This document shows, in pieces, positions 1 through 43,263 of a DNA stretch of 43,263 nucleotides (its first letter is position 1; each line of letters opens with the position of its first letter). This DNA comes from Gemmatimonadota bacterium (GTDB taxonomy: Bacteria; Gemmatimonadota; Gemmatimonadetes; Gemmatimonadales; GWC2-71-9): positions 1 to 43,263 of the forward strand of contig QHUT01000074.1 of the NCBI GenBank assembly GCA_003222055.1. Reading direction: 5' to 3'. Both the position numbers and the translations under genes were made by a program. Under the pieces are notes generated by a model, which saw only the letters and a list, made by a program, of their open reading frames with translations, did not search any database and was not told where the DNA came from.

Positions 1-390
1 TTGCGCTACGCCGCCAAGCTGCTGCGCCATCACGCGATCGTCGTGGTGCTGTCGGATTTCCGGGCCGACGGGTGGGAGGACGCGCTGGCGCAGCTGGCCG
101 CCGCCAACGACGTGGTCGCGATCACGATCGACGACCCGCGCGAGCTCAACCTGCCCGATACGGGCTGGGTGGACATGGAGGATGCCGAAACCGGTCAGCG
201 GGTCCTGATCGACACGAGCCACGCCCCCACCCGCACGCGGGTCCGGGTCGCCGGGGAGCGCCAGCTGCAGGAGCGCGGCCGCAAGCTGCTCCAGGCCGGC
301 GTGGACCGCGTCGCCCTGCAGACGAGCGTTCCCTACGCGGTGCCCCTGCGCCGCGCGTTCGCCGAGCGCGCCAAACGCCTGAAACGATGA
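1..390 (+). CDS. DUF58-family protein, C-terminal part (cut by window edge)
   Basis: The frame is open from the first base, so the true start lies upstream of the window; the TTG at base 1 is just where the window begins. The visible 129 residues resemble the C-terminal half of DUF58 proteins, with a buried strand (IVVVLSDF), a helix, a second strand (VVAITIDDP), then a conserved-looking DTGWVDMEDAETG segment. DUF58 genes normally lie beside MoxR-type AAA+ ATPases and Bat/VWA genes, and here the next four genes are of that kind. The stop overlaps the next start as ATGA (387-390), which implies translational coupling. Family assignment rests on a fragment plus context. Confidence 0.75.
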   Translation: MRYAAKLLRHHAIVVVLSDFRADGWEDALAQLAAANDVVAITIDDPRELNLPDTGWVDMEDAETGQRVLIDTSHAPTRTRVRVAGERQLQERGRKLLQAGVDRVALQTSVPYAVPLRRAFAERAKRLKR

Positions 391-1280
391 AGTCACGTTG
401 CACGACGCTACGACGCCACGTTGCACGGGGGACCGCCCTGGTTGCCGTGCTCGCGATCCTTGGCGTCGTGGCGTCGTGGCGTCGTGGAGCGGCTCAGAGC
501 GCGACCTGGACCGCTAGTCCCGCAACGCGCACCGTCGGCGACACGATCTGGCTCGAGCGGGAGATCCCGGTACCCGCTGGCTGGCAGGTGCGGGCCGGCA
601 AGCTCGAGGCGCGGGAGGACGTAGAGCCGCTGGGCGACCCGGCCGTGCTGCGGAGCCGCGCGGGCTGGGTGGTGCGCTATGGCGTCGCCGTGTGGACGCC
701 GGGAAGCCACACGCTCACCCTGCCGCCGCTCTGGCGCATCGGCCCGGATGGGCGCACCGACTCGACCGCCGGAGGTGCGGCGAGCTTTGCCGTGGCGAGC
801 GTGATCCCGGACACGTTGAAGACGCCCGACCCGCGCGGGCCGCTCGGACCGTTGCGGCTGGGGCGGCGCAATGCGGGGCCGCCGCTCGTCGCGGCGCTCG
901 TCGCGCTCGGACTGCTCGCGGCGGGCGTCGCCGCGCGGCGCCGGCCGCCGCGCGAGGTCCCGCCCGCGCCTCCCGCTCCACTGGAACGTGAGGTGCCGGA
1001 TGCGCGCTGGCTCGCCGCCGGCGAGCCGCGGGCCGTCGCCACGCGGGCGACGTGGCGGCTGCGCGCCGCGCTGGCGCGCGTGGTGCCGGGAGCCCATCTC
1101 GCGCTGGCCACTCCCGAGTGTCTCGCGGTGGTCGAGCGGGCGCGGCCGGCGGCCCCGATTGGCCAGCTGCGCGACGTGCTGGAACGGCTCGATCGTGTCG
1201 CCTTCGCCACCGCCGCGGGCTCGGACGTCGCGGCGCTCGCCGCGCAGGCGCGCCGCCTGGCCCAGGAGCTCGCGCCCTGA
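387..1280 (+). CDS. Bat-operon membrane-anchored protein with signal peptide (function unknown)
   Basis: The product is 297 residues and starts at an ATG overlapping the upstream stop. Residues 1-37 look like a signal peptide: a basic n-region with RRHVARG, then a hydrophobic run ending LGVVASW and a small-residue site near GAAQS. Residues about 38-150 look like a beta-rich periplasmic domain. A transmembrane segment follows at about 165-185 (LVAALVALGLLAAG), then an arginine stop-transfer cluster and a helical cytoplasmic tail of about 110 residues. The position between DUF58 and BatA matches the small DUF4381-like proteins of other Bat loci, but I recognise no family with certainty. The signal-peptide codons lie inside an inverted repeat also present at 16448-16537. 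Confidence 0.75.
   Translation: MKSRCTTLRRHVARGTALVAVLAILGVVASWRRGAAQSATWTASPATRTVGDTIWLEREIPVPAGWQVRAGKLEAREDVEPLGDPAVLRSRAGWVVRYGVAVWTPGSHTLTLPPLWRIGPDGRTDSTAGGAASFAVASVIPDTLKTPDPRGPLGPLRLGRRNAGPPLVAALVALGLLAAGVAARRRPPREVPPAPPAPLEREVPDARWLAAGEPRAVATRATWRLRAALARVVPGAHLALATPECLAVVERARPAAPIGQLRDVLERLDRVAFATAAGSDVAALAAQARRLAQELAP
394..487. repeat. Inverted repeat of 8-nt units encoding a signal peptide (copy 1)
   Basis: The left arm (394-426) carries CACGACGCTACGACGCCACG flanked on both sides by ACGTTGCAC. The right arm (461-487) carries three copies of GGCGTCGT, the reverse complement of the left-arm unit. About 34 nt separate the arms. The whole element is in frame and encodes the signal peptide of the gene starting at 387. 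A closely similar element lies at 16448-16537. Confidence 0.8.
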
Positions 1281-2257
1281 GCTTCGCCCGGCCCCTCGTC
1301 CTGCTCGCCCTGGGCGTGCTGCCCCTGTGGTGGTGGCTGCGGATGAAGCGGCTGGCCCGGTTGTCGGGGACGCGCATGAGCGATGTGCGCCCGGCGGCGG
1401 GGGCGACCGAGCGTCTCTGGATCGCGCGCCTCCCCGTCACCCTGCGGAGCGTGTGCCTGGCCGCGTGGATCGTCGCGGCGGCGGGTCCCCGGATCGGGTC
1501 GGCCCGCTCGGAGACGCACACCGAAGGCATCTCGATCGTGCTCGGCATCGACATGTCGAGCAGCATGCTCGCCGAGGATTTCGCTCCCGCCAACCGCATC
1601 GATGTCGCCAAACAGACCGCGATCGAATTCGTGCGGGCGCGGACGTCGGACCGCATCGGCCTCGTGGCCTTCGCCGCCCAGGCGCTCACCCAGGTCCCGA
1701 TCACGACCGACTACGCGGTGCTGGAGCAGGCGCTCAAGGGACTCCGCATCGGGATGCTGGAGGACGGCACGGCAATCGGCACGGGCATCGCGACGGCCGC
1801 GAACCGGCTGCGGCGCGCGCCCGGCAAGAGCAAGGTGATCGTGCTGCTCACCGACGGGGTGAACAACCGCGGGACCGTGGATCCGCGCACGGCGGCGCAG
1901 GCGGCGGCGGCGCTGGGGATCAAGATCTACGTGATCGGCGTAGGGAAGCGCGGCGAAGCCCCCGTCCCGACGGGACAGGGACTCGAGGGCCTGCGCTATC
2001 AGATGATGCCGGTCGAGATCGACGAGCCCCTGATGACCGAGATCGCGTCGATGACGGGCGGCCGTTACTTCCGCGCCACCGACGCCCAGTCGCTGCGCAA
2101 CGTGTTCGCCGAGATCAACCGGCTCGAGAAGACGCCGGTGGAGCAGGTGGTGTATCGGCGGTTCGACGAGGCATATCGGACGCCGCTCGCCCTCGGGCTG
2201 GTGGCGTTGGCGCTGGAGATCGTGCTCGCGGGCACCTTCGCCGTCCGGGTGCCCTGA
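1277..2257 (+). CDS. batA: BatA-like VWA-domain membrane protein (probable CTG start)
   Basis: BatA proteins are inner-membrane VWA proteins of the Bacteroides aerotolerance (Bat) system. The product here is about 326 residues. It has an N-terminal membrane segment (FARPLVLLALGVLPLWWW), a second one (VCLAAWIVAAAGP) and a VWA domain from about residue 87 with the metal-binding DMSSS motif. Later VWA strands include VIVLLTDGVNN, and a C-terminal membrane helix (LALGLVALALEIVLAG) follows. There is no ATG, GTG or TTG at the family's N-terminus: the nearest, GTG 1316 and ATG 1343, would cut into the first helix. CTG 1277 overlaps the upstream stop as CTGA, with AGGAG at 1264-1268, 8 nt upstream. 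The start is therefore inferred; family assignment is firm. Confidence 0.87.
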   Translation: MSFARPLVLLALGVLPLWWWLRMKRLARLSGTRMSDVRPAAGATERLWIARLPVTLRSVCLAAWIVAAAGPRIGSARSETHTEGISIVLGIDMSSSMLAEDFAPANRIDVAKQTAIEFVRARTSDRIGLVAFAAQALTQVPITTDYAVLEQALKGLRIGMLEDGTAIGTGIATAANRLRRAPGKSKVIVLLTDGVNNRGTVDPRTAAQAAAALGIKIYVIGVGKRGEAPVPTGQGLEGLRYQMMPVEIDEPLMTEIASMTGGRYFRATDAQSLRNVFAEINRLEKTPVEQVVYRRFDEAYRTPLALGLVALALEIVLAGTFAVRVP

Positions 2258-3921
2258 TGGCGTTCGACGCTCCGGTCGTGCTCGCCGTCGCGCCGCTGGT
2301 CGGCGGCGCCGTGTGGTTCGCGGCCGCGTGGGCGCGCCGGGTGCGCATCCGCCGGGCGGCGCTGTGGTCCGAGGAAACCGTGCGGCGTGCCCTGGGCGCC
2401 GGGCGGCTGGGCCCCACCGCGCTCGCCGTGGCGGCGTTCCTCGGCGTCGTGGCGCTGGCGGGCCCGCGCTGGGGCGAAGCGACGATCGTGGCGGAGACCC
2501 GCGCCCTGTCGGTCGTGATCGCGATGGACATTTCCCGCTCGATGCTCGCGGAGGACGCGAGCCCCAGCCGGCTGGGCCGGGCCCTGCGTGAAGCGCGCCG
2601 GCTCGTGCAGGACCTCGACGGCGATCGGGTCGGCCTGCTGGCATTCGCCGGCTCGAGCTACATCCTCTCCCCGCTGTCGATCGACGGCTCCGCGCTCACG
2701 CTCTACCTCGATGCGCTCGATCCCGAAGTCGCGTCGCAGGGAGGGACGGGACTGGCGGGCGCGCTGCGCCAGGGAGGCGAGCTGCTCCGGGCCAGCTCCG
2801 ACCTCGCCGACCGCGTCCTGGTGGTCTTCACCGACGGCGAAGCGCACGATACGCTTGGCGCGGTGACCGAGCAGGCGCAGCAGCTCCGCGCCGCGGGAAT
2901 CAAGCTGATCCTCGTCGCCGAGGGCGGACGCACGCCCAGCCGCATCCCGGTGCGTGACGAGCATGGAACGCTCCTCACCTACCAACGGGACGAGGAGGGG
3001 AGCGTCATCCAGACGGCCCGGCGAGACGAGGTGCTCGGCGCAGTCGCGGACGCGGCGCAGGGCACGCTCGTGGCGGCGGACATCCCCGATCAGGCCGGGG
3101 CCGTGCGCGACCTCGTCGCCTCCTACCGGCGCGCCCGCGCGAGCGAGGCGCGCACCGAGCAGGGGAGGCTGCGCGCCTGGCTACCGCTGCTCGTCGCCGT
3201 GGCGCTGCTCGTCACGCAGGCGGCCACGCGCCGCACTGCGGCACTCATCGGGATCGCGCTGTGGTGTCTCCTCCCACCGCCCACCCCGGCCCAGCAGCCC
3301 GCCCGGCCCCGCAGCTCCGCGGAGAAGGCCTGGGACCGCCACGACCTCGCGGGTGCCCGCGCCGCGTATCTGGCCGAGCTGGCCGCGCGCCGCACGGACG
3401 ACACGGCGTGGTATAACGCCGGCACCGCGGCGCTCGCGGACTCGGACGCGGAGACCGCGCGGGGGAGCCTCACCCACGCCGCGGCGTCGCTCGACCCCGA
3501 CGTGCGGTTCCGCGCGCTCTTCAATCTCGGCTTGCTCGCGTTGCGCCAGGCGATGACGGACAGCGCGGCGCGCGAGTCCCGTCTCGCCGACGCCGAGCGG
3601 GCATACCGTGAAGCCCTGCTGCTCCGGCCGCACGACCTCGGCGCCAAGTGGAACCTCGAGCTGGCCGTTCGCCGCCAGCACGGCGGCACCAGCCGGAGCA
3701 ACCCGCCCTCCGGGGGCAGTGGCGGCGGCGGGCCTCAGAGCGCCGGCGGCGGGGGATCCGGCCGGGGACGCTCCCAGGGCGGCGCCGGCGTGCAGGGCGG
3801 CATGAGCCCGGCGCAGGCGGACGAAGTGCTGCGCTCGATCGGCCAGCAGGAGCTCAAGACCCGACGGGACCGCACCGGGCAGACCCGCCGCGCCGTCGAG
3901 CCCGGCGTGAAGGATTGGTGA
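2257..3921 (+). CDS. batB: BatB-BatC fusion: VWA-domain membrane protein with TPR tail
   Basis: The product is 554 residues; its ATG shares one base with the batA stop (TGATG). Residues 1-60 hold two membrane segments. A VWA domain follows with the MIDAS motif DISRS near residue 88 and later strands (VLVVFTDGE). Membrane helices lie at about 309-322 and 327-342. From about residue 355 the protein continues into TPR-like helices (AWYNAGTAALAD, RALFNLGLLALR, AYREALLLRP), then a glycine/serine-rich linker and a basic tail. In many genomes the VWA part (BatB) and TPR part (BatC) are separate genes; here they form one frame. The fusion suggests the TPR scaffold sits on the outer face of the membrane. 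Confidence 0.87.
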   Translation: MAFDAPVVLAVAPLVGGAVWFAAAWARRVRIRRAALWSEETVRRALGAGRLGPTALAVAAFLGVVALAGPRWGEATIVAETRALSVVIAMDISRSMLAEDASPSRLGRALREARRLVQDLDGDRVGLLAFAGSSYILSPLSIDGSALTLYLDALDPEVASQGGTGLAGALRQGGELLRASSDLADRVLVVFTDGEAHDTLGAVTEQAQQLRAAGIKLILVAEGGRTPSRIPVRDEHGTLLTYQRDEEGSVIQTARRDEVLGAVADAAQGTLVAADIPDQAGAVRDLVASYRRARASEARTEQGRLRAWLPLLVAVALLVTQAATRRTAALIGIALWCLLPPPTPAQQPARPRSSAEKAWDRHDLAGARAAYLAELAARRTDDTAWYNAGTAALADSDAETARGSLTHAAASLDPDVRFRALFNLGLLALRQAMTDSAARESRLADAERAYREALLLRPHDLGAKWNLELAVRRQHGGTSRSNPPSGGSGGGGPQSAGGGGSGRGRSQGGAGVQGGMSPAQADEVLRSIGQQELKTRRDRTGQTRRAVEPGVKDW

Positions 3922-6302
3922 TGCTCGCGCTCTGGGTGCTCGCCGCGCTGCAGACCGGGCCGGCACCCGACGTCACGGCGCGGGTGGACCGCTCGCACGT
4001 CACCGCGGGTGACGACCTGCTGCTCACGATTCGCGCCCGGACGCGATCCGCCGCCCCGGTGACCCTGGCCCTCCCGGCGCTCACGGGATTCACGGTCGTC
4101 GGGTCGCGCGAAGTCACGGAGGTGACGCTCGAGGCGCTCGGCGGCCCGGTGCGCACGACCACCCGCGAGCTCGAGCTGCGGGCGCAGCGCCCGGGCGCGT
4201 TGGTGATCGGACCGGTGCGGGTCGAGCAGGGTGGCCGGCGGGTCACGACCGCCGCGCTGACCGTCACCGTGGACAGCGCGAGGGCGGGGCTCGCCACCGC
4301 CGTGTCGCCGATCGCGCGACGGCTGATCGAGGCGGCCACGCCGCCCACCCACGATGAGAAGGGGGACCAGGTCGGACTCAGCGTGCTCCTCCCCGGCGAC
4401 TCCGTGCTGGTGGGCCAGCAGCTCGACGTGCTCGCGGTGGCGTGGTTTCCCCGCGAGCTACGCGCGCGCCTGCGGCGCGCGCCGATTCTCACGTTGCAGA
4501 CGCCGGAAGGTGTCTGGTCGTATCCTGGTGCCGCGCCGAGCGAGGTCGTCGCCTCGCGCCTCGTGCGGGGACGCTGGCTCGATCTGTTCGTCGCGCACGA
4601 GGCCGTGTTTCCCCTCGCTCCCGGCCGCATCTTCATTCCGCCCGCCACCGTCGAGTACGCGGTGCCGGCCACCTTCTCGTTCTTCAGTCGCGAGGAGCAG
4701 TATTCCCTGCGGAGCGATACAGTGCCCGTGCACGTGCTGCCGCTGCCGGGAGCGCCGGCGGCGGCGGGCGATCCGCCGGCAGTCGCACAGGGGCTCACGC
4801 TCGACCTGCGGCTCGATCCGCCCAATGGCCGCGTGGGCGAGCCGATGGCCGTGACGGTCACGCTGACGGGAGTCGGGAACGTGGCGCTGTGGCCCGAGCC
4901 CGCGATCGCCTGGCCGCCGGGGTTTCGCTCCTATCCCGGGGAGACGGGCACGCGCATCGAGGCGCGCGATGGGCGCATCGCGGGAGCGAAGACGTTCCGT
5001 TATCTCGTGATGCCGGACTCCGCGGGGTCGTTCCAGCTGCCGGCGGTCCGCTATCCCTACTTTGACGTCGCGTCGGGCGACCCGGCCACCGCCGCCCTCG
5101 CTCCGCGCGTGCTGATGGTGGCGGCCGGACTCGAGTCCCGGGCGCCCCGGGCGCTCCCGCCGCTCGCGCGCGGGCGTGGTCCGGTCTGGACGGACGAGCT
5201 GGCCCACGACCTCGTCCCGTGGGGATGGCTCGTGCTGTTCGTGGGCCCGCCGCTCCTCGCCTGGCTGTGGCGCCGCCGCCGGCCGGCGGCGGCGCTGCGC
5301 GTCGTCGTCGCCGCGCCCGCTCCGCTGAGCCGGATCGGCCGGGCGGAACGGGAGTTCCACGCGCTGCTCGCGAGCCACGTCCCGGACGCCGAGGCACGCG
5401 ATGGCGACGGACTGGGCCGCGCGCTGCGCGCCGCGGGCGTCGAGAGCCCCGTCGCCGATCACGTCATGCGGTTGCGGGATCGGCTGCGCGCGGCCAGGTA
5501 CGGTCCGCGCGCGCCCGGCGACGCGGCGCAGCTTGCATCGGAGCTGGAGCAGGTGCTGCGGGTCCTGGGAGGCGATCCGGCCCGGACGGGACGGCGTGGC
5601 CGGGAGGGCCGGGTCGTGGCCGCCGCGGTCCTGACGGCCGCGGCGTGCGCGGCGCTGGGAGCCGTGGCGCGGCCGGTCGCCGCTCAGGCGCTCGGCGCCG
5701 AGGCGTTGTACGAGGCGGGGGCGCTGCGCGCCGCGGCCGATTCCTTTGCCGCGCGCGCCGCGGCTCAACCACGCGTGCCCGCGCATTGGTACAACCTGGG
5801 CGCGACGCTGTATCGGGCCGGGGCGGACGGCAAGGCGAGTGCGGCCTGGGCCATCGCGGCCCGGCTCGCGCCGCGGGACGAAACCGTGCGACGTGCCCGC
5901 GAGCTGCTTCCACCCCCCGACGCCCCCAGCGAGCCGCTGTTCGTCGTCGGGTTCGCGACCCCCGGTGAATGGGCCCTCGTGGCCGCCGTGTTGTGGGGCG
6001 CCATGTGGATGGTCGCCGCCGGCGGGCGCCGACGAGTGGTTCTCGCCACCGTCGCGCTGGCCACGGCTGCGACGGCGGGGCTGGCCGTGCGGGAGGCACT
6101 GCGGCGGGGCCAGCCCGTCGCGATCGTGGTGCATCCCGCGACGTCGGTGCGCGTGGCGCCGTACGGCAGCGCCAGCGCCGCGGCGACGGTCGAAGCCGGC
6201 GCCGCGCTGCTGGTCGATCGGGCGTTCGGCGGGTGGCTCGAGGTGCATCGCCAGGACGGAGTACGCGGCTGGGTGCTCGCGGCCGAAGTGACCCGGCTGT
6301 GA
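3921..6302 (+). CDS. batD: BatD-BatE fusion: aerotolerance protein with TPR and SH3-like tail
   Basis: The product is 793 residues and starts at the TGATG junction with batB. It opens with a short signal-like segment, then BatD-type Ig-like domains (VTARVDRSHVTAGDDLLLTI, residues 17-36) and further beta-sandwich modules to about residue 400. A membrane helix lies near 430-450 (WLVLFVGPPLLAWLW), followed by a helical cytoplasmic region. From about 590 to 660 there are TPR-like helices (AHWYNLGATLYRAG), two more membrane helices at about 682-722, and a final SH3b-like domain (about 732-793; VAPYGS, GWLEVHRQDGVRGWV). TPR plus SH3 is the composition of BatE, so this looks like a BatD-BatE fusion. 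It is the last gene of the Bat operon; mutL overlaps its stop. Confidence 0.82.
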   Translation: MLALWVLAALQTGPAPDVTARVDRSHVTAGDDLLLTIRARTRSAAPVTLALPALTGFTVVGSREVTEVTLEALGGPVRTTTRELELRAQRPGALVIGPVRVEQGGRRVTTAALTVTVDSARAGLATAVSPIARRLIEAATPPTHDEKGDQVGLSVLLPGDSVLVGQQLDVLAVAWFPRELRARLRRAPILTLQTPEGVWSYPGAAPSEVVASRLVRGRWLDLFVAHEAVFPLAPGRIFIPPATVEYAVPATFSFFSREEQYSLRSDTVPVHVLPLPGAPAAAGDPPAVAQGLTLDLRLDPPNGRVGEPMAVTVTLTGVGNVALWPEPAIAWPPGFRSYPGETGTRIEARDGRIAGAKTFRYLVMPDSAGSFQLPAVRYPYFDVASGDPATAALAPRVLMVAAGLESRAPRALPPLARGRGPVWTDELAHDLVPWGWLVLFVGPPLLAWLWRRRRPAAALRVVVAAPAPLSRIGRAEREFHALLASHVPDAEARDGDGLGRALRAAGVESPVADHVMRLRDRLRAARYGPRAPGDAAQLASELEQVLRVLGGDPARTGRRGREGRVVAAAVLTAAACAALGAVARPVAAQALGAEALYEAGALRAAADSFAARAAAQPRVPAHWYNLGATLYRAGADGKASAAWAIAARLAPRDETVRRARELLPPPDAPSEPLFVVGFATPGEWALVAAVLWGAMWMVAAGGRRRVVLATVALATAATAGLAVREALRRGQPVAIVVHPATSVRVAPYGSASAAATVEAGAALLVDRAFGGWLEVHRQDGVRGWVLAAEVTRL

Positions 6303-7858
6303 CGGTGCAGAGCGCCGTGCGGATCGCCGTACTGGCTCCCCAGGTGGCCGATCAGATCGCGGCCGGCGAAGTCGTGGAGCGGCCCGCCTCGGTCGTGAAG
6401 GAGCTCGTCGAGAACGCGCTCGACGCGGGTGCGCGGGCGATCCGCGTGGAGATCGAGGACGGCGGAAAGAGCCTGATCCGGGTGAGCGACGACGGCGAGG
6501 GGATGGGCCGCGCCGACGCGGAGCTGGCGCTGTCGCGCCACGCCACGAGCAAGATCCGCGAGGCCGCCGACCTGATCGGGGTCGGCACGTTCGGATTCCG
6601 GGGCGAGGCGCTGCCCGCGATCGCCTCGGTTTCCCGGTTCGAGCTCGAGACCTCGCCCGACGGCGTCACCGGCACGAGGCTGCGGCTCGTCGGGGGCAAG
6701 CGCGAAGCGGTCGACGACGTCGTGCGCCAGCGGGGGACGACGGTGACGGTGCGTGCCCTGTTCTTCAATACGCCCGCGCGCCGCAAGTTCCTGCGGGCTC
6801 AGGCGACGGAGACCCGCGCGGTCGCGGAAGCCGTCACGCTGCTGGCGCTGACCCGTCCCGAAACCGCGTTCACGCTGTCGAGCGACGAGCGCACGCTGAT
6901 CGACGTGCGCCCCGCGGCCGGTGCCATCGAGCGCGTCGCCGCGCTGTGGGGCGGGGCACTCGCCGACACGCTGCTCCCGATTGCCCATCGCGAGGGCCCG
7001 CTCGAGGTGCGCGGATTCGCCCAGCGTCCCGCGCAGGCGAAGCCTACCGGCCGGAAAGGCTACGTGTTCGTGCGCGGCCGGCCGGTCCGCGACCCGTTCA
7101 TCGTGCGCGCGGCCGAGGCCGGCTACCGCTCGACGCTCGCGCCGGACGACCGTCCCTCGGTGATCCTGTTCCTGGATCTGCCGGGGGACGCGGTGGACGT
7201 GAACGTCCACCCGTCGAAGCTGGAGGTGCGGTTCCGCGACAAGTTTTTCGTGGAGAAGGTGGTGCAGGAGGCGGTGCGGGGGGCGCTGGGGCCCCTCACT
7301 GCGGCGGCTCCACTAGGGGTTGGGGGTCAGGGCGTGGGGGTTGGGGGCTCATGGGCTGGCGTCGGCTTGCCCCCAAGCGCACCCCAGGAGCTGTTCGGCT
7401 CGGAATCCCTAGCCCCTAGCCCCCAACCCCTAGCCCCTCTCCTTCAAGTCTTCGACACCTACATCCTGTTCCAGTCCGACTCCGGAGTTGCGATCGTGGA
7501 CCAGCACTCGGCGCACGAGCGTGTGTTGTACGAGCGGGTGATGCGCCAGCTCACCGGCGACGGCGCACCGGCGCAGCGGCTGCTGCTGCCGCTCACGCTC
7601 GACTTTTCGGGCCCCGAGCTCGTCGCCGATCTCGCGGGTGGACGGTTCGGCGCGCTCGCCAACCGGCTGGAGCGCTTCGCAGCGACGTTCGCCTGTCGCG
7701 CGGCCATCAAGGCGGGCCAGCGGCTCGACGGAGAGGAGATGCGCGAGCTCGTGGTCCGCTTGCTCGGCGCGACGCTGCCGGCTCACGACGTGCACGGGCG
7801 ACCCACGATCGTACAGCTGCCCAAGGGCGAGCTGGAGCGGAGATTTGGGCGATCCTGA
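6299..7858 (+). CDS. mutL: DNA mismatch repair protein MutL
   Basis: MutL couples mismatch recognition to strand incision. The start is the GTG of a GTGA overlap with the BatD stop, giving 519 residues. The N-terminal GHKL ATPase shows ENALDAGA (near 38), DDGEGM (near 64) and GFRGEAL (near 98), then RKGYVFVRGRPVRD and VDVNVHPSKLEVRF. The C-terminal domain keeps an endonuclease-type motif, DQHSAHERVLYE, near residue 400, as in MutL of bacteria lacking MutH. The normal C-P-H-G-R-P motif reads D-V-H-G-R-P near residue 499, so one expected zinc-ligand cysteine is absent. The linker is short and encoded largely by G- and C-rich inverted repeats (7313-7438), which explains the modest length. Confidence 0.95.
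   Translation: MTVQSAVRIAVLAPQVADQIAAGEVVERPASVVKELVENALDAGARAIRVEIEDGGKSLIRVSDDGEGMGRADAELALSRHATSKIREAADLIGVGTFGFRGEALPAIASVSRFELETSPDGVTGTRLRLVGGKREAVDDVVRQRGTTVTVRALFFNTPARRKFLRAQATETRAVAEAVTLLALTRPETAFTLSSDERTLIDVRPAAGAIERVAALWGGALADTLLPIAHREGPLEVRGFAQRPAQAKPTGRKGYVFVRGRPVRDPFIVRAAEAGYRSTLAPDDRPSVILFLDLPGDAVDVNVHPSKLEVRFRDKFFVEKVVQEAVRGALGPLTAAAPLGVGGQGVGVGGSWAGVGLPPSAPQELFGSESLAPSPQPLAPLLQVFDTYILFQSDSGVAIVDQHSAHERVLYERVMRQLTGDGAPAQRLLLPLTLDFSGPELVADLAGGRFGALANRLERFAATFACRAAIKAGQRLDGEEMRELVVRLLGATLPAHDVHGRPTIVQLPKGELERRFGRS
7313..7438. repeat. Inverted repeat of CTAGGGG/TTGGGGG units in the mutL linker
   Basis: The left arm (7313-7349) contains CTAGGGGTTGGGGG and a degenerate second copy; the right arm (7407-7438) contains CCCTAGCCCCTAGCC followed by CCCAACCCCTAGCCCC. 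The arms are complementary over about 20 nt with mismatches and about 57 nt lie between them. The tract is in frame and encodes low-complexity Gly/Val and Ser/Pro/Leu linker residues between the ATPase and C-terminal domains. Confidence 0.8.
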
Positions 7859-8831
7859 GACCCCGCCCCTCACTCCCGTGCTCGTCGGTCCGACCGGCGT
7901 CGGCAAGACGGCGGTGGTCGCGGCGTGGGGGGCGCTCGAGCCCATCACGGTCGTCTCCGCGGACGCGCGCCAGGCGTACCGCGGCCTGGACATCGGGACC
8001 GCGAAGCCGCCGGGCGCGCTCCTGGCCCGCGTGCCGCACGTGGGCCTCGACGTGGTCGAGCCCGGCGAGCGCTACAGCGCGGGGCGATTCGCAAGCGACG
8101 CGGCGGCGTGGCTGGCCGGGATCCGCCGGGCCGGCCGCCAGCCGGTCGTGGTGGGCGGAACCGGGTTCTACGTGCGGGCGTTGGCGGAGGGACTGTTCCA
8201 CGAGCCGCCGCTCGAACCCGCTCGTCGCGAGCGGCTGCGCGCCTGGACGGCGCGATTGCCGGCCGCGCGGCTGGCGCATTGGGCGGCGCGCCTCGACCGC
8301 CGGTTCGCGGGGGGCGGGCGGCAGCGGGCGGCGCGTGCGATCGAGGTGGGGCTGCTCACGGGGCGCGGGCTGAGCTGGTGGCAGGAGCACGCGCGCGCGG
8401 TCGGCGCGATGCGTCCGTGGTACATTCATCTGACGCTGCCGCGCGATGCCCTCGAGCGGCGGATCGCCGAGCGGGTGGACGCGATGCTCGCGGCGGGGTT
8501 CGTCGACGAGGTCCGCCGCACCCTCGACCGGCCCGTCGGCCCGGACTCCCCGGGGCTGGACGGCGTGGGGTACCGCGAGGTGGTGGCCATGCTTGCGGGC
8601 CGGCTGCCGGAGCGGGGGCTGCGGGACGCGATCGTGGTGGCGACGCGCCGGTACGCGAAAAGACAAGAGACGTGGTTCCGAAATCAGCTGCGGGACGAGG
8701 GACGGGGGACGCGGGAGGGGTCGGTCTGGACACTCGATGCGGTGGAGGTGCCCGACGTGCTCGCTGCACGAATCGTAGATCGCTGGCACGCCGTTACCCG
8801 TCCCTCGTCCCCCATCCCCCGCCCCGTCTGA
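7845..8831 (+). CDS. miaA: tRNA dimethylallyltransferase MiaA
   Basis: MiaA adds a dimethylallyl group to the N6 of A37 in tRNAs that read codons beginning with U. The start is TTG at 7845, 14 nt inside mutL, with GGAG about 8 nt upstream, giving 328 residues. Visible motifs are the P-loop GPTGVGKT (about 14-21), DARQAYRGLDIGTAKP, where most homologues have D-S-x-Q, GGTGFYVRAL, and VGYREV. The last 30 or so residues are encoded by G/C-rich repeat sequence (8692-8720 and 8797-8829) and end in a proline/serine-rich tail unlikely to be conserved. The gene lies directly after mutL, a common pairing in bacteria. Confidence 0.95.
   Translation: MGDPETPPLTPVLVGPTGVGKTAVVAAWGALEPITVVSADARQAYRGLDIGTAKPPGALLARVPHVGLDVVEPGERYSAGRFASDAAAWLAGIRRAGRQPVVVGGTGFYVRALAEGLFHEPPLEPARRERLRAWTARLPAARLAHWAARLDRRFAGGGRQRAARAIEVGLLTGRGLSWWQEHARAVGAMRPWYIHLTLPRDALERRIAERVDAMLAAGFVDEVRRTLDRPVGPDSPGLDGVGYREVVAMLAGRLPERGLRDAIVVATRRYAKRQETWFRNQLRDEGRGTREGSVWTLDAVEVPDVLAARIVDRWHAVTRPSSPIPRPV
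8692..8829. repeat. Inverted GGGACGAGGGACGGG repeat at the 3' end of miaA
   Basis: The left arm (8692-8720) contains GGGACGAGGGACGGG followed by further GGGGAC-like units. The right arm (8797-8829) contains CCCGTCCCTCGTCCC, its exact 15-nt reverse complement, followed by degenerate C-rich units running to the miaA stop. Both arms are coding. The units resemble the G-rich tracts at 33981-34011 and 35578-35608. Confidence 0.78.
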
Positions 8832-8832
8832 C

Positions 8833-9960
8833 ATGAGAATCGGCATCACCTGCTACCCGACCTACGGCGGCTCCGGAGCCGTGGCCACGGAGCTGGGGCT
8901 CGAGCTCGCGCGCCGGGGGCACGAGATCCATTTCGTCTCCTACGCGAGTCCCTTCCGCCTGCGGGGCTACGCCGAGCGCGTGACGTTTCACGAAGTCACG
9001 CAGCCCGAGTACCCGCTGTTCGAGCAATCCTCCCCCTATGCCCTCGCGCTCGCGGTGAAGCAGCACGAGGTGGCGATGCGGGAGAACCTCGACATCATGC
9101 ACGTCCATTACGCCATCCCCCACGCGGCCACGGCGTGGCTCGCCAAGCAGATGCTGAAGGGACAGCAGGACCTGAAGATCGTCACGACCCTGCACGGTAC
9201 CGATATCACGCTGGTGGGCCAGGATCCTTCCTACTACACGCTCACCAAGTTCTCCATTGAGCAGTCGGACCGGGTGACGGCGGTGTCGGCGTTCCTGCGG
9301 GACGAAACCTATCGTGCCTTCGGGTGTGCGGGGTGTGACGTGGTGGTGATTCCGAATTTCATCGCGGCGTCGGAGTATCACCCGGCCGCGGACGCAAGTC
9401 CCCGGCGCTCGCTCGCCCCCTCCGGCCACAAGGTGCTGGTGCACGTGTCGAACTTCCGGCCGGTCAAGCGGGTGCGCGACGTGGTGCGGGTGTTCGCCGG
9501 GATCCGTCGGGAGCTCCCGGCCACCCTCGTCCTGGTGGGCGACGGGCCGGACCGCGATGCCGCCGAGCAGGAAACCGACCGCCTCAAGCTGCGGCGCGAC
9601 GTCCGCTTTTTCGGCAAAGTGGACAACGTGGCCGACATCCTGCGGGGCAGTGACCTGTTCCTGCTGCCCTCGGAGACGGAATCGTTCGGGCTCGCCGCGC
9701 TCGAAGCGATGGCGTGCGCCGTCCCTGTGCTCGCGAGCGCCGTGGGCGGTCTGGCCGAGGTGGTGGTGGACGGGGAGACGGGCTTTCTCACGCCTCCCCG
9801 GGATATCGACGCGATGATCGCCCACGGCGTGCGCGTATTGCGGGACGGGGCACTCCACGCCCGGCTCCGGGACGCGGCGAGCCGGCGGGCGCTCGACTTC
9901 ACCGCGGACCGCGTCGTGCCGCAGTACGAGCAGCTGTACCGGGACGTGCTCGGTGCTTGA
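8833..9960 (+). CDS. bshA: N-acetyl-alpha-D-glucosaminyl L-malate synthase BshA
   Basis: BshA catalyses the first step of bacillithiol synthesis, joining L-malate to GlcNAc from UDP-GlcNAc. The product is 375 residues, a GT-B glycosyltransferase of family GT4. Signature stretches are GITCYPTYGGSGAVATELG (3-21), the N-terminal YPLFEQ and HVHYAIPHA segments, LHGTDITLVG, IPNFI, and the nucleotide-sugar motif SETESFGLAALEAMA. The BshA-specific N-terminus makes this assignment firmer than a generic glycosyltransferase call. It starts with ATG one base after the miaA stop. bshB and bshC are not in this window. Confidence 0.93.
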   Translation: MRIGITCYPTYGGSGAVATELGLELARRGHEIHFVSYASPFRLRGYAERVTFHEVTQPEYPLFEQSSPYALALAVKQHEVAMRENLDIMHVHYAIPHAATAWLAKQMLKGQQDLKIVTTLHGTDITLVGQDPSYYTLTKFSIEQSDRVTAVSAFLRDETYRAFGCAGCDVVVIPNFIAASEYHPAADASPRRSLAPSGHKVLVHVSNFRPVKRVRDVVRVFAGIRRELPATLVLVGDGPDRDAAEQETDRLKLRRDVRFFGKVDNVADILRGSDLFLLPSETESFGLAALEAMACAVPVLASAVGGLAEVVVDGETGFLTPPRDIDAMIAHGVRVLRDGALHARLRDAASRRALDFTADRVVPQYEQLYRDVLGA

Positions 9961-10777
9961 CGTGCTGCGGCTCGTCCGCGTCCACAATCTGCTGCTCGCC
10001 GCGCTCGGCGTTCTCGCCGGCGGCTGGATCGCGCTCGGCGCTCTCGCCACGCCGCGCGTCCTGTGGTTCGCAAGCCTCGCGGCCATTGGCTTCGGAGCGG
10101 CAGGCAACGCGCTCAACGACATCTGGGACCGCGCGGGAGACCGCGTGAACCGGCCCCGCGGCGAGCGCCCGCTCGCCGCCGGTCGCCTCACGCGCGGGAC
10201 GGCGGACCTGTGCGTCGTGGCCGGCGCGGTGGCGGGTCTGGCGGCGGCGGCGCTCGTCAACGGCGGCGCCGTCCTGGTGGGCGCCGCCGCGCTGGTGGTG
10301 ATGATCGCCTACTCGCCGCTGCTCAAGCGCCGCGGCCTCCCCGGGAACCTCGCGGTGGCGCTCGTCGCGGGACTGCCGCTCCTGTACGGAGCCATCGCCG
10401 TGGATCGGCCCGCCGCGGGCCTCGTTCCCTGGACGCTCGCGGCGTGGTTGCACCTGGTGCGTGAGATCGTGAAGGACCTGGACGACCAGGCCGGGGATGC
10501 CGCGCTGGGCCGGCGCACGCTGCCGCTCGTGCTCGGGCCCCGGCGGGCGGGCGTCGTCGCGGCTGTCTTGGCGGCGGCATTCGTGCCGCTCTCCCTGGCG
10601 CTGCCGGCGCAGGCCCACTATGGCGGCGCATACTTCCTCATCGCGCTGTTCGCCCAGCTCGCGGTGCTCGCGGTCGCGAGCCGGCTGTTCGCCGGGCACG
10701 GCGCTCGGAACAGTCTGCTACTCAAAGGAGCGATGCTCGTGGGGATCGTGGCGCTCGTCGCGGGAAGGGTAACATGA
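9953..10777 (+). CDS. UbiA-family prenyltransferase
   Basis: The product is 274 residues, an integral membrane protein with about eight or nine hydrophobic helices. Both aspartate-rich motifs of UbiA prenyltransferases are present: NDIWDRAGD near residue 60 and KDLDDQAGDAALGRRT near residue 175. The next loop after the first motif (RPRGERPLAAGRLT) is also family-typical. The sequence style resembles bacterial geranylgeranylglycerol-phosphate geranylgeranyltransferase-like proteins, but the acceptor cannot be fixed from sequence alone. The GTG start lies 8 nt inside bshA, and the stop overlaps the uppP start as ATGA. Confidence 0.85.
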   Translation: MLDVLRLVRVHNLLLAALGVLAGGWIALGALATPRVLWFASLAAIGFGAAGNALNDIWDRAGDRVNRPRGERPLAAGRLTRGTADLCVVAGAVAGLAAAALVNGGAVLVGAAALVVMIAYSPLLKRRGLPGNLAVALVAGLPLLYGAIAVDRPAAGLVPWTLAAWLHLVREIVKDLDDQAGDAALGRRTLPLVLGPRRAGVVAAVLAAAFVPLSLALPAQAHYGGAYFLIALFAQLAVLAVASRLFAGHGARNSLLLKGAMLVGIVALVAGRVT

Positions 10778-11556
10778 CTCTGTGGCAGGGGATCGTACTG
10801 GGACTGGTGCAGGGCCTCACGGAGTTCCTCCCGGTGTCGAGCTCCGGGCACCTGCGGGTGCTCGAGGTGGCGACCGGCGTGCACACGCCGGGCGTCTTCG
10901 TGGAAGTCGCCCTTCACGTCGCGACGCTCGGGTCGGTGCTCGTGGTGTACGGCGCGCGGCTGTGGGCGATCGGGCGCGGTGTCGTGGCGCGACGCCCGGA
11001 CGACCTGCGCACCGCCGGGCTGCTCGTGCTCGCCACGCTGCCGGCTGGCGTCATCGGGGTCGCGTTCCACCGGCAGGTCGAGGCGGCGGCGTCGCTGCTG
11101 CTGGTGGGGACGGGCTTCCTGGTGACCGGGCTCATGAACTGGTCGACGCGGCGCCTCGCCGGCGGCCGCCCGGAGCCCACGGTCGGCGCGGCGGTGGGGA
11201 TCGGCTTGGCACAGGCGCTGGCGGCCTTGTTTCGGGGTGTCTCGCGCTCGGGCTCTACCGTGTGCGCCGCGCTGTGGGGCGGTCTCGGCCCCGCGGCGGC
11301 GGCCGAATTCAGCTTCCTCCTCGCCGTTCCCGTGATCACGGGGGCGGCGCTGGTTGAGGGGCGTCACATGGTCGTGAGCGTCGCCGCCGTCGGGGCCGTG
11401 CCCCTCGCGGTGAGCTTTGCGCTCGCGTTCGCGAGCGGGATCTGGTCGATCCGGTTTCTCGTCGCGCTGCTCCAACGTGGCCGCTTTTATCGTTTTGCGC
11501 CTTACAACTGGACGGTCGGCGTGCTGACGATCGTCTACGCCCTGTGGCGCGGTTAG
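10774..11556 (+). CDS. uppP: Undecaprenyl-diphosphatase UppP (BacA family)
   Basis: UppP dephosphorylates undecaprenyl diphosphate to recycle the lipid carrier for peptidoglycan and other wall polymers. The 260-residue membrane protein shows the two family motifs: GLVQGLTEFLPVSSSGHL at the N-terminus, with the catalytic glutamate, and FRGVSRSGST near residue 155. About seven or eight membrane helices are visible. It starts with ATG overlapping the UbiA stop and its end overlaps the GTG start of birA by 13 nt. Next to a UbiA prenyltransferase the pair suggests an isoprenoid-lipid theme, but that is only context. Confidence 0.94.
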   Translation: MTLWQGIVLGLVQGLTEFLPVSSSGHLRVLEVATGVHTPGVFVEVALHVATLGSVLVVYGARLWAIGRGVVARRPDDLRTAGLLVLATLPAGVIGVAFHRQVEAAASLLLVGTGFLVTGLMNWSTRRLAGGRPEPTVGAAVGIGLAQALAALFRGVSRSGSTVCAALWGGLGPAAAAEFSFLLAVPVITGAALVEGRHMVVSVAAVGAVPLAVSFALAFASGIWSIRFLVALLQRGRFYRFAPYNWTVGVLTIVYALWRG

Positions 11557-12302
11557 CGCTCGACGGCGTTCCCGCCGCCGATCTCGCCCTGCGCTGGGGC
11601 GTCCCGCAATGCGGCTTGTTCCGCCAGCTCGGCTCGACGCTCGACGCGCTCCACGACCTGGGCGCGCAGGGCGCGGCTGTGGGCACCGCCGTGATCGCGG
11701 AGGAGCAGACCGCGGGCCGGGGCCGCGACGGGAGAACCTGGCACTCGCCCGCCGGCGGCGTGTGGCTCGGCGTGCTGCTGCGTCCCGCGCGCGTCGAGCT
11801 GGGCGTGATGTCCGTGCGCGTCGGACTCGCGGTAGCGGACGCGGTCGATGCGCTGCTGGGACGTCCCGAGGTCCGTCTCAAATGGCCCAACGACGTGCTG
11901 CTCGCGGAGCGCAAGCTCGGCGGTATCCTGTGCGAGGGGCGCTGGCAAGGCGAGGCACTGCAATGGCTGGCGGTGGGGGTGGGCGTAAACGTGTGCAACC
12001 CAATCCCCGGCGCCGTGGCCCGCCACGCGGTGGCGCTCGCCGAATGGCTCCCCGCGGTGCGCCGCATCGACCTGCTGGATCGCCTGGTGCCGGCGCTCGC
12101 GCGGCTGACGGGAGCGACCGGTGTGGCCGCGCTCTCCGAGCGCGAGTGTGCGGCATTCGCGGCGCGCGATTGGCTGCTCGGCCGTCAGCTGCGCGCGCCC
12201 GCTGCGGGGCGGGCGCGCGGCCTCCGCCCCGACGGCGCGCTGCTCGTTGATCTCGGGGCGGCGACCATCGCGGTGCGGGAGGGACATGTGGAGCTAGCCT
12301 AG
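11544..12302 (+). CDS. birA: Biotin-[acetyl-CoA-carboxylase] ligase BirA, no HTH domain
   Basis: The product is 252 residues and starts with GTG inside the end of uppP. It shows the biotin-ligase core: EEQTAGRGRDGRTWHSPAGG with the biotinyl-AMP-binding GRGR loop, KWPNDVLL, RKLGGIL, and VGVGVNV. The C-terminal SH3-like domain is present but short. There is no N-terminal winged helix, so this is the monofunctional type that only attaches biotin to acetyl-CoA carboxylase and does not repress biotin genes. birA followed by coaX is a common order; here a reverse-strand gene separates them. Confidence 0.93.
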   Translation: MARLALDGVPAADLALRWGVPQCGLFRQLGSTLDALHDLGAQGAAVGTAVIAEEQTAGRGRDGRTWHSPAGGVWLGVLLRPARVELGVMSVRVGLAVADAVDALLGRPEVRLKWPNDVLLAERKLGGILCEGRWQGEALQWLAVGVGVNVCNPIPGAVARHAVALAEWLPAVRRIDLLDRLVPALARLTGATGVAALSERECAAFAARDWLLGRQLRAPAAGRARGLRPDGALLVDLGAATIAVREGHVELA

Positions 12303-12308
12303 AAGGCC

Positions 12309-12671
12309 TTACCGCCCTCGGGCGCCTAGCGACCTATACAGTCGCCACGTCAGAAACCCCGCGCGTCTTCGCAGATCCTCCAACGTTTCCCACTGTCCGC
12401 TCGACAGCATCTTGAGTTCTCGTGCGACGCGAAACGCGTACCCGAGTTCCGCCAACGAACCGATGGAGATGTCGAGAAACCGCCGATACTCTAGCGCCCC
12501 GTGTTTAGCTGATCCCTCGACGATGTTCGCGGCAGCCGAAAACGCAGCCCGTCGCGTCTGGGATGTCAACCCGTAGAGCTCCTCTCTCGGGAACGACCTC
12601 GTCGCCCGGTAAGTCTCAAGCACGAGCTTGTGACACTCCTGCCATGCTTTGAGTCGCTCATAGGGTGGCAT
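12309..12671 (-). CDS. Four-helix-bundle protein (23S rRNA intervening-sequence type)
   Basis: The product is about 120 residues and begins PPYERLKAWQECHKLV, with the family hallmarks YGLTSQTRRAAFSAAANIVEG and a later SLAELGYAFRVARELK. These match the small four-helix-bundle proteins first found encoded in intervening sequences of 23S rRNA and since found as free-standing genes; their function is unknown. I chose ATG 12671 because the family begins at the PPYERLK region; a TTG at 12680 would add three residues. The local base composition is visibly less GC-rich than its neighbours, and the gene is alone on the reverse strand between birA and coaX, both suggesting acquisition. Confidence 0.9.
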   Translation of the reverse strand: MPPYERLKAWQECHKLVLETYRATRSFPREELYGLTSQTRRAAFSAAANIVEGSAKHGALEYRRFLDISIGSLAELGYAFRVARELKMLSSGQWETLEDLRRRAGFLTWRLYRSLGARGR

Positions 12672-12760
12672 GCTTACCAACGTACCGTGAGTATTCCGGA
12701 CGGTCGCATCATTTCATTGCAAGTGGTGCCCAAAAAACGCGGTCAGACGTGATCTGGCGC

Positions 12761-12800
12761 CCTCTACCGCCCTCTACCATCCTCTACCGCCCTCTAGCAT
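12761..12800 (+). repeat. Four tandem decamers CCTCTACCGC upstream of coaX
   Basis: Four exact-length 10-nt units run head to tail: CCTCTACCGC, CCTCTACCAT, CCTCTACCGC and CCTCTAGCAT. The last unit contains TAGCAT (12795-12800), 11 nt before the coaX ATG, which could serve as a -10 box. The array would then fill the -35 region, so copy number could influence expression; that is inference. Confidence 0.75.
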
Positions 12801-12811
12801 CTTCTTGCCCC

Positions 12812-13591
12812 ATGCTCCTCGCCATCAACATCAACAACACGGAAACCAAAGTTGGTCTGTTCCGGGGTGACAGCCTCGAGTCCCACTGGCGGCTGACCAC
12901 CACCCCGCAGCGCACGCCGGACGAGTGGGCGTCGACCCTCACGTCGTACCTCGCCCAGGCGGGGCGTTCCACCCAGGAGGTCCGCGCGGCGATCGTCGCG
13001 TCCGTGGTGCCGCCCGTGACGCAGGGGTTGTGCGAAGCGGTGGAGCGCGCGACGACGGTGGCACCCGCGGTGGTGGACGGCCGCTCCAAGCTGCCCATCA
13101 CCCTCGACGTCGAAGAGCCGCTGCAGGTCGGCGCGGACCGCATCCTCAACACCCTCGCCGCCGCGCAGCTGTTCCACCGCGACACCATCGTCGTCGACTT
13201 CGGCACGGCCACGACCTTCGATTGCATCACCGCGGACGGGCACTTTCTGGGCGGCGTGATCATGCCCGGGATCCGCACGGCCTCGGACGCGCTCATCCGG
13301 GGTACCGCCAAGCTACCCGCCACCGATCTCGCCCCGCCGACACGCACGATCGGGCGGCGCACCGACGAGGCGATCCGCGCGGGCGTGCTGCTCGGCACGG
13401 CCGACGCGGTCGACGGTCTGGTCCGCCGCATCAAGGCCGAGTGGCCGAACGGCAAGGCTCCCCACGTGATCGCCACCGGCGGTCTGGCGAGCCTGGTCGC
13501 GCCGCTGGCGCGGGAGATCGAGGCCGTGCATCCGGACCTGACCCTCACGGGACTGCGGATCGCAGCCGGGGCGCTCGGGCTGAAGTGGTAG
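12812..13591 (+). CDS. coaX: Type III pantothenate kinase CoaX
   Basis: CoaX phosphorylates pantothenate in the first step of coenzyme A synthesis and belongs to the ASKHA fold. The product is 259 residues from ATG 12812. Motifs are ININNTETKVGLFRG at the N-terminus (phosphate-binding loop), GADRILNTLAAAQL, the second phosphate motif VDFGTATTFDCI, and FLGGVIMPGI. Length and motifs match the bacterial family. There is no clear Shine-Dalgarno sequence; a TAGCAT box 11 nt upstream suggests a very short or absent leader. Confidence 0.94.
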   Translation: MLLAININNTETKVGLFRGDSLESHWRLTTTPQRTPDEWASTLTSYLAQAGRSTQEVRAAIVASVVPPVTQGLCEAVERATTVAPAVVDGRSKLPITLDVEEPLQVGADRILNTLAAAQLFHRDTIVVDFGTATTFDCITADGHFLGGVIMPGIRTASDALIRGTAKLPATDLAPPTRTIGRRTDEAIRAGVLLGTADAVDGLVRRIKAEWPNGKAPHVIATGGLASLVAPLAREIEAVHPDLTLTGLRIAAGALGLKW

Positions 13592-14505
13592 CCGACGCCC
13601 GGGCGCTCACCTTCTGGCGCCGCTGGGGCTACCGGCTGCTGCCGGGGGACCTGTTCTCCTACGTGCTGCACCTGCGCCCCGCCGAGTGGCCCATCATGGC
13701 GGGGCATACCATGGTCGGCTACGTCCTTGCGGTGGGTTTCTCCGGCCTGGTGCGTGGTGCGCGGTTGTGGCAGGCGCTGGGCGGCCTCGCGATCTGGGTG
13801 GTCTTGCTCAACGGCGGCACGCTGGCCATCAACTCCGTCTTCGACAAGGACGAGGGCGACATCGGCTACCTGCACGCGCCACCGCCGATACCGCGGCACC
13901 TCCTCGCCTTCAGCGCGGTGCTGCTCGCCGGCGGTCAGCTGCTGAGCTTCGCGCTCCCGCCCGCCTTCCGGATCGATTACGCGATCTGTCTCGTGCTCTC
14001 GATTCTCTATTCCGTACCGCCGTTCCGGTTCAAGGCGGTGGCCGGTGTGGACTGGGTGATCAACATGTGGGGCTTCGGGACGCTCACGCCGTTCGCCGCG
14101 TGGGCCGCCACCGGCCGGCCGCTCGACATGGGGCACGCACTCGTCCTGCTCGGCTTCTGCCCGCTGTTTGCGGGGCTCTATCCGCTCACCCAGCTGTATC
14201 AGATGGACGAAGATCGCCGCCGCGGCGATCGCACCCTCGCGCTCATGCTCGGGATGCGCGCCAGCCTGGCCGTGGCGATCGCGTGCACCGTGCTGGCGTT
14301 CGCGCTGTTCGCTTGGGCCGCGGCGTTGTTGTGGGTGCGCGCGTGGCTGCTGGTCGTGCCGCTGATCATGTGGCTCGCGCTGCTCGGGCCTTGGTACGCA
14401 CGCCGCGACGCGCTGTCGGCCGTGGCCCAGCAACGCGGCATGTACCGGGCGCTCGGCGTATGGGCCATCACCGATCTCGTGGTGCTGTTGGTGTTTGCCC
14501 GGTGA
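13585..14505 (+). CDS. UbiA-like prenyltransferase family membrane protein
   Basis: The product is 306 residues if the GTG at 13585, inside the end of coaX, is used. After a soluble N-terminal stretch of about 45 residues there are eight or nine hydrophobic helices. Two acidic motifs sit where UbiA enzymes bind prenyl diphosphate: NSVFDKDEGD and YQMDEDRRRGDRT. They deviate slightly from the usual N-D-x-x-D-x-x-x-D, so the substrate is unclear. It is the second UbiA-type protein in the window but little like the one at 9953 outside the motifs. Downstream lies a separate promoter at 14495-14524. Confidence 0.78.
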   Translation: MVADARALTFWRRWGYRLLPGDLFSYVLHLRPAEWPIMAGHTMVGYVLAVGFSGLVRGARLWQALGGLAIWVVLLNGGTLAINSVFDKDEGDIGYLHAPPPIPRHLLAFSAVLLAGGQLLSFALPPAFRIDYAICLVLSILYSVPPFRFKAVAGVDWVINMWGFGTLTPFAAWAATGRPLDMGHALVLLGFCPLFAGLYPLTQLYQMDEDRRRGDRTLALMLGMRASLAVAIACTVLAFALFAWAAALLWVRAWLLVVPLIMWLALLGPWYARRDALSAVAQQRGMYRALGVWAITDLVVLLVFAR

Positions 14506-14524
14506 GAGACCAGGCGCTTAGATT
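14495..14524 (+). promoter_or_regulatory. Predicted promoter TTGCCC-N18-TAGATT
   Basis: A -35-like TTGCCC (14495-14500) and a -10-like TAGATT (14519-14524) are spaced by 18 nt, ending about 45 nt before ATG 14570. The implied leader of about 40 nt includes GAAGGAG at 14554-14560. This contrasts with the leaderless-looking promoters elsewhere in the window. Confidence 0.5.
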
Positions 14525-14569
14525 TCCGCCAGGCCAGCTCCACCCCGCTGCTTGAAGGAGACGCGACGC

Positions 14570-15184
14570 ATGTCGGCCACGGCGGCACCCGCTCCGGACC
14601 GTTCGGACTTCCGCACCGTCACGATGGGCGGTGTGTTGATAGGCGTCGTGACGGGCGTTGCCGTCGTGCTCGTCGTTGCCGCGTCGCGCACGCTCACGGC
14701 TGGCGTCGCGGTGGGTGGCGTGCAGGCCCTGGTGGTGCTCGCGGCGGGAGTCGTGGTTGCCTTTCTTCCGGCGCAGTGGACCGCGGCGCGAGGGACCGAG
14801 GGCATCGCCGGCGCCGCCGCGGTGGGCCTGGTGGGTACGGTCGTATTCAGCGCGATCGACATTGTGCTGCTCCGGCCCTTCAAGGCGTACCCCTGGACGT
14901 GGGATGCAATCGGCGGCGGCAGCACCTGGTGGTATCTCCCGGTGTGGTGGATGCTGGGCACCTTCCTCGCCTGGATGGGCGGCATCGTGACGGCGGGCCA
15001 GGCCGCCCGGGGAGCAGAGCAGGCGACACTCGGCCGCTGCGCCTTGCCCGCCGTCGCCGGCGCGCTCGTCGTGGCGGCGATCGCCCGGCTCGCCCTCGCC
15101 GTCTCGCTCCCCGCCGTCACGGGCGGCGCGTTCACCATCGTCGTCGCGGCGCTCGGCCTCGTCGCCCTCACCCGCAAGGGATAG
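14570..15184 (+). CDS. Multi-pass membrane protein, unknown function
   Basis: I recognise no family. The start is ATG 14570, preceded by a strong GAAGGAG at 14554-14560 with 9-nt spacing; an upstream TTG at 14552 lies before that site and is unlikely. The product is 204 residues with about five or six hydrophobic helices (GGVLIGVVTGVAVVLVVA, VVLAAGVVVAFLP, AAAVGLVGTVVFSAIDIVLL and others) and a tryptophan-rich loop TWDAIGGGSTWWYLPVWW. The helix pattern resembles Yip1/YIP-type small membrane proteins only loosely. The next gene starts 17 nt after its stop, suggesting co-transcription. Confidence 0.75.
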   Translation: MSATAAPAPDRSDFRTVTMGGVLIGVVTGVAVVLVVAASRTLTAGVAVGGVQALVVLAAGVVVAFLPAQWTAARGTEGIAGAAAVGLVGTVVFSAIDIVLLRPFKAYPWTWDAIGGGSTWWYLPVWWMLGTFLAWMGGIVTAGQAARGAEQATLGRCALPAVAGALVVAAIARLALAVSLPAVTGGAFTIVVAALGLVALTRKG

Positions 15185-15201
15185 CGGGTCGGACGGGCGA
15201 C

Positions 15202-15486
15202 GTGCCCCGCTGGCTCGCCCATCTCCTGGTCGCCGTTGGGTGGCTGCTCACGCCGGTGCTGGCATGGGCCGCGTCCTACGTGGGGCTCTGGGCCGGCGCA
15301 CTGCTCGCTACCCGGTTCACCAATCCCCTGACGATGCTCGGTGTGGCCGGTGCCGCCGCCGCGCTGTGCGGGTTCACGTCCCTGGCCATCTGGGTGCGCT
15401 TCATGCGCCGGGTGCCGCATCTGTTGTCGCATCACATGGCGCCGCGCGCGTCGGAGGAGCACCGCGCTGTTGCGGCCGCTGACTGA
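15202..15486 (+). CDS. Small two-helix membrane protein, unknown function
   Basis: The product is 94 residues from GTG 15202. Two hydrophobic segments are visible (LAHLLVAVGWLLTPVLAWAA and MLGVAGAAAALCGFTSLAIW), followed by a basic, histidine-rich C-terminus. There is no recognisable family. It lies 17 nt after the previous membrane protein, and the start of the NlpC/P60 gene lies within its last codons, so it appears to be part of the same transcript. A long overlapping frame makes the coding call less certain than for its neighbours. Confidence 0.6.
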   Translation: MPRWLAHLLVAVGWLLTPVLAWAASYVGLWAGALLATRFTNPLTMLGVAGAAAALCGFTSLAIWVRFMRRVPHLLSHHMAPRASEEHRAVAAAD

Positions 15487-16447
15487 AGGCTCGTGGCTGG
15501 GGCTGCTGCTCTTGCCCGCGACGCTGGCGGGGCAGGGACGCGGCCTGGAGCTCCATCTGGGCCGCTGGTACAACGGCAATCGTGCCGACGTCTATGAATT
15601 CCGGACCAGCTCGCCCGTAGGGGGACGGTTCAGCCACGGGTTCGGCGCGTCGGTGCTCGTGAACGACTCGCTCGGCCGGCGACGCGCCTTCTACGGGCTC
15701 GGGTACGAGCTCCAGGCGTGGCGCGGCCGAGCCACGCTCGGACCCTATGCGCTCGCCGGCGTGGCGCTCGGTCTGTCCACCGACCCCGCGACCCAAGAGG
15801 TCGCCGCCCAGTGGAGCCTGGGTGGTGGAGTCGAGTGGCGGCCGCTCGGATGGCTGGCGCTGGGGACGGAGGTCCGCTACCGGCTCGAGGATCGGGGGCC
15901 CCGCGGATTTTGGAATCCACGCAGCGACGCGCGTAGGGGCGTGAGCGCGGTGTTCGGCGTTTCGGTGGGAGGGGGAAGGCGCGGCGGGGGACGCGGCCGG
16001 GGCGGGTACGGCGGTCCGCCCGAGCTCCCGCCCGCAGCGCCACCCACGACGATCGGCGGCAACGCCGGCGACGTGGTCCAGACCGCCATCGAATCGCTCG
16101 GGACCCCGTACATCTGGGGCGGGACGGCGGACAACGGGTTCGATTGCTCCGGACTGATTCAATACGCCTACGGTCAGCACGGGATCCGCTTGCCGCGCAT
16201 GAGCCGCGATCAAGCCCGCGCCGGCGCCGAGGTCGCCCCCGTCGTGGACGCGCTCCGCCCCGGTGACGTGCTGCTGTTCTCCGCGCGTCCCGGAGCGGGC
16301 GTGACGCACGTCGGGATGTACGTCGGGGAGCTCAAGTTCATCCACAGCTCGAACCGAGGCGTGAAGCTGTCGCGCCTGGATCCTCAGGACCCCGAGGGGG
16401 CGTACTGGCTCGACCGCTGGGTGGGGGCGCGGCGGATCATCCCGTGA
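15470..16447 (+). CDS. Secreted NlpC/P60 peptidase with N-terminal beta-rich domain
   Basis: The product is 325 residues from TTG 15470, preceded by GGAGGA at 15453-15458. A signal peptide (WLGLLLLPATLAGQG) is followed by about 150 residues of alternating polar/hydrophobic strands with many glycines and aromatics, resembling an outer-membrane-type beta-barrel, then a Gly/Arg/Pro linker (about 165-200). The C-terminal NlpC/P60 domain has its catalytic cysteine in FDCSGLIQYAYG (Cys226), histidine in THVGMYVG (His280), and a further FIHSS. Such enzymes cut D-Glu to diaminopimelate or similar peptidoglycan stem-peptide bonds. The barrel-like part is inference from pattern only. Confidence 0.85.
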   Translation: MRPLTEGSWLGLLLLPATLAGQGRGLELHLGRWYNGNRADVYEFRTSSPVGGRFSHGFGASVLVNDSLGRRRAFYGLGYELQAWRGRATLGPYALAGVALGLSTDPATQEVAAQWSLGGGVEWRPLGWLALGTEVRYRLEDRGPRGFWNPRSDARRGVSAVFGVSVGGGRRGGGRGRGGYGGPPELPPAAPPTTIGGNAGDVVQTAIESLGTPYIWGGTADNGFDCSGLIQYAYGQHGIRLPRMSRDQARAGAEVAPVVDALRPGDVLLFSARPGAGVTHVGMYVGELKFIHSSNRGVKLSRLDPQDPEGAYWLDRWVGARRIIP

Positions 16448-16920
16448 CACGTTGTACGACGCCACGACGCCACGTTGCAAGAGGGCTCGCATGGACGCGT
16501 CTTGTCGTGGAACTTGGCGTCGTGGCGTCATGTAACGCTCTCGTCGTTAGCTGCGCCCCCGCCACTCGGTACGAGCCCCCGGATGCGCTGCGGGGCTATG
16601 AGATCCTCGTCACGAGCCAGGATTCGCTCGGTCGGGGGATCGCGCAGGGGCTCGCGCGGCGGGGCTTCCGGGTGCGGAGTCGCGTCCGGGGCGGCGGCCG
16701 CCCGACGGCGTACCTCGTCGCCTTCATATTCCGGGAAACCGAGCCCCCGGCGCTCACCTGGCTGCACGTGCGGCTCGCCGACACGCGCACTGGGGCGATC
16801 GTCGCGGCGGTGTCGGCCCCGCTCGACTCGCTGGGCCCGAGCGCGGAGCAGCGGGCCCGGGCGATCGTCGACTCGTTGGCGGCGAACCCGGCGCTGCGCC
16901 GAGCCCTCGCACCCACTTGA
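16444..16920 (+). CDS. Putative lipoprotein, unknown function
   Basis: The product is 158 residues from the GTG of a GTGA overlap with the NlpC/P60 gene. The N-terminus (TRCTTPRRHVARG) is basic, followed by a hydrophobic run ending LGVVASCNALVVSC; either cysteine could be a lipobox, the second (LVVSC, then APAT) being the better fit. The mature part, about 120 residues, is a small mixed domain (YEILVTSQDSLGRGIAQGLA; TWLHVRLADTRTGAIVAAV) reminiscent of envelope lipoproteins that sense or assemble, but I recognise no family. The signal-peptide codons are made of an inverted repeat shared with the gene at 387. Confidence 0.75.
   Translation: MTRCTTPRRHVARGLAWTRLVVELGVVASCNALVVSCAPATRYEPPDALRGYEILVTSQDSLGRGIAQGLARRGFRVRSRVRGGGRPTAYLVAFIFRETEPPALTWLHVRLADTRTGAIVAAVSAPLDSLGPSAEQRARAIVDSLAANPALRRALAPT
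16448..16537. repeat. Inverted repeat of 8-nt units encoding a signal peptide (copy 2)
   Basis: The left arm (16448-16480) contains ACGACGCCACGACGCC flanked by CGTTG-type ends; the right arm (16501-16537) contains GGCGTCGTGGCGTC flanked similarly. The arms are complementary over nearly 30 nt with a few mismatches and are about 20 nt apart. They encode the n-region and h-region of the lipoprotein's signal peptide. Copy 1 is at 394-487. Confidence 0.8.
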
Positions 16921-16958
16921 CATGACCAGGCCGCGAGGAGAGATTTTGCGCGGTTGGT

Positions 16959-16985
16959 TTAGCACTCGTGGTGGTAGAGTGCTAA
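16959..16985 (+). promoter_or_regulatory. CIRCE element (HrcA operator) upstream of groES
   Basis: A perfect TTAGCACTC-N9-GAGTGCTAA inverted repeat, the classical CIRCE operator bound by the HrcA repressor. It lies 54 nt upstream of groES ATG 17040, so the groESL operon is very likely induced by heat shock through loss of HrcA binding. hrcA itself is not in the window. Confidence 0.97.
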
Positions 16986-17039
16986 CCCTATTGTCCCATA
17001 TGTACTTACGACCACTGCATCGAGGTGGAGGGCTGGCAC

Positions 17040-17354
17040 ATGGCAACCGCAACGGCAGCGAAGGCGAAACTCAAGGTCTACCCGCTCGCGGATCGCGTGG
17101 CCATCCGGCCGATGGAGGAGACGGAGACGATGAAGGGCGGTCTCTACATCCCCGACACGGCCAAGGAGAAGCCGATCCAGGGTGAGGTCATCGCGGTGGG
17201 TCCCGGGCGCCGGGAAAAAGGGGACGTGGTGCCGATGGAGCTGAAGGTCGGGGACCGGGTGGTGTACGGCAAGTACAGCGGCACACAAGTCGAGCTCGAG
17301 GGTGAAGAGATCATCCTCATCAAAGAAGCCGACGTCATTGCCAAGTTGGGCTGA
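17040..17354 (+). CDS. groES: Co-chaperonin GroES
   Basis: GroES caps the GroEL ring. The product is 104 residues from ATG 17040, with GGAGGG at 17027-17032 deciding the start over an upstream in-frame GTG at 17025. Family features are [20 protein letters not shown] with the mobile loop, [21 protein letters not shown], and [13 protein letters not shown]. It has a slightly extended N-terminus ([12 protein letters not shown]) compared with the common start. It is controlled by the CIRCE element upstream and followed 20 nt later by groEL. Confidence 0.97.
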
Positions 17355-17362
17355 GGCTCTAG

Positions 17363-19015
<1,653 letters not shown>

Positions 19016-19056
19016 GGACCCGCAGAAGCAGCAAAACGCGAAGAATCGGCAGCACG

Positions 19057-19086
19057 CGCCCCGGGGTGATCCCCCGGGGCGTTCTT
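19057..19086 (+). terminator. Intrinsic terminator after groEL
   Basis: A perfect 10-bp GC stem, CGCCCCGGGG / CCCCGGGGCG with a 5-nt TGATC loop (19057-19081), is followed by TTCTT. It lies 41 nt after the groEL stop and separates groESL from the pilin genes. Confidence 0.88.
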
Positions 19087-19114
19087 GTGTGGTCACGCTC
19101 ACGTTACTCGCTAT

Positions 19115-19152
19115 ACCAAGGACACATCTTATAGCAACCAAGGATCTTATAG
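19115..19152 (+). promoter_or_regulatory. Direct repeat with TATAG boxes upstream of pilin genes
   Basis: ACCAAGGA followed by TCTTATAG occurs twice (19115-19134, with a 4-nt insertion, and 19137-19152). Each copy ends in a TATAG(C/T) -10-like box. The region is markedly AT-richer than the rest of the window and is the only place for a promoter of the pilin operon. No convincing -35 box is visible, so an activator site overlapping the promoter is a possibility. Confidence 0.4.
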
Positions 19153-19186
19153 TGTCGGGAGCACGACTGCCACCAGGTAGGGACGA

Positions 19187-19660
19187 ATGGGGATGAGACG
19201 ACAAGGGACGCGCGCACTCGCCGGATTCACGTTCATCGAAATGTTGATCGTGTTCGTCGTGCTGGGCGTGATGACGACGATGATGGTCAGGTCCGTCAGG
19301 GGCTTGTGGCTGGGGAGCGCGCGCCGCTCCGCCACCCGTGACATCACCGCGTACCTGTTCCGGGGACGCGCGATCGCCGTCCAACAGAGCCGCGCGGCGT
19401 GGGTGGTCCGCAGCGGCGACATCTTGAAGGTCATGGTCGATTCGTCGGGGACGCCTGTGCAACTCGGCACTCAGATCAACTTCTTCCAGCGCTACGGCGC
19501 GCACCTGTTCGCGTCCCCGAAGGACACGGTCGCGTTCGATCCCCGCGGGTTCGCGCCGAACGTGACGTTGGCGCCCAAGTTCATCATCAACCTCGGGGGC
19601 CGCACCGATACGGTCTGCGTGACCGGCCTCGGCAAGATCACTACTCGGAGCTGTCCATGA
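19187..19660 (+). CDS. Type IV minor pilin, GspH/FimT-like
   Basis: The product is 157 residues. A short basic leader ends in glycine before FTFIEMLIVFVVLGVMTTMM, a class III prepilin signal cleaved by PilD-type peptidase with the methylated Phe at +1 and Glu at +5. The rest (RGRAIAVQQSRAAWVV, FDPRGF) matches GspH/FimT pseudopilins. ATG 19187 is preceded by GGTAGGGA; a second ATG is at 19193. It starts a four-gene minor-pilin run and overlaps the next start as ATGA. Confidence 0.88.
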   Translation: MGMRRQGTRALAGFTFIEMLIVFVVLGVMTTMMVRSVRGLWLGSARRSATRDITAYLFRGRAIAVQQSRAAWVVRSGDILKVMVDSSGTPVQLGTQINFFQRYGAHLFASPKDTVAFDPRGFAPNVTLAPKFIINLGGRTDTVCVTGLGKITTRSCP

Positions 19661-20004
19661 CGCCACACTCGGAACGCGGCTTCACGATCGCTGAGCTGAT
19701 GGTCGCGGTCGTGATCTTCAGTGTAGGCCTGCTCGCCATGGCGGGAACGGCCGCCGTGATCATGACGACGCTGACGAGCACGCAGTCCCGGACCATCGCG
19801 GCGGGCGTGGCGGAGTCGCGCTTCGAGCGCCTCCGCACGACCGGGTGCGCCAGCCGCGCGAGCGGCTCGGCCAAAACGCGGGGCATCGCCGAAGTGTGGA
19901 CGCTCAACCACCTGGCGCGTGCGGACGACGTGACGGTCGCCGTCACGTTCCTCAGCAGCCATCAGCCCCGCACCGAGACCTTCCGGAGTTTCATGCCATG
20001 CTGA
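19657..20004 (+). CDS. Type IV minor pilin, PilV-like
   Basis: The product is 115 residues from the ATG of an ATGA overlap. A short leader ends at SERG before FTIAELMVAVVIFSVGLLAM, the prepilin cleavage site and hydrophobic stem, with Glu at +5. The rest (QSRTIAAGVAESRFERLRTT, GCASRASGSA) is the pattern of PilV-like minor pilins, including a pair of cysteines (one near residue 68, one at the C-terminus) that could form the usual disulfide. It overlaps the next gene's start by 7 nt. Confidence 0.87.
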   Translation: MTPHSERGFTIAELMVAVVIFSVGLLAMAGTAAVIMTTLTSTQSRTIAAGVAESRFERLRTTGCASRASGSAKTRGIAEVWTLNHLARADDVTVAVTFLSSHQPRTETFRSFMPC

Positions 20005-20945
20005 CCGGGAGAGCCGTGCGGGCGCGCCGGGCCGGGTTCACGCTGATCGAGCTGCTCATCAGCATGGTGCTCATGGGCCTGGTGTCGGGAGCCATCGTCA
20101 AGCTGCTGCTGCGGCAGCAGCGGTTCTACAACAGCACGACCGACCTGATCCAGACGCGGCAGCAGATCCGCCAGGCGGCGGCGATGCTCCCGTCGGACTT
20201 GCGGGGGATCTCGAGCGTCGCCGGCGACATCTACGCAATGTCGGACTCGGCGATCGAGTTCCGCTCGGTGTTCGGCACCTCCGTGGTGTGCGCCAACATC
20301 GGTGGAATGCTCTCGACCGTCCCGCGCGTCCTGGCCCGGAACTCGACGATGACCAGCTGGGCCAGGCCGCCGGCGCTCGGGGACTCACTCGCCGTTTACA
20401 ACAACGGACCGACCGCGGCGCTGGCCGACGACGGCTGGACACGCTTCCAGATCACCGCCATCCCGACCCCGGTAACGACCAACGTCGCCAACGGCTGCCC
20501 GGTGACGACCGGGCTCACACAGGCGGGGGACGTCTCCGCGATCAATCCGAGCTACCAGCTCACGCTCTCGCCCGCGGCCCCCGCGAGCATCGCCGTGGGC
20601 GCGGGGATTCGGTTCTTCCGCCGCGTGCGCTACCGGATCTACAGAGAGACCGACAACCAGTGGTACATCGGGTTCTTCGAGTGCCTCGCCGGTCGGACAC
20701 CGGCCTGCGACCTCACGAAGCCGATCGCCGGCCCGTTCCAGCCGTACGCGCCGACCGGGACCAGCGGGATGCAGTTCGCCTATTACGACTCCACCGGTGC
20801 GGTAACGGCGGATCCCCTCCAGGTCGCGCGCATCAGCCTCGTCGTGCGGGGGCAGGCGGCGGCGCTGATGAACCTGAGTGGGGCAGGTGGCACGCTGTTC
20901 CGCGACTCGCTGCGCATCGAAGTCGGGCTGCGCAACCGCAGGTAA
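19998..20945 (+). CDS. Type IV minor pilin, PilW-like
   Basis: The product is 315 residues from ATG 19998. The leader ends at RRAG before FTLIELLISMVLMGLVSGAI, a canonical prepilin site. The length, an N-terminal helix continuing RQQIRQAAAMLPSDLRG, and a large beta-rich C-terminal domain fit PilW. Such proteins prime pilus assembly and adorn the tip. Several cysteines (near 95, 165 and 230) could form disulfides. Confidence 0.87.
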   Translation: MLTGRAVRARRAGFTLIELLISMVLMGLVSGAIVKLLLRQQRFYNSTTDLIQTRQQIRQAAAMLPSDLRGISSVAGDIYAMSDSAIEFRSVFGTSVVCANIGGMLSTVPRVLARNSTMTSWARPPALGDSLAVYNNGPTAALADDGWTRFQITAIPTPVTTNVANGCPVTTGLTQAGDVSAINPSYQLTLSPAAPASIAVGAGIRFFRRVRYRIYRETDNQWYIGFFECLAGRTPACDLTKPIAGPFQPYAPTGTSGMQFAYYDSTGAVTADPLQVARISLVVRGQAAALMNLSGAGGTLFRDSLRIEVGLRNRR

Positions 20946-20978
20946 CCGTGCAGACGCTTGGGAAGGAACGAGGCACGT

Positions 20979-22118
20979 ATGCGTAGGACACTGCAATCGC
21001 AGCAGGGCGTGGCGATGATCATGGCCCTTGGGGCCATCGTGATCATCGGGGTGCTCATGGGGAGCGTGCTGTTCGTGGCGACGCAGGACTACCGCGTCGG
21101 CGGCAACACGGTGCGCATGACGCGCGCCGCCGCGGCCGCCGAGCTGGGCTTGAGCCGCGTGCCGCTCGACTGGAATCTCGCCGATAACACGGGACTCACG
21201 GTCGGTAACACGCGCACCAAAGCCTATACCGCGCCCCGCGGCGCCACGGCCAACGTCGTCATCACGCGCCTCCCCGGGCCGTTCTTCTGGGCGGTCTCCG
21301 AAGGCTCCGCCGGGGGCCAGGGCAGCCAGGCCTCGGCGCGCCGTCGCTACGGCACGTTGTTCCGGCTCGACCTTCCACAGATGAACTTCCTGGGCGCGGT
21401 CACGACCCAGGGTAATACCACCGTTTCCGGGAACGTCACGGTGCGCGGAAACGATACCCTCCCCCCCGGGTGGGCCGCTTGCGGCAGCAGCCAAAACGTG
21501 GCCGGGGCGGCGATATCTCCTACAACCACCGTCAACACGAACGGCGCGAACGTGTCCGTCAGGGGGAGTCCGGACGTGCTCACGACTCCCGCGGCCGCCG
21601 ACTCGAACACGTACTTCACTTACGGGAGCTCGAGCTACCAGTCGCTCGCGGCGACAGCCAACCTGACGTATGCGGGCGGCACGTTGCTCAACGGCGTGGG
21701 GCCAATCGCAGTCGGCAGCGTGTGCCAGACCAGCGTGACGCCGGCCAACTGGGGAGAGCCCAATCATACGACCCCGGCGGGCGCGTGCGATACGTACTTC
21801 CCCGTCATCCACGTGCTGGGCGACCTGAAGGTCACCACCGGGCGCGGTCAAGGCATCCTGCTGGTCGACGGTAACTTTACCGTGGCCGGCAACTTCACGT
21901 TCACTGGCGCCGTCATCGCGCGCGGGGGCCTGAAAATGTCCGGGACCGGCAACAAGATCATGGGCGCCGTGATGGCGGCGAGCGTTTCGGTAGACGACGA
22001 TGTCTCGCTCTCCGGGAACACATCACTGCTGTACTCTTCCTGCGCCCTCTCGGCTGCCCTGTCGGCATCGGCCTACCCCACGCGGGCCATTCGACGGGCC
22101 TGGGTGGATCTCTACTAG
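20979..22118 (+). CDS. Type IV pilus assembly protein, PilX-like
   Basis: The product is 379 residues from ATG 20979, preceded by GGAAGGA about 10 nt upstream. It has the PilX N-terminal signature (QGVAMIMALGAIVIIGVLM, then ATQDYRVGGNTVRMTRAAAA) rather than a processed prepilin glycine-phenylalanine site. The C-terminal 230 residues form a glycine/threonine/asparagine-rich repeat region (GNTTVSGNVTVRGNDT; GNFTVAGNFTFTGAVIARG) with the look of a polymer-forming beta-solenoid. The stop codon lies inside the left arm of the large inverted repeat that follows. No major pilin or PilY1 gene is in the window. Confidence 0.82.
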   Translation: MRRTLQSQQGVAMIMALGAIVIIGVLMGSVLFVATQDYRVGGNTVRMTRAAAAAELGLSRVPLDWNLADNTGLTVGNTRTKAYTAPRGATANVVITRLPGPFFWAVSEGSAGGQGSQASARRRYGTLFRLDLPQMNFLGAVTTQGNTTVSGNVTVRGNDTLPPGWAACGSSQNVAGAAISPTTTVNTNGANVSVRGSPDVLTTPAAADSNTYFTYGSSSYQSLAATANLTYAGGTLLNGVGPIAVGSVCQTSVTPANWGEPNHTTPAGACDTYFPVIHVLGDLKVTTGRGQGILLVDGNFTVAGNFTFTGAVIARGGLKMSGTGNKIMGAVMAASVSVDDDVSLSGNTSLLYSSCALSAALSASAYPTRAIRRAWVDLY

Positions 22119-22226
22119 ACGTACAGACGCGCAGACGCAACAGGGGTGAACAGGCTGGAGGGAGCAGGGGTTCCGTGCTCCCTCCTTGCCGTTCTCCCCT
22201 GTGCGTCTGTGCGTCTGTGCGTCTAG
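22115..22226. repeat. Large imperfect inverted repeat (cruciform) after the pilin operon
   Basis: The outer arms 22115-22146 and 22196-22226 are reverse complements over 31 nt with one inserted base; the two mismatches become G-U wobbles in RNA. Inside, separated by 10-nt internal loops on each side, is a perfect 10-bp stem GGAGGGAGCA/TGCTCCCTCC (22157-22166, 22176-22185) with a 9-nt loop. The left arm begins within the PilX-like stop codon. It could end pilin transcription, but there is no clean U-tract. Confidence 0.85.
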
Positions 22227-22280
22227 TCTTTTGTGCGTCTGTGCGTCTAGTCTCTTGTGCGTCTGTGCGTCTAGTGTTGG
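22201..22280 (+). repeat. Ten exact-phase octamers (GTGCGTCT array)
   Basis: The sequence is ten consecutive 8-nt blocks in perfect phase: three GTGCGTCT, one AGTCTTTT, two GTGCGTCT, one AGTCTCTT, two GTGCGTCT and one AGTGTTGG. A 24-nt higher-order unit is visible. The first three units are also the right arm of the inverted repeat. The array ends 10 nt before the -10-like box of the next gene, so it occupies its -35 region. Confidence 0.88.
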
Positions 22281-22290
22281 CCGGTCCTTG

Positions 22291-22296
22291 TATCTT
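22291..22296 (+). promoter_or_regulatory. TATCTT -10-like box 7 nt before ATG 22304
   Basis: TATCTT lies 7 nt from the start codon. If used as a -10 box, transcription would begin at or next to the ATG. No recognisable -35 box is present; that position is filled by the octamer array. Confidence 0.45.
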
Positions 22297-22303
22297 TGGC
22301 CTC

Positions 22304-24373
22304 ATGCCTGCACCCTCGGGTGAGCGCGCGACCCTGTCGCGCGACCTCGCGGACTTCCTGATCGAGCTCTCCATCGCGCTGCACAAGCACGCCATGTATC
22401 CGGAGGGCCACCCGTCGCTCGCGCCCGCGGCGGCGGGCGTCACCCGGCGCGCCGGACTGCTGCTCGAAGACCGCGCCACCCTGTCGCTCGGCGTCGCACG
22501 TCAACAACTGGTGATCGAGGGCGTGGCCACCGATCCGAAACATCCGGTATTGGCGGAGCTCGCCGCCCGGCTGCACCGTCACCACCTCGGCGCCGTCACG
22601 TTCCGACGCGGGGTCGAGGTGGGCGAGATGGCGAGCGTCCTGAAGACGCTGGCCGTGGACGCGGAGCGCAGCGGGCAGCCGCTCGGCCTGGGCGCGCCGG
22701 AGCGGTTGCGCGCCTGGACCTGCGTGCAGCTGCACCCGCTCACCTACGAGCGCCTCGAGCTGGTGGACGACGGGGCGCCCACGTCCGAGCGCGGGGCGCG
22801 AGCCGCGCAGCTGTGGGTGGGCCTCGCCCGCGCCGCGCTCACGGCTCAAGCGGGGGACGACCGGCCGACCCCGACCGAACCGGCGGTCATCGCCCGCGCC
22901 ATCGATGAGCACCCTCGGACCGATGCCGCCGCGTACGACCAGGTGATCGTGGGCTACCTGCTGCAGATCGCGGACGAGCTGAAGACCGCGGGCAGCGCAG
23001 AAGGGGTGGCGTTGCGGCGCCGTACGTCCCGGCTGATCCGGGCCCTCAAGCCGGAGACGCTGCGGCGGCTGGTCGAGATGGGCGGCGACTTCGTGCAGCG
23101 GCGCAACTTCGTGTACGACTCGACCGATGGCATGGCGGTCGACGCCGTGCTCGACATCGTCCAGGCCGCCGCCGACTCGTCGCACCAGACGATTTCGCAC
23201 TCGCTGGTCCGGATGCTGTCCAAGCTGGCCGCGCAGGCCGAGGCAGGTGTCGCGGACGTGCGGCCCCAAGCGGACGCCGCCTTGCGCGACCAGGTACGCC
23301 GGCTGCTCCAGGGCTGGACCCTGACGGACCCGAACCCGGGCGCGTACGGCGCGGCGCTGCAGCGCATGGCGCGGGCCGCGCCCGAGCGCGCGGCGACGGC
23401 CGACGGGGAGCACCCGACCGAGCCGGATCGCATCGTTGCCATGGCGCTCGAGATCGACGCCGTTAACCCACACGTGCTCGCCGCCGCGGATCGCGTGGTG
23501 CAGGAGGGGCGGCTCGGCCAGCTGCTCGACGCGCTGGCCGAAGTGCCCGAGTCGCAGGGCGCAGCACCCGAGGTGTGGGCACGCCTCGCGACGGCGGACG
23601 TCGTGCGGCAGCTCGCCACGCGTGATCCGGTGGATTTCAAGACGCTCGAGCGGCTGGTGCCCCGGGTGGGGCTTCCGGCGGCGGGGCCGCTGCTGGACGC
23701 GCTCGCCGCAGCCGAAGCGCGGGGCGTGCGCCGTGGCCTGCTGGCCCAGCTGGCCAAGATGGGGTCGGAGATCGCTCCGGTGGTCATCCCGCGGCTCGAG
23801 GACCCGCGCTGGTACGTCACCCGCAACATGCTCGTGTTGCTGGAGGACCTGTCGCCGCTCCCGCCGGGGTTCTCCGCCGCCGCCTATGTGCGCCACGTGG
23901 ACCCCCGCGTCCGCTGGCAAGCCGTGAAGGTCCAGGTCAAGCTTCCCGCCGAACGTGACGCGGCACTCGCGCTGGGCCTGCAGGATCCGGATCCGCGCAC
24001 GCTGCGGCTGGCGCTGGGGCTGGCCGTGGCGCTCCAGAGCTGCCCCGACGGGGCGGTTCCCGCGCTGACGGGGCGCGCCATGGATCGCGCACTGCCACCC
24101 GACGTGCGGACCCTGGCCGTTCGCGCCCTCGGCTATGCCCGGGCGCCGGCGGCGCTCGAGGTCCTGCTGCGGCTGGCCTCGGCGGGTCGAACCCTGTTCG
24201 GACGGGAGAAGCTGCCGCCCAAGTCCGCGGAGCTCCTTGCGGCGTTGGCGGGTCTCGCGACCGCGTGGCAAGCGGATCCGCGGGCGCGGGCGGTGCTCCG
24301 CCGGGCTGCGGCGTCGGACGACCCCGACATCCGGGCCGCGGCGGACGCGGGCGGCCGGGGGAGCGGACTCTGA
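22304..24373 (+). CDS. HEAT-repeat-like protein with shared N-terminal domain
   Basis: The product is 689 residues from ATG 22304. Residues about 8-130 form a domain (FLIELSIALHKHAMYPEGHP, then beta strands LVIEGVATDPKHPVL and GAVTFRRGVEVGEM) that recurs at the N-terminus of the next gene. From about residue 440 the protein consists of short helical pairs with HEAT-like spacing (GLLAQLAKMGSEIAPVVIPR; RWYVTRNMLVLLEDL; VRTLAVRALGYA), ending in a helical tail. No catalytic motif is seen, so a scaffold or regulatory partner of the adjacent HD-GYP protein is likely. Its stop overlaps the next gene's probable CTG start as CTGA. Confidence 0.8.
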   Translation: MPAPSGERATLSRDLADFLIELSIALHKHAMYPEGHPSLAPAAAGVTRRAGLLLEDRATLSLGVARQQLVIEGVATDPKHPVLAELAARLHRHHLGAVTFRRGVEVGEMASVLKTLAVDAERSGQPLGLGAPERLRAWTCVQLHPLTYERLELVDDGAPTSERGARAAQLWVGLARAALTAQAGDDRPTPTEPAVIARAIDEHPRTDAAAYDQVIVGYLLQIADELKTAGSAEGVALRRRTSRLIRALKPETLRRLVEMGGDFVQRRNFVYDSTDGMAVDAVLDIVQAAADSSHQTISHSLVRMLSKLAAQAEAGVADVRPQADAALRDQVRRLLQGWTLTDPNPGAYGAALQRMARAAPERAATADGEHPTEPDRIVAMALEIDAVNPHVLAAADRVVQEGRLGQLLDALAEVPESQGAAPEVWARLATADVVRQLATRDPVDFKTLERLVPRVGLPAAGPLLDALAAAEARGVRRGLLAQLAKMGSEIAPVVIPRLEDPRWYVTRNMLVLLEDLSPLPPGFSAAAYVRHVDPRVRWQAVKVQVKLPAERDAALALGLQDPDPRTLRLALGLAVALQSCPDGAVPALTGRAMDRALPPDVRTLAVRALGYARAPAALEVLLRLASAGRTLFGREKLPPKSAELLAALAGLATAWQADPRARAVLRRAAASDDPDIRAAADAGGRGSGL

Positions 24374-25548
24374 GCGGCCCCGCCGGTTTCCTGTCGGCGT
24401 TCGCCCATGCGCTCGCGGCGATGACGCTTTACGCCGCGGGACATCCCGCGCGCGAGCGCGCGATCGACGACGCCTTCCAACAGCTGCACGACCTCCAGGC
24501 CACGGCGCCGAACGCCCTGTTCACCTTTCTGGGCGACGAGATCGTGTTCGGGAACCTGCCGGTCCGGGAGCTGAAGGCGTGGGATTGGTCGCGACGCCTC
24601 GCCCAGGCCGGCATCCAACGGCTCGAGTTCGCCGACCGCGTGAGCCGCGACGAATTCGAGGGATTCCTGGACGAGGTGCTCGCTCGCTTGACGCTTTCGG
24701 CGATCGACACGACGGAGGCGCATCAGCTGCGCCGTTCCAGCATCCGCTACGGGTCGGTCGGCGTGAAGGGCGACGCGGGGCACGCCGAGGCGCCCGTGGC
24801 GACGGCCACGATCGGCTACTCGCTGGGCGAAGAGGCGGAAACGGTGCGGTGGTTCCAAGACGCCGTCCGGTCCCAGGGTGTGGTACCGGTCACCGAGGCG
24901 GAGGCGGTGGTGCGGTCGCTGTCGATCGCGATGCACAGCGACCGCCAGCTCGTGATCCCGTTGCTGCAGCTCAAGGAGTTCGACCAGTACACGACCACGC
25001 ATTCCATGAACGTGGCGGTGCTGACCATGGCGCTCGCCGAGCATCTCGGGTTGGGCGCGCGTGACGTGCGGAACTTCGGCATCGCCGGCCTGCTGCACGA
25101 CATCGGCAAGGTCACGATCCCGCTCGACGTGCTCACCAAGCCGGGCCGCTTCACGGATGAGGAACGCGCGCTCATGAACCAGCATCCCGCGGAAGGTGCG
25201 CGCATCATCCTCAAGTCGGAGGAGCAGCTCGAGCTGCCCGCGGTGGTGGCGTACGAGCATCACATCATGTTGAATGGAGGGGGCTATCCGACCCTGCGCT
25301 TCCGGCGCGACTGCCACCGGGCCAGCAAGCTCGTCCATGTCTGCGACGTGTACGATGCCCTCCGCACCAACCGCCCGTATCGGGAGGCATGGCCGCAGGA
25401 GCGGACGCTCGCCTACCTGCGCGATCGGGCGGGAGTCGAGTTCGATCCCGAGCTGGCGGGCGCCTTCGTGCGGATGATGCAGCAGTGGGAGCCACAGCTG
25501 GCGATCCTGACCGACGAGCGTGCGCCGCTCGGCGCCCCGGGGACCTGA
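24370..25548 (+). CDS. HD-GYP-domain protein (variant motif; probable CTG start)
   Basis: HD-GYP proteins usually hydrolyse cyclic di-GMP. The product is about 392 residues. Residues about 6-110 match the N-terminal domain of the preceding protein (FLSAFAHALAAMTLYAAGHP; GDEIVFGNLPV). The HD-GYP domain has His211, LLHDIGKV (His243-Asp244) and a GYP segment HHIMLNGGGYP (297-307), where the usual Glu and Asp of H-H-E-x-x-D-G are Ile299 and Asn302, so activity is uncertain. ATG 24421 would delete the start of the shared domain. CTG 24370 restores it, overlaps the upstream stop as CTGA and has GGGGAG at 24358-24363, 6 nt upstream. Confidence 0.87.
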   Translation: MSGPAGFLSAFAHALAAMTLYAAGHPARERAIDDAFQQLHDLQATAPNALFTFLGDEIVFGNLPVRELKAWDWSRRLAQAGIQRLEFADRVSRDEFEGFLDEVLARLTLSAIDTTEAHQLRRSSIRYGSVGVKGDAGHAEAPVATATIGYSLGEEAETVRWFQDAVRSQGVVPVTEAEAVVRSLSIAMHSDRQLVIPLLQLKEFDQYTTTHSMNVAVLTMALAEHLGLGARDVRNFGIAGLLHDIGKVTIPLDVLTKPGRFTDEERALMNQHPAEGARIILKSEEQLELPAVVAYEHHIMLNGGGYPTLRFRRDCHRASKLVHVCDVYDALRTNRPYREAWPQERTLAYLRDRAGVEFDPELAGAFVRMMQQWEPQLAILTDERAPLGAPGT

Positions 25549-25569
25549 GCCAGGCCCTTCCGGGGGGCG

Positions 25570-25575
25570 TATCTT
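25570..25575 (+). promoter_or_regulatory. TATCTT -10-like box 9 nt before ATG 25585
   Basis: TATCTT lies 9 nt from the start codon, implying a leader of only a few nucleotides. A weak -35 candidate (TGAGCC, 25546-25551) would be 18 nt upstream. No Shine-Dalgarno sequence precedes this gene. Confidence 0.45.
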
Positions 25576-25584
25576 TCACCGGTC

Positions 25585-26004
25585 ATGCCGCGCTGCTCCG
25601 CTGCCCTCGTCCTGCTCGTCGGGCTCGGTTCCGGGCTAGCCGCCCAAACCGCCGCCGCTCCCCCCGGTTCCCCCGCCTCCCCGGCCCGCCGTTCCCACCT
25701 CGAGGGGAAATGGCAGGCCAAGACCGAAGACGAGATCCGCAACATCATGGTCCGAGGCGACAGCTCCGCCCAGTTCGGCGAGCAGGTCGCCCGGTGGCGG
25801 ATCGTCGGGGACAGCCTGTGGCTCGCACTCGGGGACGGGGTGTGGCAGGTCTACGGGATGAAGCTCGACGGGGACAAGCTCACGCTGTCGGGCGGGGACT
25901 TGGCGAAGCCGGCGACGCTGCACCGCGTGGGTCCCGCCACGGCGCGGGCCGACTCGGTGGCGATCCCGCCGCCGCCGCCGCCCACCGAGCGCGCCTGGGA
26001 CTGA
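25585..26004 (+). CDS. Small secreted protein, unknown function
   Basis: The product is 139 residues from ATG 25585. It has a clear signal peptide (ALVLLVGLGSGLAAQ) followed by a proline/alanine-rich linker. The mature domain of about 80 residues has strands such as HLEGKWQAKTEDEI, RWRIVGDSLWLALGDGVWQV and GMKLDGDKLTLSGGD, a lipocalin-like or small beta-sandwich pattern. It ends in a run of prolines. No family is recognised. It is convergent with the kinase gene, whose stop is 15 nt away. Confidence 0.75.
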   Translation: MPRCSAALVLLVGLGSGLAAQTAAAPPGSPASPARRSHLEGKWQAKTEDEIRNIMVRGDSSAQFGEQVARWRIVGDSLWLALGDGVWQVYGMKLDGDKLTLSGGDLAKPATLHRVGPATARADSVAIPPPPPPTERAWD

Positions 26005-26019
26005 CGCGGCAGGCGGTGC

Positions 26020-27858
26020 TCAGGGTGCGTCGCGGATATTCGCGATGCGCCAGCCGTCCGGCGTGTTGAGGAAGCGGATCGCCTGGCGCAGGCGGGTTTC
26101 GCGCTGCGCCCCGCCGCCCGCCGGCACGAACGTGTACGCGGTCCGCACCGCGGCGTAGGCCGTGTCGCCGCGGGCGTTCAGGCGCTCGACGGTGTAGCGC
26201 GCCGTGAGCCGGGTGTAGCTCCGGAAGAACGTCTCCCACCCCGTCACGTCTTTCGCCGCCATGCCGGGCATGAGGACCTGGAGGTTGCCCACCCGCTCGC
26301 TCGCCATGGCGCGCTCGAGATCCTGGAGCAGCACGCCGATTGCCGCGCGGATCTCCGGCGGCTGCGGGGACGGCGGGGCGACGCCGGCGGCCACGCCCAC
26401 CTGCTCGGCGTCGAGGGCCGCGAGTCGGGCGACGACCCAATCCCCGGCCGCGTAGAGCGATTCGGCGCGCCCCAGCGACGCCCCGGCGCGTCCCGCTTCG
26501 GGCCGGGTCGAGCCGAGCGCGTTCACCACCGGGGTGGCGCGCGCCAGCGCCTGCTGGGCGACGCGCCGCAGCGCTTCGGCTTCTGCTTGCGCCTTGCGGT
26601 ACTGCGGGATCGCGCTGACGTACCCGCTGGCGGCGCGGGCCAGGTCGCCCGACCGCAGGGCCCGCTCCGCCGTGAGCAGCACCGCCTCCGCCAGGATGAG
26701 CGAGGGCACGTTGTTCTTCATGGCGCCGGCGCGGCGGGCGCGCTCTCGGGCCGCGAGGGTCGAGTCCCGCTGCGCCGCGAGCGCCGGATTCAGGAGCGCC
26801 CGCGGTTGATCGGCGAGGACCTGATCGAGGCTGGCCGGCGCGTAGCCGGCGTCGGACAGTGGCGCCGCCACCGGCGATGGCGAGCGCGACACGTACAGCA
26901 GCACCAGCGCGGTGACCATCAGCGTGGTCAGAACCGCCGCCCGCCACTTGAGCGGGGCGTGGGTCACCAGGCGTAGCACGGCGGACGGGATCGGGGACCA
27001 CCGGAGACTCAGCCGCTCCGTCGTATCGAACGCGCCCGACAGGGCGGCACGGATGGCGAACAGGGCGGACTGCATCTGGCGCGCCGTCTCGTAGCGCTCC
27101 TCCGGCACCTTGATCAGCGCCTTCGACACCACGCGCTCCAGCGCCGCCGGGATGGACGGCGTGGTGGCGCGGAGCGGCTTGGGGTCGGTCGTGAGCACCT
27201 GGTACAGCACGCCGTGCACCGTTTCTCCCTCGAACGGCTTCCGATAGGTGAGGAGCTCGTACAGCAGGCAGCCGACCGCGAACACGTCGGTGGCGGGCGT
27301 GATCGCCCCGTTGGTGATCTGCTCGGGGGCCATGTAGGTCGGCGTCCCGACGATCGCGCCCGAGCCGGTGACATCGGCCGATTGGAGCGCGATCCCGAAG
27401 TCCATGATCTTGACCGAGCCGTCGGACGCGATGCGGACGTTGGACGGCTTGATGTCGCGGTGAATCACACCGCGCTCGTGCGCGTAGGAGAGTCCCTGCA
27501 GCACCTCTATCACGAGGTCCAGTTTGCGCTCGAGCGGGATGGGCTCGCGCAGCGCGATCAAGGTGCTGAGGTCGCGGCCGTCGACCAGCTCCATGGCGAT
27601 GAACAACTGCCCGTCCGCTTCGCCCAGGTCGTAGATGGTGACCATGTTGGGATGCTGCAGGGCGCCCGCGGCGCGGGCCTCGCGCAGCAGCCGCTCGCGC
27701 GCGTCCGCCGACCGGCCCGCCCGCGAGAGCAGCTTGAGCGCGACATAGCGGCGGATGACGGAGTCGTACGCCCGCCACACCTCGCCCATCGCCCCTTCGC
27801 CGATGAGCTCGTGCAGCTCGAACTTTCCGACCCGTCGGTATTGCTCGGTCTGCGCCAT
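26020..27858 (-). CDS. Transmembrane Ser/Thr protein kinase with NTF2-like tail
   Basis: The product is 612 residues from ATG 27858; an upstream in-frame extension lacks homology. The kinase domain (about 10-270) shows GEGAMGEVWRAYD, VALKLLSR, VIHRDIKPSNVRI, KIMDFGIAL and GTPTYMAPEQI, all key catalytic residues being intact. A single membrane helix follows near 305-325 (AAVLTTLMVTALVLLYV), so the kinase is cytoplasmic and the rest exported. The extracellular part has a coiled-coil-like helical stretch (about 350-480) and ends in an NTF2/SnoaL-like domain (TAYAAVRTAYTFV; IRFLNTPDGWRIANI). Similar PknB-type kinases with varied sensor tails are numerous in Gemmatimonadota. Confidence 0.92.
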   Translation of the reverse strand: MAQTEQYRRVGKFELHELIGEGAMGEVWRAYDSVIRRYVALKLLSRAGRSADARERLLREARAAGALQHPNMVTIYDLGEADGQLFIAMELVDGRDLSTLIALREPIPLERKLDLVIEVLQGLSYAHERGVIHRDIKPSNVRIASDGSVKIMDFGIALQSADVTGSGAIVGTPTYMAPEQITNGAITPATDVFAVGCLLYELLTYRKPFEGETVHGVLYQVLTTDPKPLRATTPSIPAALERVVSKALIKVPEERYETARQMQSALFAIRAALSGAFDTTERLSLRWSPIPSAVLRLVTHAPLKWRAAVLTTLMVTALVLLYVSRSPSPVAAPLSDAGYAPASLDQVLADQPRALLNPALAAQRDSTLAARERARRAGAMKNNVPSLILAEAVLLTAERALRSGDLARAASGYVSAIPQYRKAQAEAEALRRVAQQALARATPVVNALGSTRPEAGRAGASLGRAESLYAAGDWVVARLAALDAEQVGVAAGVAPPSPQPPEIRAAIGVLLQDLERAMASERVGNLQVLMPGMAAKDVTGWETFFRSYTRLTARYTVERLNARGDTAYAAVRTAYTFVPAGGGAQRETRLRQAIRFLNTPDGWRIANIRDAP

Positions 27859-27922
27859 GCCGCTCGCGTGAGTGAAACCGTGCAATTTGCGTAGGGGAGG
27901 GGCCGCCCGCAACGCGCGTCCG

Positions 27923-29092
27923 TCACCCCGTGGCCCAATCGTACATCCGACCCAGCAGAGCCCGCAGCGCGGCGTCCACCTCGACGTCGCGCCGTGGCAT
28001 CACCCGCTCGGCGATGCTGAGAAAGCCGTCGCGGCTCATCCGCGTCCCGCCCGTCGCCCCCCACGCGAACGGGGGGACGTACTTGGGCGGTCGCACGGCG
28101 TCGAACACGCTGGCCCCCGTGCCGACGACCGAGCCCGTTCCGAGCAGCGTCCCGATCGCCGTCTTGGCGTGGTCGCCGATGAGACTGCCCAGGAACTGGA
28201 GATCCGTCTCGAGCGACGTACCCGCCACGTCGAGCCGGACGCGGCCGTACGTGTTTTTCAGGTTCGACGTGATCGTGCCGGCGCCGAGGTTTGCCCAGCG
28301 GCCGATCACCGAGTGGCCCACGAAGCCGTCGTGAGCCTTGTTGGCATACCCCAGAAACACGCAGTTCGACACTTCGCCCCGCACGTTGCAACGCGGACCG
28401 ATCGCCGTCACCCGCACGGAGCCGCCCAGCACGTGCGTGTTGGCTCCCACCCATAGCGGTCCCTCCAGCCGCGTCCCCGCGCGGACCTCGGCCCCGCTCT
28501 CGAGGACCACGGGACCGCCCCGTACGTCGAACACTACCCCCGGCTCGACCACCGCGTCGTGCAGCGCGATCGCGGCGGGGTCGCCGAGCACGGTGCTCCC
28601 CGCGGGAATCGGGTCGGCGTCGCCGAGCAGGGCGCGCAAGTCGGCGTGGAGCAGCCGCTCGAGCGTGGCGACCAGGTCGTACACGCCGTGCAGCACCGCG
28701 CCCGCCACCTCGATCGTCCGCGCGTGCGGCTGGGGCCGGTCCCACGTCGCTCCCGGCCCCACGCCCCAGCCCACCGTGATACCGCCGCAGGTGAGCCGGA
28801 ACGCGCCGTCGGGGAGCGCGGGCGCGAGCCCGCGAGGGGCGAAGGTCGAGGAGCCGATGACCGCGGGCCCCGTGACCGGGCGCCGGGGCGTCACGGCCGG
28901 CACCCCCGGCTCGGCGAAACCGGCGAGGTGGGGCAGGGCAAAGATCCCGGTGGCCTCCACGCCCACGAACGCCTCCCACCGCTCGCGGATGAGATGGGCG
29001 CCGGCGCGCAGCTCACACAGCGGACGCGCGCCCAAGAACGGAGCCCACGCGGCACCCGGCTCGGGATCGAGCAGATAGAGCGCGTGTGTCAC
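27923..29092 (-). CDS. Alternative GlmU-like sugar-1-phosphate nucleotidyl/acetyltransferase
   Basis: The product is 389 residues from the GTG of a GTGA overlap with the upstream mannose-1-phosphate guanylyltransferase. The N-terminal part (LYLLDPEPGAAWAPF, RPLCELRAG) and the left-handed beta-helix C-terminus (LWVGANTHVLGGSVRVTAIG; NCVFLGYANKAHDGFVGHS; RWANLGAGTITSNLKNTYG) match the putative sugar nucleotidyltransferase family known as alternative bacterial GlmU. The final segment (FLGSLIGDHAKTAIGTLLGT) is typical. It may supply UDP-GlcNAc in lineages where classical GlmU is absent; the reaction is not proven from sequence. Confidence 0.87.
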   Translation of the reverse strand: MTHALYLLDPEPGAAWAPFLGARPLCELRAGAHLIRERWEAFVGVEATGIFALPHLAGFAEPGVPAVTPRRPVTGPAVIGSSTFAPRGLAPALPDGAFRLTCGGITVGWGVGPGATWDRPQPHARTIEVAGAVLHGVYDLVATLERLLHADLRALLGDADPIPAGSTVLGDPAAIALHDAVVEPGVVFDVRGGPVVLESGAEVRAGTRLEGPLWVGANTHVLGGSVRVTAIGPRCNVRGEVSNCVFLGYANKAHDGFVGHSVIGRWANLGAGTITSNLKNTYGRVRLDVAGTSLETDLQFLGSLIGDHAKTAIGTLLGTGSVVGTGASVFDAVRPPKYVPPFAWGATGGTRMSRDGFLSIAERVMPRRDVEVDAALRALLGRMYDWATG

Positions 29093-30099
29093 AGACGCTG
29101 CACGAGTTGCTTCAGCCGCTCGGCGCGCCCCGTCGGCATGACGAGGGTGTGGCCGTTGGCCCGCACCACTACCATGTCCTCCAGGCCGATCACGGCGAGG
29201 TGCTCGCTGTCGGACCAGACGACCGAGCGGCGGACGTCGTCCGCCACGGTGACGTTCCCGACCACGACGTTGCCGCGCGCGTCGGGCGTGCGAATGCGCA
29301 GCAGCGCGTCCCACGACCCGATGTCGTCCCAGCGAAACGTGCCCGCGACCACGGCGAGGCGCTTGGTCCGCTCCAACACTGCGACGTCCACCGCCACGGG
29401 GCGCACGGCGCCGAAGAAGCCCGCGATGTCGCCCGCCGCCAGCGCCGGCCAGCCCGGCTTGAGCTCGCGCGCGTAGGCGCCCGCTTCGCCGAGAAAGCGG
29501 GCCACCCCCCACGCAAACAGGCCCGTGTTCCAGAGCGCCCCGCGCTGCCGCAGCAGCGCGGCGCGGGCCGGCGAAGGCTTCTCGACGAAGCGCCGCACTC
29601 CCCGCGCGCCGCCGAGCGGCTTGCCGGGGACGATGTAGCCGTACGCCGTCTCGTTGCGTGTCGGCTTGACGCCCACGGTCACCAGTACATCGTACTCGTC
29701 GGCCACCGCGAGCGCCTGCCGTGCGGCGGCGCGGAACGCGCGATCGTCTTCGACCGCCCAGTCGGCGTGCAGCGAGAGGAGTTGAGCGCCGGAGTCGCGC
29801 TCGGAGATCCAGTGCGCCGCCCACACCAGCGCGGGTGCGGTGGACGCCGCCCTCGGCTCCGCCAACACCTGCCCCTGCGGGATCTGCGGCACCGTGCGGG
29901 CCACCTGGTCCACGAGGAACGGTCCGGTGAGGATGAGGATCCGCTCCGGCGGCACCAGCCCGTCGAGCCGCTCCACCGCCTGCTGCAGCAAGGGGCGGTC
30001 GCCGGCCAGCGGCAGGAGCTGCTTGGGACGCTCGGGCGTCGACAGCGGCCAGAACCGTGTCCCGGACCCGCCCGCGAGAATCGCCGCCCAGACACTCAC
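29089..30099 (-). CDS. manC: Mannose-1-phosphate guanylyltransferase
   Basis: The enzyme makes GDP-mannose for surface polysaccharides and glycans. The product is 336 residues from a GTG in GTGA overlap with the upstream receiver gene. The nucleotide-binding motif ILAGGSGTRFWPLS is at residues 7-20, followed by PKQLLPL, then RFVEKPSPA and WNTGLFAWGVA, and finally GTFRWDDIGSWDALL. This is the stand-alone pyrophosphorylase type without the C-terminal isomerase domain of bifunctional ManC/AlgA. It is co-transcribed with the GlmU-like gene, so the pair probably feeds nucleotide sugars into one pathway. Confidence 0.93.
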   Translation of the reverse strand: MSVWAAILAGGSGTRFWPLSTPERPKQLLPLAGDRPLLQQAVERLDGLVPPERILILTGPFLVDQVARTVPQIPQGQVLAEPRAASTAPALVWAAHWISERDSGAQLLSLHADWAVEDDRAFRAAARQALAVADEYDVLVTVGVKPTRNETAYGYIVPGKPLGGARGVRRFVEKPSPARAALLRQRGALWNTGLFAWGVARFLGEAGAYARELKPGWPALAAGDIAGFFGAVRPVAVDVAVLERTKRLAVVAGTFRWDDIGSWDALLRIRTPDARGNVVVGNVTVADDVRRSVVWSDSEHLAVIGLEDMVVVRANGHTLVMPTGRAERLKQLVQRL

Positions 30100-30500
30100 C
30101 GCGCGTCCTCGGGTGCGGGCCCATGTTCCAGCATGGCGGCGATGCGCGCGGTGAGCTTGCTGGGGCTGAACGGCTTGGTCAACAGGGCGGCGCCCAGCTC
30201 TTCCGCCTCGCCGAGGACCCGCTCGTCGCCTTCGGCGGTCAGCACGATGACGGGGAGACGACGCGTGGCGGCGGCGGCGCGCAGCTCCCGCAGCAGGTCG
30301 AGCCCCGAGCCGTCGGGGAGATGGAGATCGAGCAGGAGCGCGTCGAGCGGTGCGTGGCGGTCCTGCAGCGCCGCGCGCGCGTTGGCGAGCGTGCGCGCGA
30401 GGCTCACCCGGTAGCCGAGCCGCTCGAGATGGGGCCGCAGCAGCAGTCCGATGTGCGGCTCGTCGTCGACGACGAGGAGGTGCCGCCGGTGGGGCGACAA
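30096..30500 (-). CDS. Single-domain response regulator (receiver)
   Basis: The product is about 134 residues from TTG 30500, which has GGGAGG about 8 nt upstream; longer versions would run into the roadblock gene. It is a lone receiver domain: LLVVDDEPH (acidic pair), LDALLLDLHLPDGSG with the phospho-acceptor aspartate, IVLTAEGD (Thr) and LLTKPFSP (Lys). There is no output domain, so it probably acts through protein contact. Its position next to the roadblock gene and upstream of manC is conserved enough in spacing to suggest one transcript. Confidence 0.9.
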   Translation of the reverse strand: MSPHRRHLLVVDDEPHIGLLLRPHLERLGYRVSLARTLANARAALQDRHAPLDALLLDLHLPDGSGLDLLRELRAAAATRRLPVIVLTAEGDERVLGEAEELGAALLTKPFSPSKLTARIAAMLEHGPAPEDAR

Positions 30501-30516
30501 CGCGGGCGCCTCCCGC

Positions 30517-30870
30517 TCAGAGGAGGCCGGCGATCGCGGAGCGGTGGCGGCGCAGGTCGTAAAGCATCGCGCCCACGTTGGTGGACGGTTGCACCAGCAC
30601 CACCAGCAGCGCGTCGACGTTGAGGACCGAGACCAGCGCGAGGCCGGCGCCGAACTCGAGCACGCCGGTGCCGAAGTCCCCGCGTCCACCCGCCTGCCCG
30701 AGCTGCATCATGCTGTTGATGACCGACGGGAGGAGCGCGGCGACGGTTTCCGCATCGACGCCGTTGGCGGTGCGGGAGTCGATCGGCAGCCCGTCGCGCC
30801 CGACGACGACCACCGCGTCCACCCCGGAGCGGCGGCTCAGCGCCTCAACCACTTCGCGGATCGTCGCCAT
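30517..30870 (-). CDS. Roadblock/LC7-domain protein
   Basis: The product is 117 residues from ATG 30870. It has the roadblock/LC7 pattern of alternating strands and helices (VDAVVVVGRDGLPIDSRT; ALLVVLVQPSTNVGAMLYDL). Such proteins, for example MglB, form dimers and regulate small Ras-like GTPases. No MglA-like GTPase is in the window. It starts a reverse-strand operon behind a promoter with a very short leader (30880-30908). Confidence 0.87.
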   Translation of the reverse strand: MATIREVVEALSRRSGVDAVVVVGRDGLPIDSRTANGVDAETVAALLPSVINSMMQLGQAGGRGDFGTGVLEFGAGLALVSVLNVDALLVVLVQPSTNVGAMLYDLRRHRSAIAGLL

Positions 30871-30879
30871 ACGGCGGCC

Positions 30880-30908
30880 AAGCTAGGAATGGAGTCTGGC
30901 GAAGTCAA
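30880..30908 (-). promoter_or_regulatory. Promoter TTGACT-N17-TAGCTT for the roadblock operon
   Basis: On the reverse strand TTGACT (30908-30903) and TAGCTT (30885-30880) are 17 nt apart, and the -10 box ends 9 nt before ATG 30870. The expected start site falls within a few bases of the ATG, so the mRNA would be leaderless or nearly so. A divergent promoter lies at 30923-30952. Confidence 0.7.
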
Positions 30909-30922
30909 GCAGCGATCGCGGG

Positions 30923-30952
30923 TTGACCCACTTGGACGCCGCTCGGTATCTT
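30923..30952 (+). promoter_or_regulatory. Promoter TTGACC-N18-TATCTT for the lipoprotein-serS operon
   Basis: TTGACC (30923-30928) and TATCTT (30947-30952) are 18 nt apart. The -10 box ends 12 nt before ATG 30965, so the leader would be about 6 nt and no Shine-Dalgarno sequence fits. It faces away from the roadblock promoter 14 nt to its left. Confidence 0.7.
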
Positions 30953-30964
30953 CTCCGGCACCGC

Positions 30965-31531
30965 ATGACTCCGCGCCGCCGACTCGTCGCCGTGACCGCC
31001 GCCGTCACCGGTCTCGCGCTGCTCGCTGCTGCGTGCAGCAACACGACGGGCCTCCCGGCCGCGGTGTTCACGAACGTCGTGGACACGGTCTCGCTGTACG
31101 CGCTGCGTGGTACCGCCATCGCCTTGCCGTCCGCCTACTCCATCCAGGATCGGGCAACGGTGCGAACCGACACCACCGTCAACCTCGATTTCGCGTTCGA
31201 CTTCGACTCGGCCGGCAAGCCCGCCCTGCTGCCCACCGCGGCCCTCCGTCTCGGCACGGCGTCCGGTCTGCAGCCGACCAGCACGGCGTTCCCCGCCATC
31301 ACGTTGGCGCCGACCGGCGGCTACATCCAGGACACGGCCGTCACGCTCGACACCGGCAAGGTCTTGTACGCGGTGTCCCGTCCGGTGACCTGCCTGATCG
31401 GCGGCATCCCGTTGTATGCCAAGCTCCATGTCCTGAGCGTGGACTCGACGGCACGGCGTGTGGACTTCGAGATTCTCGTCGATCAGAATTGCGGCTACCG
31501 CGGCCTCGCCCCGGGATTGCCCAAACAGTAG
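30965..31531 (+). CDS. Putative lipoprotein, unknown function
   Basis: The product is 188 residues from ATG 30965. A basic n-region (TPRRRLVAVTAAVTGLALLA) leads to a lipobox LLAAAC with Cys near residue 25. The mature part is beta-rich and threonine/serine-rich (TVNLDFAFDFDSAGKP; HVLSVDSTARRVDFEILVD) with two further cysteines. No family is recognised. It is the first gene after the promoter at 30923-30952, and serS follows 5 nt after its stop. Confidence 0.8.
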   Translation: MTPRRRLVAVTAAVTGLALLAAACSNTTGLPAAVFTNVVDTVSLYALRGTAIALPSAYSIQDRATVRTDTTVNLDFAFDFDSAGKPALLPTAALRLGTASGLQPTSTAFPAITLAPTGGYIQDTAVTLDTGKVLYAVSRPVTCLIGGIPLYAKLHVLSVDSTARRVDFEILVDQNCGYRGLAPGLPKQ

Positions 31532-31536
31532 GCGCG

Positions 31537-32823
31537 GTGATCGACCTCAAGCTGCTTCGCGCCTCGCCTCAGCAGGTGCGCGCTGCGCTCGCCCGGCGCG
31601 GCGACCCGAGCCTCACGCGACTGCTCGACGAGGTGGAAGCGCTCGACATGCGCCGCCGGGCGCTCACTGGCCAGCTCGATCAGCTCAAGGGAGAGCGCAA
31701 CGAGGCCGCGAAGGAGGATGCGCGCTTGATGAAAGAGAAGGGTGAGCTCCCGGCGGCCGTGCGTGAAGGTCGCCGCACGCTGGGGCAGCGCATCGACACC
31801 CTGGAAGCCGAGCTGCGCGGCGTCGAAGCCGCCATCGAAGAGAAGTTGCTCTACGTTCCCAATCTCCCGCTCCCGGACGTGCCGGACGGAGACGAGTCGC
31901 ACAACAAGGTAGTCCGCACGTGGGGCGAGCCGGCCCCCCGCGGCGGCAAGCCGCACTGGGAGCTCGGCGAGCTGCTCGGGATCCTGGACCTCGCGCGGGG
32001 CGCGAAGCTGTCGGGATCGGGGTTCCCGCTGTTCGTGGGGGCGGGGTCGAAGCTGGTGCGCGGCTTGATCAACTTCATGCTCGATCTGCACACGCGCGAG
32101 CATGGGTACGTCGAGGTCGAGCCGCCGTTCGTCGTGCGCCGGGAGAGCATGGTCGGCACGGGGCAGCTGCCGAAGTTCGAAGACGACGCGTACAAGACGG
32201 CGCCCGATGACCTGTTTCTGGTGCCGACGGCCGAGGTCCCGGTCACGAACCTCCACCGCGACGAGATCCTCGACGGGGCGAAGCTGCCGCTCGCCTACAC
32301 GGCGTACACGCCGTGCTTTCGGCGCGAGGCGGGCGCCGCCGGCAAGGACACCCGCGGGCTGCTGCGCGTGCACCAGTTCGACAAAGTCGAGCTGGTGCGC
32401 TTCTGCCGGCCGGCCGACTCGCCCGCCGAGCACGAACGATTGACCACGCACGCGGAGGCCGTGCTGCAGCGGCTCGAATTGCCGTACCGCGTGGTGCTGA
32501 TGGCCGTCGCGGACCTGGGCTTCGCGGCGGCCAAGAAGTACGACCTCGAGGTCTGGGCTCCCGGAGTGGGACAATGGCTCGAGGTCTCGAGCTCGAGCAG
32601 CTTCACGGATTTTCAGGCGCGGCGCGCCAACATCCGCCATCGGTCCGGGGCGGGGGCGAAGCCGGAGTTCGTTCACACGCTCAACGCCTCGGGTGTGGCA
32701 CTGCCGCGCACCATCGCCGCCCTGCTCGAGACTCACCAGCAGGCCGACGGGTCCGTGACCGTTCCGCGGGCGCTCGTCCCCTATCTCGGAACGGAGCGCT
32801 TCGTGGCATCCGGTGGCGCGTAA
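31537..32823 (+). CDS. serS: Seryl-tRNA synthetase
   Basis: SerRS charges tRNA-Ser. The product is 428 residues from GTG 31537. It has the N-terminal coiled-coil arm that binds the tRNA long variable arm (LDMRRRALTGQLDQLKGERN; RIDTLEAELRGVEAAIEEK). The class II core shows motif 2, YTPCFRREAGAAGKDTRGL, then RVHQFDKVEL, and motif 3, ALPRTIAALLETHQ. Length fits the bacterial family. The start has no strong Shine-Dalgarno and is coupled to the lipoprotein stop 5 nt upstream. The histidine-kinase start lies within its last codons. Confidence 0.97.
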   Translation: MIDLKLLRASPQQVRAALARRGDPSLTRLLDEVEALDMRRRALTGQLDQLKGERNEAAKEDARLMKEKGELPAAVREGRRTLGQRIDTLEAELRGVEAAIEEKLLYVPNLPLPDVPDGDESHNKVVRTWGEPAPRGGKPHWELGELLGILDLARGAKLSGSGFPLFVGAGSKLVRGLINFMLDLHTREHGYVEVEPPFVVRRESMVGTGQLPKFEDDAYKTAPDDLFLVPTAEVPVTNLHRDEILDGAKLPLAYTAYTPCFRREAGAAGKDTRGLLRVHQFDKVELVRFCRPADSPAEHERLTTHAEAVLQRLELPYRVVLMAVADLGFAAAKKYDLEVWAPGVGQWLEVSSSSSFTDFQARRANIRHRSGAGAKPEFVHTLNASGVALPRTIAALLETHQQADGSVTVPRALVPYLGTERFVASGGA

Positions 32824-34012
32824 CGGCGCGCTGCGCCGCGCGGGTCCTCCCGTCGTCGTCGGACTGGCGCTCGTGCTCGGGGGGATCACCGTCGGGTACG
32901 GGTGGATCGTGGCGCGACACCTGCGCGACGACGCGCGTCAGACGAGCGCGCTGCTGGGGCGCGTGTTCGCCGGACTGAACGATCCCGGCCCGGATGCGGC
33001 CACGGATGCGCTGCTCGATCTCGCCCGGCAGGTGCGTTCGCTCGGTATCCCCATCGTCGTGACCGACGCGGCGGGACGCATCACGGCCCTGGACAACGCC
33101 CCGCCGAGCGTGCGCGCCGACACGGCGCGGCTGCGGGCCTGGATCACCCAGCTCGACGCCGAGAATGCGCCGGTGGTGCAGCCCGGAGTCGGCACGATCC
33201 ACTACGGGGCGGGCCCGACGGCACGCACGCTGACGGGCCTCGCAGCCCTGGAAGGCGCCGTGCTCGTGTGCCTCGCGCTGCTCGCGGCGTGGGCCTACCG
33301 CTCGCAGGTCGCGGGGGCGCGGGACCGGCTGTGGGTCGCCATGGCGCGCGAATCGGCGCACCAGCTCGGGACGCCCCTGATGAGCCTCACGGGATGGATT
33401 GCCTACCTGCGGGAAAATCCGGATACCACCGGGGCCGAGCTGGCCGATCATCTTCAGGCGGATGCGGAGCGACTCGAGCGGGTGGCCAAGCGGTTCGAAC
33501 GCATCGGCCGCCCGGCCCGGCGCGAGCCGGTGGGCCTCGGGGCCGTGGCGGAGCGCGTCGTGAGCTACTTCCGGCCCCGGCTGCCGACGCTCGCGAGCCC
33601 GGTGGCCCTGGCGCTGCGCGCCACTGGGCCCGGTCCCACCGCGTTGGGGGATCCCGTGCTCGTGGAATGGGCGCTCGAAGCCGTGATCAAGAACGCCATC
33701 GATGCGCTGTCGGGGCGCGGTGGCAGCATCGACGTCACCGTCGACGCGGTCCCGCGGACGGCCCGCATCTCGGTGCGCGACGACGGCCCCGGCGTCGCCC
33801 CCGAGGTCCGCGCGAACCTGTTCGAGCCGGGGGTCTCCACCAAGCCGGGCGGGTGGGGCATCGGCCTGGCGCTGGCGCGCCGCATCGTCGAGCAGCAGCA
33901 CGGGGGGCGGCTGCTGTACCGTCCGGCGCCGGGCGGAGAGGGGACCGAGTTCGTGCTGGAGTTTCCGCTGGTACAAGAGCGGGACGGGGGACGGGGGAGG
34001 GGGGACGGGTGA
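32813..34012 (+). CDS. Sensor histidine kinase
   Basis: The product is 399 residues from GTG 32813 inside the end of serS. It has two membrane helices (about 12-33 and 146-163) flanking a small periplasmic sensor. A dimerization/phospho-acceptor helix with ESAHQLGTPLMSL follows (His183, the A-H-Q-x-G-T-P-L variant of the H-box), then the ATPase N-box NAIDALSG, DDGPGVAPEV and GIGLALARRIV. The C-terminal dozen residues (ERDGGRGRGDG) are encoded by G-rich repeat sequence and are probably not part of the fold. No partner response regulator is adjacent on the same strand; the lone receiver at 30096 is a candidate. Confidence 0.93.
   Translation: MARNGALRRAGPPVVVGLALVLGGITVGYGWIVARHLRDDARQTSALLGRVFAGLNDPGPDAATDALLDLARQVRSLGIPIVVTDAAGRITALDNAPPSVRADTARLRAWITQLDAENAPVVQPGVGTIHYGAGPTARTLTGLAALEGAVLVCLALLAAWAYRSQVAGARDRLWVAMARESAHQLGTPLMSLTGWIAYLRENPDTTGAELADHLQADAERLERVAKRFERIGRPARREPVGLGAVAERVVSYFRPRLPTLASPVALALRATGPGPTALGDPVLVEWALEAVIKNAIDALSGRGGSIDVTVDAVPRTARISVRDDGPGVAPEVRANLFEPGVSTKPGGWGIGLALARRIVEQQHGGRLLYRPAPGGEGTEFVLEFPLVQERDGGRGRGDG
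33981..34011 (+). repeat. G-rich repeat GGGACGGGGGACGGGGGAG at the kinase/helicase junction
   Basis: A 31-nt G-rich tract of CGGGGGA-type units ends at the GTGA overlap. It differs at only one position from 35578-35608. It forms the C-terminus of the kinase and contains the helicase Shine-Dalgarno region and start codon. Four or more G-runs make a G-quadruplex possible. Confidence 0.85.
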
Positions 34013-36258
34013 CGCTCCCGCTCAATCCCGCTCAAGAGGCTGCAGTCCGCCACCCTGGTGGACCGCTGCTGGTGCTCGCCGGGGCCGGCTCGGGCAAGAC
34101 GCGCGTGTTGACCGCCCGCATCGCCCACCTGATCCAGGAGCGCGGCGTGGCCCCCTCGCGGATCTTCGCGGTCACCTTCACCAACAAGGCGGCGGGAGAG
34201 ATGCGAGCCCGGGTCGGGGCGTTGCTCAGTGCCGATCCGCGCGGCCTGTGGATCGGGACGTTCCACTCGCTTTCGGCGCGGCTGCTGCGGCGTGAAGCAG
34301 CCCACCTCGGCTTCGGGCCCAACTTCACGATCTACGACCAGGACGATTCCGAGGCGCTGGTCAAACGGTTGCTCGAGCAGCGTGGCCATTCGCCCAAGGC
34401 CAATCCGCCCCGTGCGATCCACGCCATCATTTCCGGGGCGAAGAACCGCATGCTCCTCCCCGAAGAGCTGGGCGCGAGCGCCGAAAGCCCACTGGAGCGA
34501 GTGGCGGCGGAGATCTATGCAGTGCTCGGCCCCACCCTGAAGCAGGCCAACGCGATGGATTTCGACGACCTGCTCCTCTTGCCCCTCACGCTCTTCGCCG
34601 AGCATGCCGAGCGGCTCGCGTACTGGCAGCGGCGTTTCGACCACGTGCTGGTGGACGAGTTCCAGGACACCAACGCGGCGCAGTACCGGCTGGTGCGCCA
34701 GCTGGCGGCGCAGCACACCAATCTCTGCGTGGTCGGCGACGACGATCAGGCGATTTACGGCTGGCGCGGGGCGGACGTGCGGCACATGCTCTCGTTTCAG
34801 CGCGACTTCCCCGGGACCACCCTGATCAAGCTCGAGCAAAACTACCGCTCCACCCAGGTGATCCTCGACGCCGCGAACGGGGTAATCGCGGAGAACGGGC
34901 GCCGGCTGGGCAAGACACTGTTCACCGCGAAGCAGGGGGGCGAGCCGGTCACTCTGCTCACCGCCGCCGATGAGCGCGACGAGGCGGAGTGGTTGGCCGC
35001 GGAGCTGGCGCGTCGCGCCGCCCAAGACGACGTTCCTTATGAAGGAATGGCCGTGCTGTACCGCACCAACGCGCAATCCCGCCCGCTTGAGGAGGCGTTC
35101 CGGTTCCGGGGGATCCCCTACCGCCTGGTGGGCGCCGTGAGCTTTTACGAGCGCCGCGAGGTCAAGGACGTACTCGCCTACCTGCGCCTCATCGCCAACC
35201 CTGCGGACGACCAGGCCTTCCTGCGCGTGGTGAACGTTCCGCGCCGGGGCATCGGCGACGCGTCACTCGCGCAGCTCGTCCGCGCGGCGACGCAGTGGAG
35301 ACAGTCGCTGTTCGAGACCGCCAGGGCGGCGGGCCGGATCCCCGACCTGCGGCCCAACGTGCGGGACGCGTTCGCCGGCGTGGCCCGCCTGCTCGAAGAC
35401 CTGCGGGGACGGTACGCCCACGCGGACCCCGCCACGGCGCTGGAGCAGACGATCGCGGCCGTGGGCTATCCGCAGTACCTCGCCGAGGAGGGCCCCGAGG
35501 GGATCGAGCGGCTGGAGAACGTGCAGGAGCTGATCGCGGGCGCCGCGCAGTGGGCGGAGACGGCGGAGGAAGACGATGGGACGGGGGACGGGGGAGAGGG
35601 GACGGGTGCATCGCTGATCGAGCGGTACCTCACGCAGGCGGCGCTCGTGACGTCTGCAGATCAGGGCAGCGGCGACCCGACTGGCGTGACGCTGATGACC
35701 GTCCACATGGCGAAGGGTCTCGAATGGCCGGTGGTGACGCTCGGGGGTCTCGAAGACGGACTGTTCCCGCTCGCCCGCGCCGCGGGTGAGCCGGGGGGGC
35801 TCGAGGAGGAGCGACGACTGTGCTACGTGGGGCTCACGCGCGCGCGCGAAAAATTGTATCTCTCATGGGCGCGCACGCGGTACCGGAACGGCCGGCTCGA
35901 GCTGTCGGAGCCGTCCCGCTTTCTCGAGGCGGTTCCCGCGGGCGTGCTGGAGGAGCGGAGCACGACGCCGCTATGGGACCGCGGGGCGCGGGCGGCGCGC
36001 CGCAATGCCGGGGACGCGCGGGCGCGCGGCGCCACGCCGGCGGACCTCGACTGGGAGGTCGAGGTCTCGCAGGATGTCTCGCGCTACACCGCGGGCGAGC
36101 GCGTGCGACATCGCAAGTTCGGGAGCGGGGTGGTGCGCGCCGTCTCGGGCGCCGGTCGGGAGCTGAAGGTCACGGTGGAGTTCGACGATCGGGAGATCGG
36201 CACCAAGCAATTGCTCGTCGCCTACGCCGGGCTCGAGCGCGAGTGGGAGAGCGCATGA
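34009..36258 (+). CDS. pcrA: ATP-dependent DNA helicase, PcrA/UvrD type
   Basis: The product is 749 residues from the GTG of a GTGA overlap with the histidine-kinase stop. SF1A helicase motifs are in order: Walker A GAGSGKTRVLTARIA (motif I), TFTNKAAGEMRAR (Ia), DEFQDTNAAQY (II), GDDDQAIYGWRGA (III), LEQNYRST (IV), TVHMAKGLEWPVV (V) and YVGLTRAREKLYLS (VI). The C-terminal Tudor-like module (RVRHRKFGSGVVRAV) is typical of PcrA, which binds RNA polymerase. Residues around 525-535 (DDGTGDGGEGTG) are encoded by a copy of the G-rich repeat. Roles are nucleotide-excision and mismatch repair and transcription-replication conflict resolution. Confidence 0.95.
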   Translation: MTLPLNPAQEAAVRHPGGPLLVLAGAGSGKTRVLTARIAHLIQERGVAPSRIFAVTFTNKAAGEMRARVGALLSADPRGLWIGTFHSLSARLLRREAAHLGFGPNFTIYDQDDSEALVKRLLEQRGHSPKANPPRAIHAIISGAKNRMLLPEELGASAESPLERVAAEIYAVLGPTLKQANAMDFDDLLLLPLTLFAEHAERLAYWQRRFDHVLVDEFQDTNAAQYRLVRQLAAQHTNLCVVGDDDQAIYGWRGADVRHMLSFQRDFPGTTLIKLEQNYRSTQVILDAANGVIAENGRRLGKTLFTAKQGGEPVTLLTAADERDEAEWLAAELARRAAQDDVPYEGMAVLYRTNAQSRPLEEAFRFRGIPYRLVGAVSFYERREVKDVLAYLRLIANPADDQAFLRVVNVPRRGIGDASLAQLVRAATQWRQSLFETARAAGRIPDLRPNVRDAFAGVARLLEDLRGRYAHADPATALEQTIAAVGYPQYLAEEGPEGIERLENVQELIAGAAQWAETAEEDDGTGDGGEGTGASLIERYLTQAALVTSADQGSGDPTGVTLMTVHMAKGLEWPVVTLGGLEDGLFPLARAAGEPGGLEEERRLCYVGLTRAREKLYLSWARTRYRNGRLELSEPSRFLEAVPAGVLEERSTTPLWDRGARAARRNAGDARARGATPADLDWEVEVSQDVSRYTAGERVRHRKFGSGVVRAVSGAGRELKVTVEFDDREIGTKQLLVAYAGLEREWESA
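35578..35608 (+). repeat. G-rich repeat copy inside the helicase gene
   Basis: A 31-nt tract identical to 33981-34011 except for one base (A instead of G at position 20). Here it is read in frame as Gly/Asp/Thr residues in a surface loop of the helicase before motif V. It is in the same orientation as the first copy, 1.6 kb away. Confidence 0.87.
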
Positions 36259-36560
36259 GCGTCACACACGACGAAGTGCTGAAGATCGCGCGCCTCGCGG
36301 AGCTCGACGTGAGTGAGGAAGCGCTGCCGCTCCTCGCCGAGCAGATGTCGCGGATCCTCGAGTACGTGGCCCAGATCAACGCCGTGCCCGCGAGCGAAGG
36401 CGTGAAGCCGTTCGTGCCCGGGCCGGACGCGCTGCGCTTCCGGGCCGACGAGGTGAAGCCCATCCCCCTCGCGTTTGGTCCGGAGGCGCTGGCCCCCGCC
36501 TTCAAGGACGGCTTCTTCCTGGTGCCGAAGCTCGGCGCGTTCGAGGGCGCCGACTCGTGA
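36255..36560 (+). CDS. gatC: Asp-tRNA(Asn)/Glu-tRNA(Gln) amidotransferase subunit C
   Basis: GatC stabilises the GatAB amidotransferase. The product is 101 residues from the ATG of an ATGA overlap with the helicase stop. Family features are VLKIARLAELDVSEEALPL, the helical LLAEQMSRILEYVAQINAV, and the segment PFVPGPDALRFRADEV. A C-terminal FKDGFFLVPKLGAFEG fits the usual end. It begins the gatC-gatA-gatB block. Confidence 0.95.
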   Translation: MSVTHDEVLKIARLAELDVSEEALPLLAEQMSRILEYVAQINAVPASEGVKPFVPGPDALRFRADEVKPIPLAFGPEALAPAFKDGFFLVPKLGAFEGADS

Positions 36561-37945
36561 GCGATCCGAGCGAAGCGCTCGCCAGTGCCAAGGCGACGGC
36601 CGACCGCCTCGTCAAGGCCAAACGCCTCAACGCCTGCCTGACGCCCGTGGGGGAGCTCCGCAAGGCGCTCGTCACACAGGCCCAGGCGGCCCACCCGTCC
36701 GGGGTTCTCTACGGCATGCCGGTGGCCGTGAAGGACAACATCTGCACCCTCGAGTTCACCACGACCTGCGGGTCGAAGATCCTCGAGTCCTATCGCTCGC
36801 CGTACGAGGCCACCGCCGTGGCGAAGCTGAAGGCGGCAGGAGCGCTCATCGCCGGCAAGACCAACTGCGACGAGTTCGCCATGGGCTCGTCCACCGAGCA
36901 CTCCGCGTACGGGCGGACCCTGCACCCCTTCGACAAGACCCGAGTCCCGGGGGGCTCCTCGGGCGGCTCGGCCGCCCTGGTGGCGGCGGGTGCCGTGCCC
37001 GCGGCCCTCGGCTCCGAGACCGGCGGCTCGGTGCGCCAGCCGGCTTCGTTGTGCGGCGTCGTGGGGATCAAGCCTACCTACGGTCGCGTCTCGCGCTGGG
37101 GGCTCGTGGCGTTCGGCTCCTCGCTCGACCAGATCGGCGTGCTGGGCCGCAGTGTCCACGACGCGGCGCGCGTGCTGTCGGTGATCAGCGGTCGCGATCC
37201 GAAGGACTCGACGTGCGAGGAGCGCGATCCGTTGCGCCTGCCCAACGTGCCCGAATCGCTGCAGGGTTTCGTGATCGGCATCCCGAGGGAGTATTTCCCG
37301 GCCGACCTGGATCCCGCCGTGCGGCGGGCGTGCGACCGCGCCGTCCGGCTGTGCAAAGAGCTGGGGGCGGCGGTGCGGGAGGTGGCGTTGCCACACACGG
37401 CGTACGCGGTGCCCACGTACTACATCCTGGCGCCGGCCGAGGCGTCGTCCAACCTGGCGCGCTACGACGGCGCCCGCTACGGTCCCCGCTTCGACGGGTC
37501 GGCGGACGTGCGGGCCTTGTACCGCACGACGCGGGGGGAGGGGTTTGGTCCGGAAGTGCGGCGGCGGATCCTGCTCGGCACGTACGTGCTGTCGTCGGGT
37601 TATTACGACGCGTACTACCGCAAGGCCCAGCAGATGCGGGCGTTGATCGCCCAGGACTTCCGCAACGCGTTCGACCGCGGCGTCGACTTGCTGTTCACTC
37701 CGACGACTCCCAGCCCGGCCTTCAAGGCCGGCGAGAAGCTCGACGACCCCGTCGCTATGTACCTGTCGGACATCTTCACGGTGACGGCAAACCTCGCCGG
37801 CCTGCCGGCGATCTCGCTTCCCATCGGACGCGTCAAGGGACTGCCGCTCGGCGGGCAGTTCATCGGCCAGGCGTTCCTCGAAGACGAGATGCTCGAGGCG
37901 GCGTACGCACTGGAGCGGGTCGTGCCGGCCACCGAGGAAGCGTGA
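36557..37945 (+). CDS. gatA: Asp-tRNA(Asn)/Glu-tRNA(Gln) amidotransferase subunit A
   Basis: GatA hydrolyses glutamine to supply ammonia. The product is 462 residues from a GTG in GTGA overlap with gatC. The amidase Ser-cis-Ser-Lys triad is present: Lys in PVAVKDNICT (near 58), the Gly-Ser loop RVPGGSSGGSAALVAAGA, and the Ser in ETGGSVRQPASLCG. The C-terminal half has DVLLFTPTTP-like DLLFTPTTPSPA. The gene is slightly shorter than the roughly 485 residues of common homologues at the N-terminus, where the start is tightly coupled. Confidence 0.95.
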   Translation: MSDPSEALASAKATADRLVKAKRLNACLTPVGELRKALVTQAQAAHPSGVLYGMPVAVKDNICTLEFTTTCGSKILESYRSPYEATAVAKLKAAGALIAGKTNCDEFAMGSSTEHSAYGRTLHPFDKTRVPGGSSGGSAALVAAGAVPAALGSETGGSVRQPASLCGVVGIKPTYGRVSRWGLVAFGSSLDQIGVLGRSVHDAARVLSVISGRDPKDSTCEERDPLRLPNVPESLQGFVIGIPREYFPADLDPAVRRACDRAVRLCKELGAAVREVALPHTAYAVPTYYILAPAEASSNLARYDGARYGPRFDGSADVRALYRTTRGEGFGPEVRRRILLGTYVLSSGYYDAYYRKAQQMRALIAQDFRNAFDRGVDLLFTPTTPSPAFKAGEKLDDPVAMYLSDIFTVTANLAGLPAISLPIGRVKGLPLGGQFIGQAFLEDEMLEAAYALERVVPATEEA

Positions 37946-39381
37946 TGGCCGCGCCCGCGAGTTGGGAAACGGTCATCGGGCTCGAGACGCACGTGCAGCT
38001 GCGGACGGCATCCAAGATGTTCTGCGGCTGCTCGGCGGCGTTCGGTGCGCCGCCCAACACGAACGTCTGCCCGGTGTGTCTGGGCCTGCCGGGGGCACTC
38101 CCCATGGCGAACGGGTTGGCGCTGCAGCTCGCGGTCCGCGCGGCCCTGGCATTGGGATGCACGGTGCACTCCCGCAGCGTGTTCGCGCGCAAGAACTATT
38201 TCTATCCCGACCTGCCCAAGGGCTACCAGATCTCGCAGTTCGAGCAGCCGCTCGCGACCGAGGGGTCGCTGTCGTACCTGTCGCCGGACCGCGGCATCGC
38301 CACGGCGACCATCCAGCGGCTGCACGTGGAAGAGGACGCCGGCAAGTCGCTGCACGACCGGTTTCCGAAGCACACGGCCATCGACTTGAACCGCTGCGGG
38401 GTGCCCCTCGTTGAGATCGTGACGGGACCCGACTTCCGCTCTCCCCAGGAGGCGCGCGCCTATCTCCTGACCCTGAAGCAGGTGCTCGAGTACGCCGCGG
38501 TCTCGGACTGCGACATGGAGAAAGGCAGCCTGCGCGTCGACGCGAACGTCTCGGTGCGCCGGGTGGGGCGGCCGGAGTTGGGAACGAAGACCGAAGTGAA
38601 GAACATCAACTCGTTCGCATACGTCGAGAAGGCGCTCACGGTGGAGCACGACCGCCAGATCGCGCTGCTCGAGGGCGGGGGCACGGTCGAGCAGCAGACG
38701 CTGTTGTACGACGCGAAGACCAACAGCGTGCGTCCCCAGCGTGCCAAGGAAGCGAGCCACGACTACCGCTATTTCCCGGATCCCGATCTCCCGCCCCTGG
38801 TGCTGCGCGAGGAGTTCATCGCCGAGCAGCAGGCGCTCCTGCCCGAGCTACCGGCGAAGAAGCGCGAGCGCTTCGTCGAGAAGTACGCCCTCAGCGTGAC
38901 CGACGCGGCGGTGCTGACCGCCGATCGCAGCGTCGCCGACTACTACGAGGCCGTGGTCCACGCCGGTGCGGATGCCAAGGCCGCGGCGAACTGGGTCATG
39001 ACGGAAGTGCTCGCCGATGCGAAGGACCACGCCGACGGCCTGCGCGTGCCGGCCGGGGCGCTCGCGAACCTGATCGGCCTCGTGCGGGGCGGTACCTTGA
39101 GCCATCAGGCGGCGAAGCGCGTGTTCGGCGAGGTGGCCGACCATGGGGGCGAGCCGCGGAACGTCGCGGAAGCGCTGGGCCTCATCCAGGTGGCCGATAC
39201 TGGCGTGGTCACCGGCTGGGTGAGCGAGGTCCTCGTGTCCCATCCCACGGAAGTCGCGCGCTACAGGAGCGGCGAGACGAAGCTCTTGCAGTTCTTCCTG
39301 GGCCAGGTAATGAAGCTGTCGCGCGGCAAGGCGGACCCCAAGCTGGCGCAGCGCGTGCTCGAGGAGAAGCTGGTGGCCTAG
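37945..39381 (+). CDS. gatB: Asp-tRNA(Asn)/Glu-tRNA(Gln) amidotransferase subunit B
   Basis: GatB binds the misacylated tRNA and carries out the kinase and transamidation steps. The product is 478 residues from ATG 37945 (TGATG junction with gatA). Visible features are WETVIGLETHVQLRT, the zinc-site cysteines in KMFCGCSA and NVCPVCLGLPGALP, KNYFYPDLPKGYQISQ, and EASHDYRYFPDPDLPPL. The C-terminal YqeY-like tail (LLQFFLGQVMKLSRGKADP) is complete. The stop shares a CTAG with the convergent gene, so no terminator lies between them. Confidence 0.97.
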   Translation: MAAPASWETVIGLETHVQLRTASKMFCGCSAAFGAPPNTNVCPVCLGLPGALPMANGLALQLAVRAALALGCTVHSRSVFARKNYFYPDLPKGYQISQFEQPLATEGSLSYLSPDRGIATATIQRLHVEEDAGKSLHDRFPKHTAIDLNRCGVPLVEIVTGPDFRSPQEARAYLLTLKQVLEYAAVSDCDMEKGSLRVDANVSVRRVGRPELGTKTEVKNINSFAYVEKALTVEHDRQIALLEGGGTVEQQTLLYDAKTNSVRPQRAKEASHDYRYFPDPDLPPLVLREEFIAEQQALLPELPAKKRERFVEKYALSVTDAAVLTADRSVADYYEAVVHAGADAKAAANWVMTEVLADAKDHADGLRVPAGALANLIGLVRGGTLSHQAAKRVFGEVADHGGEPRNVAEALGLIQVADTGVVTGWVSEVLVSHPTEVARYRSGETKLLQFFLGQVMKLSRGKADPKLAQRVLEEKLVA

Positions 39382-40319
39382 TCGCTCCGCTCGCGGTCGC
39401 GCCACGGCCGCTGCGATTGCGACTGCTTCCAGTAGGCGAGCGCCGGTGTGGGCAGGCCGAAGTGGTGCTCCGCCGTCTCGAGCATGCGGTCGGGATCCTC
39501 CCGGCCACCCTCCTGCAGGGCCTGGCGCCGCATCTGTTTCGCGAGCCGCAGTGCCTGATCGCCGGCGGGATCGAGCCGCCGCGCCGCCGCGTCGTGCTCG
39601 CCCAGCAGCTGCATCACGTACTCGAACGCCACCGCCATGTGCCGCTCCACATCGTCGTCGGGCAAGTCCCAGCGCGTGTTCTCGAGGATCATCTGGAACG
39701 CCCAGCGCCAGCTCTCACTCTCGGTGAGATGCACCATGCCGCGGAACAGGCGGCGGTTGGTGCCCACGCTGAAGAGCGTGGGCGAGATGATCGAGTCGAG
39801 GTGCGCGTCGCTGGGCGCGTGGTCCCGGAGGATGACCTCCTTTGCCTCCTTGGCATACGCGTCCCCCAGATGAGTCTCGAAACGGCTCTCCCAGTAGCTG
39901 TGGCCCAGCGCCGTGGAGCTGGAGGTGAGGAGCAGCTGGCGTGGGACGAAGAAATTGTGCGCCACCGAATCGGCCGCGAGGTGCGAGAGGTAACCGAGGC
40001 CGAACGCCCGCAGCGGGTCCGTGGGCGCCAGGTCGAAGATCTCCTGTCCCACGTGCCAGGCATGACAATGCCGGCCCACGGGGGCGTACTTCTTGCCGAT
40101 CGACGTGTCCGCGGCGATGTTGCCGTACAGGAAGTCGTAGGGGAACGCGCGCAGCAGGTCGGCCACGAGCCCCGGCAGCTGGTGCAGGTTCGCGAGCACC
40201 GATTCGCCCAGGTAGACATGCGTGCCCGGCGTCCAGGCGTGCGCCACGGCGGGGAAGAGGGCCACGCCGGCCATGCCGGCCGCCGCCGCGGCGAGGAGGC
40301 GCCGCCCTCCCCCTCTCAG
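39378..40319 (-). CDS. Secreted zinc-dependent phospholipase C-like protein (probable CTG start)
   Basis: The product is about 313 residues. The mature protein (WTPGTHVYLGESVLANL) has histidine/aspartate clusters of the zinc-dependent phospholipase C family: HCHAWHVGQEIFD, YLSHLAADSVAHNFFVP and LGHSYWESRFETHL. ATG 40274 gives only a truncated leader (VALFPAVAHA). A CTG at 40319 adds LRGGGRRLLAAAAAG, completing a classical signal peptide with a basic n-region and A-H-A cleavage site. This CTG overlaps the upstream stop as CTGA and has GGGAGGA (40330-40324) just upstream. No ATG, GTG or TTG exists further upstream in frame before a stop. The start is inferred; the family call is fairly firm. 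Confidence 0.83.
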   Translation of the reverse strand: MRGGGRRLLAAAAAGMAGVALFPAVAHAWTPGTHVYLGESVLANLHQLPGLVADLLRAFPYDFLYGNIAADTSIGKKYAPVGRHCHAWHVGQEIFDLAPTDPLRAFGLGYLSHLAADSVAHNFFVPRQLLLTSSSTALGHSYWESRFETHLGDAYAKEAKEVILRDHAPSDAHLDSIISPTLFSVGTNRRLFRGMVHLTESESWRWAFQMILENTRWDLPDDDVERHMAVAFEYVMQLLGEHDAAARRLDPAGDQALRLAKQMRRQALQEGGREDPDRMLETAEHHFGLPTPALAYWKQSQSQRPWRDRERSD

Positions 40320-40729
40320 TGCTTCCTCCCGCGTTTCAGCGCCCGTCGGCCCCAGTCGACCAGGGAGAGGCCGCGGCGCACCATGCGCACGCTGGCGGCG
40401 GCGTCGAGGACGGTGCTTTCCACTTCCTCCTGCACGACCTCGAACAGCGCATCGAGGTCGGCGAGACGCGTTTGCGCCGCGTCCGCCGCCTTGACGATGC
40501 GCTCCCGCAGCTCCCGCGAAGTGCCGACCAGGCTTTCCGCCTCGGAGCGGATCGTCCCCACGAGTTGACGCACGTCCCCCACGGCGGGGCCGGCGAGGTC
40601 GCGCAGCACACGCAAGAATGCCCGCACCCCGAGGGCCGCCGCCACGGACGAGACCGCGATAGCGATGGCGGAGAGCGCGAGAATGGCGAGCGAAATCCCC
40701 GCCACCACCGCCACCCAGGTTGGGATCAT
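40316..40729 (-). CDS. DUF948-like membrane-anchored coiled-coil protein
   Basis: The product is 137 residues from the ATG of an ATGA overlap with the antiporter stop. An N-terminal membrane helix (WVAVVAGISLAILALSAIAI) is followed by a long amphipathic, probably coiled-coil region (LVGTIRSEAESLVGTSRELR; AAQTRLADLDALFEVV) and a basic end (RRALKRGRKH). This matches DUF948-type small proteins found with general stress or envelope genes. The function is unknown. Confidence 0.72.
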   Translation of the reverse strand: MIPTWVAVVAGISLAILALSAIAIAVSSVAAALGVRAFLRVLRDLAGPAVGDVRQLVGTIRSEAESLVGTSRELRERIVKAADAAQTRLADLDALFEVVQEEVESTVLDAAASVRMVRRGLSLVDWGRRALKRGRKH

Positions 40730-41982
40730 CGGGGACTAAGCTCGGGCGTCTCGGGCGCGCGTGTCAACCGCGGGGGGTCCGCCCGGAGCGCGAGCGCGAC
40801 GAGCGATGGCGCGGCCAGCTGCGCGACGGCCACGCCCACGACCACGGTGGTCAGCACCGCGGCGGCCTCCACTCCCGCGGTTCCCGGGCTGTCGTATTGG
40901 ATGAAGAAGCCGAGGCCCAGCGCGAGCGCGGTCGCACCCTGCGGCACGGTAGCGAGTCCCGCAAGGGGCGGGATGTCGGGTCGCCGCGCGGCCTCACGCC
41001 CGAAGCGCACCCCCCCCCACTTCGCGGCCATGCGGACCAGCGCCAGCAGCGGCGCCGCGACCAGCAGCCACGCGGTCGGGAGCGTGAGCAATGCGCCCGT
41101 CACGATCAGGAATGCGGCGGTGAGGGGGTGCGCCCAATCGGCGAGCACCTGGCGGGCCAGATGCCGCCGGGGCGAGACGTTCACGATCAGCGCGGCCGCC
41201 AGGGCGCAGACGACGAGCGGTGACAGGTCGGCCGCGTAGCCGAGGCCCGCGCCGAACAGCAGCGTCGCGAGGAGCGCGAAGCCCAGATCCGCGGGCGCCG
41301 ACCGCAGCCGGCTGACGGACAGGAATGCCATCCCGACCAATGCCCCGCTGCCCACGGCGAAGATGAGCGAGGCCAGCCACCCGAGCTCCGCGCCGGCCCT
41401 GGCATGGGGGTTGTGCAGCGCGAGCGGCACCGTGATGGCCAGCGCGCCGGCAGCGGTCTCGAGCACGGCCGCACGGGCGATGCGCCGGGCGACGAGCTCG
41501 CCCAGCCCCAGCGTCCGGGCGACGAGCGTGACGGCCCCGGGTCCCGACGCGGCCGCCACGGCCGCCAGCGTGACGATCACGGGTAGCCGCGGGGTCCAGA
41601 CCATGCCCAACGCCGGGACGAGCCGGGCCAGGAGCGCGGCGGCGAGGGCGACCGCGGCGCTGGCGCTCGCGGCCGACATTGCGACCAGCAGCCAGATGTC
41701 TCGGGGAATGCGGCGCACGTAGCGCCACTCGAAGCGAGCGCCGAGCGTCGCGCCGATCCACCCCAGCGTGAGGGCCGTGACCGGCGCGAGCGCGCGCAAC
41801 AGCGGGGGGCTCACGAAGCCGATGCCCGGTCCCAGCACCAGGCCCACGCAGACCAGCGGACCGCCCGCCGCGAGCACCAGGTCCAGGCTCGGCACGCGAC
41901 GCCACGCCGGGCGCGGCAGCCGGGTTGCGAGCAGGCCGATCGCGGCGAGTCCCGCGAGCGCGAGCACGGGACTCACGTTCAC
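40726..41982 (-). CDS. Cation:proton antiporter-like membrane protein
   Basis: The product is 418 residues if GTG 41982 is used, giving VNVSPVLALAGLAAIGLL as the first helix; GTG 41976 and an in-frame GTG at 42036 are alternatives. About twelve hydrophobic helices are visible (PLVCVGLVLGPGIGFV; LPVIVTLAAVAAASGPGAVT; LVGMAFLSVSRL; GLATVPQGATALALGLGF). The pattern is that of CPA-type sodium/proton antiporters, but the paired Asp residues of NhaA/NhaP are not obvious, so the ion is unknown. An 18-nt perfect palindrome abuts the start. Confidence 0.78.
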   Translation of the reverse strand: MNVSPVLALAGLAAIGLLATRLPRPAWRRVPSLDLVLAAGGPLVCVGLVLGPGIGFVSPPLLRALAPVTALTLGWIGATLGARFEWRYVRRIPRDIWLLVAMSAASASAAVALAAALLARLVPALGMVWTPRLPVIVTLAAVAAASGPGAVTLVARTLGLGELVARRIARAAVLETAAGALAITVPLALHNPHARAGAELGWLASLIFAVGSGALVGMAFLSVSRLRSAPADLGFALLATLLFGAGLGYAADLSPLVVCALAAALIVNVSPRRHLARQVLADWAHPLTAAFLIVTGALLTLPTAWLLVAAPLLALVRMAAKWGGVRFGREAARRPDIPPLAGLATVPQGATALALGLGFFIQYDSPGTAGVEAAAVLTTVVVGVAVAQLAAPSLVALALRADPPRLTRAPETPELSPR

Positions 41983-41999
41983 GCGCGAACGTTCGCGCG
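41982..41999. promoter_or_regulatory. 18-nt perfect palindrome CGCGCGAACGTTCGCGCG
   Basis: The sequence reads the same on both strands over 18 nt, centred on AACGTT, directly against the predicted antiporter start (the first base of the GTG is its last base). It could be an operator that blocks translation or transcription, or, if translation starts at GTG 42036, simply part of the coding sequence. Confidence 0.5.
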
Positions 42000-42089
42000 C
42001 GCGTGACGCCGGCACAAGGCCAACCTGCGCACCCACGCTGTGATAAGCACAAACGGAAGCTGGCGGCGGAGTCAAAAACCGCACGCGGC

Positions 42090-42140
42090 GTTGTCATCCT
42101 GAGCGAGCGCGCGGGACGCGCGCGAGCGAAGGACCTGCTT
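42090..42140. repeat. REP-like element (TCATCCTGAGCGA...GCGAAGGACCTGC)
   Basis: The sequence GTTGTCATCCTGAGCGAGCG, a short hairpin of CGCGC units, then GAGCGAAGGACCTGCTT closely resembles a repetitive intergenic element I recall from many bacterial genomes, usually written TCATCCTGAGCG...GAAGGATCT. It lies just past the 3' end of the ABC permease fragment. One copy is seen here. Confidence 0.65.
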
Positions 42141-42148
42141 GTGGACGC

Positions 42149-43263
42149 TCAGTCGCGCAGTAGCAGCGTCGTGAGGCCCCGAACCCCGGCCGCGCGCTGC
42201 GCCGGGAGAAAGCCCGCGAGGAGCGCCGCCAGCAGCAACACGACCGTGACCGCGGCGAGGGTCGCCGGGTCGGTCGGCTTCACCTCGAACAACCACCTGG
42301 TGAGGACTCTGGTCAGCATCAACGAGCCGGCGACGCCGAGCGCCGCGCCCGTGAGTGCCAGGGCGGCGGTGCGCCCGAGCACCATGCGCAGCACGGTGCC
42401 GGGCGTCGCGCCGAGCGCCATGCGCAGGCCGATCTCGCGGGTGCGCTCGGTGACGTCGTAGGCCAGGACGCCGTAGGTGCCGAGCGCGGCGAGGAACAGC
42501 GCGAGGCAGGCGAAGGTCGCGAGCAGCCGCATCTGAAACACCGGTTCCGCTATCGTGTCCATCATCGACTGATCCATGGTCTGCAGCGCCTGGGCGGGGA
42601 CCGTGGGGTCGACCTCGCGCAACGCGGCCCGCATCGCCGGGGCGACGTTCCCCGAGCCTGGCGCCGGGCGCATGACATATGTCATGTGATTGATGAAGCC
42701 CGGCGAGGTGGTCTGGAGATACGGCAGATAGATCGTCGAATGCCGGGTCAACTGCTCGTCCTGAACGACGTCGTTGACGACGCCGATGACGGTGAGCCAG
42801 TCGTTTGGGCCCGGGTCGTCCTGCATCGAAATCCGCTTCCCGACGGCGTCCAGACCGGGCCACACGCGTCGGGCAACCGATTGGCTGACTACCACGACGC
42901 CGGGCTCACCCGCGCGGTCGGCGGGCGTGAAGTCGCGCCCTGCGAGGATACGGATCCCGAGCGCGCCGAAGTAGCCCGGGCTCACCGTCGGCTTGTCGAC
43001 CGAGTACCCGTGCGGCAAGGGTCGGGCCCTCCACCGAAAAGTTGCCCATGATCCCCATGCCCGCCATCGGTCGGAACGACACGGCGCCGACCGCGTCAGC
43101 ACCGGCGATCCGCGCCAGGCGCTCCAACAGCTGTGTGTGGAACGCCCGGATGCGCCTCGCGTCGGCATACGCGATGGGGGGGAGATCGACGGCCATCGTC
43201 ACGACGCGTGAGGCGTCGTACCCGGTATCGAGTGAGCGCATCACCAGGAAGCTCTTGATCATC
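42149..43263 (-). pseudogene. ABC-transporter permease (MacB/FtsX type), frameshifted and cut by window edge
   Basis: The gene runs off the right edge. The upstream part reads VMRSLDTGYDASRVVTMAVD and ends in frame at MGIMGNFSVEG; the downstream part continues in another frame with LPHGYSVDKPTVSPGYFG and ALGIRILAGRDFTPADR. Removing one base from a GGG run near 43024-43026 joins them as ...VEG-RPLPHGYSV. Downstream features are a MacB-type periplasmic domain and three FtsX membrane helices (LLATFACLALFLAALGTYGVL; RTREIGLRMALGATPG). It resembles the lone macrolide-export-type permeases that are abundant in this phylum. Either a true disruption or a one-base sequencing or assembly error. Confidence 0.85.

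Follow-up and report, generated by a model that had tools for sequence, protein, structure and literature searches.

A palindromic repeat of soil Gemmatimonadota that sits mostly at gene ends appears to be translated into export signals

A dispersed palindromic repeat was found that is nearly confined to one genus of soil Gemmatimonadota. It sits mostly at gene ends and, in front of several genes for exported proteins, appears to be translated into the export signal. We consider it probable that a repeat adjacent to a stop codon is translated as part of the signal when the next protein is exported, and is otherwise skipped by the start codon. The analysis started from the window, a stretch of 43,263 nucleotides that carries two copies.

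Results

The repeat was composed of two arms of about 33 nt, made of ACGACGCC-type 8-mers, and a variable loop. The sequence-only reading had placed two copies at gene starts in the window. Both were recovered on the forward strand by cmsearch with model R1, at 396-491 and 16450-16537, with RNA folding z-scores of -5.55 and -4.63. Folding was strong in the five copies folded. Seven matches to the motif ACGACGCCACGTTGCA, with up to 3 mismatches allowed, lay in the window, where 0.93 were expected; none of 100 shuffles reached 7. All 7 matches were within or at the edge of the two copies. No Rfam family matched the window at the gathering score. Other inverted repeats were also present within and between genes of the window, 6 with a score of at least 14 compared with 0-3 in five block shuffles.

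Both copies lay at the junction of two overlapping genes on the forward strand. Gene 1 (387-1280, 297 aa) starts with an ATG at 387 that overlaps the TGA (388-390) of an upstream ORF, of which the end lies at 1-390. Gene 2 (16444-16920, 158 aa), which likely encodes a lipoprotein, starts with a GTG at 16444 that overlaps the TGA (16445-16447) of the ORF at 15341-16447. The N-termini of both are predicted to derive from the element. They were similar, as had been noticed, and read MKSRCTTLRRHVARGTALVAVLAILGVVASW in gene 1 and VTRCTTPRRHVARGLAWTRLVVELGVVASC in gene 2. It had been proposed that the left arm forms the n-region and the right arm the h-region. The first part agreed with the frame of copy 1, in which the left arm (396-428) is read CGT TGC ACG ... 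and gives RCTTLRRHVAR, a basic n-region. The second part differed in detail for the gene at 387. Its hydrophobic core TALVAVLAIL came mostly from the loop, and the right arm (459-491), which has one additional 8-nt unit and is read ..GVVASWRRGA, contributed GVVAS. In gene 2, the hydrophobic stretch was broken up by R and E, and the Cys before AP was conserved in 10 of 10 orthologues. Genes 1 and 2, including the mature part of gene 1, had no match to a Pfam family, and neither had two further fused genes (sites 8 and 20, below). A BatD-like identity for gene 1, considered at first, was unsupported.

Orthologues were compared to follow the element at the same genes. The frame through the element was open in 7/7 element-bearing orthologues of gene 1 and 5/5 of gene 2. 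All seven of gene 1 kept an uncharged 10-residue window with a mean hydropathy of 2.4-3.2 despite residue changes, and a net charge of +2 to +7 ahead of it. The differences by codon position in the element part of gene 1 were fairly even (0.20, 0.26 and 0.34), which counts against the preferred explanation. Three of the 10 orthologues of gene 1 within the genus lacked the element, as did all 15 inspected outside the genus (of 22 matches), and the N-termini of both sets were short and hydrophobic. No inverted repeat exceeding shuffles that preserve base composition only was found in these 3 and 15 orthologues. The short element-free signal of gene 1 is, from this comparison of sequences, the ancestral state; the tree was built on three genes, including gene 1 and gene 2. 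Orthologues without the repeat thus carried signals of other sequence with N-termini of their own, which bore out a check proposed in the sequence-only reading.

The first 35 residues of genes 1 and 2 are alike, as would be seen if the two were paralogues with one old common N-terminus. However, searches found no similarity between their mature parts beyond the repeat, the element-free orthologues of each gene differed in N-terminus, and the same repeat was intergenic at other places. The chance that the genes are paralogues is negligible, and this reading was rejected.

The family was present in 10 of 10 genomes of the genus and in 3 of 31 other genomes. The source genome contained 57 exact 11-mer matches against 3 for a reversed control, in line with the earlier claim that this is a dispersed repeat element. 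We sorted at least 84 element places into 26 locus groups by single-linkage on any common flanking protein. The 84 places are among the matches listed of 183 (both strands counted), with the weakest left out, together with pattern hits in genome G000. A place was kept only if model R1 scored it at E 0.001 or better, a cut that removed chance-level pattern hits and also real single arms (for example in L007, L013, L048 and L049). Group 7 comprises three places in G000, including those in mutY and aroB, and two places in G009 fall in group 4, which gives at least 29 distinct sites; L115 and L116 of G005 may be one locus split over two contig ends.

Genes were called with a home-made codon-statistics model that takes the best codon score as the start. 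Among the matches listed, 49 of 84 places began 1-5 nt 3' of a called stop codon, convergent pairs included, and 51 of 84 overlapped called genes by no more than 15% of their length. The group median was within 11 nt of a called stop in 21 of 26 groups. In a compactness model, 68% would lie within 11 nt of a stop if junctions were chosen evenly, compared with 9% if copies were placed by length. Since compact junctions account for much of the pattern, we do not claim stop-codon targeting as a specificity. One group lay inside tgt, and single arms lay inside mutY and aroB. The palindrome was thus intergenic as well as in frame within genes, as in coding palindromic elements of the RPE/RU-2 kind. 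Presence and absence differed between orthologues of tgt and of genes 1 and 2. In other species, four loci held inverted repeats of different 7-8-nt families in the same position.

The position after stops, the convergent pairs and the strong folding would also be expected if the element were only a stop-proximal hairpin, a REP-like terminator or stabiliser of mRNA 3' ends whose coding role is secondary and whose overlap with signal peptides is incidental. REPs are known downstream of genes (excerpt of PMC3733652). However, an arm was no more complementary to its own partner than to arms across groups (8.2 versus 8.1 mismatches in 28), which gave no sign of selected pairing. Orthologous pair comparisons of the arms contained 53 two-sided changes, and compensatory change that keeps the hairpin showed no excess (77 elements, with G-U pairs ignored and simple unit offsets only). 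The copies inside the three enzyme genes and at least two groups between divergent genes (10 and 13) also argue against a hairpin role alone, which we regard as possible but doubtful.

In-frame fusions at gene starts were observed in six groups, namely gene 1, gene 2, sites 8, 15 and 20, and a PAP2 membrane protein. The N-terminus at site 8 reads MVSRCTTPRRHVARSTRTAVRAGALVWLGVLASWNAVSAQ. Site 15 encodes CcmH, which has a Tat-like motif, and its N-terminus reads SRRDFLTLGAGSFLGVVASW. In five unrelated genes with exported-looking products, the element kept the frame open at the 5' end, and the N-termini were Sec-, lipoprotein- and Tat-like. The right arm was read as GVVAS or a close variant in four of these five. 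This supports the earlier statement that the repeat lies in frame at the starts of secreted-protein genes. Fusions occurred at ATGA/GTGA overlaps between an upstream stop and the start that follows, if the downstream product looks exported. Eleven further groups also had a gene start facing the copy; there, the start followed the copy or fell within its last 8 nt, and no protein that was evidently exported was seen among them. The contrast between fused and unfused groups is post hoc and not independent, because starts were assigned partly by expecting an exported protein.

A crude signal threshold (hydropathy 2.2, charge +1) was passed by 11 of 17 element-bearing N-termini (gene 1, 7/7; gene 2, 2/5; site 8, 1/2; site 15, 0/2; site 20, 1/1) and by 9 of 43 called window genes, used as control. 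All six element-free N-termini of genes 1 and 2 failed it, as did some element-bearing ones, which makes hydropathy and charge a poor measure.

The caller mostly disagreed with the fused starts. Its own starts were 447 for gene 1 and 16522 for gene 2, and over 20 places in the five exported groups it put 3 starts before the element, 8 inside and 8 after, with 1 uncalled. With 16 of 20 starts inside or after the element, the genes might truly begin there and leave the repeat largely untranslated, the caution that Di Nocera et al. raised for REPs; a similar warning is found in the excerpt of PMC3733652. At site 8 in G007, there is indeed an ATG within the shortened left arm. However, choosing starts by the best codon score penalises any atypical segment, and a start past the element would strip site 8 and gene 1 of a signal that is seen in element-free orthologues. 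The conservation of the ATGA/GTGA overlap, the frames open in all 12 element-bearing orthologues of genes 1 and 2 and the tgt copy within an enzyme also weigh against misplaced starts, and we consider this reading unlikely.

The idea that inverted repeats in general are prone to yield signal peptides, because complementary codons are of opposite hydropathy, was rejected, as simulated repeats were hardly more signal-like than random sequence. The signal-like fraction was 1.09% for tandem-unit arms, 0.72% for non-tandem arms, 0.74% for direct repeats and 0.75% for random sequence, and 1.57% with a composition-matched shuffled right arm. For complementary codons in the in-register frame, hydropathy was anticorrelated (r = -0.47).

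REPs of the GTAG/CGTC types are 20-40 bp with tagged ends, and the GTAG type is tied to RAYT (excerpt of PMC3733652). The Gemmatimonadota repeat resembles them as a short palindrome in many copies near stop codons and at times within genes (same excerpt), but it is longer, mostly 55-130 nt, and built of 8-nt units. A GTAG tag at the palindrome end was not seen by eye; the ends were CGTT.../...AACG. Genes for Y1_Tnp were present in 6 of 10 genomes of the genus, as would fit an element moved as a REP by a RAYT-type (Y1) transposase. However, the other four genomes, two of them more than 90% complete, carried the element without Y1_Tnp, and none of 6 examined Y1 loci (of 16 matches) had the element in the flanks fetched. 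No Y1 link was found, and movement by RAYT is very unlikely. An integron attC site was dropped, as the end boxes are in the opposite order to those of attC.

Discussion

We infer that copies at exported-protein genes are translated, that their products are exported and that selection acts as a filter. The family may settle where extra DNA is tolerated, directly after stops, in enzyme loops and at N-termini. Operons are compact with many ATGA/GTGA overlaps, so a copy just 3' of one stop reaches into the opening codons of the gene that follows. Where that gene encodes a cytosolic protein, its start codon would now be found past the copy or within the final few bases of it. Where it encodes an exported protein, the copy would be translated. 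The left-arm frame, RCTTPRRHVAR or VTRRHDAT, would make the basic n-region longer; the right arm, read as (L)GVVAS, would add to the hydrophobic part, with the loop providing the remainder. Selection would preserve the basic-then-hydrophobic order while the exact residues drift.

The earlier idea of a portable signal peptide was not upheld. Element-free orthologues look exported too and keep their own signals, ancestral in the case of gene 1, which suggests that the repeat modifies an existing signal and creates no export. It is also not mainly a signal-peptide module, because most of the listed places barely overlap genes and some lie inside housekeeping enzymes.

The assertion that no bacterial repeat family with this property had been described was wrong. 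RU-2/YPAL, RU-1 and RU-3 are small mobile repeats of enterobacteria (excerpts of PMC2759123 and PMC2229807). Delihas (2007) reported that RU-2 of Yersinia makes up part of the signal peptide predicted for YPO1552 of Y. pestis, a protein with relatives whose signals are unrelated (excerpt of PMC2759123). Both repeats are small, dispersed, MITE-like and read in frame; RU-2, at 168 bp with a hydrophobic-residue cluster of its own, is set apart by its description (same excerpt). The Gemmatimonadota repeat belongs to another phylum, and it contributes with its loop as well as its two arms, at five loci whose contexts are Sec-, lipoprotein- and Tat-like. Rickettsia palindromic elements, compared by description and from another phylum, are likewise palindromic, on the 100-nt scale, and both intergenic and in frame inside conserved enzymes (excerpt of PMC2229807). 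PARCEL is likewise a palindromic repeat within coding sequence and is associated with proteins targeted to membranes, but it forms a 25-residue tandem protein domain, whereas the present repeat lies in the signal peptide (excerpt of PMC2996958). Among the open-licence papers searched, none combined the terms 'Rickettsia palindromic element' and 'signal peptide', and among the matches listed none named the present family in Gemmatimonadota. Cyanobacterial STRRs are direct arrays of units on the 7-nt scale at gene boundaries, with arms that are not paired or inverted. Heptamer tandem repeats such as TAACTGA are similar unit arrays at gene boundaries, often near start codons; they are direct, whereas the arms here are paired and inverted (excerpt of PMC4679880). 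New here are the recurrence in signal peptides and the turnover of repeat families.

At fixed positions, one whole repeat family takes the place of another from species to species. One tentative reading, which we consider rather improbable, is that an arm of 7-8-nt units, and not the hairpin as a whole, is the dispersing part, added together with its inverted partner on either side of a stretch of host DNA. A site's arm family would then be swapped for another while the host stretch between the arms, such as the Tat-like CcmH motif, is kept. If this were true, gene junctions and signal peptides of the genus would be standing slots filled by different families in each species, and signal peptides would be rewritten by repeat-family exchange.

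Signal peptides are usually cleaved and tolerate many basic-then-hydrophobic sequences, which makes them a natural refuge for repeats, and this role can be traced here at five genes. The same genes show occupied, empty, differently occupied and ancestral alleles, and they may thus present dispersed DNA in the course of becoming a working part of a protein.

Distribution of the palindromic element

The window is contig C116 in a draft genome of 3.69 Mb (G000) and carries two copies of the same palindromic repeat, at 396-491 and 16450-16537. The consensus of 16 copies was CGTTGCACGACGCCACGACGCCACGTTGCACGA, a variable loop and TCGTGCAACGTGGCGTCGTGGCGTCGTGnAACG. The 11-mer ACGACGCCACG gave 57 matches genome-wide versus 3 for the reversed control, and a looser 20-mer (≤3 mismatches) gave 53 versus 8 for the control. 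A covariance model detected the element in every one of the 10 genus genomes; of 31 further genomes from the family and order, 3 had it, and the match in one of the three (G028) was weak. No link to a Y1 transposase was seen at the 6 of 16 Y1 loci that were examined. Among the matches listed, 84 element places were followed and assigned to 26 loci by flanking-gene homology. Six of these 26 locus groups had places in 5-7 genomes each, which suggests that many of the copies are old, were passed on by inheritance and were lost in some lineages.

Reading of the element into gene starts

Both window genes started at a stop/start overlap, ATGA at 387 for gene 1 (387-1280) and GTGA at 16444 for gene 2 (16444-16920). 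The element began 5 nt and 2 nt past the respective overlapping stops, so that it lay within the opening codons of the downstream gene. In-frame reading at a gene start was found in four further groups: site 8, site 15 (CcmH by Pfam), site 20 and a gene for a PAP2-family membrane protein. In the case of the PAP2-family gene, the element at the start was also found in another genus (locus L150 of genome G024, 2084-2153). Since it is common to a different genus, this fusion may be old. Judged from the N-termini, five of the six groups look exported. A further 11 groups also had a copy facing a gene start. There, the start codon lay past the copy or among its final 8 nt, and these unfused groups showed no evident exported protein. 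In group 14, a G003 member narrowly passed a crude hydropathy test that its orthologues failed. The contrast between fused and unfused groups was 5/5 versus 1/12 (one-sided Fisher probability 0.001), with the grouping made post hoc and the starts judged partly by the expected signal.

For gene 1, gene 2 and site 8, the residues read from the left arm were basic (RCTTPRRHVAR, with minor variation); for sites 15 and 20 they were VTRRHDA, again with minor variation. For gene 1, gene 2, site 8 and site 15, the right arm gave (L)GVVAS or a variant (for example, GVLAS or NVVAS). In gene 1, the loop encoded most of the core (TALVAVLAIL). In site 15, it encoded a twin-arginine-like motif (SRRDFLTLGAGSF), and a similar form occurred in orthologues with other arms. 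The hydrophobic core of site 20 (ATLLLLPLLAGRAEA) was the gene's own, located 3' of the element. The gene 2 product looks like a lipoprotein, with the Cys before AP conserved in 10/10 orthologues. Signal character was judged by crude hydropathy and charge. At the control threshold (hydropathy 2.2, charge +1), 11/17 element-bearing N-termini passed (gene 1, 7/7; gene 2, 2/5; site 8, 1/2; site 15, 0/2; site 20, 1/1), as did 0/6 element-free forms of genes 1 and 2 and 9/43 called window genes. These rates indicated that the measure was a poor judge of signals.

Evidence against translation of the element came from a codon-statistics gene caller. At 20 places in the five exported groups, it set the start before the element in 3, inside it in 8 and after it in 8; at the 1 remaining place it made no call. 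This caller takes whichever start scores best on codon statistics and therefore tends to trim atypical segments, translated or not. We preferred the upstream starts, by argument and not by measurement, because the later ones would delete a signal that is present in the element-free gene 1 and site 8 orthologues and because the overlap between stop and start is retained. The differences at codon positions 1-3 of gene 1 were 0.20, 0.26 and 0.34 in the element part and 0.19, 0.16 and 0.42 in the rest, and a similar flattening was observed in gene 2, site 1, site 8 and tgt. The element part was loosely constrained. Signal peptides and loops should behave in this way, but so should partly untranslated sequence. 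Complementarity between arms of the same element was no higher than between arms from different groups, which speaks against a selected hairpin.

Orthologues with and without the element

The sequence-only reading had proposed to test whether orthologues without the repeat have other signals. Different, element-free N-termini were seen at gene 1 (G003, G005, G009) and gene 2 (G003, G002, G007). Gene 1 carried the element in the other 7 of the 10 genus genomes; an element-free example is MTALAGLLLLQVGGWVATPPRPTVGD. Outside the genus, gene 1 was matched in 22 of 29 genomes searched. Fifteen of the 22 were inspected; all 15 had a short hydrophobic stretch ahead of the mature part, and none of the 15 had an inverted repeat above shuffles. 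Hence, the element-free signal is the ancestral form. The three named records in which gene 1 was found were Gemmatimonadetes MAGs (AG20, AG49 and AG37). G000 and G009 were sisters in a three-gene tree (support 92), and only G000 of the pair had the element at gene 1; thus, alleles were lost or exchanged.

In the case of gene 2, the element was found in G000, G009, G005, G008 and G004, with degenerate copies in the last two. The element-free starts were shorter and lipoprotein-like, and G006 and G001 had other inserted sequence. GGCAACGCC repeats were observed in the gene 2 signal region of G006 (L091), G001 (L092), G003 (L093) and G002 (L095), and are perhaps another repeat family in these element-free species. 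At site 8, the element was open in frame from an upstream ATG in G000, G005 and G009, G007 had a shortened copy with an internal ATG, and right-arm residues were still recognisable in G004 and G001. The comparison of these three genes indicated that the element alters existing signals.

Position and exchange of repeat families

Of the 84 places, 33 touched no called gene, 18 overlapped one by ≤15% of their length, 16 overlapped one by >15% and 17 lay wholly within one. The element started 1-5 nt past a called stop in 49/84 places, and the group median was ≤11 nt from a called stop in 21/26 groups. The expected adjacency was 9% at random noncoding positions and 68% with an even choice among very tight junctions. 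The observed value was far above the former but close to the latter, so we make no claim of a stop-codon targeting rule. Inside tgt (Pfam TGT), the element was in frame in G000, G005, G006 and G009, and tgt of G003 had four residues where the element-bearing forms have about 28. In G000, mutY held a single arm in frame with its length unchanged versus G001, G007 and G008, and the arm residues read identically in G009 and G006. Another single arm was located in aroB of G000. At locus L001 of G000 (contig C7, 1495-1999), two arms of opposite orientation, about 475 nt apart, bracketed a 120-aa ORF (MGDFKELRAWQEAKEL...), like inverted ends round a small gene.

The tgt loop and sites 8, 15 and 20 were occupied in other species by different inverted repeats of 7-8-nt units (GACGGAAN, GGCGGTC/GGCGGAC, GCGGAAC/GCGGATT and CGGAAGGT types), which scored 12-24 versus maxima of 9-12 in 30 same-region shuffles. 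With some exceptions, different repeat families thus reused the same position. G002 scored below its shuffle maximum at site 15 and in tgt, G008 at site 20 was barely above its maximum, and no inverted repeat was found in tgt of G001, G003 and G007. Gene 1 of G004 and gene 2 of G008 and G004 were element-bearing, yet too degenerate to beat shuffles.

Further repeats were observed in the window. An inverted repeat of CTAGGGG/TTGGGGG units (7313-7433) lay within a presumably MutL-like ORF, apparently in its linker. A GGGACGG-type inverted repeat (8691-8826) lay within the 3' part of a presumably MiaA-like ORF, with its right arm encoding the C-terminus. Single arms of this type were located at the C-terminus of a presumed kinase-like ORF (33981-34014) and within a presumed UvrD-like helicase (35578-35611). 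At 22114-22279, an array of TGTGCGTC octamers and its inverted counterpart lay at the upstream gene's stop codon and ran on into the beginning of the following ORF, and a CCTCTACC decamer array (12758-12805) stood directly ahead of a gene start.

Discussion

As the likeliest explanation, we propose that a palindromic repeat family occupies slots tolerant of insertion and that, at tight operon junctions before genes for exported proteins, the frame giving a basic-then-hydrophobic sequence is retained as part of the signal peptide. What is new is the recurrence at five genes, the several export classes and the replacement of one repeat family by another at fixed positions.

Follow-up and report, generated by a model that had tools for sequence, protein, structure and literature searches.

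A hairpin beside a Gemmatimonadota pilin operon is probably a gene-less member of an IVS-like element family associated with PF05635 genes

The strong hairpin that follows the pilin genes in the 43,263-nt stretch of Gemmatimonadota DNA analysed here (the window) belongs to a dispersed repeat family, and its arms are shared with inverted repeats that enclose genes of the PF05635 (23S_rRNA_IVP) family. We consider it probable (roughly seven chances in ten) that it represents a gene-less, MITE-like copy within a hairpin-element family resembling the intervening sequences (IVS) of 23S rRNA. A full-length member of such a family would consist of inverted arms, usually arrays of 7–10-nt units, round a gene for a four-helix-bundle PF05635 protein (S23p/IVP, Avd-related), and the window copy would have retained its arms, with a short stem inside them, while the gene is absent; no gene was found in the window element itself.

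The hairpin spans 22114–22227, immediately after the pilin genes, and is followed by a repeat array and the start of a HEAT-like gene:

22114..22139, plus strand: left outer arm, CTAG and three octamers of the GACGNNNA type; it gives the PilX-like gene its TAG stop, and the same arm occurs in other copies
22140..22156, plus strand: second tier of the left arm (ACAGGGGTGAACAGGCT); the GGTGAACAG tier is common to other copies and to the gene-bearing loci L198, L202 and L203
22157..22185, plus strand: inner stem-loop, with a perfect 10-bp stem (22157–22166/22176–22185)
22186..22227, plus strand: right arm, comprising the second tier, then TGTGCGTC three times and TAGT
22208..22279, plus strand: 24-nt unit three times (TGTGCGTCTGTGCGTCTAGT + 4 nt), the first overlapping the right arm; G000 species only
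22288..22293, plus strand: promoter-like TTGTAT, recognised from conserved columns (TNNTAT in orthologues), 10 nt before the HEAT-like ATG at 22304

Complementarity is 92% between the outer arms (22114–22139/22202–22227) and 80% between 22140–22169 and 22173–22202. Plus-strand RNA folds at -115.3 kcal/mol, as against -65.2 ± 4.2 kcal/mol for 200 dinucleotide shuffles (z = -12.0), and minus-strand RNA at -93.8 kcal/mol (z = -10.6). A first-pass annotation had remarked that mismatches are preserved as G–U wobbles in RNA, with which the stronger folding of the plus strand agrees, the numbers of G–U pairs in the sense and antisense folds (52 vs 29) not differing significantly (p = 0.13). That annotation was right about the perfect inner stem and about the hairpin as a whole, but its 10-nt internal loops prove to be mostly paired (GGGG/CCCC, GAAC/GTTC and a single T·T mismatch), and the left arm, while it does overlap the PilX-like stop codon, starts at 22114 rather than in the TAG (22116–22118). 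The names given to the neighbouring genes stand in part: the pilin operon genes upstream have N-terminal methylation motifs, and the gene after the HEAT-like one encodes an HD-domain protein, but no Pfam family was found in either the PilX-like or the HEAT-like protein. No Rfam family was found in the window.

A special link of the hairpin with pilins is not borne out. The hairpin precedes the HEAT-like gene in G000 (the genome of the window), G009, G004, G001 and G002, and on contig L112; in three species it comes after PilX, in two after groEL, which shows that the junction hairpin is not tied to pilin. In G000, G001 and G004, the pilin operon (window 19015–22118) separates groEL from the HEAT-like gene; it is missing there from G009 and G002, in which groEL, the hairpin and the HEAT-like gene are directly consecutive. 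The sequence of the inner stem-loop is specific to this junction and is kept in all five of these genomes, its stem (GGAGGGAGC) lacking only the first G in G009. Contig L112 (VAWH01000105.1), which has a HEAT-like gene at 92.5% identity as well as the octamer hairpin, is labelled Actinobacteria, and is probably a mis-binned Gemmatimonadota contig.

Ten octamers had been described in the array, and they are indeed in phase (22200–22279), but they are not uniform, only seven being TGTGCGTC; a better description is a 24-nt unit (TGTGCGTCTGTGCGTCTAGTCTYT; 2.8 copies, 97% alike) that starts within the right arm. Might the array be a phase-variable promoter spacer, altering promoter geometry in steps of 8 nt, as had been proposed? 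It does lie immediately 5' of the HEAT-like gene and differs between species, which would suit a spacer. Nevertheless, the unit is 24 nt long, five orthologous junctions lack the array (the triplication being found in G000 only), and the conserved promoter-like motif (GGYCCTNNTATC, then ATG) is downstream of the promoter-proximal copy, which is identical in sequence whatever the copy number, so that there is no basis for an 8-nt geometry switch. Octamer numbers differ among orthologous junctions, all of which retain TNNTAT a short distance before the ATG. A sigma-70 scan of the junction found no site of that type; we rejected a promoter switch on this ground and on that of the orthologues without the array, and the spacer explanation seems to us scarcely credible. 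The 24-nt triplication would be a later slippage event.

The element is not specific to the pilin/HEAT junction: octamers of this family are found at about 20 places in the G000 genome (Gemmatimonadota, 3.69 Mb in 173 contigs; 32 BLAST pieces, 23 octamer-pair matches). The family is represented in 10/10 genomes of the genus, all drafts sampled through matches and stretches, with genes called by a simple codon model; it is only patchy in other genera, and a reversed-pattern control gave zero matches in the genus genomes. When 84,980 species genomes were scanned with a 19-mer, 55 loci were recovered, of which 51 carry the label Gemmatimonadetes; the wider pattern (GACGNNYA)3 occurred in 33 of the 395 genomes of the phylum, nearly all from one family, with a preferred NNY that varies by genus. 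Three tiers are common to the 39 distinct full copies, namely CTAG(ACGCACAG)n, [GC]GGTGAACAG and a variable inner stem, and many copies extend the pairing outward via GGCAA/TTGCC. Copies are about 85–130 bp long or more, and the octamer number varies too widely between them for a single alignment; near-identical cores are found at different loci. There are also solo arrays, one of which, after groEL in G001 and G004, precedes a stem-loop resembling an ordinary terminator.

Elsewhere in the window are four further features:

396..491, no strand assigned: gene-less hairpin, unit ACGACGCC, with arms matching those at the PF05635 genes of G000:C7 (L226) and G009 (L223)
16450..16537, no strand assigned: gene-less hairpin, unit ACGACGCC, 3 nt past an NlpC/P60 stop (16447), with arms matching at the same two places (G000:C7, L226; G009, L223)
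12372..12659, minus strand: PF05635 (23S_rRNA_IVP) gene (G000:C116:12372-12659, E 1.5e-26)
12758..12805, no strand assigned: 10-mer array (CGCCCTCTAC) upstream of that gene, for which no inverted partner was found on the other side

More G-rich heptamer repeats (GGGGTTG, GGGACGA, GGGACGG) occur at window positions 7313–7433, 8689–8825, 33981–34014 and 35578–35606, the first two as inverted pairs and the last three inside called genes. In a seed-based search for hairpins in sampled stretches (about 380 kb), all of the ten strongest intergenic examples had recognisable 7- or 8-mer repeats in their arms, and none was between divergent genes; one of the ten (C30:58840) has octamers that were missed by the automatic lag test, and three are near the shuffle maxima. 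A few hairpins within called genes also have arms of 7- or 8-mer repeats. At one site, beside a gene that we take from its translation to be dnaN, the hairpin unit differs by species (GACGCACA, GACGGGTA, GGCGCCGA or GACGGCTA). At another, the C155 site, G004 (L154, G004:C22) has a different palindrome, CAGATCCTTCGC..CTCAGGATGACA..TGTCATCCTGAG..GCGAAGGATCTG, instead of an octamer hairpin.

Like REPs (PMC3733652), these elements are palindromic, intergenic and 3' of genes, and Y1 genes are found in 6/10 genus genomes, so it is necessary to consider whether they are REP/BIME-type elements mobilized by a RAYT (Y1) transposase. This we rejected, because G001, where matches are most numerous (34), yielded no Y1 gene. 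In addition, the Y1 genes that we examined are not adjoined by octamer arms, and the octamer elements are much longer than REPs. A REP-like sequence (GTAG-TCCCGCCCTGACGGGCGGG) is beside an octamer element in G003 (L153, G003:C207), and a Y1-transposase remnant is within one in G002 (L136, G002:C47:30800-33400), as would be expected of later insertions; REP/RAYT elements seem to use octamer hairpins as places to land. Mobilization by a Y1 enzyme is, in our opinion, very improbable.

Position relative to genes is strongly biased. Both neighbouring genes were called for 35 copies, and these are convergent in 16 cases, tandem in 17 and divergent in two, compared with 5/64/33 for the remaining gaps of 60 bp or more at these loci (chi-square p = 1e-8). 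Stop codons are often inside the element, the array most often starting at the last base of a TAG; in an alternative placement, a TGA stop is 21–23 nt within the element. The idea that a strong RNA hairpin occupies a 3'-end position thus holds good for the window copy, right after a stop codon, and for the family. It might be supposed from this convergent enrichment and divergent depletion that the hairpins are host-made terminators or stabilizers of mRNA 3' ends, the octamers having spread by slippage and gene conversion and the PF05635 genes merely sharing their sites. That five sister species retain the hairpin before the HEAT-like gene would fit, as would the occurrence of different hairpins at the same gene ends in different species. 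On the other hand, no intrinsic terminator (a short G+C-rich stem followed by a T run in the DNA, the U-tract of the RNA) was called at the window hairpin, whereas one was called after groEL.

The first-pass annotation had missed the dispersed family and its association with PF05635 genes. In G000 (C30:8382-8913), a 23S_rRNA_IVP gene is enclosed by octamer arms. PF05635 genes were found in 10/10 genus genomes (2–11 matches each) and in none of 14 control genomes. Inverted repeats, counted by one method when scoring at least 30 within about 220 bp of a gene, surround 48 of the 65 PF05635 genes of the genus and three of 326 other genes (p = 3e-43), these 65 not being independent, as orthologous sites were counted separately (independence does hold for the 12 genes from plasmids and for those from Chloroflexi described below). 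The strongest of the control exceptions is a gene between two complete heptamer hairpins, and no such inverted repeat was detected at the remaining 17 of the 65. Arm periods are clear in 34 of the 48: 7 nt (20 cases), 8 nt (five), 9 nt (five) and 10 nt (four). A full-length example in the genus has (GACGCACA)n arms round a gene of about 125 codons, 534–584 bp in total. As regards the window copy, the arms at the PF05635 genes of L198, L202 and L203 are 88–96% identical to it, including the GGGGAGAACAG/GCGGTGAACAG tier. The two gene-less ACGACGCC hairpins provide another case from the window, their arms matching those at L226 and L223. Because arms are shared in this way, we infer that the gene-less form derives from the gene-bearing one, and the element presumably moves, or has moved. 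That this family of hairpins surrounds PF05635 genes far oftener than it does other genes argues against a host-made terminator or stabilizer. Among members of PF05635 with a solved structure is XCC0516 (2gsc), the locus tag of which we take to indicate Xanthomonas campestris; to our knowledge, the family is not a known transposase. No paper linking PF05635 to tandem-armed hairpins was found in the open-access literature.

Some orthologous sites are filled by the whole element and others are free of it. At a convergent junction of two genes that we read from their translations as guaA and ptsN, just 37–38 nt separate the end-of-guaA marker from the ptsN-end motif in G003 and G008, and in other genomes the guaA stop is immediately followed by a PF05635 element, with arms starting GGCGTTRC or GCGTTRC. 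G000 and G006 have octamer units in the arms at this one site, G001 and G004 have heptamers and G002 a 15–16-mer, and in G007 the arms are hardly repeated. At the mnmG site, the PF05635 gene is kept in six species and the octamer is GACGCACA, GACGCCCA or GACGGCTA, the same in both arms. Since both arms at a site change unit together, one arm would seem to act as template for the other; such arm-to-arm copying would give concerted arms, so matching arms alone are no proof of selection on RNA. No target-site duplication was identified at the element-free and filled orthologous sites, where the element-free state could have arisen by deletion, and no site was found to be gene-bearing in one species and gene-less in another. 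The existence of orthologous gene ends without the whole element is a further difficulty for a host-made terminator or stabilizer, which we regard as unlikely.

The association is not confined to Gemmatimonadota. All 12 of the plasmid PF05635 genes tested (ten from cyanobacteria, one from Azospirillum lipoferum 4B and one from Gemmatirosa) have inverted repeats exceeding every shuffle (scores 29–61 vs shuffle maxima of 20–26), most of them visibly heptamer arrays, Stanieria being the weakest case. In control stretches of 30–40 kb from three of the plasmids, 96 other genes scored at most 35 (the highest an IS transposase), compared with 52–55 for the PF05635 genes. Inverted repeats also flank 3/3 PF05635 genes in a Chloroflexi MAG (scores 51–67), and one PF05635 gene in an Anabaena assembly, a doubtful case, scores 27. 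Heptamer-armed PF05635 genes are present within cas operons (cas6|cas4; cas10|cmr3) of Anabaena sp. 90 (L266/L315), Pseudanabaena (L273) and Picosynechococcus (L269). A survey of CRISPR loci includes 23S rRNA IVP among its domains (PMC10910872), and insertion of such elements may be the reason.

What might the hairpin do? Judging from position and folding, transcripts through the element would form the hairpin, which might be cut by RNase III, or might end or stabilize the 3' end, in the manner of rRNA intervening sequences. We would go further only tentatively, at somewhat below even odds, in suggesting that hairpins with tandem arms round PF05635 genes form a class of mobile element widespread in bacteria (Gemmatimonadota, Cyanobacteria, Chloroflexi, Alphaproteobacteria); that much unexplained intergenic DNA made up of 7–10-mers, including the heptamers of Xanthomonas and Nostoc, represents their arms or gene-less remains; that the hairpin is the target of the four-helix-bundle protein, which may work together with a reverse transcriptase, as the related Avd does; and that arm-to-arm copying keeps the arms matched even as their unit changes. 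Neither PF05635 proteins nor short-tandem-repeat hairpins, common as both are in bacteria, have been explained, and a fixed association across several phyla provides a likely substrate for the protein and a likely origin for the repeats, and may account for many unexplained 7–8-base bacterial repeats. It would also give a reason for the presence of PF05635 genes inside cas operons without their being parts of CRISPR systems, and the origin and spread of 23S rRNA intervening sequences become testable in genetically tractable cyanobacteria and proteobacteria.

How do these elements compare with known systems? Like MITEs, the window copy has terminal inverted repeats and no gene, and the genus contains longer, gene-bearing relatives with the same ends; unlike the situation with MITEs, the longer form encodes no known transposase. 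REP/BIME sequences, like the window family, are dispersed intergenic palindromes, mostly 3' of genes, but a REP is a palindrome of 20–40 bp with a GTAG or CGTC tag (PMC3733652), whereas the present copies, of about 85–130 bp or more, are two to four times longer, have tandem arms and show neither an established GTAG/CGTC-tag architecture nor dependence on Y1 genes.

The closest parallels among short repeats are the inverted heptamers near stop codons in Xanthomonas (GGGAATC) and Nostoc (GGGGAYT) (PMC4692102; the main text makes no mention of an S23/PF05635 gene). These too are intergenic inverted pairs of short tandem units, depleted between divergent genes and varying in length between species. 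The window unit, GACGNNYA, differs in being 8 nt long and in having no GGG, so that it cannot form G-quadruplexes, but other window hairpins do carry G-rich 7-mers. Finally, in the 23S rRNA IVS of Coxiella burnetii, which has been termed selfish, a 28-bp stem accompanies an S23p gene and is excised by RNase III (PMC4990558), and PF05635 proteins resemble the Avd protein of diversity-generating retroelements (PMC10053308). The window family shares with such intervening sequences the inverted terminal repeats that form a long stem, and the PF05635 protein encoded by its gene-bearing relatives; it differs from them in that the window copy is between protein genes rather than in a helix of 23S rRNA (as are the examined guaA/ptsN, mnmG and cas operon elements), in that the window copy is gene-less, and in that the arms are usually tandem arrays.
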